Shown: positions 1 through 64,000 of the stretch, piece after piece
Numbering within the stretch: the first letter of the stretch is position 1
Layout: each line of letters opens with the position of its first letter
Assembly (NCBI RefSeq): GCF_029892785.1
Contig: NZ_JARXXA010000014.1
Coordinates: 1 to 64,000, forward strand
Origin: Parabacteroides sp. PH5-46
GTDB taxonomy: Bacteria > Bacteroidota > Bacteroidia > Bacteroidales > Tannerellaceae
DNA: 64,000 nt
Reading direction: 5' to 3'
Made by a program: the position numbers and the translations under genes
The notes under the pieces: model-generated
Database searches by the model: none
What the model saw: only the letters and a program-made list of their open reading frames with translations
What the model was told of the DNA's origin: nothing

Positions 1-55
1 GAATAAATACAAACAAAAAATTGCCTATATCATTTTACGGATACAGACAATTTTA

Positions 56-1060
56 TTAAGTGAAAAACTTAAAGCCGCTTTTTAAGGGGTGACTACTTAG
101 TATCGGCAAGTACCACAACAGATAGGGAGTATCGGCCTGGATGGAAAAGAAGAGCTTCCCTTCGTAACGTACACTCAGTAGGTAGGTATAAGCCTTGACA
201 AACTGCAGCTCTTCCGCCAATGTAACAAGCTCCTTTTTGTTGCTCTGAAGGATGTATCTGAAGACGTTCGATAACTCGTCGAGGTAGGTCAAGGTCTGCT
301 CCTGCTCGCCGCTGCGGATCAGAGCGTTCAGTCCGTTCAGCGAATTAAAGAAGAAGTGTGGATTGATCTGCCCCATTAGTGCGTTGTAGGAAGTTTGAAG
401 CTTTTCTGTCTTCAGTTGTTCATACTCTAGTGCAATCTGCTGCTTGCTACTAAGTAGGCGCATCAGGATCACCGAAAGTATAACCGTAAGTAAGACAAAC
501 AGATGTTCAGTCACTAGCGGGCGCGGAAAAGGGCGAAGATCCAAGGGCCAAAAGAATGGAATGGAGGCATCCGGAGCCTTATGCATGTCCGGAAAAATGT
601 ATTCGGAGGGTACTCCTCCCCGTCTTTCGGGAAAGGGATCTGTTTTCTGTCTGGGATTGGTACGATCTGGCTTCTGCGGAAACTTCGGGTCTTCACTCTG
701 CAGGATATCTTCGGTAACAACCTGTTGAGCCAAGGGATAAAACTGTATCATGGCGAACGCCAATAATATATCGACAGTAATAACAAGCAACATAGCCTTG
801 TATCCTTTCTGTCTGAAGATTCGGTCGCCCAACTTATACAGTTGAATCGTTACGACGAAGAGAATAAGTGCAAAAAGAAAGAACCACGCCAACGAAAAGT
901 AAAGGTAGGCACCTACAAAGTGAGGCGCAAAAGGTATGGTGTCGATCCCCTTGATCAGCTTTTCGTACGTGCGCATAATGAGCGTGAAGTTCACGAAAAG
1001 ACTTAAAAGGATAGACACAACAAAACCAATCAATATGACTCGTTTTCCCGATAGTAACAT
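56..1060 (-). CDS. Truncated LytS-family sensor histidine kinase
   Basis: An inner-membrane sensor kinase of the LytS/YehU type (His_kinase domain), which would normally phosphorylate a LytTR response regulator. The N-terminal part has two pairs of hydrophobic segments around a proline-rich periplasmic loop. The H-box QINPHFFFNSLN puts the phospho-acceptor His near residue 235. Family members continue after LPILS into an N-box (ENAxKHN) and a HATPase domain. Here homology stops at LPILS, a dozen unrelated residues follow, and the frame closes at about 334 residues. No other frame in the remaining 55 bases restores homology, so this is probably a broken gene. I start it at the ATG at 1060 because the upstream TTG (1084) lies inside a TATATTTG promoter box. 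The expected regulator partner is not in view. Confidence 0.75.
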   Translation of the reverse strand: MLLSGKRVILIGFVVSILLSLFVNFTLIMRTYEKLIKGIDTIPFAPHFVGAYLYFSLAWFFLFALILFVVTIQLYKLGDRIFRQKGYKAMLLVITVDILLAFAMIQFYPLAQQVVTEDILQSEDPKFPQKPDRTNPRQKTDPFPERRGGVPSEYIFPDMHKAPDASIPFFWPLDLRPFPRPLVTEHLFVLLTVILSVILMRLLSSKQQIALEYEQLKTEKLQTSYNALMGQINPHFFFNSLNGLNALIRSGEQEQTLTYLDELSNVFRYILQSNKKELVTLAEELQFVKAYTYLLSVRYEGKLFFSIQADTPYLLWYLPILSSHPLKSGFKFFT

Positions 1061-1081
1061 CTTTAGTTCAGTTTCTTCATG

Positions 1082-1089
1082 CAAATATA
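1082..1089 (-). promoter_or_regulatory. Bacteroidetes -7 box for the truncated kinase
   Basis: TATATTTG on the minus strand matches the TAnnTTTG consensus exactly. Transcription would start near 1075, leaving about 15 nt before the ATG at 1060. No convincing -33 TTTG was found. Confidence 0.5.
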
Positions 1090-1162
1090 AATAATCAAAC
1101 CACTACTGAATCATAGAATCGGTGAAACGGCAGAAATAAACGATGAATCGTTTTATAAACGT

Positions 1163-1200
1163 AATGGACTCAATGGAGATATCTTCCCATTGAGTCCATT
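1163..1200 (-). terminator. Terminator-like hairpin after araT
   Basis: A 14-bp perfect stem (1163-1176 with 1187-1200; arm AATGGACTCAATGG) with a 10-nt loop lies 40 nt past the araT stop codon. It is the obvious end of the arabinose operon, although the downstream side is only A/T-rich rather than a clean U-tract. Confidence 0.65.
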
Positions 1201-1239
1201 CTATTTATTGTATCAATTAAGTCTACAGTCTATTGATCT

Positions 1240-2928
1240 TTACCAGAAGTAGAGATAGAAAGACAGTGTGATACCTATGATGATGATGGAGTGGATCACA
1301 TCCCAGTGATTCCAGCTTGCGCGGGTAGCTGCCCGTTGCTCCGGAGTAGCCGTGCCGAATACGAGGCCTTGTATCTTCTCCGCTGAAGGTGCTTTGGTAA
1401 ACAAGCTGACTAACACTACAACAAGAATACATGCCAGGAACATCCAGCCACAGAAGAACAGCCAGTTGGTATCATAGAAGACCGTCTTGAATAAGGAGTC
1501 GGCGGCATCTGTCACATTGCTATAATACACATTGGCGCCCAAACGAACAAGACCGATGGCCATTCCTGAGATCAGTCCCCACATACCGCCTTGCGCAGAG
1601 GTACGTTTCCAGGTAATACCCAGTAAGAAGGCAGCTGCAATACCCGGAGACAATACAGACTGCACGTCCTGCAGGTAAGCATACAACACATCACCAATAC
1701 TGCGCATAATAGGAATCCATAAGATACCCAGGATCACGATGATTACAGTAGCCATCTGTCCGATGTTTACCAATTTCTTTTCAGGGGTCTCCGGCTTGAA
1801 CCTCTTGTAGAAGTCAATCGTGAAAAGCATAGCCGAAGAGTTAAACAGAGAAGCCAACGAACTCATCAGAGCAGCCAGAATACCACAAACTACCAGTCCT
1901 TTCATTCCGGCAGGGAGCAGCTTGGCAACCAATGTTGGGAAAGCAGCGTCAGCGTTATGCATACCATTAGACAACAAAGGCAGGAAGCCACCGTCGGCTA
2001 AGTTTTTCTGATGCAAAGCAAAGGCAATCATTCCCGGGATAAGGAACAAGAATACAGGAAGTAGCTTCAAGTAAGCTCCGAAGATTGTACCACGGCGAGC
2101 TTGTTGTTCATTCTTTCCCGACAGCACGCGCTGTACAATATATTGGTCGGTACACCAGTACCAGAAACCGATAATAGACGAACCGATCAGTGCACCCAGC
2201 CAAGGGAAGTTCGGATCCCTGTTACTACGAATCAGATTGGTCATAGTGTCGCCATATTCGTTCACTGAAACGCCTCCGCAGATACGGATCATCTCGTCCC
2301 AGCCGCCCAGTTCTTTCAAACCAAGAACTAAGATAACAATAGAGCCTAACAACAGAATAGGTGTTTGAAGCACGGAGGTGTAAAGAACAGACTTCATACC
2401 TCCCACAATCGTATAGACAGCGGTAAGCAGTACCAAGCCGATAGCCGCAATCCAGAAGAAATCAATTCCCCAAAGTTCCTGAATTCCGAATACCTGCTGG
2501 AAGACAAGTCCACCGGCGTATACCGTAACAGCTACCTTGGTTAATACATAACTAACTAATGAGATCACCGAAAGAATAGTTCTGGACTGCGGGTTATAGC
2601 GCCGTTCCAGAAACTCCGGCATTGTATACACCATACTTCGGGAATAAAAGGGTACGAATACCCAGCCAAGAATAAGAATCATCCAGCCCTGTATTTCCCA
2701 GTGCGCCATAGCCATCCCACTGGAGGCTCCGGCTCCGGCAAGGCCGATAAGGTGTTCCGAACCGATGTTCGAGGCAAAGATCGAGGCTCCGATAGCGATC
2801 CACGTCGCATCGCGTCCTCCCAAAAAGTAGTCAGCAGAGTTGTCCTGCTTTTGTTTCAGTACCCATACAATGATACCTATAAGGGCTATAGCAAACAGCC
2901 CAATCACGATAAAGTCTAATACTTGCAT
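1240..2928 (-). CDS. araT: Sodium:solute symporter, probable arabinose transporter
   Basis: A 562-residue member of the SSS (SGLT-like) family that couples sugar uptake to sodium entry across the inner membrane. It has about 14 hydrophobic segments, starting with a helix at residues 5-25. The signature region near residues 40-70 (GGRDATWIAIGASIFASNIG, then EHLIGLAGAG) is typical of sugar symporters in this family. It is the last gene of the arabinose operon, 28 nt after rpiB and just before a hairpin terminator. That position makes L-arabinose the likely substrate; this is inferred from context, since the family also carries glucose, galactose and other solutes. Confidence 0.88.
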   Translation of the reverse strand: MQVLDFIVIGLFAIALIGIIVWVLKQKQDNSADYFLGGRDATWIAIGASIFASNIGSEHLIGLAGAGASSGMAMAHWEIQGWMILILGWVFVPFYSRSMVYTMPEFLERRYNPQSRTILSVISLVSYVLTKVAVTVYAGGLVFQQVFGIQELWGIDFFWIAAIGLVLLTAVYTIVGGMKSVLYTSVLQTPILLLGSIVILVLGLKELGGWDEMIRICGGVSVNEYGDTMTNLIRSNRDPNFPWLGALIGSSIIGFWYWCTDQYIVQRVLSGKNEQQARRGTIFGAYLKLLPVFLFLIPGMIAFALHQKNLADGGFLPLLSNGMHNADAAFPTLVAKLLPAGMKGLVVCGILAALMSSLASLFNSSAMLFTIDFYKRFKPETPEKKLVNIGQMATVIIVILGILWIPIMRSIGDVLYAYLQDVQSVLSPGIAAAFLLGITWKRTSAQGGMWGLISGMAIGLVRLGANVYYSNVTDAADSLFKTVFYDTNWLFFCGWMFLACILVVVLVSLFTKAPSAEKIQGLVFGTATPEQRAATRASWNHWDVIHSIIIIGITLSFYLYFW

Positions 2929-2956
2929 TTGTAGTGTTTTTACATGTCCTTTGTCT

Positions 2957-3388
2957 TCACAAAGGTATTTTCTCTATTCTCTTTTTATGTCGTCCGCCTT
3001 CAAAAGGGGTTTCAAGAAAGGCGTCGATTGTTTTAGTAGTTTCCTCTTTATTGATAAATCTTCCGGGTAACACCAAGATATTTGCATCATTATGGGCTCG
3101 GGACAATTGCGCTATTTCCGCATTCCAGCAGAGAGCTGCCCGTATCTCCTGATGCTTATTTAAGGTGATAGCTATCCCGTTCCCTGTACCGCAAACGGCA
3201 ATTCCGGGATATACTTCGCCCGCCTCAACAGCCGAGGCCAAGGGGTGGGCAAAGTCGGGATAGTCACAGCTATCAGATGTATTAGTTCCGAAATCTTTAT
3301 ATGCCAGCCCTTTTGAGTCGAGAAGCTTCTTCACATCTTCCTTTAACTCAAAACCTGCATGGTCACTGCATAAACCGATTATCTTCAT
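2957..3388 (-). CDS. rpiB: Ribose-5-phosphate isomerase B
   Basis: Interconverts D-ribose 5-phosphate and D-ribulose 5-phosphate in the cytoplasm. At 143 residues it has the normal RpiB/LacAB length. The N-terminal SDHAGFELK motif and the phosphate-binding loop with the active-site cysteine (AVCGTGNGIAI, about residues 64-74) are intact. It starts 6 nt after the transketolase stop codon, so the two are translationally close. In this operon it supplies ribose 5-phosphate for transketolase to combine with the xylulose 5-phosphate made from arabinose. Confidence 0.93.
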   Translation of the reverse strand: MKIIGLCSDHAGFELKEDVKKLLDSKGLAYKDFGTNTSDSCDYPDFAHPLASAVEAGEVYPGIAVCGTGNGIAITLNKHQEIRAALCWNAEIAQLSRAHNDANILVLPGRFINKEETTKTIDAFLETPFEGGRHKKRIEKIPL

Positions 3389-3394
3389 CAGAGG

Positions 3395-5422
3395 TTAAGC
3401 CAAAAGTTCTTTTACTTGCTTGTAAACATTCTTACCTGTAAAGCCAAGCTTTTCATCCAACACTTTGTAGGGTGCAGAGAATCCGAAGGACTCCAGTCCC
3501 CATACTTTTCCGTTGGCACCTACCAAGCCTTGCAGGTTGACAGGCAATCCGGCTGTTAGTCCGAACACCTTGCTTCCCGAAGGGATTACAGATTCCTGGT
3601 ATGCTACAGGCTGATTGCGGAATAAGCCTTCCGAAGGTACAGATACGATACGAACTTTGACACCATCGGCACGAAGCAATGCAGCACCTTCCACCAAGGT
3701 AGACACCTCAGAGCCGGAAGCAACCATTACTACATCAGGATTCGCATCGCCTTCTACGATATACGCACCCTTCTCTGCTTGAAGCGCTTCTTTGTAGCGG
3801 CTTTCTTTTGCGGGTAAGTCTACAATATTCTGACGGGAAAGGATTAAAGCTGTCGGGGTAGTTGTATTCTCCATCGCCATCTTCCAGGCTACGGTTGTTT
3901 CAACAACATCCGCCGGACGAAGCACCAAGGTAGAGTTGTGTCCTTTATGGTTTTTCAGTTTTTCCATTAAGCGGATCTGAGCTTCTTGCTCTACCGGCTC
4001 ATGGGTTGGGCCGTCTTCTCCTACACGGAAAGCATCATGCGACCAGATAAATTTCACCGGTTGCTCCATGATTGCAGCCATACGCACGGCCGGTTTCATA
4101 TAGTCGGAGAATACAAAGAAGGTTCCACAAGCGGCAATGACTCCTCCGTGCAATGACATACCGATACAGATACAAGCCATTGATAGCTCGGCGACACCTG
4201 CCTGGAAGAAAGAACCGCTGAAATCGCCTTTGACGAACGCATGTGTTTTCTTCAGGAAACCATCGGTCTTGTCCGAGTTGGAAAGGTCGGCTGAAGCACA
4301 AATCATGTTTTCAACCTGAGTAGCCAAAACGCCTAATACCGTAGCTGATGCGGCGCGGGTAGCTTGTCCCGGTTTTTGTTCAATAGACTCCCAGTCAATC
4401 ACAGGAGCAGCGCCGGAGAACCATTTCTCCATCTTAGCTGCCAGTTCCGGATTAGCTTTACTCCATGCTTCTTTTTCGGCATAGCGCTTGGCTACAATGC
4501 CGTCCAATTCCTTCGCGCGCTCAGCATATAGCTTCTCTACTTCCGGGAATATACGGAATGGGTCAGCCGGATCGCCTCCCAAGGTCTTGATGGTTTCTTC
4601 AAAGGAAGCACCTGCGGCAGACAATGGCTGTCCGTGGGTAGACACCTTGTTTTCATACGAGCTGTGATCAGCTCCTACAGCACCTTTACCCATAACGGTT
4701 GTTCCAATGATAAGAGTAGGCTTGCTTGTTTCGGCTTTCGCTTCCGTCAATGCTTTCCTGATCTCATTCACATCGTTGCCGTTTATTGAAATGACTTTCC
4801 ATCCCCACGCCTCGTATTTCTTCGCTACGTTTTCGCAGGAAACTTCTTCTACCTTCGTAGAAAGTTGTATGTTATTGGAGTCATAGAACATAACAAGGTT
4901 GTCGAGTCCTAAAGAACCGGCGATTCTGCCAGCACCCTGCGAGATCTCTTCCTGGATACCTCCGTCGGAGATATAGGCGTAGATCGTCTGGTTCATTTGG
5001 TCGCCCAAACGTGCTTTCAGGAATTTAGCGGCAATAGCTGCTCCTACAGCAAAGGTATGTCCCTGCCCTAACGGACCGGAAGTATTCTCGATGCCGCGCA
5101 TAATGTCCCTTTCCGGATGTCCGGGCGTAGGGCTTCCCCACTGACGGAATTCGGATAGTTCCTGCATGCTGAACTTCCCCCAAAAGGCCAACGCAGCATA
5201 AAGCATCGTAGACATGTGTCCGGGATCAAGGAAGAAGCGATCTCTTCCCTCCCATTTGGGGTTTTTAGGATCGAAAACCAAGAACTCTGAATACAGAACG
5301 TTCATAAAGTCGGCACCACCCATTGCACCACCCGGATGACCGGAATTAGCTTTTTCTACCATTGATGCAGCCAAAATGCGGATGTTATCGGCCGCTTTAT
5401 TCATTAATTTAATGTCGTTCAT
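3395..5422 (-). CDS. tkt: Transketolase
   Basis: A full-length 675-residue thiamine-diphosphate enzyme that moves two-carbon units between xylulose 5-phosphate and aldose phosphates. Visible features are the N-terminal SGHPGGAMGGAD region, the ThDP/metal motif around YISDGGIQEE (about residue 155), and the central-domain motifs FVFSDYMKP and GEDGPTHEPVEQ. It lies 31 nt after araB and 6 nt before rpiB. Its place inside the arabinose operon indicates that pentose-phosphate flux is induced together with arabinose catabolism rather than left to a constitutive copy. The product is cytoplasmic. Confidence 0.95.
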   Translation of the reverse strand: MNDIKLMNKAADNIRILAASMVEKANSGHPGGAMGGADFMNVLYSEFLVFDPKNPKWEGRDRFFLDPGHMSTMLYAALAFWGKFSMQELSEFRQWGSPTPGHPERDIMRGIENTSGPLGQGHTFAVGAAIAAKFLKARLGDQMNQTIYAYISDGGIQEEISQGAGRIAGSLGLDNLVMFYDSNNIQLSTKVEEVSCENVAKKYEAWGWKVISINGNDVNEIRKALTEAKAETSKPTLIIGTTVMGKGAVGADHSSYENKVSTHGQPLSAAGASFEETIKTLGGDPADPFRIFPEVEKLYAERAKELDGIVAKRYAEKEAWSKANPELAAKMEKWFSGAAPVIDWESIEQKPGQATRAASATVLGVLATQVENMICASADLSNSDKTDGFLKKTHAFVKGDFSGSFFQAGVAELSMACICIGMSLHGGVIAACGTFFVFSDYMKPAVRMAAIMEQPVKFIWSHDAFRVGEDGPTHEPVEQEAQIRLMEKLKNHKGHNSTLVLRPADVVETTVAWKMAMENTTTPTALILSRQNIVDLPAKESRYKEALQAEKGAYIVEGDANPDVVMVASGSEVSTLVEGAALLRADGVKVRIVSVPSEGLFRNQPVAYQESVIPSGSKVFGLTAGLPVNLQGLVGANGKVWGLESFGFSAPYKVLDEKLGFTGKNVYKQVKELLA

Positions 5423-5453
5423 CTTTATATCTTTTTTAAGTTCCGCTACAAAG

Positions 5454-7142
5454 TTAATGATTAATGGTTAAAGACAACTCGTTCTCGGTAAATTTGCCCA
5501 ATTTACTGTACTTTTCATAAAGCGCCAGATACGCCTGATGATTGTCGTGGTTCGGATGGTATTCTTTGGCAAAGCCAAGTCCCATCGCTTTCTGAGCGTC
5601 TTCTACTTTACCATACACTCCGGCAGCTACAGCCGCGAACATGGAAGCACCAAAGGCACAAGCCTGTTCGGCTTTGGCTACTTTGATCGGCATACCCAAT
5701 ACGTCGGCCATCGTCTGCATCACAAAAGGAGACTTCAACGAGATACCTCCAATACCAATGACGCTTTCGATCTTGATATTGTTTGACAGGAAGCGATCTA
5801 CAATCGCTTTCGAGCCAAAGGCTGTTGCCTCAACCAAAGCACGGAAGATCAGCGGAGCAGAACTTCCCAGGTTCAGACCTGTAATCGTACCTTTTACCAG
5901 CTGGCTGGCATCGGGCGTGCGGCGGCCGTTCATCCAGTCTACTGCCAGAATGCTGCTCTCTGCCACGGGCACTTTAGCAGCCTCTTCCGAAAGTAAAGGG
6001 ATAATCTTGTCTGCCGTTTCCTCTATCAGCTTTTGCTTTGTTTCTTCATCTATCAAAGAACTCTTGCTCAGGATATTTTCCAAGGGCCAGGAGAGTACCC
6101 GTTTGAACCAGGCGTAGATATCTCCGAAGCCGGATTGTCCGGCCTCCAGTCCTATCATACCGGGGATTACCGAGCCGTCTACTTGTCCGCAGATACCGGG
6201 GATTAGTTTGTCTTTCATTTCCTCGTGCGAAGCTACCATAATGTCGCAGGTAGACGTTCCGATTACACGCACGAAAGTACGAGGGGTAATTTCCGCCCCT
6301 ACGGCTCCCATGTGGCAATCGAAAGCGCCTACGGCTACGGCTACATTAGTGGTCAGCCCCAAGCGTCCGGCCCATTCTTCCGTCAGGTTACCTACCTTGG
6401 TGTCGCTAGTATATGTCTTTTCAAACAGATGGCTCCGAAAACCAGCCAGTAGAGGCTCTAATGTGGTAAAGAAGTCTTCGGGAGGAAGTCCGCCCCATTC
6501 TTCCAGCCACATGGCCTTGTGTCCAGCTGCGCAACGGCTGCGGTATACCTCTTCCGGTTTCGTTTTGCCGGTAATAAGTGCCGGTAGCCAGTCGCAATGT
6601 TCAATCCAGGAATAAGCGGCCTTGCGGATAGACTCATCCTCACGCAATACGTGTGTCATCTTCGCCCATACCCATTCCGAAGAGTAGATACCGCCTTCGT
6701 AAGCCGTATAGTCAATGCCCCAGCGGCGTGCCAGTTCATTGATTTCGGCTGCTTCCTTGATGGCTGTGTGGTCTTTCCAGAGAACAAACATCGCGTTCGG
6801 ATTCTCGGCATACTCGGCCAACAAAGCCAAAGGAGTTCCTTCTTTATCTATCAGTACCGGGGTACTTCCCGTTGTATCAAAAGCCACACCTACTACCTGC
6901 TCAGCTGTTCCTGCCGGACATTTAGCCAATGCTTCCTTTACAGTGTACTCCAGTGTTTCAATATAGTCCAGCGGATGCTGGCGATAGCGGTTTTTCTTTT
7001 CGTCGCAGTATTTGCCTTCCATCCAACGGGGATAGTATTTAACGGCAGAAGCCATTTCTTTTCCCGTTGAGGCATCGACAACTACGGCGCGACAAGAGTC
7101 GCTGCCGTAGTCTAAACCAATTACATAGTTGTTTTTGCTCAT
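5454..7142 (-). CDS. araB: L-ribulokinase
   Basis: Phosphorylates L-ribulose to L-ribulose 5-phosphate with ATP. It is 562 residues, close to the E. coli enzyme, and belongs to the FGGY sugar kinases. The N-terminal ATPase motif VIGLDYGSDSCRAVVVD starts at residue 7. The catalytic-Asp region AVGAFDCHMGAVGAE and the C-terminal FGGY-type stretch GIGGISLKSPFVMQ are present. It sits 16 nt after araA and 31 nt before tkt, as the third gene of the operon. The step order araA, araB, araD is scrambled relative to gene order, which is common. Confidence 0.95.
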   Translation of the reverse strand: MSKNNYVIGLDYGSDSCRAVVVDASTGKEMASAVKYYPRWMEGKYCDEKKNRYRQHPLDYIETLEYTVKEALAKCPAGTAEQVVGVAFDTTGSTPVLIDKEGTPLALLAEYAENPNAMFVLWKDHTAIKEAAEINELARRWGIDYTAYEGGIYSSEWVWAKMTHVLREDESIRKAAYSWIEHCDWLPALITGKTKPEEVYRSRCAAGHKAMWLEEWGGLPPEDFFTTLEPLLAGFRSHLFEKTYTSDTKVGNLTEEWAGRLGLTTNVAVAVGAFDCHMGAVGAEITPRTFVRVIGTSTCDIMVASHEEMKDKLIPGICGQVDGSVIPGMIGLEAGQSGFGDIYAWFKRVLSWPLENILSKSSLIDEETKQKLIEETADKIIPLLSEEAAKVPVAESSILAVDWMNGRRTPDASQLVKGTITGLNLGSSAPLIFRALVEATAFGSKAIVDRFLSNNIKIESVIGIGGISLKSPFVMQTMADVLGMPIKVAKAEQACAFGASMFAAVAAGVYGKVEDAQKAMGLGFAKEYHPNHDNHQAYLALYEKYSKLGKFTENELSLTINH

Positions 7143-7158
7143 GGTCTGTCTTTCATTA

Positions 7159-8667
7159 TTAAGCCTGTAGTGCGCGGTTTAACATATAGTATATATCGTT
7201 ATACTGAAGTTCTTTCTTGAATCCGTTGATGGTTGTATCCTTGTCGATAGTTACCAGTTCGATACCTGCGATATCGGCATAGTCTTCCATGTATTCATTG
7301 GTCAAGGCATACGAGAATGCGGTATGGTGCGTACCTCCTGCCAGAATCCAGGCAGCGGCTCCCACTTCCAAGTTAGGCTGAGGAATCCACAAGGCACTTG
7401 CTACCGGAAGCTTAGGCATCGGAGCCGGTTGCTTCACCACATCTACATTGTTTACGATCATACGGAAACGGTTGCCCATATCTACTACCGTAGCAGCTAC
7501 TCCGGCGCCTTCGTGAGCGGTGAATACCAAACGGGCAGGGTCTGCCTTGCCACCAATTCCCAGCGGATGTACTTCGAGGCGGGGCTTGCTTTCTGCAATC
7601 AACGGGCAGATTTCAAGCATGTGTGCCTGTAGGATCGCGCTCTTTTCTCCGTCAAAATGGTAGGTGTAATCTTCCAGGAAGGAGCAACCACCGGGAAGTC
7701 CCTGAGACATCACCCAGAAAGTACGGTAAAGGGCAGCCGTTTTCCAGTCGCCTTCCGCTCCAAATCCATAGCCTTCCGCCATCAGACGCTGAGAAGCCAA
7801 ACCGGGTAATTGGTTCAAGCCGTGAAGCGCATCAAAGTTTGTTGTAAACGCTTTCGCGTTTTTGTCTTTCAGGAAGCGGCGGAGCGCAATCTCTTCGCGG
7901 GCTGCTTCACGCACCTGGTTGTGATCTTTGGCACCTTTCTTGCAGTTGTCGGCAAAGGTGTACGCCTTCTCGTATTCGGCAACCATTTCGTCGATATCCT
8001 TCTCTGTTACCTTATCCTGATAGGCCACCAGGTCGCCAATCGGGAAGTAGTCTACGTGATAGCCCAAACGTAATTCGGCCTCCACTTTGTCACCATCCGT
8101 AACGGCTACATTGTTCATCTGATCGCCCAGGCGAACGATGCGCATATCCTGAGCGTCGGCCCATGCGGCAGCTACACGCATCCATACAGCAATACGTTGC
8201 TGTGCTTTTTCGTCCGACCAATGTCCTACTACTACTTTGCGGTTTTTGCGCATCCGGCTCACAATATACCCGAACTCGCGGTCGCCATGCGCACTCTGGT
8301 TCAGGTTCATGAAGTCCATGTCGATCTCACTCCATGGAATTTCTTTGTTGAACTGTGTGTGAAAATGCAGCAGGGGTTTCTTATAATCTTTCAGCCCGTG
8401 TATCCACATCTTGGCCGGAGAGAAGGTATGCATCCAGGTAATTACACCAATACACTTGGTATCGTTATTAGCCGCACGGAAAATGGCTGCTACTTCCGGA
8501 TCAGAGTTTGCCGTTCCTTTGTAAACTACCTTCACGGGCAATTTACCGGAATCGTTCAAACCTTTAACAATTTCATTTGAGTGACCGTCTACTTTTACAA
8601 CGGCATCACCGCCGTACAGAAGCTGAGCCCCTGTTACGAACCATACTTCAAGTTCTTTAAAATTCAT
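7159..8667 (-). CDS. araA: L-arabinose isomerase
   Basis: Converts L-arabinose to L-ribulose, a manganese-dependent reaction in the cytoplasm. It is 502 residues, matching the family. Recognisable AraA stretches include FVTGAQLLYGGDA at the N-terminus, GVITWMHTFSPAKMWI (about residues 90-110), the catalytic-region sequence AEGYGFGAEGDWKTAAL, and ILAGGTHHTAFSYAL near the C-terminus, which carries a metal-ligand His. It lies 42 nt after araD and 16 nt before araB. This is the committed first step of the pathway that this operon encodes. Confidence 0.96.
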   Translation of the reverse strand: MNFKELEVWFVTGAQLLYGGDAVVKVDGHSNEIVKGLNDSGKLPVKVVYKGTANSDPEVAAIFRAANNDTKCIGVITWMHTFSPAKMWIHGLKDYKKPLLHFHTQFNKEIPWSEIDMDFMNLNQSAHGDREFGYIVSRMRKNRKVVVGHWSDEKAQQRIAVWMRVAAAWADAQDMRIVRLGDQMNNVAVTDGDKVEAELRLGYHVDYFPIGDLVAYQDKVTEKDIDEMVAEYEKAYTFADNCKKGAKDHNQVREAAREEIALRRFLKDKNAKAFTTNFDALHGLNQLPGLASQRLMAEGYGFGAEGDWKTAALYRTFWVMSQGLPGGCSFLEDYTYHFDGEKSAILQAHMLEICPLIAESKPRLEVHPLGIGGKADPARLVFTAHEGAGVAATVVDMGNRFRMIVNNVDVVKQPAPMPKLPVASALWIPQPNLEVGAAAWILAGGTHHTAFSYALTNEYMEDYADIAGIELVTIDKDTTINGFKKELQYNDIYYMLNRALQA

Positions 8668-8709
8668 GTCAGATTATATAATTAGAGTTATCTATAATTC
8701 ATTACATCC

Positions 8710-9393
8710 TTACTGCCCGTAATAGGAGTTCGGGCCGTGCTTACGGTTAAAGTGCTTCGTAATAAGATGCTCATTCATGGTAAGCTGTGGGTTGATACCT
8801 AAAGAGATATAAGCCATTTTGGCCACCTGTTCCATCACTACGGCATTATGAACGGCATCTGACGCATCTTTTCCCCAGGAAAACGGACCGTGATTCTCTA
8901 CCAACACACCCGGAATATGGACAGGATTAAGATTCTTAAAGCGCTCTACAATTACATTTCCGGTCTCTTTCTCGTACTCACCTTCTATCTCTTCTTTCGT
9001 CATTGCACGGGTGCAAAGGATAGCGTCACTGAAGTAATCGGCATGTGTCGTACCTATATTAGGAATATCGCAGCCAGCCTGTGCCCAGGCAGTTGCAAAG
9101 GTAGAATGCGTATGCACAATGCCACCGATTTCGGGAAACGCCCGGTATAAAACCAAATGCGTAGGCGTGTCGGACGAAGGCTTCAGATTACCTTCTACGA
9201 TGTTACCCTCCAGGTCGAGTACCACCATGTGTTCTGCTTTCATTGTATCGTAAGAAACACCGGAAGGTTTGATAATAACCAAGCCTTTTTCGCGATCAAT
9301 TGCACTTACATTTCCCCACGTAAATAGCACCAAGCCATGTTTTACCAGGTCTAAATTCGCTTCAAATACCTTGTCTTTTAATTCGTTAAGCAT
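8710..9393 (-). CDS. araD: L-ribulose-5-phosphate 4-epimerase
   Basis: Converts L-ribulose 5-phosphate to D-xylulose 5-phosphate, the exit into the pentose phosphate pathway. It is a 227-residue class II aldolase-fold protein. The zinc-binding histidines are visible as [12 protein letters not shown] (His94 and His96) and [10 protein letters not shown] (His168), and SDTPTH near residue 75 is the usual substrate-binding region. It is the first gene of the arabinose operon, with about 300 bp of regulatory DNA upstream that contains a candidate AraR operator and a 22-bp palindrome array. Confidence 0.95.
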
Positions 9394-9441
9394 AGTTTTT
9401 GATAATTTCTTTAGTGTATACTATACCTCTTTTTCTAATTT

Positions 9442-9458
9442 GGTGTAAAAATAACACC
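9442..9458. promoter_or_regulatory. Candidate AraR operator overlapping the -7 box
   Basis: A 17-bp palindrome GGTGTnAnnnTnACACC (9442-9458) encloses the -7 box of the arabinose promoter, where a bound repressor would block transcription. Bacteroides AraR proteins of the NUDIX type are known to regulate arabinose operons. The assignment of this particular site to AraR is inferred from its position and symmetry. Confidence 0.5.
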
Positions 9459-9479
9459 TTAACGAATTAAAAATACAAA
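9446..9479 (-). promoter_or_regulatory. Probable promoter of the arabinose operon
   Basis: On the minus strand a TTTG (9476-9479) is followed after 22 nt by TATTTTTA (9446-9453), one base off the TAnnTTTG -7 consensus. The transcript would begin near 9440, giving an araD leader of about 45 nt. Confidence 0.5.
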
Positions 9480-9485
9480 ACGCGC

Positions 9486-9528
9486 TATGTTATACAACAT
9501 AACGTACCTTTATTAATACCTAAGGTAT
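9486..9528. repeat. Two further short palindromes upstream of araD
   Basis: TATGTT-ATAC-AACATA (9486-9501) and ATACCT-A-AGGTAT (9516-9528) are inverted repeats with perfect 6-bp arms. They lie between the arabinose promoter and the 22-bp array, at a position suited to an activator or a second repressor site. Their centres are 28.5 bp apart, so they are not in the 22-bp register of the array. Confidence 0.45.
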
Positions 9529-9534
9529 TTTTAT

Positions 9535-9622
9535 TCGTTTCACAACTGTAGAATGTTTTTTCCACAAGTGTGAAGCGAATTTTTCACAGCTGTGAAAAGG
9601 TTATTTTACAGCTGTGAAAAGC
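9535..9622. repeat. Array A: four tandem 22-bp palindromes (araR-araD)
   Basis: Units at 9535, 9557, 9579 and 9601 abut exactly. Their centres carry ACAACTGT, ACAAGTGT, ACAGCTGT and ACAGCTGT (pattern ACANNTGT), flanked by T-runs on the left and A-rich sequence on the right (left half TTTTTCACAGC-like). The two araR-proximal units (9579 and 9601) are the best matched. The array occupies the middle of the 303-bp gap between araR and araD, about 80 bp upstream of the arabinose -7 box. Confidence 0.85.
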
Positions 9623-9651
9623 ACAAATATATAGGTACAAAACAGTCGTTA

Positions 9652-9667
9652 CTGCTTATCTAAGCAG
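9652..9667 (-). terminator. Small stem-loop after araR
   Basis: CTGCTTA-TC-TAAGCAG forms a 7-bp stem 30 nt past the araR stop codon. The sequence that follows on the minus strand (TAACGACTGTTTTG) is only weakly U-rich, so a role as terminator is uncertain. Confidence 0.3.
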
Positions 9668-9696
9668 CAAAAAACAGAGAGGAAAGAAAGTAGGTA

Positions 9697-10389
9697 TTAA
9701 AGTGAAAAATAGAAACCGTCTTCCAGCAATTTATCGTACTTCTCTTTATTAAATGTATAATAGAAGGCGCCTCTTTTGGAGCTTTTCTTGTCTTTTTCGT
9801 CCAGTTTCTCCAGGATATCCATAGAGTTCAGTTTTTTTCTGAAATTCCGCTTATCCAGAGGTGTCTGGTAGATGGCTTCATACAGGTTCTGTAGCTGAGG
9901 CAAGGTGAATTTGTCCGGAAGCAGGTTAAATCCGACCGGACGTGTGGCGGCTTTACGCTTCAGGCGCGCGAGCGTGTCCTTTATCATTAAGGTATGGTCA
10001 AAAATCAGATTGGGTAGATCGCTCACCCTTGTCCATTGGGCATTGTATTCCTTTAAAAGGTCTGTGTTAAAATCGTTCAGATTAACCAGTGCATAGTAGG
10101 CTACGGAGACAACCCGCTCGCCCAGGTCGCGGGTAACATCTCCGTAGGCTCCTACCTGCTCCATAAACAAGTCATGGATGCCTGTACACTCTGTCAACAC
10201 GCGGGATGCTGCGTCGTTTATACTTTCACCGGACCTGACAAATCCTCCCATAAGTGACCATTCACCTTTCATAGGTTCAAATTTACGCTTATAGAGTAAT
10301 ACATTCAGTTCCTTATCATTAAATCCTAAAATGATACAATCGACTGCAACAAAGAATTTGACTTCTTTTTGATAAAAAGCGGCTGACAT
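9697..10389 (-). CDS. araR: NUDIX-type transcriptional regulator AraR
   Basis: A 230-residue NrtR-family regulator: an N-terminal Nudix-fold sensor (about residues 10-140) and a C-terminal winged helix (about 150-225, ending FYYTFNKEKYDKLLEDG). The Nudix box at 49-71 is degenerate: the REUxEE segment reads R63-V-L-T-E-C68, so two catalytic glutamates are replaced by Val and Cys. This fits a ligand sensor with no hydrolase activity. The homologous Bacteroides protein represses arabinose genes until L-arabinose binds. Here it sits directly upstream of the arabinose operon and 26 nt after galK, with which it is probably co-transcribed. Confidence 0.85.
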   Translation of the reverse strand: MSAAFYQKEVKFFVAVDCIILGFNDKELNVLLYKRKFEPMKGEWSLMGGFVRSGESINDAASRVLTECTGIHDLFMEQVGAYGDVTRDLGERVVSVAYYALVNLNDFNTDLLKEYNAQWTRVSDLPNLIFDHTLMIKDTLARLKRKAATRPVGFNLLPDKFTLPQLQNLYEAIYQTPLDKRNFRKKLNSMDILEKLDEKDKKSSKRGAFYYTFNKEKYDKLLEDGFYFSL

Positions 10390-10415
10390 AATATTTCTGA
10401 CTTTATATTTATACT

Positions 10416-11567
10416 TTAATAGAGTTTGCGTGCTCCGTCGCTGATAACTACATTATACAACTTAGGTTCGCGTCCGAATTTTTCTTTATAGGCACGGAAG
10501 GCTTCCTTTACAAAGTCGTCATACAATTCATCCTTTACCAGATTGATCGTACAGCCGCCAAAGCCACCACCCATTACGCGTGATCCGGTTACACCGCATT
10601 TCTTTGCTACATCATTCAGGAAGTCGAGCTCTTCGCAACTTACTTCATATAGCTTGCTCATACCGTGATGTGTGCCGTACATGCGGTCGCCTACGGTCTC
10701 GTAATCGCCTTTTTCCAATGCTGCGCAAACATCCATCACACGCTGTACTTCTTCAATTACATACTCGGCGCGCATGTAATCTTCGGCACTTACGTCTGCT
10801 TTTACTTCATTCAGCATTTCCATGGTAGCGTCACGCAGGAATTCTACTTCCGGATGATTCCGGCGGATAGCAGCCGCAACGGTTTCGCAAGACTGGCGAC
10901 GTTTGTTATAAGCCGACGATGCCAATTCATGCTTCACTACCGTATCAAGCAATACCAGCTTATATCCTTTCGGATTAAACGGATAGTATTTATGTTCCAA
11001 CGAACGGCAATCAAGCAGCATCAAACTTCCTTCTTTCCCGAAGATAGAAGCAAACTGGTCCATAATACCGCAGTTTACGCCTACGTAGTTATGTTCGGTA
11101 GCTTGTCCGATCTTTGCCAGTTCAAACTTGTCAATACCCAGGGAAAACAAGTCATTCAGTGCGAAAGCATAGGTACTTTCCAAAGCTGCCGACGACGACA
11201 TACCGGCTCCCAGAGGAACGTCTCCTGAGAAAGCTGTATCAAAACCGGAGATTTGACCTCCTCTTTTTATGATCTCACGGCATACACCGTATATATATTT
11301 AGCCCAACCTTGAGCAGGCAGGTCATTTTCATTCAATCCGAACTCTGCTGTTTCATTCAAATCCAAAGCAACAGCACGTACCTTACCGGTACCATTTAGT
11401 TTTATTTCAGCTACCATACCTTTGTCGATAGCGCCAGGGAATACGAATCCGCCGTTATAGTCTGTGTGTTCTCCGATTAAGTTGATACGTCCGGGAGAGG
11501 CATATACAGCGCCCGTTTCGCCGTTGAAGTGATTAGTGAAGCCTTTTCTTACTCTTTCTACATCCAT
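10416..11567 (-). CDS. galK: Galactokinase
   Basis: Phosphorylates alpha-D-galactose to galactose 1-phosphate, first step of the Leloir pathway. A 383-residue GHMP kinase with all family motifs: the galactokinase signature GRINLIGEHTDYNGG (26-40), the ATP-binding loop PLGAGMSSSAALE (118-130), and the C-terminal GGGFGGCTINLV. It has its own -7 box just downstream of the terminator of the permease gene, and is followed after 26 nt by araR. Placing the arabinose regulator behind galK suggests that galactose and arabinose, often found together in plant arabinogalactans, are handled jointly. Confidence 0.95.
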   Translation of the reverse strand: MDVERVRKGFTNHFNGETGAVYASPGRINLIGEHTDYNGGFVFPGAIDKGMVAEIKLNGTGKVRAVALDLNETAEFGLNENDLPAQGWAKYIYGVCREIIKRGGQISGFDTAFSGDVPLGAGMSSSAALESTYAFALNDLFSLGIDKFELAKIGQATEHNYVGVNCGIMDQFASIFGKEGSLMLLDCRSLEHKYYPFNPKGYKLVLLDTVVKHELASSAYNKRRQSCETVAAAIRRNHPEVEFLRDATMEMLNEVKADVSAEDYMRAEYVIEEVQRVMDVCAALEKGDYETVGDRMYGTHHGMSKLYEVSCEELDFLNDVAKKCGVTGSRVMGGGFGGCTINLVKDELYDDFVKEAFRAYKEKFGREPKLYNVVISDGARKLY

Positions 11568-11597
11568 GATAATTAGATTTTACATTTGAAACAGAAA

Positions 11598-11605
11598 CAA
11601 AATTA
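11598..11605 (-). promoter_or_regulatory. -7 box of the galK-araR transcript
   Basis: TAATTTTG on the minus strand matches TAnnTTTG. It lies right after the U-tract of the upstream terminator and about 30 nt before the galK ATG. Confidence 0.5.
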
Positions 11606-11613
11606 TAAAAAAA

Positions 11614-11669
11614 ACGAAGACACAGTAGAAATGAACTCATAAAAAGAATTCACTTCTCTGTGTCTTCGT
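11614..11669 (-). terminator. Intrinsic terminator after the sugar permease
   Basis: A long hairpin: arms ACGAAGACACAG (11614-11625) and its complement (11658-11669), extended inward by AGAAxTGAA/TTCAxTTCT. On the minus strand it is followed by a run of eight or nine T. It separates the galM-permease transcript from galK-araR. Confidence 0.85.
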
Positions 11670-11687
11670 GTTTTATCTTATAAAAAA

Positions 11688-12974
11688 TTAATCAACAGGA
11701 ATATCCTTGTTTACATTCTTGCTTCCGATTAAAGCATAATACAGCAGGTAAGCCAAGCCTAAGAAGGGCACCCAATAAGAAGTCAGGTAACCGGCAGCAT
11801 CAGCTACTGCATTCTGAATTAATGGAAGGATACCTCCACCACAAACCATCATCATAAAGATTCCGGAAGCAGCAGCGATATATTTACCCAAACCTTCAAC
11901 AGCCAGATTGAAGATACCTCCCCACATAATAGAAGTACACAATCCGCACAAGATAAGGAACAATACGTTAATTGGAACCTCGGTCATTGCAACAGAAATA
12001 GAAGGAACTGTTTGGATAACAGGAATAGAAACACGTATGGAAGTAGGCAAGAAGATTGCTAAAGTAACCAAGATAATACCAACACCTGACGCAAAGGTAA
12101 GCATCGACTTACTGGAAACTCTAGAAGCAACAGAAGCCCCAACGAAACGACCTACAAGCATCAGCAGCCAGTACATACCGGCAACTACACCAGCAGAAGC
12201 TGCACCATTAGCAACGCCTGTAGCAGGGTCGGCAATGAACAACATCATTGTTCCCGGGATACCTACTTCAATACCCACATATACACCAATAGCGATAGCT
12301 CCCAATACGAAATGACGGAAAGACCAAGCGCTGTATTTAGACTTCTCAAGTGAAGCGTCTGCCTTTGCAGCATGAGGCTCAGGTATAGAAACAAAGTATA
12401 ATACAATACCTACCAAGGCAAAGATACCCATTGCCATAAACATCACCGGGTAAACGTCTGTAATCTGAGCTTTCGTAGCTTCACCTACCAAGGCACCTAC
12501 TAAAATCGGCACTAATGTACCCATCAGCGAGTTAAAAGACCCACCAATCTGGATTAACTGGTTACCTTTGTTTCCACCGCCACCTAATGTATTCAACATA
12601 GGATTAACAACGGTATTCAACATACACATAGAGAAACCGGCAACGAATGCACCTAACAGATAAACGGCAAAACTTCCAGCCGTACCGGAAAGCACCTGGA
12701 TACCAACGCCTACGAATCCAACTACAATAGCTATCAAGGCTGTTTTTTTGTAACCAACTCTCTCAAGCAACTTACCGGCTGGTATACCCATCACGGCATA
12801 AGCAATAAAATTGGCAAAGTTACCCAACATACCCATGAAGTTGGATACGCCGAATTGGTTTTTCAGAACAACACCCATAGGTGCCGCCAGATTAGTAACA
12901 AAGGAAATCATACCGAATAGCAGAATCATCATGATAATCGGCAAAGTGTAATTTTTTTGTTGTGTTGAACTCAT
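11688..12974 (-). CDS. MFS sugar permease (FucP/GluP-like)
   Basis: A 428-residue, 12-helix major facilitator of the fucose/glucose/galactose:proton symporter (FHS) group. The N-terminal half contains FAYAVMGIP-type membrane sequence (FIAYAVMGIPAGKLLERVGY, near residues 50-70), with the GxLxxRxGYK loop typical between helices 2 and 3 of MFS proteins. It lies 31 nt after galM, which points to galactose or glucose as the substrate, and is closed by a strong intrinsic terminator. The exact sugar cannot be read from the sequence. Confidence 0.85.
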   Translation of the reverse strand: MSSTQQKNYTLPIIMMILLFGMISFVTNLAAPMGVVLKNQFGVSNFMGMLGNFANFIAYAVMGIPAGKLLERVGYKKTALIAIVVGFVGVGIQVLSGTAGSFAVYLLGAFVAGFSMCMLNTVVNPMLNTLGGGGNKGNQLIQIGGSFNSLMGTLVPILVGALVGEATKAQITDVYPVMFMAMGIFALVGIVLYFVSIPEPHAAKADASLEKSKYSAWSFRHFVLGAIAIGVYVGIEVGIPGTMMLFIADPATGVANGAASAGVVAGMYWLLMLVGRFVGASVASRVSSKSMLTFASGVGIILVTLAIFLPTSIRVSIPVIQTVPSISVAMTEVPINVLFLILCGLCTSIMWGGIFNLAVEGLGKYIAAASGIFMMMVCGGGILPLIQNAVADAAGYLTSYWVPFLGLAYLLYYALIGSKNVNKDIPVD

Positions 12975-13005
12975 AGCTTAAATTCTTTTTTTAGTTATGT
13001 ATTGT

Positions 13006-14085
13006 TTATTGTATTATTAAGAATTGATATATCGTTTTACTGTCAAAGCTTTCCCCCGGACGAAGAGTCGTTGTCGGGTATTCCGGCTTGTTCGGGCTAT
13101 CGGGGAAGTGATGTGTTTCCAGGCAAAGGGCTGCCCTTGCCGGATATCGTTGTCCGTTCTTGCCTACAAAGTTGCCTGTCATCCAGTTGCCTGTATATAG
13201 CTGTACGCCCGGTTCCGAAGTATATGTTTCCATCACTATTCCGGTTTTGGGTGAAACACAACGGGCGCAGAATGCCATCTCTCCTTCTTTTTTGTTCAGT
13301 ACATACGTATGGTCGTAGCCGTTTCCGAACACCAACTGCTCAAAGTCAGCTTCAATGCGCGAACCAACGGCAAAGGGAGTACGGAAGTCCATAGGCGTAC
13401 CTTCTACCGCTTCCTTCGGTCCGTAAGGAATTGCTGTGTTATCTGTAGGGAGATAGTAATCGGCATTGATGGTAAGCAAATGATCTCCGATTGACGGATC
13501 ACCTGCTCCGGACAGATTGAAGTATGAATGATTGGTCAGGTTTACAACTGTTGGCTTATCAGTTGTAGCATGATAGCCGATCACTACTTCGTTTTTATCA
13601 GACAAATGATAGGTTATTTCAACAGATAAGTTTCCCGGAAAACCTTCCTCACCATCTGCTGAAGTATATGCTAAAGTAACTGTATCTTTATTGATTTCTT
13701 TTATATCCCATACTACGGCATTAAAGCCCTTGATACCGCCGTGTAGATTGTTGGGACCATTATTAATTGCCAACTTATCGTACACCACACCGTCTATCTC
13801 AAAACGACCTTTGGCGATACGGTTTCCGAAACGTCCGCAAACAGCACCAAAGTAAGGCTCTTCCGACACAAGATACTCATCTATTGAGTTATGTCCTGTA
13901 ACAACATCTGTCATTTTTCCATTTTTGTCGGGAACCATCAGTGATACGATTTTTGCCCCATAGTTGGTTACAGTCAATTCTGCTCCAATACTATTGGTCA
14001 GGATGCAGAGTTTTGTTGTTTTGCCATCAATTAGCTTTTCGAAGTGTTCAGGTGTCAATCCGGAAAGCGTTTTTTCGTTCTTCAT
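13006..14085 (-). CDS. galM: Aldose 1-epimerase (mutarotase)
   Basis: Interconverts alpha and beta anomers of galactose, glucose or other aldoses so that galactokinase receives the alpha form. It is 359 residues, normal for GalM. The substrate/catalytic regions are visible: GRFGNRIAKGRFEIDG (about residues 85-100), NGPNNLHGG, the catalytic His region LTNHSYFNLSG (near 180) and the C-terminal acidic stretch. No signal peptide is apparent. It is first in a two-gene transcript with the MFS permease and close to galK, so galactose is the likely physiological substrate. Confidence 0.93.
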   Translation of the reverse strand: MKNEKTLSGLTPEHFEKLIDGKTTKLCILTNSIGAELTVTNYGAKIVSLMVPDKNGKMTDVVTGHNSIDEYLVSEEPYFGAVCGRFGNRIAKGRFEIDGVVYDKLAINNGPNNLHGGIKGFNAVVWDIKEINKDTVTLAYTSADGEEGFPGNLSVEITYHLSDKNEVVIGYHATTDKPTVVNLTNHSYFNLSGAGDPSIGDHLLTINADYYLPTDNTAIPYGPKEAVEGTPMDFRTPFAVGSRIEADFEQLVFGNGYDHTYVLNKKEGEMAFCARCVSPKTGIVMETYTSEPGVQLYTGNWMTGNFVGKNGQRYPARAALCLETHHFPDSPNKPEYPTTTLRPGESFDSKTIYQFLIIQ

Positions 14086-14223
14086 GTATATAATTCGTCT
14101 AATAATGCGTGTAAAAGTACGTGCTTATTCCCACATACGAGTTTGCAAAAAAGATGTTTTAAAACAGGATGTGGCTTTTTCAAGGGAACTTTTAACAGTT
14201 CTGCTTGAAATTGTAAAATTCAT

Positions 14224-14967
14224 TTATTTATGCCAGATATCCCAAGCTGCGAATGCTTGCAGCAAAAGCATTTCCAAGCCGTTTTTCACAATTGCTCCTT
14301 TTTCCTTTCCTTTTTTCATAAAAAGGGTTTCATCCGGATTGTATAACAAATCGTATAACAAGTGATTAGGCGTTAGTAAGTCATAAGGAATGTCCGGGCA
14401 GTCGTCTATATTCGGAAACATACCTACCGGAGTTGTATTTACAATAACGGTATATTGCTCCATTGTTTTAGGGTTTATCTCGGCATACGTAATACAAAAC
14501 TCTTTGGGTGTGCGAGATACTAATGTAGAAGCAATACCCAACTGCTTTAATCCGTGGAAGACTGCTTTGGAAGCTCCGCCTGTTCCCAGAATCAAGGCTT
14601 TTCGATGTGATTCGTTCAACAAAGGGTCAATCGACTTCTTAAAACCGATAATATCCGAATTGTAACCCTTCAGTTTCAGCTTTCCGAAATGTCCTTTTCC
14701 GAATTTAATGACATTAACCGCTCCTATCAAACGGGCATCCTCATCCAGTTCGTCCAGGAGGGGGATTACCTGTGTTTTATAAGGTAAGGTCACGTTTAAT
14801 CCACACAGATCGGGATTGTCTTTCAATACTTTTCTTAACTCCTTAATGTCTGCAATTTCAAAGTTAACATATTCGGCGTTTATGTTTTCCGCAGCAAACT
14901 TTTGGTTGAAAAACGTTTTTGAAAATGAATGGCCCAGCGGATACCCTATTAATCCATACTTTCTCAT
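14224..14967 (-). CDS. aroE: Shikimate dehydrogenase
   Basis: Reduces 3-dehydroshikimate to shikimate with NADPH in aromatic amino acid synthesis. It is 247 residues, slightly shorter than E. coli AroE, as in other Bacteroidales. The N-terminal substrate motif GYPLGHSFSK, the catalytic-Lys loop NVTLPYKTQVI (about 60-70), the glycine-rich nucleotide loop LGTGGASKAVF and the NTTPVGMFP motif are all present. It follows menG by 11 nt at the end of the phoH-purC-menG-aroE run. The 138-bp gap after it, before galM, shows only A/T-rich DNA with a weak TACTTTTA promoter-like box for galM. Confidence 0.94.
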   Translation of the reverse strand: MRKYGLIGYPLGHSFSKTFFNQKFAAENINAEYVNFEIADIKELRKVLKDNPDLCGLNVTLPYKTQVIPLLDELDEDARLIGAVNVIKFGKGHFGKLKLKGYNSDIIGFKKSIDPLLNESHRKALILGTGGASKAVFHGLKQLGIASTLVSRTPKEFCITYAEINPKTMEQYTVIVNTTPVGMFPNIDDCPDIPYDLLTPNHLLYDLLYNPDETLFMKKGKEKGAIVKNGLEMLLLQAFAAWDIWHK

Positions 14968-14978
14968 ATTAAAACTAT

Positions 14979-15719
14979 TTATCCTTTTTTACCTGTATAT
15001 AGCGAACAAATACCGAATGTAAAAGTCCGTACTTTTACATCTATGAAACCCTGCCTTCTGAGTATTCCTACCATTTCCTCTCCCTGAGGAACTACTTTAA
15101 TGGAGGCTGGCAAGTAATCATAAGCGGCTTTTTCTTTTGAAAACCAACGTCCCACATTCGGTATCACTATTTTTGAATAGATTTTGTAGAGTTGTTTCAT
15201 GGGAAACTTTTCCGGCGACGACAGTTCCAGTATCATGACATGCCCGTTGGGCTTCAATACCCGGTACATCTCAGATATGCCCTTGTCTATATCCTCAAAG
15301 TTACGTATCCCAAAGGCGGCTGTAACAGCGTCAAATCGATTGTTTTCATACGAAAGCGACAGACAGTCCTGCTGCTCATACGATATGTGTCCGGAGTATC
15401 CGGCAACTTCTACCTTTTGGCGCCCTATCTCCATCATGCCTTCGGATATATCGATACCAATAACCTGGCTAGGTTTTAATGTTTCATACAAAGAAATAGC
15501 CAGGTCACCAGTTCCGGTAGCCACATCCAGAATGGTCTCAGGAGAGAAGGGCTTCAGAAAAGCAATCCCTTTCCGTCGCCACCCCTTGTCAAAACCCAAT
15601 GAAAGCGTATGGTTCAGCAGATCATATTTACCTGCAATAGCATCAAACATACGTTCTACCTGAGTAGCTTTCTGTTCGCTATCATTATAAGGCAATATAT
15701 TCTCCGAACCGTACTTCAC
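14979..15719 (-). CDS. ubiE: Demethylmenaquinone methyltransferase
   Basis: SAM-dependent C-methyltransferase that makes menaquinone from demethylmenaquinone (MenG/UbiE). It is 246 residues. UbiE signature sequences are present: [20 protein letters not shown] (about residues 20-40), the SAM-binding motif [14 protein letters not shown] (near 66), and [19 protein letters not shown]. Bacteroidales use menaquinone in anaerobic respiration, so the demethylmenaquinone role is the natural one. The gene is 7 nt after purC and 11 nt before aroE, indicating one transcript. Confidence 0.95.
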
Positions 15720-15726
15720 TTGACTT

Positions 15727-16683
15727 TTATTTATTGTTTGTTTTCAGATAATCAGAAACATTCTTCTCTATCCGTGAGAGCAACTGAGCTGTATCGCCCT
15801 TTACGAATGCTTCACCCGTTATATGCTCAAAAAGCTCAATGTAGCGTTCGCTGATACTTTGTACAATAGCCGGAGTCATCTCCGGAACGGTTTGGCCTGC
15901 TTTGCCCTGAAAACCGTTCTCCATCAACCACTCACGCACAAACTCTTTGGAAAGTTGCTTCTGAGGTTCACCTTTCTCAAAGCGTTCCTGATAGCCTTCC
16001 GTGTAGAAGTAACGGGAGGAGTCTGGAGTATGTATCTCATCTATCAGGTAGATCTTGCCGTCACGATGTCCAAATTCATACTTGGTGTCTACCAGGATCA
16101 GTCCGCGCTGAGCCGCTATCTCCGTCCCTCTCTTGAATAAAGCCAGGGTGTATTTCTCCAACAAAGCATAGTCGGCTTCCGACACAAGCCCCTGCTTCAG
16201 TATTTCTTCCTTAGAAATATCCTCATCATGCAAGCCTTGCTCAGCTTTTGTTGTAGGAGTGATGATGGGCTCCGGGAAACGTTCGTTTTCACGCATACCG
16301 TCGGGAATCTTCACACCACATATCTCACGAATGCCACTTTTATAAGCTCTCCAGGCGCTCCCGCACAGGTATCCACGTACAATCATTTCTACTGGAAAAC
16401 CTTGACACTGAACACCTACAGTCACCATCGGATCAGGCGATGCCAACTTCCAATTCGGGCAAATATCTGTTGTAGCATCCAGGAACTTCGCTGCAATCTG
16501 GTTCAGCATCTGTCCTTTATAAGGAATACCTTCCGGTAATACCACATCAAATGCCGAAATACGGTCTGTTGCCACCATCACTAACAGTTCGTCATTGATG
16601 TTATACACATCACGCACTTTCCCATGATATACACTTTTCTGTCCCGGGAAATTGAAATCTGTTCTCACTAAAGCTTTATTCAT
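15727..16683 (-). CDS. purC: Phosphoribosylaminoimidazole-succinocarboxamide synthase
   Basis: Joins CAIR and aspartate with ATP to give SAICAR in purine synthesis. It is 318 residues, the longer SAICAR synthetase form seen in Bacteroidetes and yeast rather than the 237-residue E. coli form. Conserved stretches include [12 protein letters not shown] (N-terminal nucleotide-binding loop), [21 protein letters not shown], and [29 protein letters not shown], which carries catalytic acidic residues. It lies 47 nt after phoH, behind a hairpin, and 7 nt before menG. Confidence 0.95.
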
Positions 16684-16699
16684 AACTCTTTTATTTTAT

Positions 16700-16769
16700 G
16701 CAGAACGGAACACGCAGAACGGGGATAATATCAATCCTTCCGTTCTGCATTCTGCGTGTTCCGTTCTGC
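16700..16769 (-). terminator. Hairpin between phoH and purC, overlapping the phoH 3' end
   Basis: A 14-bp arm (16700-16713) pairs with 16756-16769, and a further 9 bp (16714-16722 with 16740-16748) pair inside, with a 7-nt bulge. The phoH stop codon lies in the loop. ATAAAATAAAAG follows on the minus strand. It probably acts as a terminator or attenuator between phoH and purC. Confidence 0.6.
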
Positions 16770-17711
16770 CTTTTTCTTTGCATCAAATTTGTCATAGGCC
16801 TCTACAATACGCTGTACCAGCTTATGGCGAACGATATCTTTCTTATTAAACGTTATCTTTCCGATACCTTTTACTGCCTTTAGGATGTTCATGGCTTGTA
16901 TCAGGCCGGAAGTAGCCGATGGAGGCAGGTCTATCTGAGTGACATCACCGGTTACGATCATCTTCGCATTCATACCCAGGCGTGTAAGAAACATCTTTAT
17001 CTGATGCGTTGTGGTATTCTGGGCTTCGTCCAGAATGATAACCGCATCACTTAATGTACGCCCGCGCATATAAGCCAGGGGGGCAATCTGAATGACATTA
17101 TTTTCCATATATTCCTTCAACTTGACTCCCGGAATCATATCCAGCAAGGCATCATATAAAGGCTGCAAATAAGGATCCAGCTTATCTTTCATCTCTCCGG
17201 GAAGGAATCCCAGCTTTTCTCCAGCCTCTACTGCGGGACGGCTCAAGATGATCTTTTTCACCTCTTTATTCTTTAAGGCCCTAACGGCAAGAGCTATCGC
17301 CACGAATGTCTTTCCCGATCCGGCCGGACCGATGGCAAATACCAGGTCGTTCTCCTCAAAAGACTTTACCAAAGCTTGTTGATTCTCCGTACGGGCAACA
17401 ATTGCCTTGCCGTTCATCCCATGTATAATCAGGTTTTCTTGCTTTACAACAGCAGGAGCTTTGCCTTTTATGATGTCAAGGATGATTTCTTCGCTCAGTG
17501 AATTATACTCTTCGCAATGCTTCTCAACCTCTCGTATTTTCTTCAGAAACATTTCCGATTCTTCCTCATCACCAATTACTTTCATCACATTTCCCCGGGC
17601 CACAATGCGCAGTTTGGGAAATAATGTTTTGATTAATTGCATATGGGCATTGTTCACACCATAAAATATAACCGGGTCTACATTTTCAAGAATATAAATG
17701 CGTTCTATCAT
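16731..17711 (-). CDS. phoH: PhoH-family ATPase
   Basis: A 326-residue cytoplasmic PhoH-like P-loop NTPase, a family linked to RNA metabolism. Walker A is GPAGSGKTFVAIALAV (about residues 127-142), Walker B is AVIILDEAQN (about 222-231), and LTRLGMNAKMIVTGD follows. The N-terminal part resembles the usual PhoH-like leader domain. The last dozen residues (AERNTQNAERKD) are encoded by one arm of the hairpin at 16700-16769 and are probably not part of the conserved fold. It heads the phoH-purC-menG-aroE run and has a clear -7 box 39 nt upstream. Confidence 0.93.
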   Translation of the reverse strand: MIERIYILENVDPVIFYGVNNAHMQLIKTLFPKLRIVARGNVMKVIGDEEESEMFLKKIREVEKHCEEYNSLSEEIILDIIKGKAPAVVKQENLIIHGMNGKAIVARTENQQALVKSFEENDLVFAIGPAGSGKTFVAIALAVRALKNKEVKKIILSRPAVEAGEKLGFLPGEMKDKLDPYLQPLYDALLDMIPGVKLKEYMENNVIQIAPLAYMRGRTLSDAVIILDEAQNTTTHQIKMFLTRLGMNAKMIVTGDVTQIDLPPSATSGLIQAMNILKAVKGIGKITFNKKDIVRHKLVQRIVEAYDKFDAKKKAERNTQNAERKD

Positions 17712-17749
17712 CCAATTTGTTTCTCTGTTTTATAAATGTTTTGAGAAAA

Positions 17750-17757
17750 CAAAAATA
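17750..17757 (-). promoter_or_regulatory. -7 box of phoH
   Basis: TATTTTTG on the minus strand fits TAnnTTTG. An ATTG about 22 nt upstream could serve as the -33 element. The 22-bp array B begins 56 bp further upstream. Confidence 0.55.
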
Positions 17758-17812
17758 CGAATAATCCGTTTGGGTTACTCAATAGCAGCATCTTTTATTT
17801 GTAAAAAAAGAA

Positions 17813-17900
17813 TCGCGTGACATATGTCACGCGATCAAACTACATATGTGAAACGATCGAAACACAAATGTGAATCGATCGCGTGACAATTGTCACGCGA
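17813..17900. repeat. Array B: four tandem 22-bp palindromes (phoH upstream)
   Basis: Units at 17813, 17835, 17857 and 17879 abut exactly. Their centres are ACATATGT, ACATATGT, ACAAATGT and ACAATTGT. Units 1 and 4 are perfect 22-bp palindromes with left halves TCGCGTGACAT and TCGCGTGACAA. Units 2 and 3 share a second, weaker theme (TCAAACTACAT and TCGAAACACAA). The array begins 2 bp past the stop codon of the glucanase gene, so unit 4 could also form a hairpin at the end of that transcript. Confidence 0.88.
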
Positions 17901-17902
17901 TT

Positions 17903-19258
17903 CTATTGAAAGCCTAACTTCTGCAAACCTTGCTGTACATCGGGATGACTCATAAAGAGTTTCCACAAGAGCTGCGAGCGGTAGTTTTCTATCATGACAG
18001 CAATAGGCCCCTGATCAATAGCCAGGTAATGGCGTGGATACCAGTTGTCTGTCTCGCTGAAAGCATCATAAAAGCCATAGATACCCCATACCTGATTGCC
18101 CATAGCATAGAGGCTCCTCATCACTTTCATTGATTCCTCCGGTGTATACACAATAGAAGACAGGGCTGCAGTAGGCGAAATAACCCCTAGGTCGTTTCGT
18201 TCATTAGGTGCATGTGCCGAATATCCTTTTACGGAATAACTGGCGGTAAGCCCCCACATGTCTTCCCCATAGCCTTTATAGCCTTTCGGATTGCGGATAC
18301 AATACGCTCTGTTTATTAATGTATAGTTCCGCATTTCGTCAAAATAGTTCACATACTGATCAGATAAACCATTGGGGTTTAAGCCAAGAAAGGAGTAATG
18401 CGCCCAGAACAAAGGGCCAGCTTCTGTTCCCTGGTAGCGGAATGTCAAAGGGATCCCTTCTACCGTATGAGGAGATAGTATGGCTCCATTTTCAGCCCAG
18501 CCCTCATGATAAACCTCTGCCGGGATAGTGTATGTAGGAGAAGCTGCTGCCAATACATACATAATCAGACATTCGTTATATCCTCTTACCGGGAAATTCA
18601 TCTCCCAGGCATATTCAGGGCTCCAATGCCAGTACAGCACATTCTGCCCATTCTGATACCAACTCCATTCTACTTCCCTCCAGAGCTTGTCTATACGAGC
18701 TGCTAAGGCTTTTTCCTCTTCCGAGCCGTTTACATAATATTGATGAACAGCTAGTAAGCCTTGGAAGAGGAAAGCTGTTTCTACCAGGTCTCCCCCATTG
18801 TCTTTGGTGCCAAAAGGCTTTACCTTGCCTGTTTCGCCATATAGCCAATGAGGAAACGCTCCGTGGAAACGATCGGCACTTTCAAGAAAGTCCAGAATCC
18901 GGCTAAAGCGCATAAACCCTTCACTAGGGGTAATATACCCTCTCTCAATACCTGCTATCAGTGCCATTATCCCAAAGCCGCTTCCTCCTGTAGTTATCAC
19001 ATTTTTATCGTTCTCCGGATAGTAATCATCGGCATGGAAACGCTCGCGCGCCAGTCCGCTGTTAGGCTCTGCTCCTTCCCAGAAATAGTTAAAAGTACGC
19101 CGTTGCACACTATCAAGCAAGGCCTGATCAGATAGTTCCTCAACAGGTGCTTTAATATCCGACTCTTCATCTTCAGTCAAACGATTGTTTGCCTTATTAG
19201 AGCAAGAGAAGCTTAATGTAACACCTAGTAATAAAACAAAGAAAACAGTTCTATTCAT
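17903..19258 (-). CDS. GH144-like beta-1,2-glucan hydrolase lipoprotein
   Basis: A 451-residue protein of the glycoamylase-like (alpha/alpha)6-barrel family (PF10091, GH144). It begins with a lipoprotein signal ending LSFSC (Cys about 19), so it is probably anchored to the outer membrane or periplasm. Family-typical stretches are TFNYFWEGAEPNSGLARER, TTGGSGFGIMALIAGIERG and the C-terminal YDAFSETDNWYPRHYLAIDQ. GH144 enzymes characterised so far, including one from Parabacteroides distasonis, act on beta-1,2-glucans and can release sophorose. Here it is the last gene of a susC-susD-GH3-GH144 operon, so sophorose could pass to the GH3 enzyme. The older label glucoamylase is misleading. Confidence 0.8.
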   Translation of the reverse strand: MNRTVFFVLLLGVTLSFSCSNKANNRLTEDEESDIKAPVEELSDQALLDSVQRRTFNYFWEGAEPNSGLARERFHADDYYPENDKNVITTGGSGFGIMALIAGIERGYITPSEGFMRFSRILDFLESADRFHGAFPHWLYGETGKVKPFGTKDNGGDLVETAFLFQGLLAVHQYYVNGSEEEKALAARIDKLWREVEWSWYQNGQNVLYWHWSPEYAWEMNFPVRGYNECLIMYVLAAASPTYTIPAEVYHEGWAENGAILSPHTVEGIPLTFRYQGTEAGPLFWAHYSFLGLNPNGLSDQYVNYFDEMRNYTLINRAYCIRNPKGYKGYGEDMWGLTASYSVKGYSAHAPNERNDLGVISPTAALSSIVYTPEESMKVMRSLYAMGNQVWGIYGFYDAFSETDNWYPRHYLAIDQGPIAVMIENYRSQLLWKLFMSHPDVQQGLQKLGFQ

Positions 19259-19281
19259 GGGTCGTATATTTGAAATTTCAA

Positions 19282-21564
19282 TTACTTAATCAGCGAAAAT
19301 CCGGCAGACAGTATATCATGGCTGTTACCACCAACCATCACCTTAAATTCACCTGGTTCCGATACATATTCCAGATCGTAATTATAGAATTTCAGCAGTT
19401 CCGGAGTAATCTTAAAACGAACGGTCTTTGACTCTCCTGCCTTCAACTCTATCTTTTCAAAACCTTTCAACTCTTTTACCGGACGGGTGATACTTCCTAC
19501 CAAATCGCGGATGTATAATTGAACAACCTCCTTCCCTACTGTTTTTCCGGTATTTGTTACCGTTACAGAAGCGATGATTTCACCCTTGCTGTCCATTGAG
19601 GAAGCGCTCAGGTTCAGGTCGCTATACCGGAATTGAGTATAACTTAAGCCATATCCGAAAGGATAAAGCGGCTCGTTACTAACATCCAGATAGTTGCTCC
19701 TGAACTTCTCAAACCAACGTCCCTCTGCTAATGGGCGACCCGTATTTTTATGATTATAATATAGAGGTATTTGGCCTACGTTCTGTGGGAAAGTCATAGC
19801 TAGTTTCCCACTGGGATTGACATCGCCAAACAAGACATCACCTATGGCATGAGCTGCCTCGCTGCCACCAAACCATACATTCAGAATAGCCGGAACATGG
19901 GCGTCTTCCCAAGTTAAGGTCAGCGGGCGACCGGCAAATACGACTAAAACAACCGGTTTACCTGTTTTCAGCAAGGCTGCCAGCAATTCTTTCTGTACGT
20001 CGAGAATATCCAGGTTTGTACGACTGCTTGCTTCACCACTGAACTCCGAGGTTTCACCTAAGGCAGCCACAATTACATCTGCCTGTCCGGCAATACGTAT
20101 AGCCTCTTCCTGAAGTTGTTCGTTCGTACGTTCATCACGTCCCAGTTCACGTCCAAACATGGATGCGTTTTTCTCCAAGTCGGCATCAGCCGTCAGGTTA
20201 CTACCCTTGGCATAAAGCACTTTCACCCCTTTTCCTGCTACAGACTGTATACCTTCTACCAAAGTAGCCGGTTTGGTCAGGTCTACCGCAACACTCCATG
20301 TGCCCGGCATATTAGACCGGGTATTGGCCAAGGGGCCTACTACAGCGATTGTTCCTTCTTTTTTAAGAGGCAAGGTGTTGGCTTCATTCTTCAGAAGCAC
20401 AAAGCTTTCCGACGCCAGTTTACGGGCAAATGCTCTGTGTTCCGGAGTGTAGATATCCGTCTTCACCCTTTTGTCGTCAAAATACTTGTACGGATTTTGA
20501 AACAAGCCTAATTTGTACTTTGCTTCCAAGATGCGGCGACAGGCCTGATCAATATCAGCCATTGAGACAACACCCTCTTTTACTGATTTTGCGAGTGTTC
20601 CGCCAAAACCTTCGGAAACCATATCCATGTCGACTCCGGCTTTCAATGCACGGGCAGAAACAGCCTGCAAATCACCGATCCCGTGATCTACCATTTCCAT
20701 AATACCGGTATAATCAGTTACTACAAAGCCTTTGAAACCCCATTGATCGCGAAGTACATCTGTCATCAGCCATTTATTGGCAGTAGCCGGAACGCCATCC
20801 ACTTCATTGAAGGATGCCATCACGCTACCTATTCCCGCTTCAACTGCTGCTTGATAAGGATACATATACTCATTAAACATCCGAAGACGGCTCATATCCA
20901 CCGTATTATAATCGCGCCCGGCCTCTCCTGCTCCATATAAAGCGTAATGCTTCACACAAGCCATGATGTGCGTATTGTCAGAATAGCTGTTATCTCCCTG
21001 ATAACCACGCACCATTGCCTTGGCAAATTCACCTGCCAGGAAAGGATCTTCTCCGGCTCCTTCGGAAACGCGCCCCCAACGGGGGTCGCGTGAGATGTCA
21101 ACCATAGGACTGAATGTCCAGAAGATACCATCGGCACTCGCTTCTATAGCAGCTATACGAGCCGACTGTTCTATCGCTTTCATGTCCCAACTGGCCGCCA
21201 ATCCTAAAGGAATGGGAAATACTGTTTCGTAGCCGTGAATCACATCCATCCCGAATATCAGCGGGATCTTCAGGCGGCTCTCTTCAACTGCCAGGCGCTG
21301 AACTTCCTTTATCTTGTCCAGCCCTTTGATATTGAATAAACCACCAACCTGTCCTTTTCTTATTTTGTCTGCTATATCACTGCTTTGAGCCTGCCCGGTG
21401 GTAATATCACCGGCTCCGGGCAGGTTCAGTTGCCCTATCTTTTCCTCCAACGTCATTTGCTCCATCAGCTCGTCTATGAAACGATCCATCCGGGCATCTT
21501 TCGTTTGGGCTTGTATAGTTTCAAATGCCAGCAGACAACATATTCCTAAAAATAGCGTCTTCAT
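19282..21564 (-). CDS. bglX: GH3 beta-glucosidase, BglX-like
   Basis: A 760-residue periplasmic glycoside hydrolase family 3 enzyme with an N-terminal signal peptide (cleavage after about IQAQ). It has the (beta/alpha)8 barrel, the alpha/beta sandwich and a C-terminal fibronectin-III-like domain (NTGKTVGKEVVQLYIRD). The nucleophile Asp is in GFVVTDYTGIME (about residue 282) and the acid/base Glu in FSGEASSRTNLDI (about 511). The gene is 11 nt after susD and 23 nt before the GH144 gene. The likely job is cleaving sophorose or other short beta-glucosides into glucose. Linkage preference cannot be read from sequence alone. Confidence 0.92.
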   Translation of the reverse strand: MKTLFLGICCLLAFETIQAQTKDARMDRFIDELMEQMTLEEKIGQLNLPGAGDITTGQAQSSDIADKIRKGQVGGLFNIKGLDKIKEVQRLAVEESRLKIPLIFGMDVIHGYETVFPIPLGLAASWDMKAIEQSARIAAIEASADGIFWTFSPMVDISRDPRWGRVSEGAGEDPFLAGEFAKAMVRGYQGDNSYSDNTHIMACVKHYALYGAGEAGRDYNTVDMSRLRMFNEYMYPYQAAVEAGIGSVMASFNEVDGVPATANKWLMTDVLRDQWGFKGFVVTDYTGIMEMVDHGIGDLQAVSARALKAGVDMDMVSEGFGGTLAKSVKEGVVSMADIDQACRRILEAKYKLGLFQNPYKYFDDKRVKTDIYTPEHRAFARKLASESFVLLKNEANTLPLKKEGTIAVVGPLANTRSNMPGTWSVAVDLTKPATLVEGIQSVAGKGVKVLYAKGSNLTADADLEKNASMFGRELGRDERTNEQLQEEAIRIAGQADVIVAALGETSEFSGEASSRTNLDILDVQKELLAALLKTGKPVVLVVFAGRPLTLTWEDAHVPAILNVWFGGSEAAHAIGDVLFGDVNPSGKLAMTFPQNVGQIPLYYNHKNTGRPLAEGRWFEKFRSNYLDVSNEPLYPFGYGLSYTQFRYSDLNLSASSMDSKGEIIASVTVTNTGKTVGKEVVQLYIRDLVGSITRPVKELKGFEKIELKAGESKTVRFKITPELLKFYNYDLEYVSEPGEFKVMVGGNSHDILSAGFSLIK

Positions 21565-21575
21565 AGGCTATCTAA

Positions 21576-22991
21576 TTACCAGCCAGGATTCTGAGTAATT
21601 GTTTCAACTTCCAATATCTGTTTATTCGGTATTGGGAACAACTCATGTTTTCCGGCTACGAAGTTCTTGCCTGCTTTTGCCATCGCTTCCGCAGCTTGCC
21701 CGGTACGTACCAAATCAGCCCAACGGTCATGCTCGAAAGCCAACTCCAGACGACGTTCGTTCCAGATAGCTTTGCGTATTTCACTCTGGTTTGTTGTCGT
21801 AACATTTGGAAGTTTTGCACGATTACGCACTTTATTCAAAGCAGCAAGCGCCTCATTTGTCTTCCCTAATTCGTTGGCTGCTTCAGCCTGGATCAGGTAT
21901 ATCTCGCCTAAGCGAAGCATGCGTATATTCTTGTCGCCATCATCTGAGCCTGCATTAGCACTTGAATAAGCCTTGTAGTTATACATCGGATTTTCTGTTG
22001 CACCTACGATTCGACCATCCCACAAAACAGAATTACGGAAGATAATAGTTGCATTCCTACGAATGGTATCCCCTGCCTCGTTAAATGCCGCCAACAGATT
22101 GTCAGAAGGTGTATTAAATCCCCATCCCCATCCTGTTTCTCCACGGGCTCCTTGTGTAGCTGAGTATTGTTGTACACCATGAGCGATGGATTCACCTCTG
22201 GCTTGTATTTCGAAGATAGACTCTGTACCATTTTCAGCAGACGCACGCCAGATAACGGAGTAATCAGATTCAAGTCCGTATTCTCCAGAACTAATTACAG
22301 TTGTAGCATATTCATACGCTTGTTCCCATTTTTCCTGATATAGGTAAACCTTTGAAAGCAAGCTCTGAGCTGCACCTTTTGTTGCACGTCCCAAATCGGC
22401 TGAAGCATAGCCACTTTTAACCGGCAAGCCATTGATAGCATCCTGCAAGTCTTTTTCAATATAAGCATAAACCTCTGCTTTGGGAGCTCTTACTGAAGGA
22501 TCTCCATCCTGAATTGGAATATCACCCCAACCTCTTACCAAATAAAAATAGCATAAACCACGGAGGAACTTGGCTTCTCCTATCAGGCGGTTCTTATATG
22601 CCTCATCGGTAAGACCGTAGCTTTCGGTATATTCGATGCTTTGTGTAGCACGCCCGATTGTTTTATACCAACGTTTCCACATAGCCTCTGACGAACCGGA
22701 TGTACTGGTGAAAGTCAGATCATCATACAAGTTTTTATCCGAGCCGTTATCGCTTGGAGAACTACCTTTGTCGGCATTGTCTGATATAATTTCAGTCATC
22801 GCAAGATACGAGAAGGCATAATCCCAATCGGTAAACATACCGTATGTAGCATTTACAAACATTTCCGGAGTATAGACTTCTTCACTGTCTCCGGCCTCTA
22901 CTTTTTCTTGTGAAGGGACATCCAGAAAATCGCTACACCCTGTAAATGTAATCGCAAGTGCGGATACGATCCCTATATATATTTTTTTCAT
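21576..22991 (-). CDS. susD: SusD/RagB-family glycan-binding lipoprotein
   Basis: A 471-residue outer-membrane surface lipoprotein that caps the SusC channel and binds oligosaccharide. The signal ends at ITFTGCSDFLD (Cys about 19). Typical SusD segments are GEAKFLRGLCYFYLVRGWGDIP (residues around 140-160, TPR-like helices) and the C-terminal RNRAKLPNVT...AIWNERRLELAFEHDRWADLVRTG. It is separated from susC by 21 nt and from the GH3 gene by 11 nt. Context suggests a beta-1,2-glucan ligand, which is inferred from the GH144 partner. Confidence 0.93.
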   Translation of the reverse strand: MKKIYIGIVSALAITFTGCSDFLDVPSQEKVEAGDSEEVYTPEMFVNATYGMFTDWDYAFSYLAMTEIISDNADKGSSPSDNGSDKNLYDDLTFTSTSGSSEAMWKRWYKTIGRATQSIEYTESYGLTDEAYKNRLIGEAKFLRGLCYFYLVRGWGDIPIQDGDPSVRAPKAEVYAYIEKDLQDAINGLPVKSGYASADLGRATKGAAQSLLSKVYLYQEKWEQAYEYATTVISSGEYGLESDYSVIWRASAENGTESIFEIQARGESIAHGVQQYSATQGARGETGWGWGFNTPSDNLLAAFNEAGDTIRRNATIIFRNSVLWDGRIVGATENPMYNYKAYSSANAGSDDGDKNIRMLRLGEIYLIQAEAANELGKTNEALAALNKVRNRAKLPNVTTTNQSEIRKAIWNERRLELAFEHDRWADLVRTGQAAEAMAKAGKNFVAGKHELFPIPNKQILEVETITQNPGW

Positions 22992-23012
22992 GACGATACA
23001 ATATTTAGATTA

Positions 23013-26000
23013 TTAGAATGATAAATTAACTCCGAAAAGGAAATTACGAGTTGTCGGATAAGCTGACAATTCTATACCTGTTGTTCCTTTCGGATCCCCG
23101 TTTGAAACGTCCGGATCAGTAGAATAACCTGCTATTTCAGGCGTGAATCCTGAATAACCTGTAAACATGAATGGGTTCTGAGCTGTGAAGTACAGTCTCA
23201 GTCTGCTTCCACTAAACACCAGGTCATTAAATGTATAACCTAATGTGATGTTGTTGATACGGAAGTAGGCGCCACTTTCAAGGAAGTAGTTGGATGAGTA
23301 CGAGTCGCGATTAGCTCCCGGATGGCTGTTAGTTGAACCGGCACCTTTCCATCTGTTTTTATAAGTGTCGTGAGTAATATTTTCTCCGCCATCGATACGT
23401 CCGTGTTTCAGGCCGTTATACACTTTGTTGCCTGCTACTCCGTAGCCATCAACACTAAAGTCGAAGTTTTTGTATTCCAAGCCAATATGCACACCATAGT
23501 TAGATGTCGGCAAATACGAACCGAAGAATTTCTTGTCGCGGTTATCGATGATGCCGTCATCATTCTGGTCTTTGTAGCGGAGGTAGCCCGGTTTGGGTGT
23601 TCCTGCCTTTGCGTTGTTCGGATCATCTATTTCTGCCTGATTTTGCCATACGCCGTCTACTTCATACATCCACCATGCGTAGATAGGTTGTCCTTCCTGC
23701 AAGCGTTTGGTGATCTGTCCGTCGTTCAGGCTACCACCTGTTGCTCCGTCATATGTAGGTGTTACGCTTTGTACTTCATTCTTATTATATGAGTAGTTAG
23801 CGCCAACTTCATATACCAGTCCGTTTGCCAGTTGGTCTCTCCAGGTCAATCCAAGCTCGATACCGTTATTCTTCACCTTGGCACCATGCGCATAAAAGTT
23901 TGCTTCGTACATAGAACTCTGTGTCGGTGTAACGTCTAATATAGCGTTTGTATTTGTTTTGTCGTAATAGTCGATACTACCGGATAAGCGGTCGTTCAGG
24001 AATGCAAAGTCAAGACCTAAGCCCCACTCGCGTGTAACCTCCCATGTCAAGTCTACGGCAGGTGTACCAAATGCAGAACCGTACACGAGGCTTTGGTTCG
24101 GGCCAAATACATAGTTATAGTTGTAGCTACCCGGATCAGTCAAGATCTGCGACACGTTCAGCGGAACATCCTGGTTCCCCAGTTTACCCCAGGTACCTCT
24201 CAATTTGAGGTAACTGATTGAAGTTATATCCTGCATAAAGTCTTCGCGTGAGATCGTCCAGCCTGCACCGAATGAAGGGAAAGTTCCCCAATAGTCACCT
24301 GTTGATTTAAACACGCTGCTACCGTCGCGGCGGATCGTAGCCGATACATAGTATTTATGGTCGAAGTTATATTGCAAACGTGCAAAATAAGAGGCCAGTG
24401 TACGCGGCGTATAGTAGTAGTGGTTTACTTCCTTTGCATAAGCATCCGAAGCCATACCCAGGTTCCAATATTGCTTTTTAGACGGTACATCGTATGCTTT
24501 CAGAATCGATGTATTACCAATACCTGTCTTTTCGCGTGAAAGCCCGGCTACTACTTCTACATTATGTTTTTCGAAGCTCTTCTGGAAAGTCAAGTATCCT
24601 TCCCATATCCAGCGATAGGTTTCTACATCGCGGAAACGTAATGAATTATCAGCATAGGTTGTAACTGACGTGTTAGCTGCTTTCAGGCCTTCAAATTCTC
24701 CTTCTGTCCGGCGAGGATCGGCATTCAACCAAGCGCCTTTAATATTAGAGAACTGACGATTCTTGCTGAAATATTTCGTAGCACCAAAGCGTGAGTTTGC
24801 TTTCAGGAAATCAAAAATCTTAAATTCACCTTCTATACCACCCTGTACTGTAAATGTTTTGTTCCGTTCGTTGGCATTATCTACTGTGTACAAGGGGTTT
24901 CCGATTGAATTCAGTTTACCGAAGATATCACCGTCTGCTCCTTCATAGCCTACCACACCAGTTGTTTTATTTACAAACGAAGTACCGTAGCGTCCGTTTG
25001 CATATCTGGTAGGAACTAAAGGCGACTGTCTGTAGGCTTCCGTAAAAGCTCCATACGGTTTTACATCTTCGTTTTCAAACGCAATACTCAGATTTTGAGT
25101 AAATTTCAAACGATCGTTAAAGAACTTATATACATTGTTATTACGGATCGTAGTACGTTGGTAGTTTTGTCCGTCTAGCAATCCTTCTTCATCATAAAAG
25201 TTGTAGCTGAAGAAATAATCAACGGCTTTGCTACCACCTGATAAAGAAACTACATTATTCGTTGTAATACCATTGCTGATCAGTTCGTCGTACCAGTCTG
25301 TATTATACGGCTGTTGAGACGCATCCTTCAACAAATAAGCATTGGCGTCTCCACCATCGATAAGCACCTGTTGGTTTTGGTTGAAATACTCAACATATTG
25401 TGAAGCATTAGCCATTTTCACTTTGTTGAGTACTGTTTTGATTCCTACATACGATTCTACACCAATACGGGCTTTACCTTCCTGCCCTTTCTTTGTTGTA
25501 ATCAGGATAACTCCATTTGCAGCTCTTACCCCATAGATAGAAGCAGATGATGCATCCTTCAAGATATCCATCGTTAGGATGTCGGAAGAACTGATGTTTT
25601 TGATATCATCAACCGGGAAGCCGTCTACGATATAGAGCGGGTTACGCCCTCCTAAAGCTGTTCCCAAACCACGAACAACCACCGACGGGGTAGAGCCCGG
25701 AGCATCCGTATTGATAATATTAATACCGGACACCTTACCCTGTATAGACTGCACGGCATTCAAGGCAGGTTGTTTCAGGATAGTTTCTGCCGATACACTT
25801 CCGATAGCACCGGTAAGGTCGGCCTTCTTCGCCGTACCATATCCGATCACCACTGTTTCGCCCAGCACTTGTGAGTCTTCCTCCAGAACAACATTCACAG
25901 TCATACTTGCACCTACCGTAACAGTCTGCGGCTTCAATCCCAGATAGGAAAAAACAAGAGCATCTCCTTGCTTGGCGTTTATTGCATACTGCCCGTCGAT

Positions 26001-26198
26001 ATCCGTAATAGTACCGGTAGTAGTGCCTTGTATGGTTATGTTTACTCCCGGTAGCGGATCTTTATATTGATCCGTAACGGTTCCCCTCACAACATTCTGA
26101 GCATAAGTATTCATTATGCCCATCACAAATGTTAAGAACAATAAAAGGCATATCCTTTTACCACTCCCACGTTTAAGATAAAATTCTCTAATTTTCAT
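23013..26198 (-). CDS. susC: SusC/RagA-family TonB-linked outer membrane transporter
   Basis: A TonB-dependent importer of oligosaccharides, about 1061 residues. After a signal peptide ending MNTYAQ come a carboxypeptidase-D-like beta-sandwich (VRGTVTDQYKDPLPGVNI, TGTITDIDGQYAI), the plug domain (IQGKVSGINIINTDAPG, LYIVDGFPVDDIKNISSSDI, SIYGVRAANGVILITTKKG) and a 22-strand barrel ending with the aromatic FLFGVNLSF. I place the start at the ATG at 26198. The longer frame from 26258 would start inside the promoter: ATGAAGTCTTTATTTTTG contains the -7 box TATTTTTG. It is first in the operon with susD, GH3 and GH144. Confidence 0.94.
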   Translation of the reverse strand: MKIREFYLKRGSGKRICLLLFLTFVMGIMNTYAQNVVRGTVTDQYKDPLPGVNITIQGTTTGTITDIDGQYAINAKQGDALVFSYLGLKPQTVTVGASMTVNVVLEEDSQVLGETVVIGYGTAKKADLTGAIGSVSAETILKQPALNAVQSIQGKVSGINIINTDAPGSTPSVVVRGLGTALGGRNPLYIVDGFPVDDIKNISSSDILTMDILKDASSASIYGVRAANGVILITTKKGQEGKARIGVESYVGIKTVLNKVKMANASQYVEYFNQNQQVLIDGGDANAYLLKDASQQPYNTDWYDELISNGITTNNVVSLSGGSKAVDYFFSYNFYDEEGLLDGQNYQRTTIRNNNVYKFFNDRLKFTQNLSIAFENEDVKPYGAFTEAYRQSPLVPTRYANGRYGTSFVNKTTGVVGYEGADGDIFGKLNSIGNPLYTVDNANERNKTFTVQGGIEGEFKIFDFLKANSRFGATKYFSKNRQFSNIKGAWLNADPRRTEGEFEGLKAANTSVTTYADNSLRFRDVETYRWIWEGYLTFQKSFEKHNVEVVAGLSREKTGIGNTSILKAYDVPSKKQYWNLGMASDAYAKEVNHYYYTPRTLASYFARLQYNFDHKYYVSATIRRDGSSVFKSTGDYWGTFPSFGAGWTISREDFMQDITSISYLKLRGTWGKLGNQDVPLNVSQILTDPGSYNYNYVFGPNQSLVYGSAFGTPAVDLTWEVTREWGLGLDFAFLNDRLSGSIDYYDKTNTNAILDVTPTQSSMYEANFYAHGAKVKNNGIELGLTWRDQLANGLVYEVGANYSYNKNEVQSVTPTYDGATGGSLNDGQITKRLQEGQPIYAWWMYEVDGVWQNQAEIDDPNNAKAGTPKPGYLRYKDQNDDGIIDNRDKKFFGSYLPTSNYGVHIGLEYKNFDFSVDGYGVAGNKVYNGLKHGRIDGGENITHDTYKNRWKGAGSTNSHPGANRDSYSSNYFLESGAYFRINNITLGYTFNDLVFSGSRLRLYFTAQNPFMFTGYSGFTPEIAGYSTDPDVSNGDPKGTTGIELSAYPTTRNFLFGVNLSF

Positions 26199-26240
26199 GG
26201 ATTCTACTTTTTTGATTAGACCTTCGTAAATAGATTTTGA

Positions 26241-26248
26241 CAAAAATA
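26241..26248 (-). promoter_or_regulatory. -7 box of the susC operon
   Basis: TATTTTTG on the minus strand fits TAnnTTTG and gives a leader of about 36 nt to the ATG at 26198. A regulator site for the adjacent SusR-like protein should lie just upstream (26255-26385), but no clear palindrome stands out there. Confidence 0.6.
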
Positions 26249-26385
26249 AAGACTTCATTCACTTTTTTTAAAAAATGCCTATCACTACGAGTACTTCTCT
26301 TCGTTTTTTAACAAATCCAAGACCTCACGATTACCTCTCACCTAAAAGTAATCGCCTTATTTACAGATGTATAAAAAAGAAAGAA

Positions 26386-29211
26386 TTAGAACTGCAGGAA
26401 GAATTCATTCAAATGCTGAGAAGCTGAAATGTTTAATTTTTTGCGAAGTCTGGAGCGACTATTTTCAACAGAACGGACAGAAACATTCATCAAAGCAGCG
26501 ATGTCTTTAGAGTCCAGATTTAATCGCAGGCAGGCACATAGCTTCAGGTCATTGGATGTTAATGATGGATAATCGGCTTTCAAATGTTTAAAAAAGCCGG
26601 TGTGTTTTTGTTCAAAATTGATCAGAAACATCTTCCAATCTTCCTCGGTATCAATATTTTCACTCAACAAGGCGTCTACTTTATTAAAAAGGGGAGCCAG
26701 GCTTTTGTTGTTTTGTTTTCTGTAAAAATCCTCTAATTCTCCTTTTATTTTCATTAACAATTCATTGCGTCGTATTACAAATGACGTTTGCGTTAATAAT
26801 TCTGCATTTTTTTCTTCTAATTCGCGCAATAACTCTTCATTTTTGCGCCGGAGGCGTTTGGCTTCGCGGCTTCTGATCTTCATCAGGTGCACATTCCGGT
26901 AACGCCTCAGAATCATCATCCAGATAAGCAACAGCGTTAAGGCTGCAAGTAGCAAATAGGCAAGATAGGCCCAAACGGACTGATACCAGGGAGGCTGCAC
27001 ATGGAAGGTGCAACTGACCGGTTCGGAATAGTTACCTAGATTATCAAGTGTCCGGATCTTCAAGGTATATTCACCCTCGGGCAAACGTACGTACGATATC
27101 CGGTTTATCTTTTGAGACTCAGACCAATGGGGGTCTACCCCCTCAAGGATATACTGAAAATAATAGCTGGAAGCCAATGTGTTTTTGGCTGAAAACCTTA
27201 TAGTTACCGAATTATACTTGTAAGGTACCTCTATAGTTTCGGAAAGGTCTTTATACTGAGGTGCTAAACCTACAGCCTCAACCTGAAATGATTTCAGGAA
27301 AGGTGGTTCCAGGTGCGTATCCCCAAAAGCATCTTTCTGATTATCATAAAGTAAAAAGCCATTATCCAGGCATACGATATTAATAGAATCATTCGCTATT
27401 GAAATATTCTCATAGCTATTAACCAGAGAGAGGTTTTTCGACCCCAGGTCATACGACTCTATAATAGACGCATCATACCCGTCATACGAAAATTTATAGA
27501 TAGCAGAACGGGTCAGCGCCCAAAAGATACTGCCCTGTATATGAACTACATTTCGTATACCGTGCACCATCCGGAAACAATTATTCAGGTGTTCGTTGGG
27601 GATAACAGCATCCGAGATATCGTCATAGTTATAGAAGCAATCGTCGCCAAGCAGTACCACACGGCCTCCTACCTTAAATACCTTCAATTTGTAAGGCAAC
27701 TGGTCGCCACTATCGCCTCCCAAATAGGTATAGCTTTCTATGCGTTGCATATCATCAGACAAACGGCAACGGAACACTCCTTTATTAAAATGCTCTAGCC
27801 AAACATTCTCCAGATGGTCAACCTCCGTATTGATAATCGGCTCATTCAAAGGATTTAAATCATGAACAACTCCTGTTTGCTTATCTACAAGTTTTAATAG
27901 ATTATATGTAGATAAAAGCAAGACATCTCTTCCTTTTAATCTCGTTTGCACCCCTTTATAAACCCCTGTCGTTAAATTATAAGGCTCTGATATGGAGAGG
28001 TTTTTGTGTATCTCGCGAATCCCTCTGTTATGACAGCAATATAGTTTACCATCTGCAATAATGAAAGACCATACCTGCCCTTGCGTACCTTCTACCAGTT
28101 TAGCCTCCGACAAGGTTCCCGACTTTTCCAGATCAGCCTTCCGGATATAGTAAACTCCCTGATTGGTTCCCAGAAACAGTTTATCATCCCAGAATATTGC
28201 TTCGTAAGCTGAGCCCATATTCCCCTTAGAATCAATATAACAGCTCATCTTTGGCAGATACTGTACAAATGAGATACCCCTGTCGAGTCCTGCCCATATA
28301 TTGCCTACATGATCTTCAAACAAAGACAATATGGTATTGTTCTGAAGCATATTCTCTGTTGATATGCGGTCTACAACTCGTCCGTTTTCATCTACTTCGT
28401 AAATGCCATCAAGGATAGTCCCGAACACATATGTGTCCCGCATCGTACGCATTCCGCAGTTCAGGTCTACAGCCCGCATGATTTCTGACAATTCAGGATT
28501 CCACTCCTTAAAACCCTCTCCATCATAGATATAAATACCTTTTCCCGCTGTACCAATCAGGTATTTATCGGTTTGAAACGGCAGAATAATCCGCACGTCG
28601 GTATCATTAAAGATGTCGCTACCGGGTATCATTTGCAATTTGTCTTCCTGCAGCCGGTATATCCCATCACCCATCCTTTGTACCCAGTATTCATCTCTTA
28701 CTTTTGTCAGAAAAAGAATTGGGTATGAGAGTGGTAGCTTACGAACGGTGTCATAATCATAGACAAAAACAGAGCCAAAGGATTGAAAATAAACAAATTC
28801 GCCATTCGCCCATATCTTCCAGAAATCGTCATTTTCAAATTCTGATTTATCTATAGTTGCACTCAGAGAAGTGTATTGAAGTTTCCCTGAAAGATCCCTG
28901 TCCCAGCGCCCAAACTCCTCATAACTACCTGTAAATAGGGTTCGATTCGACAATACAGCCACCGAGCGGATAGTCGGGCGGTTAGGAATTGTATTCAGCT
29001 CCCAGCCAATCCCATCATACTCCAGTAAGCCTACATCATTGGCGAAATACATGATCCCTCTTTCATCCTGCCCTATCGCCCAGTTCTTATTGCTTGCCCC
29101 GTACTTTTCTTTCGAAAAATTGATTACATAAGGCTTATTATAAGCATGCATATCAGCCGGAAAAACCAGCCAGCATAGTAGCAACAGTATTTCTGCAATT
29201 ACATATCTCAT
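26386..29211 (-). CDS. SusR-like membrane-spanning transcription regulator
   Basis: About 941 residues. After a signal peptide (residues 1-23), a periplasmic two-component-regulator beta-propeller fills roughly 25-640, followed by a Y_Y_Y domain (about 640-737; EGVDPHWSE, RLPEGEYTLKIRTLDNLGNYS), one membrane helix (about 740-765), a charged coiled coil and a C-terminal LuxR-like HTH (SLTSNDLKLCACLRLNLDSK, then SVRSVENSRSRLRKKL). No kinase or receiver domain is present, so this is the SusR type and not a hybrid two-component system. It probably senses glucan fragments and activates the susC operon next to it. I start at 29211 because the -7 box at 29249-29256 leaves only about 4 nt before the alternative ATG at 29238. 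Confidence 0.85.
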   Translation of the reverse strand: MRYVIAEILLLLCWLVFPADMHAYNKPYVINFSKEKYGASNKNWAIGQDERGIMYFANDVGLLEYDGIGWELNTIPNRPTIRSVAVLSNRTLFTGSYEEFGRWDRDLSGKLQYTSLSATIDKSEFENDDFWKIWANGEFVYFQSFGSVFVYDYDTVRKLPLSYPILFLTKVRDEYWVQRMGDGIYRLQEDKLQMIPGSDIFNDTDVRIILPFQTDKYLIGTAGKGIYIYDGEGFKEWNPELSEIMRAVDLNCGMRTMRDTYVFGTILDGIYEVDENGRVVDRISTENMLQNNTILSLFEDHVGNIWAGLDRGISFVQYLPKMSCYIDSKGNMGSAYEAIFWDDKLFLGTNQGVYYIRKADLEKSGTLSEAKLVEGTQGQVWSFIIADGKLYCCHNRGIREIHKNLSISEPYNLTTGVYKGVQTRLKGRDVLLLSTYNLLKLVDKQTGVVHDLNPLNEPIINTEVDHLENVWLEHFNKGVFRCRLSDDMQRIESYTYLGGDSGDQLPYKLKVFKVGGRVVLLGDDCFYNYDDISDAVIPNEHLNNCFRMVHGIRNVVHIQGSIFWALTRSAIYKFSYDGYDASIIESYDLGSKNLSLVNSYENISIANDSINIVCLDNGFLLYDNQKDAFGDTHLEPPFLKSFQVEAVGLAPQYKDLSETIEVPYKYNSVTIRFSAKNTLASSYYFQYILEGVDPHWSESQKINRISYVRLPEGEYTLKIRTLDNLGNYSEPVSCTFHVQPPWYQSVWAYLAYLLLAALTLLLIWMMILRRYRNVHLMKIRSREAKRLRRKNEELLRELEEKNAELLTQTSFVIRRNELLMKIKGELEDFYRKQNNKSLAPLFNKVDALLSENIDTEEDWKMFLINFEQKHTGFFKHLKADYPSLTSNDLKLCACLRLNLDSKDIAALMNVSVRSVENSRSRLRKKLNISASQHLNEFFLQF

Positions 29212-29248
29212 TATCGAATTAACAAAGCATAGTTTCATGTCTTGAAGA

Positions 29249-29256
29249 CAAAACTA
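29249..29256 (-). promoter_or_regulatory. -7 box of the SusR-like regulator
   Basis: TAGTTTTG on the minus strand fits TAnnTTTG. It gives a leader of about 31 nt to the ATG at 29211. The 22-bp array C begins 51 bp upstream. Confidence 0.5.
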
Positions 29257-29306
29257 CAAAATCAGACGATATAAAGTGATACTTAACAGATGTTATTTTT
29301 TGAATA

Positions 29307-29394
29307 TAATCCCACATATGTAGAACTCATGTTCAACAGTTGTTGAATTCATGTTCTACAATTGTTGAACATAAGTTCTACAACTGTGGGACTT
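29307..29394. repeat. Array C: four tandem 22-bp palindromes (divergent region)
   Basis: Units at 29307, 29329, 29351 and 29373 abut exactly. Their centres are ACATATGT, ACAGTTGT, ACAATTGT and ACAACTGT. Left halves follow ATGTTCTACAA (units 3 and 4 best; unit 1 most diverged). The array lies between divergent genes, 51 bp from one -7 box and 78 bp from the other. Confidence 0.86.
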
Positions 29395-29471
29395 CAAAGT
29401 AGAAGAAATTAATTAAAGTAATGACTTACCGATTTGTTGTGAGTGGATAAGGATTGATAAAGAAAATTTTG

Positions 29472-29479
29472 TAATTTTG
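29472..29479 (+). promoter_or_regulatory. -7 box of the GT4 gene
   Basis: TAATTTTG fits TAnnTTTG and gives a leader of about 25 nt to the ATG at 29511. Confidence 0.5.
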
Positions 29480-29510
29480 GAGGCCGAAATAAGTTTCCTG
29501 AATTACAATT

Positions 29511-30647
29511 ATGATAAAAGTCTGTTTTATTGTTTCATCCCTGGTGAATGAAGGACCTGTTAATGTTATGTATAACATCATCAAATACATGGATTTCTCC
29601 AGGTTTGAGGTGTCTGTCATAACCTTGATACCCGAAAGGGAAAACAGCCGGATGGTAGAATTCAGGCAATTACCCATTTCCATCCACCAGATTGCTACGG
29701 AAAAGATTCCTTCTCTCTTACAGATGTACAGCAGGCTTAAGAAAAAAGTACAGGAAATCAACCCGGATATGATGCATGCACATTGTCCCAGATCCCTGTA
29801 TTTAACAGTTTTTCTGCCTAAGAAATATAAACGTATTTATACCATCCATATCTACCCGGGCTTGCAGCAGAAAGTGCTATATGGTACCCTGAAAGGAAAT
29901 ATTGTTATCTTGCTAAATCATTTCTTTACCCGCAGGATGGATCTCCCTATCGGATGTGCAGAGAGTATCAGCACCTTGTATAAGAAGAAGAAAGGCTGGG
30001 AGATCATGAGTATCCCTAATGGTAGTTCTCTGCCCGTCTGGCAAGAGGATGCTTTACAGAAACAACAACTCCGCGAAAAATTCGGACTGAAAAAGGATGT
30101 CCGCTATTTCATATTCATCGGGCGCTTTTCAAAAGAGAAGAACCCGGATCGCTTAGTGGAAGCTTTCCGGATGCTCAACAACAAGAAGATAGGCCTCATT
30201 ATGCTTGGGAACGGACCGATGTGGGATGAACTGAAGCGTAGCGAGTCTGAACAGATACTCCTGCCCGGTTTTACTACCGAAGTGTACAATTATCTGATAG
30301 CATCGGACTACTACATCTCGGCTTCCGAGGTGGAAGGTCTGGCCAATACACTATTGGAGAGTATGACAATCGGCCTGCCGGTTATTCTTTCCGACATACC
30401 TTCGCATCAGGAAGTCTTATCTAAAATGGAGAAAAATGTAGGATATATCATTCATCAAGATCAGGTAAGCGATATAGCCGATAAAATAGAAAAAATCATT
30501 CATGAAGTAGACAGAATCGAAGCTGCAACAGAGATCAGGAGAGTTTTTCAAACCTATTATACAGCAGAGAAAATGTCGGCTGCATACCAGGCCGCCTATC
30601 TTAATTTAGGAGCACACAATAATTCATGCTCCCAGGCGTTTTTATAG
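29511..30647 (+). CDS. Glycosyltransferase family 4 (GT-B fold)
   Basis: A 378-residue cytoplasmic glycosyltransferase that would add a sugar to a lipid-linked glycan. The N-terminal Rossmann half begins VCFIVSSLVNEGPVNVMYN. The C-terminal nucleotide-sugar half has the linker FIFIGRFSKEKNPDRLVEAF and the EX7E-type motif EVEGLANTLLESMTIGLPV. The donor and acceptor sugars cannot be predicted. It starts a three-gene plus-strand group with a Wzy-like protein (6 nt gap) and a GT2 enzyme. These face the minus-strand LicD-Wzx-Wzz-Wza genes, and together they form one small surface-polysaccharide cluster. Confidence 0.9.
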   Translation: MIKVCFIVSSLVNEGPVNVMYNIIKYMDFSRFEVSVITLIPERENSRMVEFRQLPISIHQIATEKIPSLLQMYSRLKKKVQEINPDMMHAHCPRSLYLTVFLPKKYKRIYTIHIYPGLQQKVLYGTLKGNIVILLNHFFTRRMDLPIGCAESISTLYKKKKGWEIMSIPNGSSLPVWQEDALQKQQLREKFGLKKDVRYFIFIGRFSKEKNPDRLVEAFRMLNNKKIGLIMLGNGPMWDELKRSESEQILLPGFTTEVYNYLIASDYYISASEVEGLANTLLESMTIGLPVILSDIPSHQEVLSKMEKNVGYIIHQDQVSDIADKIEKIIHEVDRIEAATEIRRVFQTYYTAEKMSAAYQAAYLNLGAHNNSCSQAFL

Positions 30648-30653
30648 TGGTTT

Positions 30654-31925
30654 ATGACGCAAGAATTTATTAACAATACATATTACAAGCTTTTCGTTTT
30701 TTCCTTCGTATTCGGGCTTCTGTTGTATGGCACGATAGGATTTGACGGAATGGACGAGCTTTGTGCCTTAGGCCTTGTTGCCTTTTTCTGCTATACCATA
30801 TCCCAGATGAACGACTGGCCGATGAATAAGGCATTCCTTACTACTTTGGGGGTATTTCTTTTTTATTTTTCTTATTCGTTTTATATCGGAAGTAATGTGA
30901 AAAAGGCGATTTTATCAGACTTTATCATTCAGCTGAAGCCCTATGTGGCTTTCTTCCTGGTGTACCAGCTTCGGCCTGTTTTCAGCAAAAACCAGAAAGC
31001 GATTCTGCGCATTATCTGTGTTGTTTTCTTGCTTATTATGGTACTTTTAGGGCTTTTATCATTCGCTAAAGAACGGATCATTTTTGATACAATGTACCAC
31101 GTATCATACTACTATGCTTGCGCCCTAGGCATATCACTGGTTTATTTCTTTTGTGGGGAGAATACTACGAAAGACAAAGTGATATTTATCCTGATGCTAT
31201 CGGTAGGGCTGTTCTCTACACGCTCTAAGTTCTATGGCATCTATTTGCTGTCAATTGCACTTATATTATTTGCCCCTTATATTAAGAACTTCAGGTTCAA
31301 CTTCAAAACGATCTTCGTAGGACTGGCTGTTATAGCCGGGGTTGTTATTGTAGGCTGGCAGAAAATAGACCTCTATTTTGCCCTTAGTGGCGAGGCGGAG
31401 GAAGTGGAAACAGGCTTATTGGCCCGTTTGATGCTATACCTGACATCGGTTGACGTATTTGTAGACTACTTCCCGTTCGGTTCAGGCTTTGCCAGTTTTG
31501 CTTCTTACTCGTCCGGGGTTTACTATTCCGATCTTTATGCTAAATACGGAATAGAGAAAATATATGGTATGAATAGCTCCGATTACAGCTATATTGCAGA
31601 TACGTATTACCCCTGCCTGGCCCAGTTTGGTATCGCAGGAGTTTTACTTTTTATCTCTTTTTTCGTTTATCTCATCCGGAAATCACATCAGATATTCAGG
31701 CAAAGCGATGAAACTAAATACCTGATCATCACCACGATAATCATCTGCTATATACTCATCGAAAGTATTGCAGACGCCACCTTTACAGGACACCGGGGGT
31801 TCTTTATCATGACACTCCTGGGGCTTGTATTCTCAGAACAGAAACAGAAACTAGAAACACTTTCAATACATGAATCCGGAAATCTCGATCATAACAGTGA
31901 CGATGAACCATCTCCCTCTGCTTAA
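30654..31925 (+). CDS. O-antigen polymerase/ligase-like membrane protein (Wzy-type)
   Basis: A 423-residue polytopic protein with roughly ten to twelve hydrophobic helices and a large loop between about residues 225 and 330 (GEAEEVETGLLARLMLYLTS onward), the layout of Wzy polymerases and WaaL ligases. Such proteins are recognised by topology and location more than by sequence, so polymerase versus ligase is unresolved. The start follows the GT4 stop codon by 6 nt. Its last 56 nt overlap the beginning of the GT2 gene in another frame. Together with Wzx and Wzz nearby it would complete a Wzy-dependent pathway. Confidence 0.75.
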   Translation: MTQEFINNTYYKLFVFSFVFGLLLYGTIGFDGMDELCALGLVAFFCYTISQMNDWPMNKAFLTTLGVFLFYFSYSFYIGSNVKKAILSDFIIQLKPYVAFFLVYQLRPVFSKNQKAILRIICVVFLLIMVLLGLLSFAKERIIFDTMYHVSYYYACALGISLVYFFCGENTTKDKVIFILMLSVGLFSTRSKFYGIYLLSIALILFAPYIKNFRFNFKTIFVGLAVIAGVVIVGWQKIDLYFALSGEAEEVETGLLARLMLYLTSVDVFVDYFPFGSGFASFASYSSGVYYSDLYAKYGIEKIYGMNSSDYSYIADTYYPCLAQFGIAGVLLFISFFVYLIRKSHQIFRQSDETKYLIITTIIICYILIESIADATFTGHRGFFIMTLLGLVFSEQKQKLETLSIHESGNLDHNSDDEPSPSA

Positions 31926-32667
31926 GGAGATGCTATATTCATTGTTTGTCAGTTGCAAGCCTGCTACCAGCTTTGAGTTGATACTGGTTGACAACTGTTC
32001 GACAGACGGAACCATTGAATATGTAAGGGAAGCATACCCTTCCGTTCATATCATTGAAAATACGGAAATCAACGGTTTTGCCAAAAACAACAATACGGGA
32101 GCCGCTCAGGCAAAAGGGCGTTTTATCTTGATACTGAATCCGGATATAATACTCACTGACGGCGCGATTGACACACTATATCAATACCTTAAGAATAACC
32201 CATCGGCCGGCATTGTAGCTCCGAGATTGCTGAACCAGGATGGGAGCATACAACTTTCAGCCCGCCATTTCATGAGTGTTAAGTTCCTGCTTTGCCGTAT
32301 TTTCACCAATGGGAAAGATGATACCAATAACCCGGTAGTACAGGAGTACCTTATGCCTGATATTTCAGACGATCAACCGTCGGAAGTAGACTGGTGCCTG
32401 GGAGCTGCTTTACTCTTTGAAAAGAGCTTCTATCAGCAACTGGGAGGCTTTGACGAGAAGTTCTTCTTGTACGTAGAAGATGCCGACATCTGCCAGCGCT
32501 GCTGGTTTGCCGGAAAGAAAGTGATCTACCTTCCTCAATCACAAATGATTCACGCCCATCAGCGAACCAGTGCCCATCTGAGCAAGAAGACTATCATGCA
32601 CTTAAAAAGTCATTTCTATTTCCTGAGGAAAAACCGTTTCAAGATCGAACGTGTCCCTACAAAATAG
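31870..32667 (+). CDS. Glycosyltransferase family 2
   Basis: A 265-residue GT-A glycosyltransferase, similar to rhamnosyltransferase-like GT2 proteins. Motifs: start PEISIITVTMNH, nucleotide-binding VDNCSTDGTIEYV, the DxD-type ILNPDIILTDGAI, and the acceptor-side GGFDEKFFLYVEDADICQR. It overlaps the Wzy-like gene by 56 nt at the start. The start is chosen because PEISIITV is the usual N-terminus of the family. Its 3' end overlaps the convergent LicD gene by 11 nt. Sugar specificity is not predictable. Confidence 0.9.
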   Translation: MNPEISIITVTMNHLPLLKEMLYSLFVSCKPATSFELILVDNCSTDGTIEYVREAYPSVHIIENTEINGFAKNNNTGAAQAKGRFILILNPDIILTDGAIDTLYQYLKNNPSAGIVAPRLLNQDGSIQLSARHFMSVKFLLCRIFTNGKDDTNNPVVQEYLMPDISDDQPSEVDWCLGAALLFEKSFYQQLGGFDEKFFLYVEDADICQRCWFAGKKVIYLPQSQMIHAHQRTSAHLSKKTIMHLKSHFYFLRKNRFKIERVPTK

Positions 32668-33517
32668 GTTTCAGAATGTAGGCGTGTTGGTCAGCCTGAC
32701 GCTTTGATTCGGGTGGAGGCGTCATGTAATTGGGGCCATATAGCGTAGTAAGGTAAACGTCCGGATTCTGTGGCGCATAAAACAAGGATCCCTCAAACTC
32801 CAATTCGATTAATGGATAGATATCATCATACTTGAAAAACCGCTTCCACAAAGTATCAAAGCCATGCCCTATATAACAGTCTGTTCCTAAGCTCCGGTTC
32901 CTGTCAATCAGTTTTTTTGCACGTTTCAGATAGCGTTTTTCCAGGAAATGAAAGACGGGATGAAAGAGAGACAGGACTTTCTTATTAAACGAAAGATGCT
33001 TGAAATTAACAGCTACAAGGCATTTGCATATAAACATGTTGTAATCCTTGATCCGTTTCTCTTTCTGGAATATCTTTGGATCTGTATGGTAGCGATCAGC
33101 CGGGAAAATGTCAAGAAACAGGCCTTTCTCGCTTTCCTCGTCTTCAAAACCGGGTGAGAGAATCAGACTTTTCGTATCTCTGACTTTACAGGGAAGCGGG
33201 AGGTATTTGTAGCTGGGGTCCAGCTCCCTTGTTTGAAGAATCATATCTTCCGGAAACTCCTGTGGAGCAACCTCAAGGAAGCGTTCATAATCTTCTCTTA
33301 ACATGCAGATATCCAAGTCGTCATCCCAAGGGATAAAGCCTTTATGGCGAACAGCTCCCAGCAAAGTTCCCGAGCACATCCAGTAGCCTATCTGATGCTT
33401 CCTGCAAACATGGTCGATAATCTTGAACATCCGGAGCAAAACCAGTTGAGCCTGACGCAAAACCGTATCTCCTTCGCTACGATTATCCGGGAATATTTTA
33501 CTGTAATCTGTCTTCAT
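32657..33517 (-). CDS. LicD-family phosphotransferase
   Basis: A 286-residue LicD/fukutin-like nucleotidyltransferase-fold protein. Such enzymes transfer phosphocholine or a similar phospho-substituent to surface glycans. The active-site block LLGAVRHKGFIPWDDDLDI (about residues 52-70) holds the acidic DDD metal ligands, and CKVRDTKSLI follows. It overlaps wzx by 4 nt and converges on the GT2 gene with an 11-nt overlap. I infer that it decorates the polysaccharide made by this cluster. The donor is unknown. Confidence 0.85.
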   Translation of the reverse strand: MKTDYSKIFPDNRSEGDTVLRQAQLVLLRMFKIIDHVCRKHQIGYWMCSGTLLGAVRHKGFIPWDDDLDICMLREDYERFLEVAPQEFPEDMILQTRELDPSYKYLPLPCKVRDTKSLILSPGFEDEESEKGLFLDIFPADRYHTDPKIFQKEKRIKDYNMFICKCLVAVNFKHLSFNKKVLSLFHPVFHFLEKRYLKRAKKLIDRNRSLGTDCYIGHGFDTLWKRFFKYDDIYPLIELEFEGSLFYAPQNPDVYLTTLYGPNYMTPPPESKRQADQHAYILKPIL

Positions 33518-34761
33518 GTCTTAAACAATTTATAATGTACTACTCCTCTTATCCTGAACGCAAACAAGAGTACCTCTGCCAACACTACCATACCTGCTAC
33601 TGTATAAAGAGACAGGGATCCGGATAAAAGAAGTATCAATAAGCCCAGCAGATGAACAAAGGATACTGCAACCACTGTCCAGTTGGTATAAGAAGCATAG
33701 CCCATCGCTGCCAGGAAGGGGTATCCCAAAAGCATAGAGGGGATTGTAAAGAAGCAAGCACACATCAGTATCCGGAATACCATCAAGGTTTCCTCTTTCG
33801 CATCATTACCATAAATAAGCCATATAACCCAGTAAGAGACAAGTAATATGCCTATTAAAAAGACAACATTGGCAGGAGTAATCCGCTTAAAGACCCTCTT
33901 AAAGAAAGGAACATCTTTCGTCTTGGCTATATGTGGGAACAGTACTCCGGTAAAGGGAGCTAGTAGCTGATTGTATGCCTGATATAATTTCTCTGCTGCC
34001 GAGTAATACCCTACTGCCGTATTGCCGCAAACCAGCCCAAGTATAAAGGTATTTATATTGGTAAACAAGGATACCGACAAGCGGGACAGAAAGTAGGTGA
34101 AACTATCCTGAAATACAGTGCGAATTTCTTTAAGAGAAGGGATAAACCACTTCATTTTCTCTTTGAAATAGATAATATAGATACTGATCAGACCTGCGAG
34201 TATGTATCCAATAGAATAGAACACAGGAGCTAATACATAGTCTTGCGGCTTACGGATAAAAATAAAGAACGGAATAAGGCTTACGGATTTGGCTACAATA
34301 TTAAAAATGGTGATGTATTTCATCTTCTCCATCCCTTGGAAATACCACATCGGGAACATTACATTCCCTATAACAATCCCAAAATAAGAGAGATAAAAGA
34401 CAGCCTCCTCCTTGAAACGATCAAACAATAAGGTCATTAAAAACAACAAACCGAAACTGAGAATCGCCAAAACAATCCGGCAAACAAAGGCTCCATTCAG
34501 ATATTTATTGATAGCAACCGTATCGTCCCGGTGACTGGAAATGTATTTAGTGGCTGATAAATTAAAACCAAAATCGGTAAAGATTACAAAATATTGAATC
34601 AACGTTTGCCCAAAAGCAATCAAACCCCAACGCTCAACGCCTAATACACGGAATAAATAGGGAAAAGTAAGGAGTGGCAAAACATAATTTACACCTTGCA
34701 GCAAAACCAATGCCACAAAATTCTGAGTCATTGGTTTCTTTAGCTGATTCGATACATTCAT
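33514..34761 (-). CDS. Polysaccharide flippase (Wzx-like)
   Basis: A 415-residue MOP-superfamily exporter (polysaccharide_synt domain) with about 12 hydrophobic helices, which flips lipid-linked repeat units across the inner membrane. Typical stretches are FVALVLLQGVNYVLPLLTFP (helix 1) and LFRVLGVERWGLIAFGQ just after, which is close to the RVLGxxxyG signature. It sits between wzz (9 nt gap) and licD (4 nt overlap), consistent with one minus-strand transcript wza-wzz-wzx-licD. Confidence 0.9.
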   Translation of the reverse strand: MNVSNQLKKPMTQNFVALVLLQGVNYVLPLLTFPYLFRVLGVERWGLIAFGQTLIQYFVIFTDFGFNLSATKYISSHRDDTVAINKYLNGAFVCRIVLAILSFGLLFLMTLLFDRFKEEAVFYLSYFGIVIGNVMFPMWYFQGMEKMKYITIFNIVAKSVSLIPFFIFIRKPQDYVLAPVFYSIGYILAGLISIYIIYFKEKMKWFIPSLKEIRTVFQDSFTYFLSRLSVSLFTNINTFILGLVCGNTAVGYYSAAEKLYQAYNQLLAPFTGVLFPHIAKTKDVPFFKRVFKRITPANVVFLIGILLVSYWVIWLIYGNDAKEETLMVFRILMCACFFTIPSMLLGYPFLAAMGYASYTNWTVVAVSFVHLLGLLILLLSGSLSLYTVAGMVVLAEVLLFAFRIRGVVHYKLFKT

Positions 34762-34770
34762 GCCGCTATA

Positions 34771-36390
34771 TTACTTTTTCACGCGTTGAAACTCTCTGAT
34801 CAAGTCGTTTAGCTGTTCTTTACCGTAAATCCAGCCAACAGTGATAACCAATGTCAGTAAAACAATACCGATAGCTGCATACAGTTTTCGCGGGGCAACC
34901 GGACGGGGCATAGTAAAGGCCGGATCAATGATTTTAGCCTTTTCTTTCGACTGTGCAAGTGCCAGTACGGTTTCCTCTCTCTTTTGTAACAATATAAGGT
35001 AGATGCCTTGTAGTATTTCTTGCTGACGTTTATAGTTTATATAGACTCTTTCCTGCGCCGGTACTTCACCCATCCGGCTGAAAAGGCTTGCCTCTTTGTC
35101 TTTTAATTCTTTAATAACCAGCTGGGCGCTTTGGTATGAGTTATTGATCATCTGGTGAACCCCTTCTCTTAACTTTTCAATCTGAAGGGTAACCGGCCCG
35201 ATCAAAGGATTATCCATTCCAGAAGAGTTCCTGATCAAGCGCTCTCTCTCCAGCAATGCCTGATTGTACAGTGCCAATGGGTTATTCTCCGACTCTTGTC
35301 CGGAAGTGAATAAAGAAGGGATAATCTTGTACTGGTTAGCCGTATCTTTCACAAAGGCATCCATCAGTTTAATCACATGGGATTGTGCCTCGGCTTCTAT
35401 CAGTTTCATCTGCAAATCCTTCATATACTCAACATAGTACTGAACATCCGACTCTACCATCGTGATACGGTTTTTAGACTTATAGTCTTCAATATCCAGT
35501 TCTACTTTTGCCAAGTCGGAGAGTATATTGTTGATTCGCTCGTCTAGAAAGACCATCGATCTGGCTCCTAATTCATTCTTATATTCCTTTGCCCGCTCGT
35601 TATACAAGACAATAAGCAGATTAAACATATCCTTGGTCCGCTGTTTCTCATAATCAGAAGCCAGGAATTCGATAACGTTAGATGTTTTAGACAGTTCTTC
35701 TATCGTAAATTCTTCTACCAAATCGTCAGCTACGGCATTCAGAGGACGCACCGTAACATTCATTTTGTAGTCCGGATTGGCTCTTCCCATATCGGTATGA
35801 TCAAAAATGAACTCTCCTTGCTCCATCTTTACAACGGCAGGCAGTTCATTGAACTGGAAACTTCCCTTCCAGTTTTCGGTTTTGATTTTAGCCTTTATAT
35901 TTACTTTACCGGGGGATACTGATACTGCGAACTTGATTACATAATCCAGATTATACAAGGTAGTAGAATCTGCTGTTACCACCAACGGCTTTTCCTTATA
36001 CAAACGATAAAAAGAATAAGGCTTTGTATACTCGGCATATAAGCCTAATTTATAAATCATTTCACTCAGGATGCTATTGGAAGTAAACGTAGCGATCTCA
36101 TCATCGATAACAATACTTCCGGATGACAGGCCACCCAAACCGAAAGACTTCATCAGTCCTGCCGCTTCTCCCAAAGCCAGACTACCGGACGACAGTAGAC
36201 TGTTTTCATCTTGTATCTGCACACGAGCCATCGTTTCAAACGTTTTCGGGTACAATAGCAGATACAGAATAGCGAGTATGACGGTAAAAATCCCTACCCC
36301 TAAAATTAATTTCCAATGAAGTAAATAGTTTACAAGAATCGTTTTCAGACCGATTGTTTCGTCATCCTTTCTTTCCATGCTTTGTTTCAT
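34771..36390 (-). CDS. Polysaccharide co-polymerase, Wzz/chain-length type
   Basis: A 539-residue inner-membrane protein with one transmembrane helix near residues 30-52 and another near 505-525, a long periplasmic coiled-coil region between, and a short C-terminal tail (KEQLNDLIREFQRVKK). This is the Wzz/PCP architecture without the tyrosine-kinase domain of Wzc. Conserved pieces include YPKTFETMARVQIQDENS after helix 1 and PAQERVYINYKRQQEILQGI before helix 2. It would set chain length and link Wzy to the export channel. It overlaps wza by one base. Confidence 0.9.
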   Translation of the reverse strand: MKQSMERKDDETIGLKTILVNYLLHWKLILGVGIFTVILAILYLLLYPKTFETMARVQIQDENSLLSSGSLALGEAAGLMKSFGLGGLSSGSIVIDDEIATFTSNSILSEMIYKLGLYAEYTKPYSFYRLYKEKPLVVTADSTTLYNLDYVIKFAVSVSPGKVNIKAKIKTENWKGSFQFNELPAVVKMEQGEFIFDHTDMGRANPDYKMNVTVRPLNAVADDLVEEFTIEELSKTSNVIEFLASDYEKQRTKDMFNLLIVLYNERAKEYKNELGARSMVFLDERINNILSDLAKVELDIEDYKSKNRITMVESDVQYYVEYMKDLQMKLIEAEAQSHVIKLMDAFVKDTANQYKIIPSLFTSGQESENNPLALYNQALLERERLIRNSSGMDNPLIGPVTLQIEKLREGVHQMINNSYQSAQLVIKELKDKEASLFSRMGEVPAQERVYINYKRQQEILQGIYLILLQKREETVLALAQSKEKAKIIDPAFTMPRPVAPRKLYAAIGIVLLTLVITVGWIYGKEQLNDLIREFQRVKK

Positions 36391-37193
36391 TACATATTTG
36401 CTGCTGCTACAACAATAGTTGTTACCAATGATAGAGCACTTATTATTGCAGAGAAAATAGATATACTGAACTGTTGTCCCTGGCTATAGCGGGCATTTCT
36501 TTGTTTGGCTACGTTAGGCTCAACGTAAATAACATCATTTTGCCGTAAATAGTAATAAGGAGAGGCAAAGACGGCAGGGTCTGTAAGATCGACGCGCCCA
36601 TACTCTTTTACTCCGTTATTATCACGTATGATGAGGATATTTTTGCGGTTGGCATTAATGGTTAAATCTCCTGCTTGCCCCAGCGCATCGATCAGTGAAA
36701 TCTTCTCATTCTTAACAGTCATAGCTCCCGGACGTGAAACCTCTCCCATAAATGTTATCTTATAATTTACGATATAGACAGTTACGATAGGATCTTTCAC
36801 GTAATGAGATATTTTGCTCTGCAAATTGTTTACCAGTTCTTCTTTGGAAAGCCCTGCCGCCTGCACTTTCCCTATAACTGGAAAGGTGATTGTTCCATCC
36901 GAATCCACCAGGTAAGTAGGGGCGTATTCAGAAGGGTTAAGTTCCATATCCCCGGGGGTAAGACGATATGTTGACGGCGGATTGAAAGGAACAACAATCG
37001 TAGGATCCCAGGCGGAAACAGTAATTGACAACAAGTCATTCAAGGCAATCCGCGAACTATAGATCTGATCCATCTGTGCAAGTTGTTCCTTCGTCAGAGA
37101 ATCAAGCCCCTGAAAATAAAGAACATCTTTAGGCGTGGTACAGGAAAATAGCAGGCTAATAAGTAATAAAACTGATAAAAGTTTACTTTTCAT
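36390..37193 (-). CDS. Polysaccharide export lipoprotein (Wza-like)
   Basis: A 267-residue outer-membrane export protein. The lipoprotein signal ends LLFSCTTPKDVLYFQG (Cys about 18). Next come a Poly_export domain (ALNDLLSITVSAWDP, YLVDSDGTITFPVIGKVQAAGL) and a SLBB domain (ITFMGEVSRPGAMTVKNEKI). Unusually for E. coli Wza but normally for Bacteroidetes, it ends in a hydrophobic helix (SIFSAIISALSLVTTIVVAA). It is the first gene of the minus-strand export group, with a -7 box about 23 nt upstream of its ATG. Confidence 0.92.
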   Translation of the reverse strand: MKSKLLSVLLLISLLFSCTTPKDVLYFQGLDSLTKEQLAQMDQIYSSRIALNDLLSITVSAWDPTIVVPFNPPSTYRLTPGDMELNPSEYAPTYLVDSDGTITFPVIGKVQAAGLSKEELVNNLQSKISHYVKDPIVTVYIVNYKITFMGEVSRPGAMTVKNEKISLIDALGQAGDLTINANRKNILIIRDNNGVKEYGRVDLTDPAVFASPYYYLRQNDVIYVEPNVAKQRNARYSQGQQFSISIFSAIISALSLVTTIVVAAANM

Positions 37194-37215
37194 AATCTCT
37201 ATTTCAAAATGCGTG

Positions 37216-37223
37216 CAAATATA
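37216..37223 (-). promoter_or_regulatory. -7 box of the wza-wzz-wzx-licD transcript
   Basis: TATATTTG on the minus strand fits TAnnTTTG, giving a leader of about 15 nt. No inverted repeats flank it that would suggest an invertible capsule promoter. Confidence 0.5.
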
Positions 37224-37244
37224 CGACTTTTCACGTTAACATAG

Positions 37245-37275
37245 TAATAAGGGAAAGGCATCCTTCTCCTTATTA
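37245..37275. repeat. Stem-loop upstream of the wza promoter
   Basis: TAATAAGG (37245-37252) pairs with CCTTATTA (37268-37275), with additional partial pairing inside the loop. It lies just upstream of the wza -7 box in the 377-bp gap between wza and the CvfB-like gene. Its role is not evident. Confidence 0.4.
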
Positions 37276-37336
37276 CATTATATAACGATGCTTACGGAAA
37301 TATATTGCTGCATTTAACAGCAAAAAAATAGTTTTT

Positions 37337-37424
37337 CAAAACACACGTATGCAATTAAAAAAACACATGCATGTGTTTTCGGAAAAGCACGCATGCGTTT
37401 TGTCAATCGCATGTGTGCGATTTT
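37337..37424. repeat. Array D: four tandem 22-bp palindromes (wza-cvfB)
   Basis: Units at 37337, 37359, 37381 and 37403 abut exactly. Their centres are CACGTATG, CATGCATG, CACGCATG and CATGTGTG (pattern CAYGYRTG), flanked by A-runs on the left and T-runs on the right in units 2-4. Unit 2 is the most symmetric. The array sits almost in the middle of the gap between divergent genes, 114 and 116 bp from their two -7 boxes. Apart from it, the promoters and one stem-loop, the gap shows nothing else. Confidence 0.83.
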
Positions 37425-37539
37425 TCACCTGACGCAACCAACTAATATACAGACAAGTACAAACATCTTGAAATCGACTTGTATTTCTCTTTAATTTGCT
37501 TACTTTTTGACAGATAGAACCGATTTAATAATTATCATG

Positions 37540-37547
37540 TATCTTTG
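37540..37547 (+). promoter_or_regulatory. -7 box of the CvfB-like gene
   Basis: TATCTTTG fits TAnnTTTG. The GTG at 37547 overlaps its last base, which supports the ATG at 37571 as the real start. Confidence 0.5.
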
Positions 37548-37570
37548 TGCTTCAATCTAACGGATTTAGT

Positions 37571-38401
37571 ATGAAAATAGGGAAATACAACACGTTGAAG
37601 ATCGTGAAAGATCTGGATTTCGGCGTTTATCTTGATGGAGGAAACGGACAGGAAATACTCTTGCCGGCTCGTTATGTTCCAAAAAATGTAAAGCCGGGAG
37701 ACGAAGTTGAGGTATTTATTTACCATGATAATGAAGGCCGTTTGATTGCAACTACAGAACGCCCGTTGGCTCTTGTGGGAGAGTTTCGCTTCATGACTGT
37801 AAAGTCCGTAAACGATACAGGCGCTTTTCTGGAATGGGGCTTAATGAAAGACCTGCTGGTTCCTTTCCGGGAACAGAAAACACCTATGCAGGAAGGGCGC
37901 CGATACCTGGTGTATGTTTACCTGGATCATCTATCTAAAAGAATCGTTGCTTCTTCCAAAATAGACAAATACATTGGAAATACATTCCCTTCATATGAGT
38001 TCAATCAGCAAGTAGACCTGCTAATTGCAGACGAAACAGAGATAGGCTTCAGGGTTATCATCAACGATTTACACTGGGGTCTTGTGTATTATAGTGAAGT
38101 ATTTCGCTCCTTGGAAAAAGGAGAACGGCTAAAAGGATATATAAAAGAAGTCCGCGAGGATGAGAAAATAGATGTAAGCCTCACCCCATTAGGCTATGGA
38201 AAAGTAGAAGGTGTAGCCGGAAAAATACTTGAATCATTGCGTATCCACGGAGGATTTTTGCCTCTGCATGACAAAAGCGATCCGGAAGAAATATACGCCC
38301 TTTTCCATTGTAGCAAAAAAGCTTTTAAACAAGCAATAGGTACCTTATATAAACAAAAGCTGATAATTATTGAAGAAAAAGGCATACGTATCTCTGATTA
38401 A
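37571..38401 (+). CDS. CvfB/YitL-like S1-domain RNA-binding protein
   Basis: A 276-residue cytoplasmic protein with tandem S1-type OB folds (GKYNTLKIVKDLDFGVYLDG and MTVKSVNDTGAFLEWGLMKDLLVPF are typical strands) and a C-terminal winged helix (about 215-275: KILESLRIHGGFLPLHDKSD, FHCSKKAFKQAIGTLYKQ). This is the CvfB layout, a family of RNA-binding regulators first described in Staphylococcus virulence control. The start at 37571 lies 24 nt after a -7 box. The gene stands alone between the divergent wza group and a fimbrial cassette. Its targets are unknown. Confidence 0.87.
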   Translation: MKIGKYNTLKIVKDLDFGVYLDGGNGQEILLPARYVPKNVKPGDEVEVFIYHDNEGRLIATTERPLALVGEFRFMTVKSVNDTGAFLEWGLMKDLLVPFREQKTPMQEGRRYLVYVYLDHLSKRIVASSKIDKYIGNTFPSYEFNQQVDLLIADETEIGFRVIINDLHWGLVYYSEVFRSLEKGERLKGYIKEVREDEKIDVSLTPLGYGKVEGVAGKILESLRIHGGFLPLHDKSDPEEIYALFHCSKKAFKQAIGTLYKQKLIIIEEKGIRISD

Positions 38402-38447
38402 TAACAAATAGGACCATTTTATTAATCTTTAGTTTTCCAACAACCCA

Positions 38448-38455
38448 TATATTTG
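38448..38455 (+). promoter_or_regulatory. -7 box of the small fimbrial cassette
   Basis: TATATTTG fits TAnnTTTG. A transcript from here would have a leader of about 77 nt before the ATG at 38539. Confidence 0.5.
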
Positions 38456-38473
38456 TAATAATTTACAAGTGAT

Positions 38474-38511
38474 ATACCTGATAGACTGAAGTTTGGTAAG
38501 CCATCAGGTAT
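38474..38511 (+). promoter_or_regulatory. Leader stem-loop before the fimbrial cassette
   Basis: ATACCTGAT (38474-38482) and ATCAGGTAT (38503-38511) form a perfect 9-bp stem with a 20-nt loop inside the presumed 5' leader. It is placed to affect mRNA stability or translation. No ribosome-binding function is claimed. Confidence 0.45.
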
Positions 38512-38538
38512 CATGAGAAATTCTCGAAGGATAGCGCT

Positions 38539-39522
38539 ATGAGGCTAAAGAAAAACAAAATCTTAACTAAAATAGCCACACCTCTGTGTGTAGCTATTAT
38601 TTTAGTTATTCTACTTCCCGGCTGTATGCACGACAGCTTGGAGGAGTGTCATGGTATACGGGTTTCTTATCGTTATTTCAGGGATGGTGCCGGCAATAAT
38701 TTGTTGGGAAATTATATTCGTACTACAGAAGTCTTCATTTTTGATTACGACGGCAAACTACTGCCAGACTATCCGATAAACGGCTTACCCTCTGAGCTGG
38801 AACTTCCCATAGGTAATTATACCATTGTAGTATGGGGAAACCGCGCCGCAAGCATACCTGGCGGCAACATGAGTAAAAGCGGTATGCTACTTAAAACAAA
38901 AGATGGGGAAACCGAAATTAAAAACGCAGGAGACAGACTTTATTATGGCTATCGCAGTTTTAGCGTAGGCGAGAACGGCATGACTCACATAAATGTAGAT
39001 ATGGTACATGCCCATGCCGTAATGAGCCTCACGATCCGATGGAAAAGCAATCCGCCGGAGAACACCGGAGACTTTTATCTCAGCCTGCAAGAAGCTCCTC
39101 CCGCTTCATCTTTCCTACCCGGTACAATATCAAAAGGGCTCAAATGGGATGTATATTCCCCTGGAACAGACACATATCCGCAAGCAGATCTTTCTTCGGT
39201 ATCTTATTTCCCAAAAGCAATTGATAATATGACAGGACCTGTATACAGACAGGACACACATATAAATGTAGATAAAAATGTAAAAGCAACCTTCATAACA
39301 TTTCGTTACAGCAATACTTCTCCACTCATTTTAAGTCTTTACGGAGGTGGTCGGCTATTAATGAAAGAGATTGCCCTTGAGAGGTTTTTTCGCGAAAGCG
39401 GCATCAATCTGGAGAACAATACCCGGCAGGAGTTCGATCTGGATGTATTGATTGATGGAGATAAAGTAGAAGTTTCCCTTGCAGGGGAGAACGATTGGGA
39501 TGAAGGAGGGGTTGTTTTCTAA
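38539..39522 (+). CDS. FimB/Mfa2-family fimbrial anchor lipoprotein
   Basis: A 327-residue lipoprotein with the lipobox LLPGC (Cys about 30) in the Mfa2/FimB family, which caps the fimbrial base at the outer membrane and controls fibre length. The first fimbrillin-like domain shows TTEVFIFDYDGKLL and LPIGNYTIVVWGN. The second starts around residue 155 with the helper strand HINVDMVHAHAVMSLTIRW. The order anchor-then-subunit is the reverse of the large operon at 51646-64000. The next gene begins 33 nt later. Assignment rests on these characteristic strands. Which fibre it anchors is not shown. Confidence 0.8.
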   Translation: MRLKKNKILTKIATPLCVAIILVILLPGCMHDSLEECHGIRVSYRYFRDGAGNNLLGNYIRTTEVFIFDYDGKLLPDYPINGLPSELELPIGNYTIVVWGNRAASIPGGNMSKSGMLLKTKDGETEIKNAGDRLYYGYRSFSVGENGMTHINVDMVHAHAVMSLTIRWKSNPPENTGDFYLSLQEAPPASSFLPGTISKGLKWDVYSPGTDTYPQADLSSVSYFPKAIDNMTGPVYRQDTHINVDKNVKATFITFRYSNTSPLILSLYGGGRLLMKEIALERFFRESGINLENNTRQEFDLDVLIDGDKVEVSLAGENDWDEGGVVF

Positions 39523-39555
39523 ATTAACTTTAACTATTAACACTTTAACTATCAG

Positions 39556-40533
39556 ATGAAAATGAAAAAGAACGTTTTTTCACTTTTAAGTATTGCCTTA
39601 TTGGTATTCTCCTCCTGTACAAGTGACGAGTACCTAACCGGAGGACATATCCTCCAGACAGAAAAAATTACATTCTCATTTCCAGGAGTAGTAGCAGAAG
39701 AAAGTGCTGACATTCCTCTCACTCAAAGTCATGAAGTTGTACTGAATAAGCTTGTCATTTACATGTTTGACAATCTGAGCGGGCTATTGGAAAAAATATT
39801 TTATGATTCCCACATTTCGTTAGACAACACCCCATCTTCTTGTCAGGTTCAAATAGAACCCGGAAGCATGCATGGAGATAAAACCTTCTATTTTGTAGGA
39901 AATAATAATGACGATTCATCCCCTCTCTCTAAAGCGCAGGCAGGTATCAGCCAGTTAGATGGTTTTATTTCTACCTTGAGTAGCAATCTTACAGATCTCA
40001 AGCCGCAAGCCTTGTTGCTTTCCGGTAAAATTTCAACTAAAGAAATGAACGCTTTAAACAAACCGGTACAAGTGAACCTAAAATGCCGTATGGCACGCTT
40101 TGATGTAGACAAAAGCTCTGTTGATGATTTTAAAATTAAAAAAATAAAAGTAGAAAACGCCCTCAACCGTACTTATATATTTACCGATGCCCCTCATATA
40201 TGGGCGGAAGGCTTAGAGTACAATACTTATTACCTAGAAAATTTCGAACACTACGGCGCATTTTACCTTTATCCGGCAATACTTGGAGAAGGAAAAACCA
40301 TCATTTCTTTTGAAGGCACGATTAACGGAAAAGAAAAGAGTTATCGTGTTAATTTCGATAAGGATATTTACATTCAGGGAGACAATTATTATACACTTAA
40401 ACCCTCAACACTCATAGCCGACAACTCCTCTATGGAAATGTCGATCTCCGAAAGAGGGAATAGACAAAACAGTATTACCGAATGGATATGGATTACACCC
40501 TGGAAAATAATAGACTCAAATATAATCCTATAA
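39556..40533 (+). CDS. FimA/Mfa1-like fimbrillin lipoprotein
   Basis: A 325-residue lipoprotein (lipobox VFSSC, Cys about 21) with a fimbrillin-type two-domain beta layout. KLVIYMFDNLSGLLEKIFYD is the N-terminal domain strand common to FimA/Mfa proteins, VNLKCRMARFDVD begins the second domain, and ITEWIWITPW is the C-terminal tryptophan-rich strand. It is paired with the FimB/Mfa2-like gene in front of it. It could be the shaft subunit or an accessory tip protein of a minor fimbria. The family places it in the polymerising type V pilus group, where Arg- or Lys-gingipain-like cleavage activates donor strands. Confidence 0.75.
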   Translation: MKMKKNVFSLLSIALLVFSSCTSDEYLTGGHILQTEKITFSFPGVVAEESADIPLTQSHEVVLNKLVIYMFDNLSGLLEKIFYDSHISLDNTPSSCQVQIEPGSMHGDKTFYFVGNNNDDSSPLSKAQAGISQLDGFISTLSSNLTDLKPQALLLSGKISTKEMNALNKPVQVNLKCRMARFDVDKSSVDDFKIKKIKVENALNRTYIFTDAPHIWAEGLEYNTYYLENFEHYGAFYLYPAILGEGKTIISFEGTINGKEKSYRVNFDKDIYIQGDNYYTLKPSTLIADNSSMEMSISERGNRQNSITEWIWITPWKIIDSNIIL

Positions 40534-40540
40534 GAATACC

Positions 40541-40569
40541 CCGAAGTGGCAAAGGCCTTGTCACTTCGG
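40541..40569. terminator. Bidirectional terminator hairpin between convergent genes
   Basis: CCGAAGTG (40541-40548) pairs with CACTTCGG (40562-40569), and CAAAGG/CCTTG pairs inside. It fills the 44-bp gap between the fimbrillin stop codon and the convergent isomerase stop codon, so it can end both transcripts. Confidence 0.7.
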
Positions 40570-40577
40570 AGCTTCCT

Positions 40578-41540
40578 TTATTTCACAAATGAAGCTTTCT
40601 TTAAATAAGCGGCACAATCTTTCACTCCTGCAAACTGGGTACGCCCGTCGGGCATCTGTTCCAATTCTACAAAGTAATCTTCGATACCGTTTTTATACAT
40701 CTGCTTGAAGATATTTTCAAAGTTCAGCATACCACTCTGTCCCAATACGGCCACATCCTTTATATGCAGGGCTTTGATGCGATCCGAATGTTTCTTCAGA
40801 TACGCTAAAGGATCGTTACCTCCTCGTACCGTCCAGTAAACATCCAACTCAAAACAAACAAGCGACGGATCTGTATTAGCAATGAATATATCCTGAATTT
40901 GTTCTCCTTTCGGAGCAAAAGGATTCGCAAACTTTTCCTCCTCGCCCGGTTTAAGCAAACGCTGGAACTCCATATGATGATTGTGATAGCCAAACAACAG
41001 GCCGGCATCTTTACATATCTTGCCGGCTTCATTGAAGAACTCACAAACCAACAAGGCTTCCTCATAGGTACGGCACATGGGCATCATGGGCTGAATAAGG
41101 AATTTACATCCTAATTTTACATGATCTGCTACCGTTTGTATCCAATATTCTTTTACCTGTGGGAGAATCTCTTTCTTATACTCCATAAGGAAAGGTACAC
41201 CTTCTATGCTGGGGTTTACATGAGAGCTAACGATCTTCAGACCGGCATCTTCCGCCATTTTCCGGAATTCCATCATCTCTACATCACCAATCTTTCCTTT
41301 ACCATAACCGGCCAGTTCCAGATTCACATATCCCATATTCTTCAACTCCTTCATGCGCTTGGGAAGATCATCATACAACTCTTTCTGAAGAGAATAGATT
41401 TGCAATCCCAACTTCTTCTTACTTGCTGCCGATGAAGCAACGGAAGGAGACGAAGCATGAGCAGCTCCTGTTGTTCCAGCTAATAATCCGCCAGCTGTCA
41501 AAAGAGAAGCACTTTTAATAAAATTACGTCTATTTGTCAT
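40578..41540 (-). CDS. Tat-exported TIM-barrel sugar isomerase/epimerase-like protein
   Basis: A 320-residue xylose-isomerase-like TIM barrel (AP_endonuc_2 family) with a twin-arginine signal (TNRRNFIKSASLLTAGG, cleavage after about AHAS). Barrel motifs include MGYVNLELAGYG, ISSHVNP-type VSSHVNPSIEG, FGYHNHHMEF (metal-binding histidines) and LKALHIKD-like KALHIKDVAVLG. It follows the Tat-exported Gfo/Idh oxidoreductase by 9 nt in one transcript. Pairs like this are common in Bacteroidetes and Planctomycetes and often act on oxidised sugars in the periplasm. The substrate is unknown. Confidence 0.85.
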   Translation of the reverse strand: MTNRRNFIKSASLLTAGGLLAGTTGAAHASSPSVASSAASKKKLGLQIYSLQKELYDDLPKRMKELKNMGYVNLELAGYGKGKIGDVEMMEFRKMAEDAGLKIVSSHVNPSIEGVPFLMEYKKEILPQVKEYWIQTVADHVKLGCKFLIQPMMPMCRTYEEALLVCEFFNEAGKICKDAGLLFGYHNHHMEFQRLLKPGEEEKFANPFAPKGEQIQDIFIANTDPSLVCFELDVYWTVRGGNDPLAYLKKHSDRIKALHIKDVAVLGQSGMLNFENIFKQMYKNGIEDYFVELEQMPDGRTQFAGVKDCAAYLKKASFVK

Positions 41541-41549
41541 AGCTGTTGA

Positions 41550-43013
41550 TTATTTATTGAAATAAGGTAATTGATATGGGTTTCTATATTGGTACCAATA
41601 CAAACGATGATTTGCAGCTTCTTTATCATTTACAAAACTTAAAGTAGCCGGATCCCATCTTACTTCTCTGTTCAGTTCGCGGGCAATATTAGCTAAACAA
41701 CAGAGCGTATTCGTACTGCAACCTACTTCTACAGGAGCAATCGGATTTTCTCTGGAGCGTACGCAATCGATGAAGTTCTGCATGTGTGGAGCACTTGTCT
41801 CGTAGCTTCCGGCCATACCACCTTTCGCTTCAGTTTTTTTCTTATTCTTATTTTTCTTAGCTTCTTCTTCCTGTTTTTTCTTGTATTCTTCGTACATTTT
41901 CATATATTCTTCATGGGTAAGCGGCCTATTACCTGCTACTTCTGCCGGCACTTTAGAAGGATCAGAACATGCCAGATAACCACGGGCTACTTCAATCCAA
42001 CCTTTATCTCCGATAAATTTAATGCCTTGTGCACCATCATTACCTTCCAGGAAGGGCTGTTCAGTCATCACGATACCATTAGCATACTTCATTGTTGCAT
42101 ACTCTGCACCGTTTACTCCTTTAGGATAGAACAATACAGGACCTGAACCATCCATACCTATAGCAGCTTGGGCAATATCAAACATGTGCGCACCCCAGTC
42201 GGCTGTATAACCGTTTCCGGTTTCCTGATACCATCTCCACGCACCCCATAGTTGTTCGTTTTGCTCCGGATTAAGAGATATTGGAGGACATAAGTCGGGA
42301 TGATAATGTACCTTCGGATCATTCAATGGCCCCATCCACTGGTTGAAATTCAGATTAGCCGGGATTGGCATTTCCGGTAAATCTAATGGTTTTGGAGGTT
42401 CGCCAACCCTTGCATATATTTTTTCTACATGTCCGATAGCCCCACTTTGCACCAGTTCAATGGCCTTCTGGAACTCAGCACTTGAACGTTGCTGGCTTCC
42501 TACTTGTAATACGCGTTTGTTGTCACGAACCGCTTTTACCATTGCAAGACCTTCGGCTATTGTGAAAGCCAATGGTTTCTGACAATATACATCCTTTCCT
42601 GCCTGGCAGGCATGGATGGTATTCAGTGCGTGCCAATGGTCGGGCGTAGCAACTTCTATAGCATCTATATCTTTGCGTTCCAACATTTCTTCGTAGAACT
42701 CGTACTTGTCACAACGGGTTGCCATGCCTTTGGCAGTTTGCCATGCTTCAATCCTGCGTTTAAAGCGTTCTGTCTTCATGATATCTACATCACTGCAAGC
42801 TGCTACCTGCACACCCGGACATGCAGCAAAACCTGCAAAGTCAGACAATGCCTGCTGGCCTAATCCGATAAAACCAAGCACCACACGATCACTCGGAGCT
42901 ATTCTCACTCCGTCCATCATCCAGCTTGGAAGAATTGTTAAACTTGCTAAACCTAATGCTGAGAGGCCTAAGAATTCCCGACGGTTCATTCCTTTTGGGG
43001 TTTCGTTTTTCAT
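41550..43013 (-). CDS. Tat-exported Gfo/Idh/MocA oxidoreductase
   Basis: A 487-residue NAD(P)-dependent oxidoreductase with a twin-arginine signal (MNRREFLGLSALGLASLTIL). The Rossmann domain starts VVLGFIGLGQQALSDFAGFA. The EKP-like motif is CQKPLAFTIAEG, preceded by VATPDHWHALNTIHACQAGK. The C-terminal alpha/beta domain includes ARVGEPPKP and YTADWGAHMFDIAQAAI. A very charged Lys/Glu-rich insertion sits near residues 365-398. It precedes the isomerase-like gene by 9 nt. A substrate such as a sugar alcohol or oxidised sugar is likely, but I cannot name one. Confidence 0.88.
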   Translation of the reverse strand: MKNETPKGMNRREFLGLSALGLASLTILPSWMMDGVRIAPSDRVVLGFIGLGQQALSDFAGFAACPGVQVAACSDVDIMKTERFKRRIEAWQTAKGMATRCDKYEFYEEMLERKDIDAIEVATPDHWHALNTIHACQAGKDVYCQKPLAFTIAEGLAMVKAVRDNKRVLQVGSQQRSSAEFQKAIELVQSGAIGHVEKIYARVGEPPKPLDLPEMPIPANLNFNQWMGPLNDPKVHYHPDLCPPISLNPEQNEQLWGAWRWYQETGNGYTADWGAHMFDIAQAAIGMDGSGPVLFYPKGVNGAEYATMKYANGIVMTEQPFLEGNDGAQGIKFIGDKGWIEVARGYLACSDPSKVPAEVAGNRPLTHEEYMKMYEEYKKKQEEEAKKNKNKKKTEAKGGMAGSYETSAPHMQNFIDCVRSRENPIAPVEVGCSTNTLCCLANIARELNREVRWDPATLSFVNDKEAANHRLYWYQYRNPYQLPYFNK

Positions 43014-43062
43014 GGTAATTAATGCTTTTTAAAAATTTATAATTAGCGGCTTTTTGTTGCTC

Positions 43063-43070
43063 CAAAGATA
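43063..43070 (-). promoter_or_regulatory. -7 box of the Gfo/Idh-isomerase transcript
   Basis: TATCTTTG on the minus strand fits TAnnTTTG, giving a leader of about 43 nt. Confidence 0.5.
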
Positions 43071-43192
43071 GAAAAATAAAGAATATAAAAAATAAATGAC
43101 TCAAATAGACGCTGCGTTAAAATCTGTCAAAGAAATAAAACTTCCAACTATTATGACTTTATTTGTGCTTTATACATTATCAATATCCCATT

Positions 43193-44305
43193 ATGAAGAG
43201 AAGACTTTTTGCCTTATTATTGTTATTTCCATTTCTCGTCAGTTGTATCCAGGATGAACCATTATCACCTTATGCAGATATAGAAACATTCTCCTTGCCA
43301 AATGATGTTACTCTCAGCGATGCAACGTTCAATCAGACAAACATCTCTATTCATGTGAAGAAAAGCGCCAACTTAACGGCTCTTATACCAACTGTTACTA
43401 TTTCAGAAGGTGCAACTATTACACCTGATCCATCAATAGCCCAGGACTTCAACAAAGAAGTAAAATATGTTGTAACAGCAGCTGATGGCAAGCACCAGAG
43501 AGAGTACACAATACAAACTATAACCACATCGGCTTACAGTTATAGTTTTGAAAACTGGGAAAAACTAGACCCTAATGCAATCTATGAAACTCCGGTAGAA
43601 TATGATAGTGAGGGAAAACGAACCACCCTCTGGGACTCAAGCAACAAAGGTATCAACATCTACAAACAGAATGAATATAAAAGGCCGGAAGAGTTTCCTA
43701 TTCACAAAACAAGCAATATGGTAACTCATGGAAAATATTCAGCGGAAATGTTAACGATGGTGGGGCCCGGAGATATTTTAGGGATGATTAATATTCCTAT
43801 TGTTGCCGGCTCTCTGTTTATGGGAGTGATGGATCCGCTTTATGCATTAAAAGATCCTCTGTTATCCACTCGCTTCGGATTACCGTTCTATGACAAACCT
43901 CTCCGTATGACCGGTAAATACATGTATAGAGCCGGAACAGAAAATTATATTGATCCGAATGGTAAAGTTTTACCTAATGTAAAAGACTCATGCGCCATAT
44001 ATGGCGTGTTCTTCCGGGTGGATAATGCTTCCATGATGCTGGACGGCACAAACATACGGATACATCCCAACATTGTTGCCATGGGTATGATGTCACCGGA
44101 AGAACGTGCAGGAAGTAAAGGAGAAGGAATGGTTCCGTTTGATATTACTTTCGAGTACAAAAAAGACCATATCGTTGACTTCGAGAGATACCAATACAAA
44201 CTCGCCCTTATCTTCAGTTCCAGTTTCTATGGAGACCGTTACGAAGGAACCCCCGGTAGTCACCTGATTATAGATGAGGTAGCAGTTATTATTGACGAAG
44301 AATAA
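43193..44305 (+). CDS. PCMD-domain lipoprotein
   Basis: A 370-residue lipoprotein (lipobox FLVSC, Cys about 18) with a putative carbohydrate metabolism domain (PCMD, PF13201) in its C-terminal two thirds, marked by YSYSFENWEKLDP, the central beta-sandwich and the C-terminal HLIIDEVAVIID. The N-terminal 90 residues form a beta-rich region with ATITPDPSIAQDFNKEVKYVVTAADG, a fold often found before PCMD. Start chosen at 43193, where the signal peptide begins. A beta-barrel protein follows 14 nt later. The function of the pair is not known. Confidence 0.75.
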   Translation: MKRRLFALLLLFPFLVSCIQDEPLSPYADIETFSLPNDVTLSDATFNQTNISIHVKKSANLTALIPTVTISEGATITPDPSIAQDFNKEVKYVVTAADGKHQREYTIQTITTSAYSYSFENWEKLDPNAIYETPVEYDSEGKRTTLWDSSNKGINIYKQNEYKRPEEFPIHKTSNMVTHGKYSAEMLTMVGPGDILGMINIPIVAGSLFMGVMDPLYALKDPLLSTRFGLPFYDKPLRMTGKYMYRAGTENYIDPNGKVLPNVKDSCAIYGVFFRVDNASMMLDGTNIRIHPNIVAMGMMSPEERAGSKGEGMVPFDITFEYKKDHIVDFERYQYKLALIFSSSFYGDRYEGTPGSHLIIDEVAVIIDEE

Positions 44306-44319
44306 GAACAAGAACAAGT

Positions 44320-45081
44320 ATGAAAACACACTATATCAAAGCAGTAATCGCTCTTTTAGCAGTTATCTTCTTTTGCGAAACAAGTTGGTCGCAGGATTAC
44401 AGTTCCCGCAAATGGGAGTATAAGTTTTTTGCCGGTTATAACTTAGGAGGAAGTACCCCTCTGCCATTACCGGCTGAAATACGAAAAATAAACTCCTGGA
44501 GTCCGGGTTTTACCGGTTCGCTGGCCTTTCACGCAACTCGCTGGCTGACTCCGGAATGGGGAATAACCTCCGGACTGGCTATCGACCTGAAAGGAATGAT
44601 AATCAAAGCCGATGTTAAATACATGATGACCAATCTGGTAGTGGGTGAAGGTGACAATACCGGTACGTTTAGTGGAATGTTCACCGGAGAAAACAAAACA
44701 AAAGTAAGGAACGGCTATCTCGTTCTCCCCCTTTTAGCTACATGGCGTCCTGTGGATAAGTGGACGTTCCGCTTAGGTGGGTATTTTGCCTCTCAACAAG
44801 ATGCTAAATTTGAAGGTTCAGCTTCCAATGGCTACATACGTACCGGAGGACCTGCCGGAGATCGGATCAATATCGAAACAGCCACCTTTGACTTTTCCGA
44901 AAATATACGAAGCGTTGATGCCGGCTTAATGGCCTCAACTGACTGGTTTTTTACCGACAAAATGGCTATTACCGGACAATTATCATGGGGGCTTGTACCA
45001 CTCTTCCCGTCTAATTTCAACGGTATCCCTTACAAGATGTACAATGTGTACTTCCTGACAGGGATTGCATACCGGCTATAG
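44320..45081 (+). CDS. Outer membrane beta-barrel protein, PorT-like
   Basis: A 253-residue protein with a Sec signal peptide (cleavage near TSWSQ) followed by alternating aromatic beta strands: WEYKFFAGYNLGGSTPLP, FTGSLAFHATRWLTPEWG, TSGLAIDLKGM, and the C-terminal YKMYNVYFLTGIAYRL. This is the layout of small outer-membrane barrels (PF13568). It forms a bicistronic unit with the PCMD lipoprotein, with 14 nt between them. A surface pair with a receptor or adhesive role is conceivable but unproven. Confidence 0.75.
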   Translation: MKTHYIKAVIALLAVIFFCETSWSQDYSSRKWEYKFFAGYNLGGSTPLPLPAEIRKINSWSPGFTGSLAFHATRWLTPEWGITSGLAIDLKGMIIKADVKYMMTNLVVGEGDNTGTFSGMFTGENKTKVRNGYLVLPLLATWRPVDKWTFRLGGYFASQQDAKFEGSASNGYIRTGGPAGDRINIETATFDFSENIRSVDAGLMASTDWFFTDKMAITGQLSWGLVPLFPSNFNGIPYKMYNVYFLTGIAYRL

Positions 45082-45094
45082 TCTCTCTTTATAA

Positions 45095-46615
45095 TTACTG
45101 GTGCTCCGGCCTTAATAAGTCGTTTACTGTTTTTACTGGATTGAAGGTTTCTATGGGAACTTCCACAAAGACAGTATTCCAATTACTCATGGCTCCGTTC
45201 CATAAACCGGGTAATTCCAAAGCCTTCAGTTCTTTTCCGTCTTTACTTTTGATGGATATGAAACCGGTATTTTTGTCTACGAAATCCGGTAGGTCAAACT
45301 TATTCCCCTTATAATCCTTAATGGCGCAAACCAAGTCTACAGGGTTGAAGTGAGTTCCTTTTTCAAATAATTCCCTTTTTTCGGGCTCGTTCAGGTTTAT
45401 TTGTGAACTTTCCAGTATTTGCAGAGAAATAGTGCCGTCTGCATTCACCGCCAGGAAAGGGCCTCCTCCCGGCTCGCCTACATTCTTCACCATACCGCAC
45501 ACACGTAATGGACGGTTCAGTTTTTCCTTCAGGTAAAGAACCAGTTCGGCATCTTCCAGGTATTTAATTTCTGTATTTCGGGTACAGAGTTCGTTCTGCA
45601 GGAAATGAATCATTTCTTCTATCTGCTTGTGGGTGTATTTTCCTCCGTCAATCAGCTTCAAATAGTCTGTTATTTTCTTTTGATACGACACAAGTATTCC
45701 TGCCAGTATCTTCTTATAAATCACGGTTGAATACTTAAAACTGTCGGGTACAACGTTGTCTACATTTTTAATGAATACCACATTGGCATCCAGGTCATTC
45801 AGGTTCTGAATCAAGGCGCCATGTCCTCCGGGACGGAACAGCAATTTATCCTCTTTGTCACGGAACAGTTCATTGTTCATGTCAACCGCTACCGTATTGG
45901 TAGAAGGTTTTTGCCGACTGAAAGAAATCTGGTATTCTACAGAGAATTTATCCTCATAAAAATGCTTCTTTTCGGCTACTTGCTGTTCAAACAAATGCAA
46001 ATGTTCAGGAGAAACCGTAAAGTGCAGATTCACCTCTCCCAATGTGTTTTTAGCATACATCGCTCCTTCGGCCAAGTGCTCTTCCATGGCAGTCCGTACG
46101 CATTGGGGATAGGTATGGAAAAGCAATAAACCCTTCGGCAACTGCCCATAATTCAGTCCCGGCTCATTCAGCAAAGCCGATACGATTGCTTTATATTCGC
46201 CGGCTGCCATCATTTCCGGCATATCTTTTTCGTAGTGAACCCGGCAGAATACATTCAGTTTATCAAAGAAGGCAAACTTCTCTATTTCTTGAAAAAATGT
46301 TTGCTCAAACTCGGTAGTCGGTACATCATAAGGAGCTTCCAGAAAGGCATAAAGATCCTTGAACATACGGCTGGCAGCACCTGAAGCAGGAACAAACTTC
46401 ACGATTTTCTTTCCGCTTCCCAAATACTCTTCCCAAGCGTTGATATACGTGATTTGCGTCTCTTGCGGGATAGTCATAATACCTTTTTCCACGGAAGCAG
46501 AAGCCGTTATTTCCAAAAAAGGAAAACCTTGCCTGAATGCCATAAGCTGTTCTTCTATCTGCGCTTCGGCAATACCTTTCGCTTTGATCTGATCTAAGTC
46601 TCTTGCATTTAACAT
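45095..46615 (-). CDS. DUF4301-domain protein
   Basis: A 506-residue cytoplasmic protein of the DUF4301 family, found mainly in Bacteroidetes. I see no signal peptide or membrane segment. Notable stretches are KIVKFVPASGAASRMFKDLYAFLE near the N-terminus, FRPGGHGALIQNLNDLDANVVFIKNVDNVVPD in the middle (a sugar-nucleotidyltransferase-like look, with a glycine-rich loop followed by a D-rich segment), and GMVKNVGEPGGGPF. A nucleotidyltransferase-type fold is my guess only. The gene is single, convergent with the beta-barrel gene and divergent from relA, with a TACATTTG -7 box upstream. Confidence 0.8.
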   Translation of the reverse strand: MLNARDLDQIKAKGIAEAQIEEQLMAFRQGFPFLEITASASVEKGIMTIPQETQITYINAWEEYLGSGKKIVKFVPASGAASRMFKDLYAFLEAPYDVPTTEFEQTFFQEIEKFAFFDKLNVFCRVHYEKDMPEMMAAGEYKAIVSALLNEPGLNYGQLPKGLLLFHTYPQCVRTAMEEHLAEGAMYAKNTLGEVNLHFTVSPEHLHLFEQQVAEKKHFYEDKFSVEYQISFSRQKPSTNTVAVDMNNELFRDKEDKLLFRPGGHGALIQNLNDLDANVVFIKNVDNVVPDSFKYSTVIYKKILAGILVSYQKKITDYLKLIDGGKYTHKQIEEMIHFLQNELCTRNTEIKYLEDAELVLYLKEKLNRPLRVCGMVKNVGEPGGGPFLAVNADGTISLQILESSQINLNEPEKRELFEKGTHFNPVDLVCAIKDYKGNKFDLPDFVDKNTGFISIKSKDGKELKALELPGLWNGAMSNWNTVFVEVPIETFNPVKTVNDLLRPEHQ

Positions 46616-46679
46616 AGTATGGAGCTTTTTGTTATTATCATATTCGCCTTATCCTTTTTCACAATTCGTATGTTTATGG

Positions 46680-46687
46680 CAAATGTA
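46680..46687 (-). promoter_or_regulatory. -7 box of the DUF4301 gene
   Basis: TACATTTG on the minus strand fits TAnnTTTG, giving a leader of about 58 nt. Confidence 0.45.
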
Positions 46688-46793
46688 TAAAAATAGAGCC
46701 GAATCCTGAACATATTAAAATAAAAAAAGGTACTTTTACAACATCTTCAAGAGATAGTCGTAATAAGAAGTAGGTTATTAAGTTTAGAGTGTT

Positions 46794-49022
46794 ATGACTG
46801 AATTATCATTTTTTACACCTGAAGAGAAAGTTTTATTTCGCTCAAGATATAAAGAGTTATTAGGTTGTCTTTATCAGTTCCTTGAAAAAGAGGATATTCA
46901 CAAGATGCGTGAACTGATGCAACAGGTAGTTGTCCAGGATTGTTACGGAAGAGACAAAAACGGTATCAACGGACTGCTGCGTAATATTGAAACGGCATTG
47001 ATTGCTGCTTCGGAAATTGGTTTGCGCAGAGCGCCGGTTATCGCCCTCCTCCTCTATCGCCCTGTGTTTAAAAAGATCGTAAAACTGGAAGAGGTTGAAA
47101 AGCAATTCGACAAGGATGTAGCCCTGATTATCTCAAGACTGCTCAAAACATCAGATCTGTATGCCCGCAACACAGCCGTCAATTCGGAGAACTTCCATCG
47201 TCTCTTATTCTCATTTGCCGAAGACGTACGGGTTATTCTATTAATGATAGCCGACAGACTTTACATGATGCGTATCGGCAAGCAGCTCACTAGTGACAAT
47301 GATCGCATACGCCTGGCTACGGAGGTGTCTTACCTATATGCTCCATTGGCGCATCGTCTGGGCTTTTATAAGATCAAAGGCGAACTGGAAGATTTGTCAT
47401 TAAAATACCTCGATCCGAAACAGTTTGCCTTTATCAAGAAAAAGCTGAATGAAACCAAGCGTTCCCGTGATGCTTATATTGCCGAATTTATCGCTCCGGT
47501 TCAAAAGAAGCTGGAAGAGGTCGGTTTCAACTTTGACATTAAAGGAAGAACTAAATCGATACATTCCATCAACAATAAGCTGAAGAAGCAAAAGATTGAC
47601 TTTGAAGATGTATACGACTTGTTTGCTATCCGCATCATACTGGATATGCCCAACGCCACAAAGGAAAAGGAACGGGCAGACTGCTGGCAGGTCTACTCCA
47701 TCGTAACCGCCATGTACCAGCCCAATCCCAAGCGGATGAAAGACTGGATATCCATCCCCAAGAACAATGGTTATGAGAGTCTACATGCCACCGTATTGGG
47801 CCCGCAAAACCGATGGGTGGAAGTGCAGATACGTACCCGGCGGATGGATGAAATTGCCGAGAGCGGACTGGCTGCCCACTGGAAGTACAAAGGGGTAAAG
47901 GAAGAGATGGGACTGGACGAGTTTCTGACGAATGTCCGGATGGCATTGGAATCAACAGACCTAGACCCGATGGATCTGATGAAGAACTTTAAAATGGATC
48001 TTTACAAGGACGAGATCTATGTCTTCACACCCAAAGGGGAATTACTGAAGCTACCGGTTGGGGCTACGGTGCTCGACTTTGCCTTTGCCATTCATACCGA
48101 TCTGGGTAGCAAATGTGTATCCGGAAAGGTGAACGACAAAAATGTGCCGATCCGTCAGGTACTCCATAATGGAGATACGGTATCGGTAGTTACCTCTCCT
48201 GCCCAATCACCCAAGAGAGACTGGCTTTCGTTTGCCGCCACGTCTAAAGCCCGCATAAAGATCAAACAAGCCTTGCGCGAAGAAGCTGCCAAGAGTGCCG
48301 ACTTCGCCAAAGAAATGTTGCAGCGCCGCTTCAAAAATCGCAAGATAGAGATGGATGAAGGGGTATTCCTGCGTTACATCAAAAAGAAAGGCTACAAAAC
48401 AGTTACCGATTTCTACCTTGACCTTGCCGAAGAGCATCTGGATCCCAATTCGGTTATTGAAGAATACCTGGACACCGAACAAAAGGAAAAAGAGCTAACG
48501 GTGCATCACACGGAAATACGTAGCGCCGAAGAGTTTGTTACGACCACCGAAATGGAGGAAATATCCCGCAAACAGGATGTGCTGGTAATCGATAAAGACC
48601 TGACCGGGATAGAATACAAACTGGCTAAGTGCTGCAACCCCATCTTCGGGGATGAGATTTTCGGTTTTGTGTCCACAAACGGTATCAAGATACATCGTAA
48701 AAGTTGCCCGAATGAACAGCAAATGCGTGAACGTTTCGGATATCGGATGATTGATGCCCGCTGGAGCGGCAAAGAAGGTGCAGGCGACATTGTCAACCTC
48801 CGCATAATAGGCCGGGATGACATCACAATCGTAACAAACATCACGTCTGTAATTAGTAAAGAGGCAGGTGTAACACTCCGCTCGCTGAATATCGATACCG
48901 TAGATGCCTTCTTCAGAGGACACTTCTCTGTCCTCGTAAAAAGCACCAACGCCCTGGCTCAGCTGGTAGGAAAAATCAAAGCCGTAAAAGGAGTTAAAAC
49001 AGTAGAACGGTTGAATCAATGA
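46794..49022 (+). CDS. relA: RelA-type (p)ppGpp synthetase with degenerate hydrolase domain
   Basis: A 742-residue long RSH protein of the stringent response. The N-terminal HD domain is degenerate: the HD pair normally in a LLHD motif reads LLLYRP, and the ADRLHNMRT motif reads ADRLYMMRI, so ppGpp hydrolysis is unlikely. The synthetase domain is intact (IKGRTKSIHSINNKL, VYDLFAIRIIL, NGYESLHATVLGP, EVQIRTRRMDEIAESGLAAHWKYK; about residues 250-370). TGS (about 402-465) and ACT (about 665-742) domains follow. Bacteroidetes usually also carry a bifunctional Rel/SpoT elsewhere. Its stop codon abuts the stop codon of the convergent cca gene. Confidence 0.9.
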   Translation: MTELSFFTPEEKVLFRSRYKELLGCLYQFLEKEDIHKMRELMQQVVVQDCYGRDKNGINGLLRNIETALIAASEIGLRRAPVIALLLYRPVFKKIVKLEEVEKQFDKDVALIISRLLKTSDLYARNTAVNSENFHRLLFSFAEDVRVILLMIADRLYMMRIGKQLTSDNDRIRLATEVSYLYAPLAHRLGFYKIKGELEDLSLKYLDPKQFAFIKKKLNETKRSRDAYIAEFIAPVQKKLEEVGFNFDIKGRTKSIHSINNKLKKQKIDFEDVYDLFAIRIILDMPNATKEKERADCWQVYSIVTAMYQPNPKRMKDWISIPKNNGYESLHATVLGPQNRWVEVQIRTRRMDEIAESGLAAHWKYKGVKEEMGLDEFLTNVRMALESTDLDPMDLMKNFKMDLYKDEIYVFTPKGELLKLPVGATVLDFAFAIHTDLGSKCVSGKVNDKNVPIRQVLHNGDTVSVVTSPAQSPKRDWLSFAATSKARIKIKQALREEAAKSADFAKEMLQRRFKNRKIEMDEGVFLRYIKKKGYKTVTDFYLDLAEEHLDPNSVIEEYLDTEQKEKELTVHHTEIRSAEEFVTTTEMEEISRKQDVLVIDKDLTGIEYKLAKCCNPIFGDEIFGFVSTNGIKIHRKSCPNEQQMRERFGYRMIDARWSGKEGAGDIVNLRIIGRDDITIVTNITSVISKEAGVTLRSLNIDTVDAFFRGHFSVLVKSTNALAQLVGKIKAVKGVKTVERLNQ

Positions 49023-50456
49023 TTAATCGTTAATCAGCCCCATTTCTTTTGCGCGTTGCATCATAAAGGCTTTGGCTGCTTCATATTCGTTGGGGATTTT
49101 GCCATCCAGAATCGCATTCTTTATGGCCTCTTTAAGGGCACCTACCGGAGGGGAAGGAGGCAATCCGAACGTTTGCATGATCTCCTCTCCCGAGACAGGC
49201 GGCTGAAAGTTACGCACCCGGTCTTTCTCTTCAATAAAAGCCAGTTTGTCCCGCACCAGGCGGAAGTTATTCAGGAAGCGTCGTACCTTATCGGGGTTCT
49301 TGCTTGTTATATCGGCCTCGCATAGTAGCATCAGGTCGTCAATGTCATCTCCGGCATCAAACAACAAGCGGCGGACAGCCGAATCGGTCACATCTTCGTC
49401 CACCAGGTTGATGGGCCGCATATGCAGATTTACCATCTTCTGCACATACTTCATTTTCTCATTCATAGGGAGCTTCATCCGCCGGAAAATACCCGGAAGC
49501 ATCTTCTCTCCTACGTAGTTGTGATTGTGGAAAGTCCACCCCAGGCGATTATCCCAGCGCTTGGTAGCCGGCTTGCCTATATCGTGCAACAGCGCACTCC
49601 AGCGCAGCCACAGATTGTCGGTATGCCTGCTCAGGCGGTCAAGCACCATCAGCGTATGGGTCAGATTATCCTTATGGCCGATACCTTCCTTTGTCTCCGC
49701 TCCTTTCAAAGCACTCAACTCCGGAAAAATGATCGCCAAGAGTCCCGACTTGTCCAATAACTCAAATCCGATGGAGGGTTTAGGAGAAAGGATTATTTTA
49801 TTCAGCTCGTCGGCTACGCGTTCTTTCGATATAATATGTATGCGTTCTTTATTACGCTCTATGGCATCAAAGGTATCCGGATCGATAAAGAAGCCCAGTT
49901 GGCTGGCAAAGCGAATGGCTCGCATCATCCTCAGCGGATCATCGCTGAAGGTAATATCCGGGTCAAGCGGTGTACGGATCGTTAGGTTTTCCATATCCTG
50001 AAGCCCATCAAACGGATCTACCAATTCTCCAAAGCGGTCTTTATTGAGACAGAAAGCCAAGGCATTAATGGTGAAATCGCGCCGGTTTTGGTCATCTTCA
50101 AGCGTACCATCTTCCACGATAGGTTTGCGGCTATCTGCCCGGTATGATTCCCGGCGGGCGCCTACAAATTCTATTTCCAGGTCGGCATTCTTAACCTGCG
50201 CCGTTCCGAAATTCTTGAAAACAGATACGGAGGTTGATCTACCCAACTTCTTGGCTACAGCCTTAGCCAATTCGATCCCGCTACCTACTGCCACAATATC
50301 TATATCCTTCGACTCACGCCCTAAATAGATATCCCGTACATAACCGCCGATAACATACGCATCGAGCTTCAACTCTTCTGCTGCTTCCGATATAGCCTGA
50401 AAGGGTTTTGATGAAATATGTTTTAGTATTTCCTTTTTGTCCAGATCAATATACAT
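49023..50456 (-). CDS. cca: CCA tRNA nucleotidyltransferase / poly(A) polymerase family with HD domain
   Basis: A 477-residue enzyme adding CCA to tRNA 3' ends. Nucleotidyltransferase motifs: [25 protein letters not shown] (residues around 35-55, GGxVRD and DxD) and [11 protein letters not shown]. The RNA-binding helices follow, and an HD phosphohydrolase domain starts around 290 ([13 protein letters not shown]). I start at the ATG at 50456. A TTG at 50474 would be only about 10 nt from the -7 box at 50485-50492. The gene abuts relA tail to tail. Confidence 0.92.
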
Positions 50457-50484
50457 TGACTTCTTACTTATCAATTCACAGGCA

Positions 50485-50492
50485 CAAAGTTA
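50485..50492 (-). promoter_or_regulatory. -7 box of cca
   Basis: TAACTTTG on the minus strand fits TAnnTTTG, giving a leader of about 22 nt to the ATG at 50456. Array E begins 87 bp upstream. Confidence 0.5.
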
Positions 50493-50578
50493 GTTTTTTC
50501 TGCTGTAAAAGAAAGAAAGTGTACAAATAAATAGGATTTAGGTAGCATGCAACTGCCATCTTTCTGCCAATGTTTTTG

Positions 50579-50666
50579 TTGGCCGATAGCCATCAACCAA
50601 TTGGCTGATAATTGTCAGTCAGTTGGCCGACGGCCGTCAGCCAATTAACCGATAATTATCGGCCAA
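50579..50666. repeat. Array E: four tandem 22-bp palindromes (cca upstream)
   Basis: Units at 50579, 50601, 50623 and 50645 abut exactly. Their centres are ATAGCCAT, ATAATTGT, ACGGCCGT and ATAATTAT (pattern AYNNNNRT), inside arms of the type TTGGCCGA and its complement. Left halves are TTGGCCGATAG, TTGGCTGATAA, TTGGCCGACGG and TTAACCGATAA. The neighbouring 22-bp segments on either side are not palindromic, so the count is four. It lies between the AraC gene (3' end) and cca. Confidence 0.88.
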
Positions 50667-50715
50667 CAATTTTCAGCTATGTTTTTCTAAAAGGATAGGG
50701 AGATATTTCGGAAAA

Positions 50716-51573
50716 CTACTTACTGTATGTTAGCTGGCGCCGGAGTTTCATCGGCGTAGTATCAAATTGCTCTTTACAGAAGCGTGTGAAATGTCCGGCA
50801 AACTTAAAGCCATGCTCCTTCCGTATATCTTCAAGAGACTTCTCGGCATCAGCTAGACTGAAACGAACATGCTTTGCTTTTTGATTTAATAACCACTGAT
50901 AAGGCGACTGGTTAAACTCTTCCTTAAACTTCCGGCTAAAAGATCTTTTCTCGCTGCCAAGTATATCAGACAATTCGTCTATCTTACTTATTTGTCGGTA
51001 ATTCCGCAATACCTGATTACGGAAGCTTGATGTTTTACCAATCACCGGATGCAGGAGAGATACCAACTCTTCTACCGAGAATAAGGCCTGAAGAAGGATT
51101 TGTAGTTCTTTATGTTTGATTTCATTCAGGATTGGTTTTTCTACCAGTTGAAGGATATAACACAACAAATGGTCGAAGAATTTACCCATGGGCTCACGGA
51201 AAGACAAGGGGGCAAAGCTATGTGAGACGCGGTCTGTCAGCTTCAGCAACTTCTGCACGTACTCGTTGTCGTCTATATCGAAGAGGTTTTCAAAACTGAA
51301 CTCTACCACCCGGCACTGCGTCAAAACCCTGCATTTAAAATCTGCCGAAATAGGAACCAGCACAAATTCAGACTCACAAATGTTCTGGTTTATAAATTCA
51401 TTACAATTAATGTTGGCTTTACCCTCCAAAAAGAATAACAAATGGTTATAATCCTTACTGAGAGCCGACCATAAAGTGTCTTCTTTCAAGATATGATATT
51501 TAAATCCAATTTGATACACAGGCGAATATAATCGTAATGACAATGGTTCTTTTATGGCAAATCTATAATTCAT
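50716..51573 (-). CDS. AraC-family transcriptional regulator
   Basis: A 285-residue regulator with a divergent N-terminal sensor domain (no clear ligand motif; EGKANINCNEFI) and a C-terminal two-HTH AraC domain: SDILGSEKRSFSRKFKEEFN and the second helix pair EDIRKEHGFKFAGHFTRFCKEQFDTTP. I start at the ATG at 51573, because the longer frame uses a TTG inside the preceding terminator. It has its own -7 box. It lies directly downstream of the fimbrial operon in the same direction, so a link to fimbrial control is possible, though position alone does not prove it. Confidence 0.85.
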   Translation of the reverse strand: MNYRFAIKEPLSLRLYSPVYQIGFKYHILKEDTLWSALSKDYNHLLFFLEGKANINCNEFINQNICESEFVLVPISADFKCRVLTQCRVVEFSFENLFDIDDNEYVQKLLKLTDRVSHSFAPLSFREPMGKFFDHLLCYILQLVEKPILNEIKHKELQILLQALFSVEELVSLLHPVIGKTSSFRNQVLRNYRQISKIDELSDILGSEKRSFSRKFKEEFNQSPYQWLLNQKAKHVRFSLADAEKSLEDIRKEHGFKFAGHFTRFCKEQFDTTPMKLRRQLTYSK

Positions 51574-51589
51574 ATTGAATAGTCCCACA

Positions 51590-51597
51590 CAAATGTA
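51590..51597 (-). promoter_or_regulatory. -7 box of the AraC gene
   Basis: TACATTTG on the minus strand fits TAnnTTTG and lies just after the terminator of the fimbrial operon. The leader would be about 10 nt. Confidence 0.5.
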
Positions 51598-51601
51598 TGG
51601 A

Positions 51602-51636
51602 AGATTGAAAGCTGAAAATAATTCAGCTTTCAATCT
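51602..51636 (-). terminator. Terminator of the fimbrial operon
   Basis: A perfect 15-bp stem (51602-51616 with 51622-51636; arm AGATTGAAAGCTGAA) with a 5-nt loop begins 10 nt past the stop codon of the giant fimbrial gene. It also contains the TTG that would otherwise extend AraC upstream. Confidence 0.8.
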
Positions 51637-51645
51637 CTGTTTTCA

Positions 51646-54600
51646 TTATTTGACAAATACTTTTTCTACCAGATACTCATCACCAACTTTTGCTTTTACG
51701 ATGTAAGTAGAATACTCATCAGCAGGAATGCGGTAATAAGTTTGCTTAGAGTTACTGTTATAAACCAATGCACCGGCTACATTATACACTTGCAAGCTAC
51801 TGATAGCCGAAGGAGCCTGTACGTAGATGTACCCATTCTGTGCAGACACCTTCAAACCGTCTGCCGACACATCTTCATTACCAACTCCGATACCCGTATA
51901 AGTTGCACTCAGGCTAAAGCGGTCATTCAGTTCAATCACCTTATCGCTAGCCGACGCCTTCGTTACCGTGAAAGTATACGATGGATTCGCCTTGATATCA
52001 ACCTGTTTATTATTCAGCGCATGGTCAATCAGATACACATTATACCCAAAGGTTTCCATACCAGAGAAATAAAACGTAACCTGCCCCGCATCCTTCACCC
52101 GAAGCCCCAACTTAGTAGCTGTGCTCTGGAAGTCATTACTTGAATTGATAGCCAAAGCTTCCCTGGTAGGAGCAAGAGAATACACCTCCACTGGTATTTC
52201 ATCATAGAAGATTTTAAACATATCTTCTTTGGCATTGAAGGCAGGTACTGTGCTTTCATTGTAATGTAACACGGCATAACTGGTATTACCATTCTGACTT
52301 GCCTTTATACGAAGTACATTTGTCTCTGCAGCATCACCCCGCAAGGTGTAAGGAGTTTCTCCGTTAGTAGTTGTCCAGTCCGGCGACATATACACACTGT
52401 TGATCTTTGTTGTAGTACCGCTTTTCTTTTGCACAAAGAATGACTGTAACGGAGGTATTAAGCCTGGCATGCTGGAATAGTTAGCCAATGGCTCATTTGT
52501 TTTTATTATATACCTGTGATCAGGATCACCTACAGTACCAATCTGTTCAAAGCTACTACTGAACTTTCCGTCCCAGATGCCATAAAAAGTCGGAGATAAT
52601 GAACTGGTGTTATTATTCAAGAAGGTTACAACATCCAGATAAGCCATGTACGGATTCACTATCTGAACCAAGTCACTACCTGCAACGTCATTCAAGACAT
52701 CCATCAAGAACGTACGGGTACCATTCAATGCCTGTGTTTTATCTACAATGAATTTGCTACCGTTGCCGTTTCTGGGCGTATTATATGTTTTGTTTGGAGT
52801 TGTATGCGTTGTTACATATTGCGTAGCTGTTTGCGGAAACTTGAATGTTTTATCCTTATTGTTGCTGGTTGATGTTACCTTCAGATTGAAAGCCTTTCCT
52901 AGCTGCAATGATTCATCCAGGTCACCGAAAGTAGCAGTAAAGCTGTTCGTTGCTGCCGTAGTTCCGGAAGGATGATCATACTGGAACAGGTTCATATACA
53001 CATCTCCCCATTGAGGAGTAGTACCAGCCGTGTTCTTATAATGATAATCTCCCGAATACATCGACTTTAACGGAGCCGACCACATCACAAACCTGTCTTT
53101 CTCAGAAGAAGTCAGTTTGAGTTCTACAGAAGCATTCTCATATGACAGGTAATGGATACCGGCTATCATGGCACGGTCTTCCATCGTAATATCGTAACAT
53201 GCCGCCTCTTTAGTTAGGATTGGATATTTAGCCAGTCCTGAAGGGATGATTACATTTACGCAAGCAGAAGGAATATAAGATACAGGGTACTGCTGGCCGG
53301 TAGACATAGACACTTCAACCCAGTTGCCCGGATTATGCCAATCCGTATCCACGGCTCCTGTCCATTTCATACTGAAAGCCGTTATCACGTCAGCTACCTT
53401 AAACTCTACTTTCTTTCTTGGGAAGTAATCAGATAATGCCTGATGACCTGGCACATTATTAAAAATAGGTTTAACATAGTATGACACCTGCGGCGTATTT
53501 TTACTAGCCGTAAATTGTACTTCTGTTGCCCCGTCAATTATGACATTGTTACTCCCGAAATACTGGAATGTCGTACCCGCAGGTTTCGCTAATGCCTTAA
53601 GGGTGTATGGCTGTCCGTCACAAAGAAGCGTATTAGGCGACTCCAGTTCAACTGTATACACGTACACATCACCCGTTAGCGTAGTTGACAAATGAGTAAT
53701 GGAGTATGTAAAATGACTCAATCCCCCCATTCCTGAAGTAGTTACCCGAAGCCTATTGTTCACTATCGCATGAACTGCATCGCCGGAAACCTTTGTTATT
53801 GTGAATTGATCCAATGTAGGTATACTTGGCTCAAAAACAGTAAGTATATCATTACCCAAAATATCTAACAGCGATGTTTCGTGTGTCAACAATGTGTAAT
53901 AATCATCCTTCAAGTAAAATGCAGACAAAATATCTTCATTCGTATTCCAATCACAGTCTTTAAAACTGGATTGTTCTGTTCTCCAAACATCACCTTTCAA
54001 ACCTTCAAAACTATCATCAGCTACTCGAATTAGGAATGTTTTTGAAACATCAGAAGTGTTTTTTAACGGAATACGAATTGTTGTACTTTCACCAGGATAG
54101 AGAGGTCTACCTAGGATAATACTACCATATATGTTACTTGCTGAAGCTGTTTCACCTTCATATGCTTTGATAGGAGTATTCGCATTCATGGCTGCTTCTC
54201 CTGCATTGGAAAGTATAAATTCAATATAATTATTACCATTGAATTTCGGGTTCTTAATAATAGCATCCGGTGTCTTAACCAAAGGCTTATAAATAGATTT
54301 TCCGTCTTTATCAAAGATAGAATAGTACGGAACCTGTCCGATATTCATATTATAGATCGGGGTTTCATATTCATCATTCGCATCCTGATAGAAGGCTGCG
54401 CCGGGCGATAATGGATGTGGTGGGAATGATAATGGAACCTGCAAGTTTTCGTCAATCTTCATTGGTGAGTACATAAATTGATTCCAAACCGTACGAGCCG
54501 GAGCTAAATCAACGTTTGCCCCCTGAACTGCATACAGGAAATCGCGGGTTGAATTACTCTCTGCTCCGGAAACCAACATATCTACAGAATAGTCCCCATC

Positions 54601-57600
54601 CAAGTCTACAATAACAGGGTATTCAAATCCTGTATTTGATTCGACATTCTTCTCAAATAAAGTTACCCCTGTGTCATCATTTAAAGACACAAACGGCTGG
54701 ATTGGTCTTATGATACGTAATCTTTTTTCATCCCTGTAACAAATTTCATTTATCCCGTCATTATCAAAGTCAAATAGAGAGATACCTGTATTTACAGACA
54801 CATCAGAATGCTCCATCATAAAGGAAACTTTTAAACGGTCGAATACGGATATACCTGGCGTATTATCCCAAGTAAATGAGATAAGTGAACCTTTTGCCCT
54901 GTTAGCGTCTGTCGGACCTCCTGTTCTTGGATAAGAAGTGGCCATTTTATCTGCCACGTTAGGATGTATAGGATAACTTGTCCATGAATTACCATATAAA
55001 TAACAATAAAACATCGGGCCTAACATGGATATTTCCGGTAGTTTTTTCCCATTTTGCTCTCTTCCATCAACATCCGCAATATACATATAAGAATAGGTTC
55101 CGCTCGTCCCATAGTTTGATAACGGAATATTCAGAATAGCTTTTAATGTTACTTCCGAACTGGCAGGAGCGCTCTTGTTCAAGTGGGCATTCCAGGCGAC
55201 AATTCTTAGTTTGTTAGCAGAACCATGTTTATGTTCCCCATCCACATTTGTCCTTGTGTCTGAAGCAAAATTTGACTCTACATAATAGGAAGCAACAATT
55301 TCGGGTATACCATCTCCATCAATATCGGCAATAGCCGTTCTGGCATCTGTAAAAGCACGTACAGCTCCCGTACCGGTTAATGTACCGTTACCAGCCAACC
55401 ATGCTTTTTCGGTAGCCGGAAGTTTATCCATTATATTAAGAACACTATATGTTCCCGTAGATAAATTAAGATTGTAATAAACCTTTGCACCAGCACAAAT
55501 TTCATATTTTCCATCTCTATCAATATCGTACACGGATGCGAAACCAATTTTCGAGTTACCTTTATCATCTCTATTCCACGACTCTCTTCCTTTAAAATCA
55601 CGTCCAACATAAGCTGATCCTGCAGTTGCCGGTTCTTCATTTAAGGTTTCATATGTAAGCAATAAGGCACCTGTTTCCGCATCAAATATTTTATTGTAGG
55701 CTAATATTTCAGCTTTGCCATCCCCATCGAAATCAACAATTTGAATTACCGGAGTTGAAAGATCAGTACTACTTGTATTATTCGTAGAATAGCTAGGATT
55801 AGATGTCCATTTCGGATTGGGGGCCATACTCCAAGTACCATTATTTTCAGATATTACATAGGAAAATAATCTTTTACTGGTAGATGTAGACGATGTAGCC
55901 CCTACTGCCAGTATTACTTCAACTTTTCCATCTCTGTCAGAGTCTACCAAAGCCATACATCCCGGACTACCATGATAACCGTCACCATATGGTGCAAAAC
56001 TCGGAACATTACTACCTGTATATGTCAATAATCTTTCCCCTGTTTGTCCGTTAAAGATATGTATAGCATTTACAGTTACTGCATAATTAATATTACCACT
56101 ATTTGTGTTTTGACCTAATGCTACAATTTCAGGTCTTCCATCACCATTCAAATCTCCAACCAGAGGAACATGATAATCATACACCTGACCAAGGTGGTCT
56201 GTATTTGATAAAGTAATATTATCATAAGCATCGCCGGTTATAAGGTCATTATTAAATGCCCCGGTTATAAATTTATATCGCGGATTAAAATCAACCTGCT
56301 TCATATCTATTTTACACTGTACATCTAAGGCTCCTTCGTATCCGGGCAAATCACCGATATTTGTAATATTCAAATCAATAATCCTTATACGTACCGTGGC
56401 AGTTTCTTCATGTGAACGATTACCATCGGTTCCGGAAACTTTGAAAGTAAAAGTACTTTCCTGGCTGTAATCTCCTCCAGGAGTAAATGTGATAGTATTA
56501 CCTGTAAGAGGAGCTATGCTACCATTGGATAATACACCATTGCTAGGACTTATAATTTCAAAAGTTGTATTATTTGCATTAAGGCCGGCTGGATAGTTTA
56601 GGACATAATTACTTAACTTAAATATAGTATCTAATGGTACATTAATAGCAGGTGCTTTATTCCCGGAGTTATAATACACCCGTATATCACCATCCATTAC
56701 CTTAAAACCATTCACATCTATTGAACCTATCGATCTGTTTTGTGGTCTAACATTTCCTAATTGGTCATTTGTCAGGTTTGCAAATCCTTCTGTATCCCAT
56801 ACTTTCGAGCCTACAACATCTATGTTTTCACCTTTGCCTATAATAGGGTGATTTGATGTACTCAAACTTGTTATTGCATGATGCTGACTTCCTGCAGCAA
56901 GCTCAGTTGAAAGATTAGTATGGAAATAAAGAGTAAAATCAGAGATAGCACTTCCACTGCTAACCCCAGTAGCATAAAAAGAAGTACCTATGATATTATT
57001 GGTACAATAACTTGCCATGCTATTAGCAGAATTAAACGTTGAATTACCTGCAAAAATATTATTTACAAAAAGTCCTCTAGCATAAGTGTTTGCAATATAA
57101 GCAGCACCTGAATTATAAACTGTATTGTTTACAAAAGCAACATATCCACGAGACAAACGATTATTATCATTAGTAATGGTATTATAAGTTATTTCAACAA
57201 CTTCGCTTGCTGTATTCCCTGAAAACGTATTATTATATATTCTCGCATTCCCATTTCTTACATTCAATATGTTTCCTCCTGATCCTGCTCCTCTGTTATT
57301 ATCAATAATACTACTATTATAAATGTTTATCTCAGATATAAAAACATGATAACCCGATGAACTGGCTGACAGATAAAACATATCACGAGCAGTTGCAGAT
57401 ATAATATTGCATCTTTTTATAGTTACATTATCAAACGTCACTACGTTGCCATTATCTACAACACTTACAACCCTGTAACTATTACTCCTATCTCCTACAA
57501 ATCCGTCAAAAATAATATTCCGGAAAGTGATATTACAGCCTTTATCTGTAGTCGAAGATTTGAAAATACCGATAGCATTAGTTGAAGATTTAAGTGCCGT

Positions 57601-57918
57601 GATAAATGTGACATCACCAGTAGTACCTGGCGTTTTATCAAAGACAAATAAGACGCCCCCTTGTCCACTTGATAAAGTCAATTGCTCTGTAAGACTATAT
57701 GTTCCGGGTGCAAAATAAGCATTAAATGTTGTGCCATCAGAAGCTGTATGAGCTTTAAATATTGCCATAAATTGGGTAAGATTCACCGGAGATGAAGGAG
57801 TTGTTCCGTTACCTGAACCAGTCTCGGAAACATATACATTTTTTGCCCCGACTTGTGTAACAGCGCAAACAAATGTAATAAGTAAAAGTATTATTTTGGT
57901 TTGAATTAACTTTTTCAT
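51646..57918 (-). CDS. Giant beta-helix/FG-GAP adhesin-like protein with T9SS-like C-terminus
   Basis: A 2090-residue exported protein (signal peptide ends about VGAK) and the last gene of the fimbrial operon. Residues about 25-330 form a right-handed beta-helix. A cadherin/Big-like domain follows (about 426-513). Then an FG-GAP/VCBS calcium-binding propeller region (about 585-1115) has repeated D-x-D-x-D-G motifs: DLNGDGRPE, DSDRDGKVE, DFDGDGKAE, DIDRDGKYE, DIDGDGIPE, DFDNDGINE and DLDGDYSVD. The last 70 residues (YIYVQAPSAISSLQVYNVAG, then YIVKAKVGDEYLVEKVFVK) look like a T9SS type A sorting domain. P. gingivalis Mfa5, the fifth Mfa gene product, is also a large T9SS cargo. I infer a tip adhesin exported by the same route. 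Confidence 0.85.
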   Translation of the reverse strand: MKKLIQTKIILLLITFVCAVTQVGAKNVYVSETGSGNGTTPSSPVNLTQFMAIFKAHTASDGTTFNAYFAPGTYSLTEQLTLSSGQGGVLFVFDKTPGTTGDVTFITALKSSTNAIGIFKSSTTDKGCNITFRNIIFDGFVGDRSNSYRVVSVVDNGNVVTFDNVTIKRCNIISATARDMFYLSASSSGYHVFISEINIYNSSIIDNNRGAGSGGNILNVRNGNARIYNNTFSGNTASEVVEITYNTITNDNNRLSRGYVAFVNNTVYNSGAAYIANTYARGLFVNNIFAGNSTFNSANSMASYCTNNIIGTSFYATGVSSGSAISDFTLYFHTNLSTELAAGSQHHAITSLSTSNHPIIGKGENIDVVGSKVWDTEGFANLTNDQLGNVRPQNRSIGSIDVNGFKVMDGDIRVYYNSGNKAPAINVPLDTIFKLSNYVLNYPAGLNANNTTFEIISPSNGVLSNGSIAPLTGNTITFTPGGDYSQESTFTFKVSGTDGNRSHEETATVRIRIIDLNITNIGDLPGYEGALDVQCKIDMKQVDFNPRYKFITGAFNNDLITGDAYDNITLSNTDHLGQVYDYHVPLVGDLNGDGRPEIVALGQNTNSGNINYAVTVNAIHIFNGQTGERLLTYTGSNVPSFAPYGDGYHGSPGCMALVDSDRDGKVEVILAVGATSSTSTSKRLFSYVISENNGTWSMAPNPKWTSNPSYSTNNTSSTDLSTPVIQIVDFDGDGKAEILAYNKIFDAETGALLLTYETLNEEPATAGSAYVGRDFKGRESWNRDDKGNSKIGFASVYDIDRDGKYEICAGAKVYYNLNLSTGTYSVLNIMDKLPATEKAWLAGNGTLTGTGAVRAFTDARTAIADIDGDGIPEIVASYYVESNFASDTRTNVDGEHKHGSANKLRIVAWNAHLNKSAPASSEVTLKAILNIPLSNYGTSGTYSYMYIADVDGREQNGKKLPEISMLGPMFYCYLYGNSWTSYPIHPNVADKMATSYPRTGGPTDANRAKGSLISFTWDNTPGISVFDRLKVSFMMEHSDVSVNTGISLFDFDNDGINEICYRDEKRLRIIRPIQPFVSLNDDTGVTLFEKNVESNTGFEYPVIVDLDGDYSVDMLVSGAESNSTRDFLYAVQGANVDLAPARTVWNQFMYSPMKIDENLQVPLSFPPHPLSPGAAFYQDANDEYETPIYNMNIGQVPYYSIFDKDGKSIYKPLVKTPDAIIKNPKFNGNNYIEFILSNAGEAAMNANTPIKAYEGETASASNIYGSIILGRPLYPGESTTIRIPLKNTSDVSKTFLIRVADDSFEGLKGDVWRTEQSSFKDCDWNTNEDILSAFYLKDDYYTLLTHETSLLDILGNDILTVFEPSIPTLDQFTITKVSGDAVHAIVNNRLRVTTSGMGGLSHFTYSITHLSTTLTGDVYVYTVELESPNTLLCDGQPYTLKALAKPAGTTFQYFGSNNVIIDGATEVQFTASKNTPQVSYYVKPIFNNVPGHQALSDYFPRKKVEFKVADVITAFSMKWTGAVDTDWHNPGNWVEVSMSTGQQYPVSYIPSACVNVIIPSGLAKYPILTKEAACYDITMEDRAMIAGIHYLSYENASVELKLTSSEKDRFVMWSAPLKSMYSGDYHYKNTAGTTPQWGDVYMNLFQYDHPSGTTAATNSFTATFGDLDESLQLGKAFNLKVTSTSNNKDKTFKFPQTATQYVTTHTTPNKTYNTPRNGNGSKFIVDKTQALNGTRTFLMDVLNDVAGSDLVQIVNPYMAYLDVVTFLNNNTSSLSPTFYGIWDGKFSSSFEQIGTVGDPDHRYIIKTNEPLANYSSMPGLIPPLQSFFVQKKSGTTTKINSVYMSPDWTTTNGETPYTLRGDAAETNVLRIKASQNGNTSYAVLHYNESTVPAFNAKEDMFKIFYDEIPVEVYSLAPTREALAINSSNDFQSTATKLGLRVKDAGQVTFYFSGMETFGYNVYLIDHALNNKQVDIKANPSYTFTVTKASASDKVIELNDRFSLSATYTGIGVGNEDVSADGLKVSAQNGYIYVQAPSAISSLQVYNVAGALVYNSNSKQTYYRIPADEYSTYIVKAKVGDEYLVEKVFVK

Positions 57919-57978
57919 GATTTGTAATATCGTTTAAATTCCTATTCTTTCTTATCTTTTTCCTAAATCCTTCGATAT

Positions 57979-60321
57979 TTACGGAATGTCTTTCACGCAG
58001 CGGACAGGTAATCCATTGGCACGAATGGCTGACTTTATTGAGGCTGAAGTTGTCGAAAATTCAAACATATAAGCCTCCATACCTTTTGCAGAAGCACTCC
58101 AGACAGCCCCCTTGTTAGATGCATCGTATCGGGCTCCGCTAAACCCGTCTAAATATCCGCTTAAGGGGTATACGGCTCCATTCCGGCTGTTTGTTGTAAA
58201 TCCATGCCATGGCGAACCGCTACCGGTATCTTTAACCACAGGTACACGCCAACCGAACGGACAGGGGTCATATACTCCCTTTTCTCCATTCGCAGCTACC
58301 CACAAGTTATTATTCTGGCTTTGCGCATCCGTTCCAATCCAATCATAAGGATATGAAGTACTTGTATAGAAAGTTATTGGATTGCATATTGCTGTATCTA
58401 AATTATTACTGTACGACACAGTTTTCTTCAAGAATATATCATTAGTCGCTAAGTCATATGAGATCAAATCCTTACGACCCCATTGGTAATAATTCCCGTA
58501 GTAAGTGATGGTAGCATTATTAGCATAAGCCCCTAAATTACGATCCATAAATATAAATCCATTATTATGTCGTTGATACGTTGGGTTTTCAAAGTCTATT
58601 CCTGCCGGAACAGCCCATATATGCCACCCCCAGATAATATTATCATCACTGTCATGTGCATAAATATATTTGTTTCCTCCATCAGTTATTGCTCCGACCC
58701 CACTCACCTCTATAATGGTGCCATCTGTAATTGAAAAACGATATTTTATATCATCTCCGTTACTCCAATAATGAGACAGGCGTCTTATTAATGTAGACCT
58801 AGTTGTCCCATCTATATCTGCCGAAGCCAATGGGATATATATTGTTTCACCCGAATGTAAGATGTAGCTATTGGAACCAGGACTTTGAACAACTGTGATG
58901 TCCTTCTTTAGCGTACCGGCTGAAATTGTTACAGTATGAGTAATTGGGCGACCTGTTTTATTGGGCGTTAATGTTGTTGTAGTTGCATAATCCTTAGTAT
59001 TTACTCCTGCTGAACCTGTAGCGTCTCCTGTAGCAGTCCAACCACCTGGATAATTAGTTTTCACCGGAATTCTTATCTGTTCATTCCAGTCAATCATTAT
59101 TTTTTCTGCCGAATAGGCCAGGTAATACTGTTCATTAGTAATAGATTCATTAAGATCTAATTCCCCAGCATCAAACAGCAACGAAGGATTATTCAATGTA
59201 GCACGTGAATCCAATGCATCAACTAACTCATCATAACCTGTTGTTTTGACTCCTACTATATTGACCGTATAACTATGATTTCTCAATAAAGGAAGGTACT
59301 TCCCGTCTTTCACAAAGTCTACACGATAATAATACGGTTTGTCATAATATGTGGCTTTTATAACCAAAAAAGCAGGCTTATTATTTGCAGGAGAATCCAA
59401 TGTATCTGACTCCAAGGCATATATCGTCCTAACCATGGATACACCTTCATTCTTTTCAAATTTATAACCAATAGTTGTATCATTCGATACTACCGGATTG
59501 GGGGTCATTATCTCGATTGCACGTACACCGGCTGTTGTTGACAAATAATCATTATGAGGAGGTATTGTCCCTCGTGTACGGGTATTACACAAATATACGC
59601 TGTCTATTTCAAATATATTACCAAAACCCAAAGCCGGGTCTCCCAGACCATTTATATCCACACCTACTTCAATTCTTGCCACTGCACGAATCATATTTAT
59701 AGTAATCGAAGATGGACCATTACCCTGATAAAATTGCACATAATCAGAACCAGAGCCATTGACATCTGCCATTTGTCCCCACATTGGAAAAGCAGGAGCT
59801 ACTGAGGATAAGTGATCTTTCTGCCAAGAAGCTCCGCTATAACTTAACTTATTTACTATAGTGCCCAATGTAGTCGAACCAATAGCCGCTCCAGCCGTGT
59901 CTGCCACATTTAATGTTCCATCGGGTAAATTGGCCAACAGGATAAAGCGTTGATTTTCCTGCATGCTCTGCACCTTCACCTGAACGGTTTTTGTATCACC
60001 GACTACCCCATTAGGAAGAGGACTGGTTGAAGAAGAAATGGCTGAACCGGACACCTGCATCCTGTATGCCAGGACATCATCCAAGTAAGTACCGGATGAA
60101 GCTTTCTTAAAAACAAGAATATCCAACCTGTCAACACGATTTTCATCCTCTGGTGTAATAGTAGACGCTTTTGTCATATCAGACGCCTGGGGGAATTTCA
60201 GTGTTAATGTTAACTCTGAACTATCCCCTCTCCCGTTAGACAGTTCTATAGCAGACTCGTCTGTGCAGGAGGAGCCCAGCAATAATAAAGCTATTATATA
60301 TATATTCCACTTTTTCATCAT
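57979..60321 (-). CDS. Fimbrillin-like protein with FISUMP C-terminal domain
   Basis: A 780-residue lipoprotein (MMKKWNIYIIALLLLGSSC). The N-terminal Mfa1/FimA-type fimbrillin half has VDRLDILVFKKASSGTYLDD, RFILLANLPDGTLN and the domain-2 strand SITINMIRAVARIEV. Next is a BACON-like beta domain around YPGGWTATGDATG...DITVVQSPG. The C-terminal 200 residues form a FISUMP module (FMDRNLGAYANNATITYYGN, DPCPFGWRVPVV, SGYLDGFSGARY, GLPVRCVKDIP), common in surface proteins of the phylum. The longer reading frame from 60423 would overlap the upstream gene, so the lipoprotein ATG at 60321 is preferred. A tip or accessory subunit is likely. Confidence 0.8.
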   Translation of the reverse strand: MMKKWNIYIIALLLLGSSCTDESAIELSNGRGDSSELTLTLKFPQASDMTKASTITPEDENRVDRLDILVFKKASSGTYLDDVLAYRMQVSGSAISSSTSPLPNGVVGDTKTVQVKVQSMQENQRFILLANLPDGTLNVADTAGAAIGSTTLGTIVNKLSYSGASWQKDHLSSVAPAFPMWGQMADVNGSGSDYVQFYQGNGPSSITINMIRAVARIEVGVDINGLGDPALGFGNIFEIDSVYLCNTRTRGTIPPHNDYLSTTAGVRAIEIMTPNPVVSNDTTIGYKFEKNEGVSMVRTIYALESDTLDSPANNKPAFLVIKATYYDKPYYYRVDFVKDGKYLPLLRNHSYTVNIVGVKTTGYDELVDALDSRATLNNPSLLFDAGELDLNESITNEQYYLAYSAEKIMIDWNEQIRIPVKTNYPGGWTATGDATGSAGVNTKDYATTTTLTPNKTGRPITHTVTISAGTLKKDITVVQSPGSNSYILHSGETIYIPLASADIDGTTRSTLIRRLSHYWSNGDDIKYRFSITDGTIIEVSGVGAITDGGNKYIYAHDSDDNIIWGWHIWAVPAGIDFENPTYQRHNNGFIFMDRNLGAYANNATITYYGNYYQWGRKDLISYDLATNDIFLKKTVSYSNNLDTAICNPITFYTSTSYPYDWIGTDAQSQNNNLWVAANGEKGVYDPCPFGWRVPVVKDTGSGSPWHGFTTNSRNGAVYPLSGYLDGFSGARYDASNKGAVWSASAKGMEAYMFEFSTTSASIKSAIRANGLPVRCVKDIP

Positions 60322-60362
60322 GCTATTTCTTTTTGTTCCCATATTAACTGCTGACCATGCAT

Positions 60363-61697
60363 TTATTGAGCTGTTATCTTTATCGTCTTTGTAAGTTTTC
60401 CGGCGCCCACCTTTATTTCCCAAGGAGAACTTCCTCCTTTAATTATATATTTTAAGGTATTGCCAGCAATACTTGTATCCACACCAGTAGAACTTTCTTT
60501 AACATTCCATCCACCTGAATAATCAGTTGTAACAGATATACTTCCTTCATAAGTATTCGTAGGGGTATATGTTTTCAAAGGTATGCTGATCGCACTCTGA
60601 GATACGGTTAAACTATACTCCTGAGGCTCTGTTTCATCTGTTAAAGTCGCATTCCAATCTATAATCTTTCCTACAATAGTTAAGTCTGAACTAGAACTTT
60701 GATTAAAACTCTCAATAGAGGCAGTAATACCATAATGAGTATTGCGATATACACGCAGGCCTTTAATTCCTGCGTATTTTTGCATATATTCATTATCATT
60801 ACGAGTAATACTATCACCTAAAATAATTTGATATTCCTGTTCAATTGTAGGATCATTCAACAAGGCTACTTTTGCAGATATATATGAACGACGTGATACT
60901 TCTGAAACAATGTGCTCCGGTATATAAAATAAGAAGTCACCTGAAAAACCTGTACTTGTTAATGCATAGTTACTATTCTTTATTACATCTGTTGTATCTC
61001 CATCAAAAAAATCAGCATCTGTATTTTTGAGATAAAAATCCGGTGCCAAATAGGATTCTTTCGGCATGCTTTTAACTAAAATACTCTTCAAATAAATAGC
61101 TTCACCGCTATTTTGTAAATTACTAAAAACACAACTCAGTTTCAAAGACACCTTCACATAAAGACGGGTTAGATTCCCTAAACTTGCAGACACATCTGCC
61201 CCATAATAATAGGCTTTAGAATCACTTTTTATCTGCAATTGTTCATAATGAGCAAACATTGGAATTGCAGTATCTTTATGTACAACCGGATATCTGTCAA
61301 AATTAAGAACTTTGCTTTTGATCAATGAGGATGAAACAAGGGTCTTAGGTGTAAGTGCATCAAAATTCCATGACTCCTTTTCATTCGCAATCAAAAAGTA
61401 TTCTACTGTTCCTACAGGTACTGAGTCTTGAATAATAACGGACGTAGAATCCACCGTCAAATCAACCTTTTTTATATTATTCGTCACACGACCATCCTTT
61501 ATTATGATCATACGAACAGTTTCTACCCGTTCCTCTTCATTGTTTTCCCCATTTACACTTTTCGTAAGAGGGATTTGCAACGGAATGTTCTCTTCGGTGA
61601 TAGGCGGATTTAATCGTTCTTCTTCCGAAGTACAAGACAGAATCCCTATACAGCCAATCAACACAAGTAATAATCGTATTATCTTTTCAGTATTCAT
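60363..61697 (-). CDS. Fimbrial accessory lipoprotein with BACON-like C-terminus
   Basis: A 444-residue lipoprotein (lipobox GILSC, Cys about 22) with a fimbrillin-type N-terminal domain (VETVRMIIIKDGRVTNN, VGTVEYFLIANE) and second domain (LGNLTRLYVKVSLKLSCVF). The last 90 residues (LTVSQSAISIPLKTYTP, YSGGWNVKESSTG) are a BACON-like beta sandwich similar to the middle domain of the next gene product. It corresponds by position to FimC/Mfa3-type accessory subunits. It lies 14 nt after the FimB-like gene. The function in the fibre is inferred from position only. Confidence 0.75.
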   Translation of the reverse strand: MNTEKIIRLLLVLIGCIGILSCTSEEERLNPPITEENIPLQIPLTKSVNGENNEEERVETVRMIIIKDGRVTNNIKKVDLTVDSTSVIIQDSVPVGTVEYFLIANEKESWNFDALTPKTLVSSSLIKSKVLNFDRYPVVHKDTAIPMFAHYEQLQIKSDSKAYYYGADVSASLGNLTRLYVKVSLKLSCVFSNLQNSGEAIYLKSILVKSMPKESYLAPDFYLKNTDADFFDGDTTDVIKNSNYALTSTGFSGDFLFYIPEHIVSEVSRRSYISAKVALLNDPTIEQEYQIILGDSITRNDNEYMQKYAGIKGLRVYRNTHYGITASIESFNQSSSSDLTIVGKIIDWNATLTDETEPQEYSLTVSQSAISIPLKTYTPTNTYEGSISVTTDYSGGWNVKESSTGVDTSIAGNTLKYIIKGGSSPWEIKVGAGKLTKTIKITAQ

Positions 61698-61710
61698 GTG
61701 ACATATCTTT

Positions 61711-62649
61711 TTATAAAATTCCAGATGTAGAACCTGATGTCCAACCGTTAACAGTTACAGTTACAGTTCCTACGACATAATCAAATTCTAGTATGATATT
61801 AAAAGTATCCTCTATGTCCAAATCTCCCCTTACCGATGCAGGGAGAAGTAATTCTACCAAACTCTGGTTAAACAAGTCTTTTATTTCTCCTGTAGTAGAA
61901 TTATTATGACGAAGAATCAATCGTGAATCAGTTGATCCATCATTCAACTCACGCATAGTTATGAAATCAGAGATAAGTTCCTTATCTGCATTTACTGATG
62001 CATAAGGTATATAATGTAACCGGTCGTATCCAGTTATCGTATTATCAAATTTATAATCTCCATTTACAGATGTTATTGAACAAGCAAATATATCTGTCGA
62101 TGCCTTAGTAGGATCAACCGGTAGACCAACAGCTGTTACTGTAATGGATTTCGTATCTTTTATCATGTCAATCGTTAACGTCTGGTTATTTTGGTCTGCA
62201 GGTAAAACTGCTTCATTGAAGATTGCTCCATGAAATAAATGTCCCGGATGTGTAGTGATTGTATCACTTACACGAGTTAATTTCAATATAGCATCATTCA
62301 TTCGGGTCTCTCCTCTTACAAATTGAGACAACGTATAATCATCACATAAATTACCCCAAACTACAAAGCTATAAATACCTGGACTTAAGTTTATATTCAT
62401 ACTCTTTATCGATCCAATATTCTCATGAGAATATACATCCTGATATACACCTTCTGAATCAAAAACAAATACATCTACTCGCTCTACGGATTCGGAAAAT
62501 TTATCCACTCCATCCAGATTTCTTGTATATGTAAATTGCAAATTCACTCCACATACCGATAAATCATCGTTTATACACCCCTGGAAGGAAATACATACAG
62601 ATAATATAGAAATGGCTATTAATATTTTGAAAAAATTTATCGGTCTCAT
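61711..62649 (-). CDS. FimB/Mfa2-family fimbrial anchor lipoprotein
   Basis: A 312-residue lipoprotein (lipobox SFQGC, Cys about 25) of the Mfa2/FimB family. Domain 1 contains VERVDVFVFDSEGVYQDVYS and PGIYSFVVWGNLCDDYTL, the second domain begins LTIDMIKDTKSITVTAVGL, and the protein ends with the TVTVNGWTSG strand. As FimB/Mfa2 does in Porphyromonas, it should sit at the fibre base in the outer membrane and limit its length. It follows the major subunit gene across a hairpin and is 14 nt upstream of the next gene. Confidence 0.85.
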   Translation of the reverse strand: MRPINFFKILIAISILSVCISFQGCINDDLSVCGVNLQFTYTRNLDGVDKFSESVERVDVFVFDSEGVYQDVYSHENIGSIKSMNINLSPGIYSFVVWGNLCDDYTLSQFVRGETRMNDAILKLTRVSDTITTHPGHLFHGAIFNEAVLPADQNNQTLTIDMIKDTKSITVTAVGLPVDPTKASTDIFACSITSVNGDYKFDNTITGYDRLHYIPYASVNADKELISDFITMRELNDGSTDSRLILRHNNSTTGEIKDLFNQSLVELLLPASVRGDLDIEDTFNIILEFDYVVGTVTVTVNGWTSGSTSGIL

Positions 62650-62687
62650 ATATATACTATTAAAAAATTCTTAATTAAGATGCGAGA

Positions 62688-62719
62688 AAGAAGAGGGGAA
62701 AGATATTCCCCTTCTTCTT
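62688..62719 (-). terminator. Hairpin between the major subunit and fimB-like genes
   Basis: AAGAAGAGGGGAA (62688-62700) pairs with TTCCCC-TTCTTCTT (62706-62719, one bulged T). It lies 12 nt after the major subunit stop codon. Since the genes are otherwise one operon, a leaky terminator that lets much less transcript reach the anchor gene is a sensible reading. Confidence 0.6.
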
Positions 62720-62730
62720 AAAGTATTTAG

Positions 62731-64000
62731 TTAAAGGATAACACCAGCTCCTTTATATTCCCATGGAAGTACTTTAACAGATACCGTCAAATAAGTAGGA
62801 CCATATTCAACCGGTTCTTTCGGGTCACCTTCCAGATCTTCTTCTGTTGCAGCTCCTAAACCAGAGAACCCTTCGATTTGAGCCCAATAATAAGAGTTAC
62901 GCTCAATACCATAAGTATAGTTAGGATGTGATTCAGTTTCTGTAGATTTATCAAAATCACCGCTACCAATATTCAGACGATACCAAGATACACCACCTAC
63001 ATATTTTGTAAAGTATTTTTCAACATCTGATTCTACTACTGTTGAGACATCTGTAACAAGAGTAGACAGGCCATCATTTTCAAAATGATGTGTAATTTGC
63101 TTTACAGTAGTAGGATTGGCATATACAGCGCCGATGACAAGTCCTGAGAAACCAGCAGGAATAGAATCGAGCTTCCAGAAGTCAGCACCTTTAACCGCAT
63201 CCATAGTAGGTACTTCTATCGTGAATTTATTACCTACATTAGTAAATTGAGTTGCGGCTCCATAATAATAAGTAGCTTTCGGAGTAAAAATTGCTTTTAC
63301 AGCGGCATACGTTGTATTACCATTCAGGTATTCAGAACGTAAAGTACGTTTGTTTTCAGTAACATAATAATAGCCACCTCCGCCTTCTGCAGGAGCAGCA
63401 GTTTCAGCCGTTACTGTAATAAAATCTGTACCAGTAGAACCAATTCCAACTCTGTCACCATATTTATCAAAGTCAGCTGTGCCACCATAAGGAGCAAATG
63501 TTTCTTCAATAGGGAAAACTCCGCTATTTACATTCCACATTCTGTAAGATACATCAGAAATTCCACCTTTTCCGTCAGAAGTAGTACCATACGTAGTACC
63601 AGCCAAAGCAAGTCTCAACTTAGCGATAAGTCTTTTAACATCTATAACGATATTGTTTTCAGACGATGCCAGTTTAGAATCTTCTTCTGAAATACCAGAA
63701 GCCAATGTGTAATCACAATTAGCAAATGCATTTGACATCACAAAAACACTTGGATTTGCATTTGTTTTTACTTTTGTCAAATTAGCCAAAGTAGTACCAA
63801 CGTCAATAATGCCACTTAAATCAGCGTACGTCAATGATCCTTTTGGTTTTAAATTAGCTGCCACATCGTTAGCTACAACAAAAATCTTCTTGAGACCTGA
63901 TGTTTCCAGGTAAACAGTTAGTGGATCAGCAGTTGTAGTTGACTCATCAACTTGTGGTGTGGATGTAGGATCAACATTTCCTCCAAAGATAATCACACGG
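62731..64000 (-). CDS. Mfa1/FimA-type major fimbrial subunit (5' end outside window)
   Basis: A fimbrillin whose N-terminus lies beyond the window, with 422 or more codons visible. The frame is open to the window edge, so no start is called. Typical features are the N-terminal domain fragment LKKIFVVANDVAAN (the FVVANDxxxN strand of Mfa1), the second-domain strand KRLIAKLRLALA, and the conserved C-terminus VSVKVLPWEYKGAGVIL, in which W and the hydrophobic tail form the last strand. The first gene seen of a five-gene fimbrial operon, separated from the anchor gene by a hairpin. The signal peptide and protease cleavage site that start donor-strand polymerisation should lie upstream of 64000. 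Confidence 0.85.
   Translation of the reverse strand, partial: RVIIFGGNVDPTSTPQVDESTTTADPLTVYLETSGLKKIFVVANDVAANLKPKGSLTYADLSGIIDVGTTLANLTKVKTNANPSVFVMSNAFANCDYTLASGISEEDSKLASSENNIVIDVKRLIAKLRLALAGTTYGTTSDGKGGISDVSYRMWNVNSGVFPIEETFAPYGGTADFDKYGDRVGIGSTGTDFITVTAETAAPAEGGGGYYYVTENKRTLRSEYLNGNTTYAAVKAIFTPKATYYYGAATQFTNVGNKFTIEVPTMDAVKGADFWKLDSIPAGFSGLVIGAVYANPTTVKQITHHFENDGLSTLVTDVSTVVESDVEKYFTKYVGGVSWYRLNIGSGDFDKSTETESHPNYTYGIERNSYYWAQIEGFSGLGAATEEDLEGDPKEPVEYGPTYLTVSVKVLPWEYKGAGVIL

What the first reader, a model, noticed from the sequence alone, without database searches (positions are those of the whole stretch)
9535..50666. Five arrays of exactly four 22-bp palindromes, one architecture with different sequences
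Five intergenic regions each contain four abutting 22-bp imperfect palindromes in strict 22-bp register (88 bp). They are at 9535, 17813, 29307, 37337 and 50579. Unit number and length are constant, but each array has its own consensus. Arrays A, B and C centre on ACANNTGT, D on CAYGYRTG and E on AYNNNNRT. Within an array every unit can pair with every other one as RNA or single-stranded DNA. About 22 bp is close to two helical turns, so protein dimers would sit on one face. A repeat that keeps geometry but not sequence suggests that something counts or copies units locally. I know no named element with this description. Porphyromonas BrickBuilt elements are the nearest I recall, but those are conserved in sequence.
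Basis: partly seen in the sequence, partly recalled or inferred. Interest (0 to 1): 0.9.

Follow-up and report, generated by a model that had tools for sequence, protein, structure and literature searches.

The report
Palindrome arrays paired with HU-like proteins
A gut-type bacterium carries many short DNA arrays made of four (sometimes five) 22-base palindromes, in several sequence families, and one array of each of nine kinds sits in front of a gene for a different HU-like DNA-binding protein, which suggests a set of private protein-to-DNA address codes.

Summary
All five arrays lie at the stated coordinates. In the window plus 400 kb of the same genome, strong tandem palindromes peak at period 22 (10 hits; controls at that period: none).

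Each array belongs to its own dispersed family. Unit number is nearly fixed within a family: four in A-F, five in G and mostly in J.

'Local counting or copying' is not supported: half-sites within one element are no more alike than those of different elements. Paired bases do not covary. Instead some 11-bp half-site positions are invariant, as in protein binding sites.

The decisive result is the partner. Of 18 HU-HIG (PF18291) matches in the genome, nine have an array upstream, each of a different kind: A, B, C, D, D-like, E, E-like, F, G. Other Tannerellaceae repeat this with other sequences: 6 of 11 winged-helix-type genes against 10 of 797 control windows.

Best reading: each HU-HIG dimer binds its own 22-bp palindrome, four or five side by side. 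Binding, function and mode of dispersal are inferred.

The parts
9535..9622 (.). Array A: 4 x 22 bp, half-site consensus about actTTTCACAG; between an aldolase-II gene and an AraR-like NUDIX regulator gene (both on -)
   Evidence: Family copy L012 (with an indel) lies 51 bp upstream of HU-HIG gene L401.
17813..17900 (.). Array B: 4 x 22 bp, half-site TC.....ACAt, flanks AAAGAA..TTCTAT (family TTCTTT); between phoH and a glycoamylase-like gene
   Evidence: Family copy L005 lies 57 bp upstream of HU-HIG gene L406.
29307..29394 (.). Array C: 4 x 22 bp, half-site ..GTTCwACA., outer half-sites TCCCACA; between divergent genes (Y_Y_Y-domain regulator and a glycosyltransferase)
   Evidence: Family copy L047 lies 15 bp to 26 bp (shifted register) upstream of HU-HIG gene L408.
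37337..37424 (.). Array D: 4 x 22 bp, half-site about .AAAwcGCAtG; between divergent genes (polysaccharide export and CvfB-like S1 protein)
   Evidence: Family copy L059 lies about 420 bp upstream of short HU-HIG gene L400.
50579..50666 (.). Array E: 4 x 22 bp, half-site about TTGGCyGAyrG; between a CCA-adding-enzyme-like gene and an AraC-type regulator gene
   Evidence: Family copy L108 lies 58 bp upstream of HU-HIG gene L405.

Best explanation
The arrays are multi-site binding arrays for HU-HIG proteins, HU-like proteins that often carry a C-terminal winged helix. Each HU-HIG paralog recognises its own 22-bp palindrome: one dimer per palindrome, one subunit per 11-bp half-site, four or five dimers side by side on one face of the DNA. 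One array of each kind sits in front of the gene of its own HU-HIG protein, probably for autoregulation. The other copies are scattered between genes as whole elements of nearly fixed unit number, where they would mark sites for a local nucleoprotein structure that shapes the nucleoid or tunes nearby promoters. Shown: array families, unit number, half-site constraint, absence of positive covariation, upstream pairing of nine array kinds with nine HU-HIG genes here and repeated in other genomes. Inferred: physical binding, autoregulation, effect on chromosome or transcription. Unknown: how new copies are made.
For: (1) All 18 PF18291 matches of the genome were scanned (L398-L415). Nine genes have an array on their 5' side, each of a different kind: B at L406, C at L408, D at L400, D-like at L402, E at L405, E-like at L410, F at L409, G at L399 by the scan, and A at L401 by its family match (copy L012; the scan misses it because of an indel). 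(2) Strand-aware test on 32 HU-HIG loci (6 of 38 at contig ends set aside): array score at least 0.7 within 300 bp upstream in 13, within 330 bp downstream in 0. Control ORFs of 200 aa or more: 23 of 273 in this array-rich genome, 10 of 797 in relatives. Winged-helix type, told by length and aligned C-terminus and grouped after the fact: 5 of 7 own (P 1.3e-4), 6 of 11 in other genomes (P 9e-9). (3) In the 15 loci scoring at least 0.66 the array ends 4-60 bp before the start codon in 12. (4) Among 105 proteins flanking A, B, C and E copies HU-HIG was the commonest Pfam family, 5 members, before I had any HU idea. (5) Close paralogs have related arrays: E and E-like proteins 52% identical, L400 and L402 78%, F and L433 of G025 60% with GAGGTACCTC-like cores. 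(6) Invariant half-site positions (B positions 1, 2, 8, 10 in 64 of 64; C positions 4, 6, 8 in 184 of 184) beside free ones, without pairwise compensation. (7) A human faecal contig with a relative 25% identical to L408 has four 22-bp palindromes ahead of the gene by eye; its automatic score is only 0.51, below the control median.
Against: No binding data. Protein identity against half-site similarity is significant over 16 pairs (5 of 5000 permutations) but not within the 14 winged-helix pairs (612 of 5000), so fine co-evolution of specificity is not shown. The winged helix itself is only weakly matched in Pfam, below cut-offs. No array within 300 bp at L398, L419, L420, at L434 (start doubtful) and at the short or otherwise different genes L403, L404, L407, L441, L442, L428, L436, L443, L437; L429 is a mis-picked ORF counted as negative. 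A (L401), D (L400) and D-like (L402) also count as negatives in that automatic test, the last two because they lie 375-430 bp away. L432 passes with only two convincing units. Families H and J and other families of G025 have no partner identified, though only 30 of the 69 HU-HIG matches in eight other genomes were fetched. Pfam shows no dominant shared function among the flanking genes looked at.
Confidence: 0.72

Rival explanations
1. REPIN-like mobile palindromes moved by a Y1 (HUH) transposase of the RAYT or IS200 kind.
For: Dispersed, intergenic, palindromic, many copies, fixed-length elements. A Y1 gene or fragment lies near an array in L138 (D match), L392, L391 and L397.
Against: Only 3 Y1 genes in the genome for at least nine array kinds; the scan finds no array within 1.5 kb of two of them. 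The Y1 genes in L391 and L392 are flanked on both sides by other palindromes (by eye). None of six families shows the GT[AG]G foot (the foot is taken from passages of PMC6006769).
Confidence: 0.06
2. A selfish pair: HU-HIG genes and arrays form a self-spreading system in which the protein helps copy or insert its array elsewhere.
For: Nearly fixed unit number and descent of whole elements. Families differ between species, although J is shared by several. Arrays also ride inside other repeats in related genomes. One 'home' copy per kind sits at the cognate gene.
Against: No catalytic domain in the HU-HIG proteins scanned (nine). No clear target-site duplication.
Confidence: 0.12
3. RNA-level elements: terminators, attenuators or structured transcripts.
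For: Palindromes can fold. B has A-run/T-run flanks like a bidirectional terminator. D often lies just behind a stop codon.
Against: No significant positive covariation in any of five families. GT and AC mismatches are about equal in A, C, D and E, so neither strand is favoured as RNA (B: 12 GT, 29 AC). C lies between divergent genes in 15 of 21 cases. Rfam finds nothing in the window at gathering thresholds.
Confidence: 0.04
4. The HU-HIG link is indirect: both simply accumulate in the same mobile or repeat-rich regions.
For: The genome is rich in arrays (23 of 273 control upstream windows score).
Against: Strict 5' position (13 upstream, 0 downstream of 32), a different array kind at each of nine genes, and enrichment also in array-poorer relatives (6 of 11 against 10 of 797).
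Confidence: 0.06

Closest known systems
REP / REPIN elements with RAYT (TnpA-REP) genes (PMC3116915: outline and abstract; PMC6006769: passages)
   Same: Dispersed intergenic palindromes in several families per genome, each family tied to one gene.
   Different: Tandem 22-bp palindromes of nearly fixed number, no GT[AG]G foot, partner is an HU-HIG DNA-binding protein and not a Y1 transposase.
BrickBuilt of Porphyromonas gingivalis (PMC4596501: abstract, sections 5 and 8, first part of section 7, passages)
   Same: Abutting short units of similar length, intergenic, dispersed in a genome of the same order.
   Different: BrickBuilt units are 23 nt and, by my reading of the printed consensus AGAYCATARTATCCTCTCRTRTG, not dyad-symmetric; 1 to 22.8 copies, with leader, tail and IS5-like ends.
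HU / IHF nucleoid proteins; P. gingivalis HU PG0121 and its 77-bp inverted repeat (PMC3969353: abstract and section headings)
   Same: An HU-type protein tied to a locus with a large inverted repeat.
   Different: By abstract and headings, PG0121 is close to E. coli HU with non-discriminatory binding; here many diverged HU-HIG paralogs each have their own array kind and dispersed copies.
Dedicated chromosomal site systems such as ParB-parS or MatP-matS (recalled, no call)
   Same: A DNA-organising protein with its own scattered palindromic sites.
   Different: As recalled, those have one code per chromosome and single sites; here at least nine codes coexist and sites come in blocks of four or five.

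Membership tests
REP/REPIN-RAYT | GT[AG]G tetranucleotide at the hairpin foot | tested here: not met
   Half-site frequencies of six families (A-F)
REP/REPIN-RAYT | Cognate Y1 transposase gene flanked by the repeat | tested here: not met
   Y1 genes fewer than array kinds; the two flanks read are made of other palindromes
BrickBuilt | 23-nt unit in variable number with leader, tail and GAGACC-type ends | tested here: not met
   against PMC4596501
MITE | Terminal inverted repeats | tested here: inconclusive
   Short conserved inverted flanks in A and B, weak in C-E
MITE | Target-site duplication | tested here: inconclusive
   No clear duplication over 2-11 bp in five families; no empty sites examined
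HU-HIG (PF18291 / TIGR01201), for the partner proteins | Score above the family cut-off | tested here: met
   Nine proteins scanned: nine of nine above the Pfam cut-off; seven of nine above NCBIfam's 68.6 (L406 66.9 and L399 67.8 fall below)
Sequence-specific protein binding site array | Position-specific constraint at each half-site without pair compensation | tested here: met
Sequence-specific protein binding site array | Physical binding by the named protein | not testable with these tools
   Needs gel shift, DAP-seq or ChIP-seq

The most novel reading that the evidence does not exclude
Tannerellaceae carry a set of mutually private DNA 'zip codes': each HU-HIG paralog, an HU body usually with its own winged helix, reads one 22-bp palindrome kind presented in blocks of four or five, and these codes diversify and turn over between species while geometry and block size stay fixed. 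The genome is thereby divided into several overlapping sets of addressable architectural sites, each autoregulated at its home array.
Probability: 0.5. Interest if true: 0.95.

Novelty: categorically new. Interest (0 to 1): 0.9.

Why it matters
HU proteins are, from general knowledge, the textbook case of DNA binding without much sequence choice. HU paralogs each tied to their own dispersed array of nearly fixed size would be a new layer of bacterial chromosome organisation or regulation, and would offer a partner and a role for the many HU-HIG genes of these bacteria (16 to 20 PF18291 matches in each of three genomes, some of them perhaps ordinary HU). It is directly testable: nine gene-array pairs are listed here. 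In the library searched I found no description (paper searches; only listings seen for most hits). A paper on HU-HIG that I recall (Burroughs and colleagues, 2017) is not held and was not read; PMC5771137, on P. gingivalis repeats, was seen only in listings.

Tried and rejected
RAYT/IS200 link: pursued because Y1 genes lie near arrays in a few genomes; dropped after reading the flanks. RNA structure: Rfam none in the window; no positive covariation. Local unit copying: rejected. Target duplications: none clear. Phage or plasmid carriage: two viral-contig patterns (for C and F) found nothing, plasmids none for E, one phage-collection contig for C (its array is a clean four-unit one); viral-contig searches with two HU-HIG proteins found no relative. 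Co-evolution within winged-helix proteins: not significant. Do arrays evolve faster than flanks? The one orthologous pair with an array that I followed (L369/L389) has an identity step at the array and could not answer. Locus E in relatives: none of the 29 other fetched loci shows a four-unit 22-bp array; L227 and L237 have 23- and 21-bp arrays; the two flanking genes are often on different contigs. L140 has a different 22-bp array at the place of B upstream of phoH; one case, not tested further. No HU-HIG gene in the window or in L140-L219 (tblastn with nine HU-HIG proteins, E 1e-6). Structure prediction was not run: the tool admits window proteins and loci of three named tools, and the HU-HIG loci come from the genome search, so I did not send them. 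No PDB relative by sequence for L408, no PADLOC match for five proteins.

Rows set aside: one search left out A rows L012, L023, L024, L025, D rows L059, L071, L077, L082 and E rows L114-L116; one search left out L023-L025 and L082; one search left out L012, L023-L025, L071, L077, L082 and L114-L116; one search took 105 flanking proteins (families A, B, C, E; those of D left out; each cut at 300 aa); one search tested 32 of 38 HU-HIG loci (6 at contig ends) and left out 10 weak or partial matches (L411-L415, L423, L431, L438, L444, L445). Its control ORFs were all open frames of 200 aa or more, overlaps and spurious frames not removed. Only loci that the tools returned were aligned: 8 of 13 B places, 23 C arrays of 30 places, 25 D arrays of 35-40 places.
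Full report
WHAT IS THERE. One search confirms four abutting 22-bp palindromes at each of the five places. A scan of 464 kb of the genome (window plus 20 stretches) for four tandem palindromes gives, at 68% pairing and periods 14-32, 10 hits at period 22, one at 17 and none elsewhere; Markov sequence gives one, at 15. At 60% there are 15 at period 22 and 23 at other periods between 16 and 30, so the peak is sharp only for strong arrays. The rate of 15 in 464 kb would extrapolate to about 140 in the 4.42-Mb genome (extrapolation, not a count). Related loci are poorer: 3 period-22 hits at 64% in 1.25 Mb of 80 phoH loci, against 12 in 464 kb here. Three further kinds turned up here: F (TTTAGACGT/ACCTCTAAA), G (CTGGTTCACAG) and H (AATTCTCATGC).

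FAMILIES, NOT SINGLETONS. BLAST of each array against the genome finds its own dispersed family, the window copy included: 13 places for B, 6 for A, 30 for C, 35-40 for D, mostly at 69-84% identity, 14 for E. Of 77 copies examined, 68 overlap no predicted ORF. C copies lie between divergent genes in 15 of 21 classified cases against 34 of 98 background gaps; D copies are mostly in tandem contexts, 15 of 23.

NUMBER OF UNITS. Counting with half-site matrices gives four in B 8 of 8, C 23 of 23, E with E-like 16 of 16, D 21 of 25, A 6 of 8 (C cross-hits not separated), F 3 of 4, and five in three G arrays. In family J, strong in four related species (G016, G015, G012, G007) and weak in two more, 19 of 29 arrays have five units; the others have 2, 3, 4, 7 or 8. 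G025, which I take to be Parabacteroides sp. PF5-6 from a shared contig length, has 22-bp and 21-bp families of four or five units by the scan. Some genomes of the same genus have longer 21-23-bp arrays.

WHAT IS CONSERVED. The repeated thing is an 11-bp half-site in alternating orientation. Within a family some half-site positions are invariant and others free: in B positions 1, 2, 8 and 10 in all 64 half-sites, in C positions 4, 6 and 8 in all 184. Pairing columns show no significant positive covariation in any of five families, in the local, half-shifted or long-hairpin reading; several values are below independence, which may partly come from uncertain orientation of copies. So each half-site is constrained by itself, as expected of protein binding rather than RNA or cruciform structure. 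Half-sites of one element are not more alike than half-sites of different elements at different positions, while homologous positions are: elements were copied whole and later diverged.

THE PARTNER. Comparing the proteins that flank array copies gave, among other small groups, one cluster with one member beside each of A, B, C, D, E and an E-like array, which I first took for sigma factors. Pfam showed HU-HIG as the commonest family, 5 of 105 proteins, an HU domain fused to a winged helix, Ig or glycine-rich part (NCBIfam TIGR01201 'HU family DNA-binding protein'). The genome has 18 PF18291 matches, 13 of them strong; all 18 were scanned. Nine have an array on their 5' side, each of a different kind: B (L406), C (L408), D (L400), D-like (L402), E (L405), E-like (L410), F (L409), G (L399) by the scans, and A (L401) by its family match, the scan missing it because of an indel. 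The array ends 15-99 bp before the start codon in seven; D and D-like lie 375-430 bp away. D-like resembles D and E-like resembles E, as do their proteins.

REPLICATION IN OTHER GENOMES. PF18291 was then searched in eight other genomes (30 of the 69 matches fetched). Winged-helix-type genes there also have 22-bp arrays upstream, with sequences of their own: L417 and L426 (G027), L424 (G025), L425 (G015), L427 (G016); L432 (G027) with two convincing units; weaker L416 and L439; also the short-type L433 (G025). Formal test: score at least 0.7 within 300 bp upstream in 13 of 32 genes, within 330 bp downstream in 0 of 32; control upstream windows 23 of 273 in the own genome and 10 of 797 in relatives. 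For the winged-helix type (told by length and C-terminal alignment, after the fact) 5 of 7 own and 6 of 11 others (Fisher P 1.3e-4 and 9e-9). Negative: L398, L419, L420, L434 and most short HU-HIG genes. A human faecal contig carrying a 25%-identical relative has four 22-bp palindromes ahead of that gene by eye (L446; automatic score 0.51, below the control median of 0.61), and another faecal contig has a clean four-unit array (L448).

DOES SPECIFICITY FOLLOW THE PROTEIN? Close relatives have related arrays: E and E-like (proteins 52% identical), L400 and L402 (78%), F and L433 across genera (60%). The permutation test gives r = 0.357 over 16 pairs (5 of 5000), r = 0.58 over seven own pairs (62 of 5000), but only r = 0.125 for 14 winged-helix pairs (612 of 5000). 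Many half-sites share an ACA core, which may hide a signal, or there may be none at that depth.

MECHANISM. Best reading: an HU-HIG dimer covers one 22-bp palindrome, four or five dimers line up on one face of the helix, the home array autoregulates the gene, and the dispersed arrays are sites of local chromosome architecture or promoter tuning. The first part rests on the pairing and the half-site constraint; binding, autoregulation and effect are inference. How copies disperse is open: no clear target duplication, no array-specific transposase found. In related genomes arrays also ride inside larger repeats: a 230-450-bp element with TTTTCAGTCAC ends that exists with and without an array, and a repeat of about 570-600 bp.

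WHAT IT IS NOT. BrickBuilt and REPIN-RAYT fail defining tests; MITE is undecided; the terminator reading has evidence against it. I file it as a new kind of system that works like a dedicated site-and-protein pair repeated many times over. A prior description of the pairing would demote it; I found none in the searches listed, and the specialist paper that I recall on HU-HIG could not be read.

Noticed in passing
L391 (about 1140-1380 and 1940-2050) and L392 (1321-2070): Y1 transposase genes with a Y---Q--HH motif (as in the 'subclass 1.2' of PMC6006769, listed there without repeats) are flanked on both sides by short palindromes such as CATAGGGC..GCCCTATG and AGGGTTGAAACCCT that look like their own REP-type repeats.
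   Followed up: partly
L343-L353, L286, L292, L309, L312, L291: A 230-450-bp dispersed element in three related genomes (G007, G012, G015) with long inverted ends (TTTTCAGTCACAT...ATGTGACTGAAAA) built of GTGACTGGAG-like short repeats; it exists with and without a J array in its centre.
   Followed up: partly
L356, L360, L361, L363, L372, L373, L378, L379, L381, L383, L384, L385, L388: A dispersed repeat of about 570-600 bp at about 80% identity in G007 and G015, no obvious coding seen, carrying a short J-type array inside.
   Followed up: partly
L369 against L389: Two related species are about 99% identical for 2 kb up to a J array and 55-88% identical per 100 bp beyond it, as if a recombination junction lay at the array.
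   Followed up: no
L227, L237, L261, L264, L266, L267: Longer minisatellites of 21-23-bp palindromic units in same-genus genomes.
   Followed up: no
L111 about 1500-1550: A single 22-bp palindrome between E-type flanks (GCAGAAAATTG..CAATTTCCTGC), perhaps a collapsed E array.
   Followed up: no
E family copies: Mismatches within E units are almost all of transition type (132 of 143), unlike the other families.
   Followed up: no
L448 (MT836920.1) and L446 (MT837929.1): Four-unit 22-bp arrays in two human faecal contigs labelled phage (L446 by eye only), the latter upstream of a distant HU-HIG relative.
   Followed up: partly
L140 9774: The closest relative has a different 22-bp array (family J) in the same position upstream of phoH as array B here.
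   Followed up: partly
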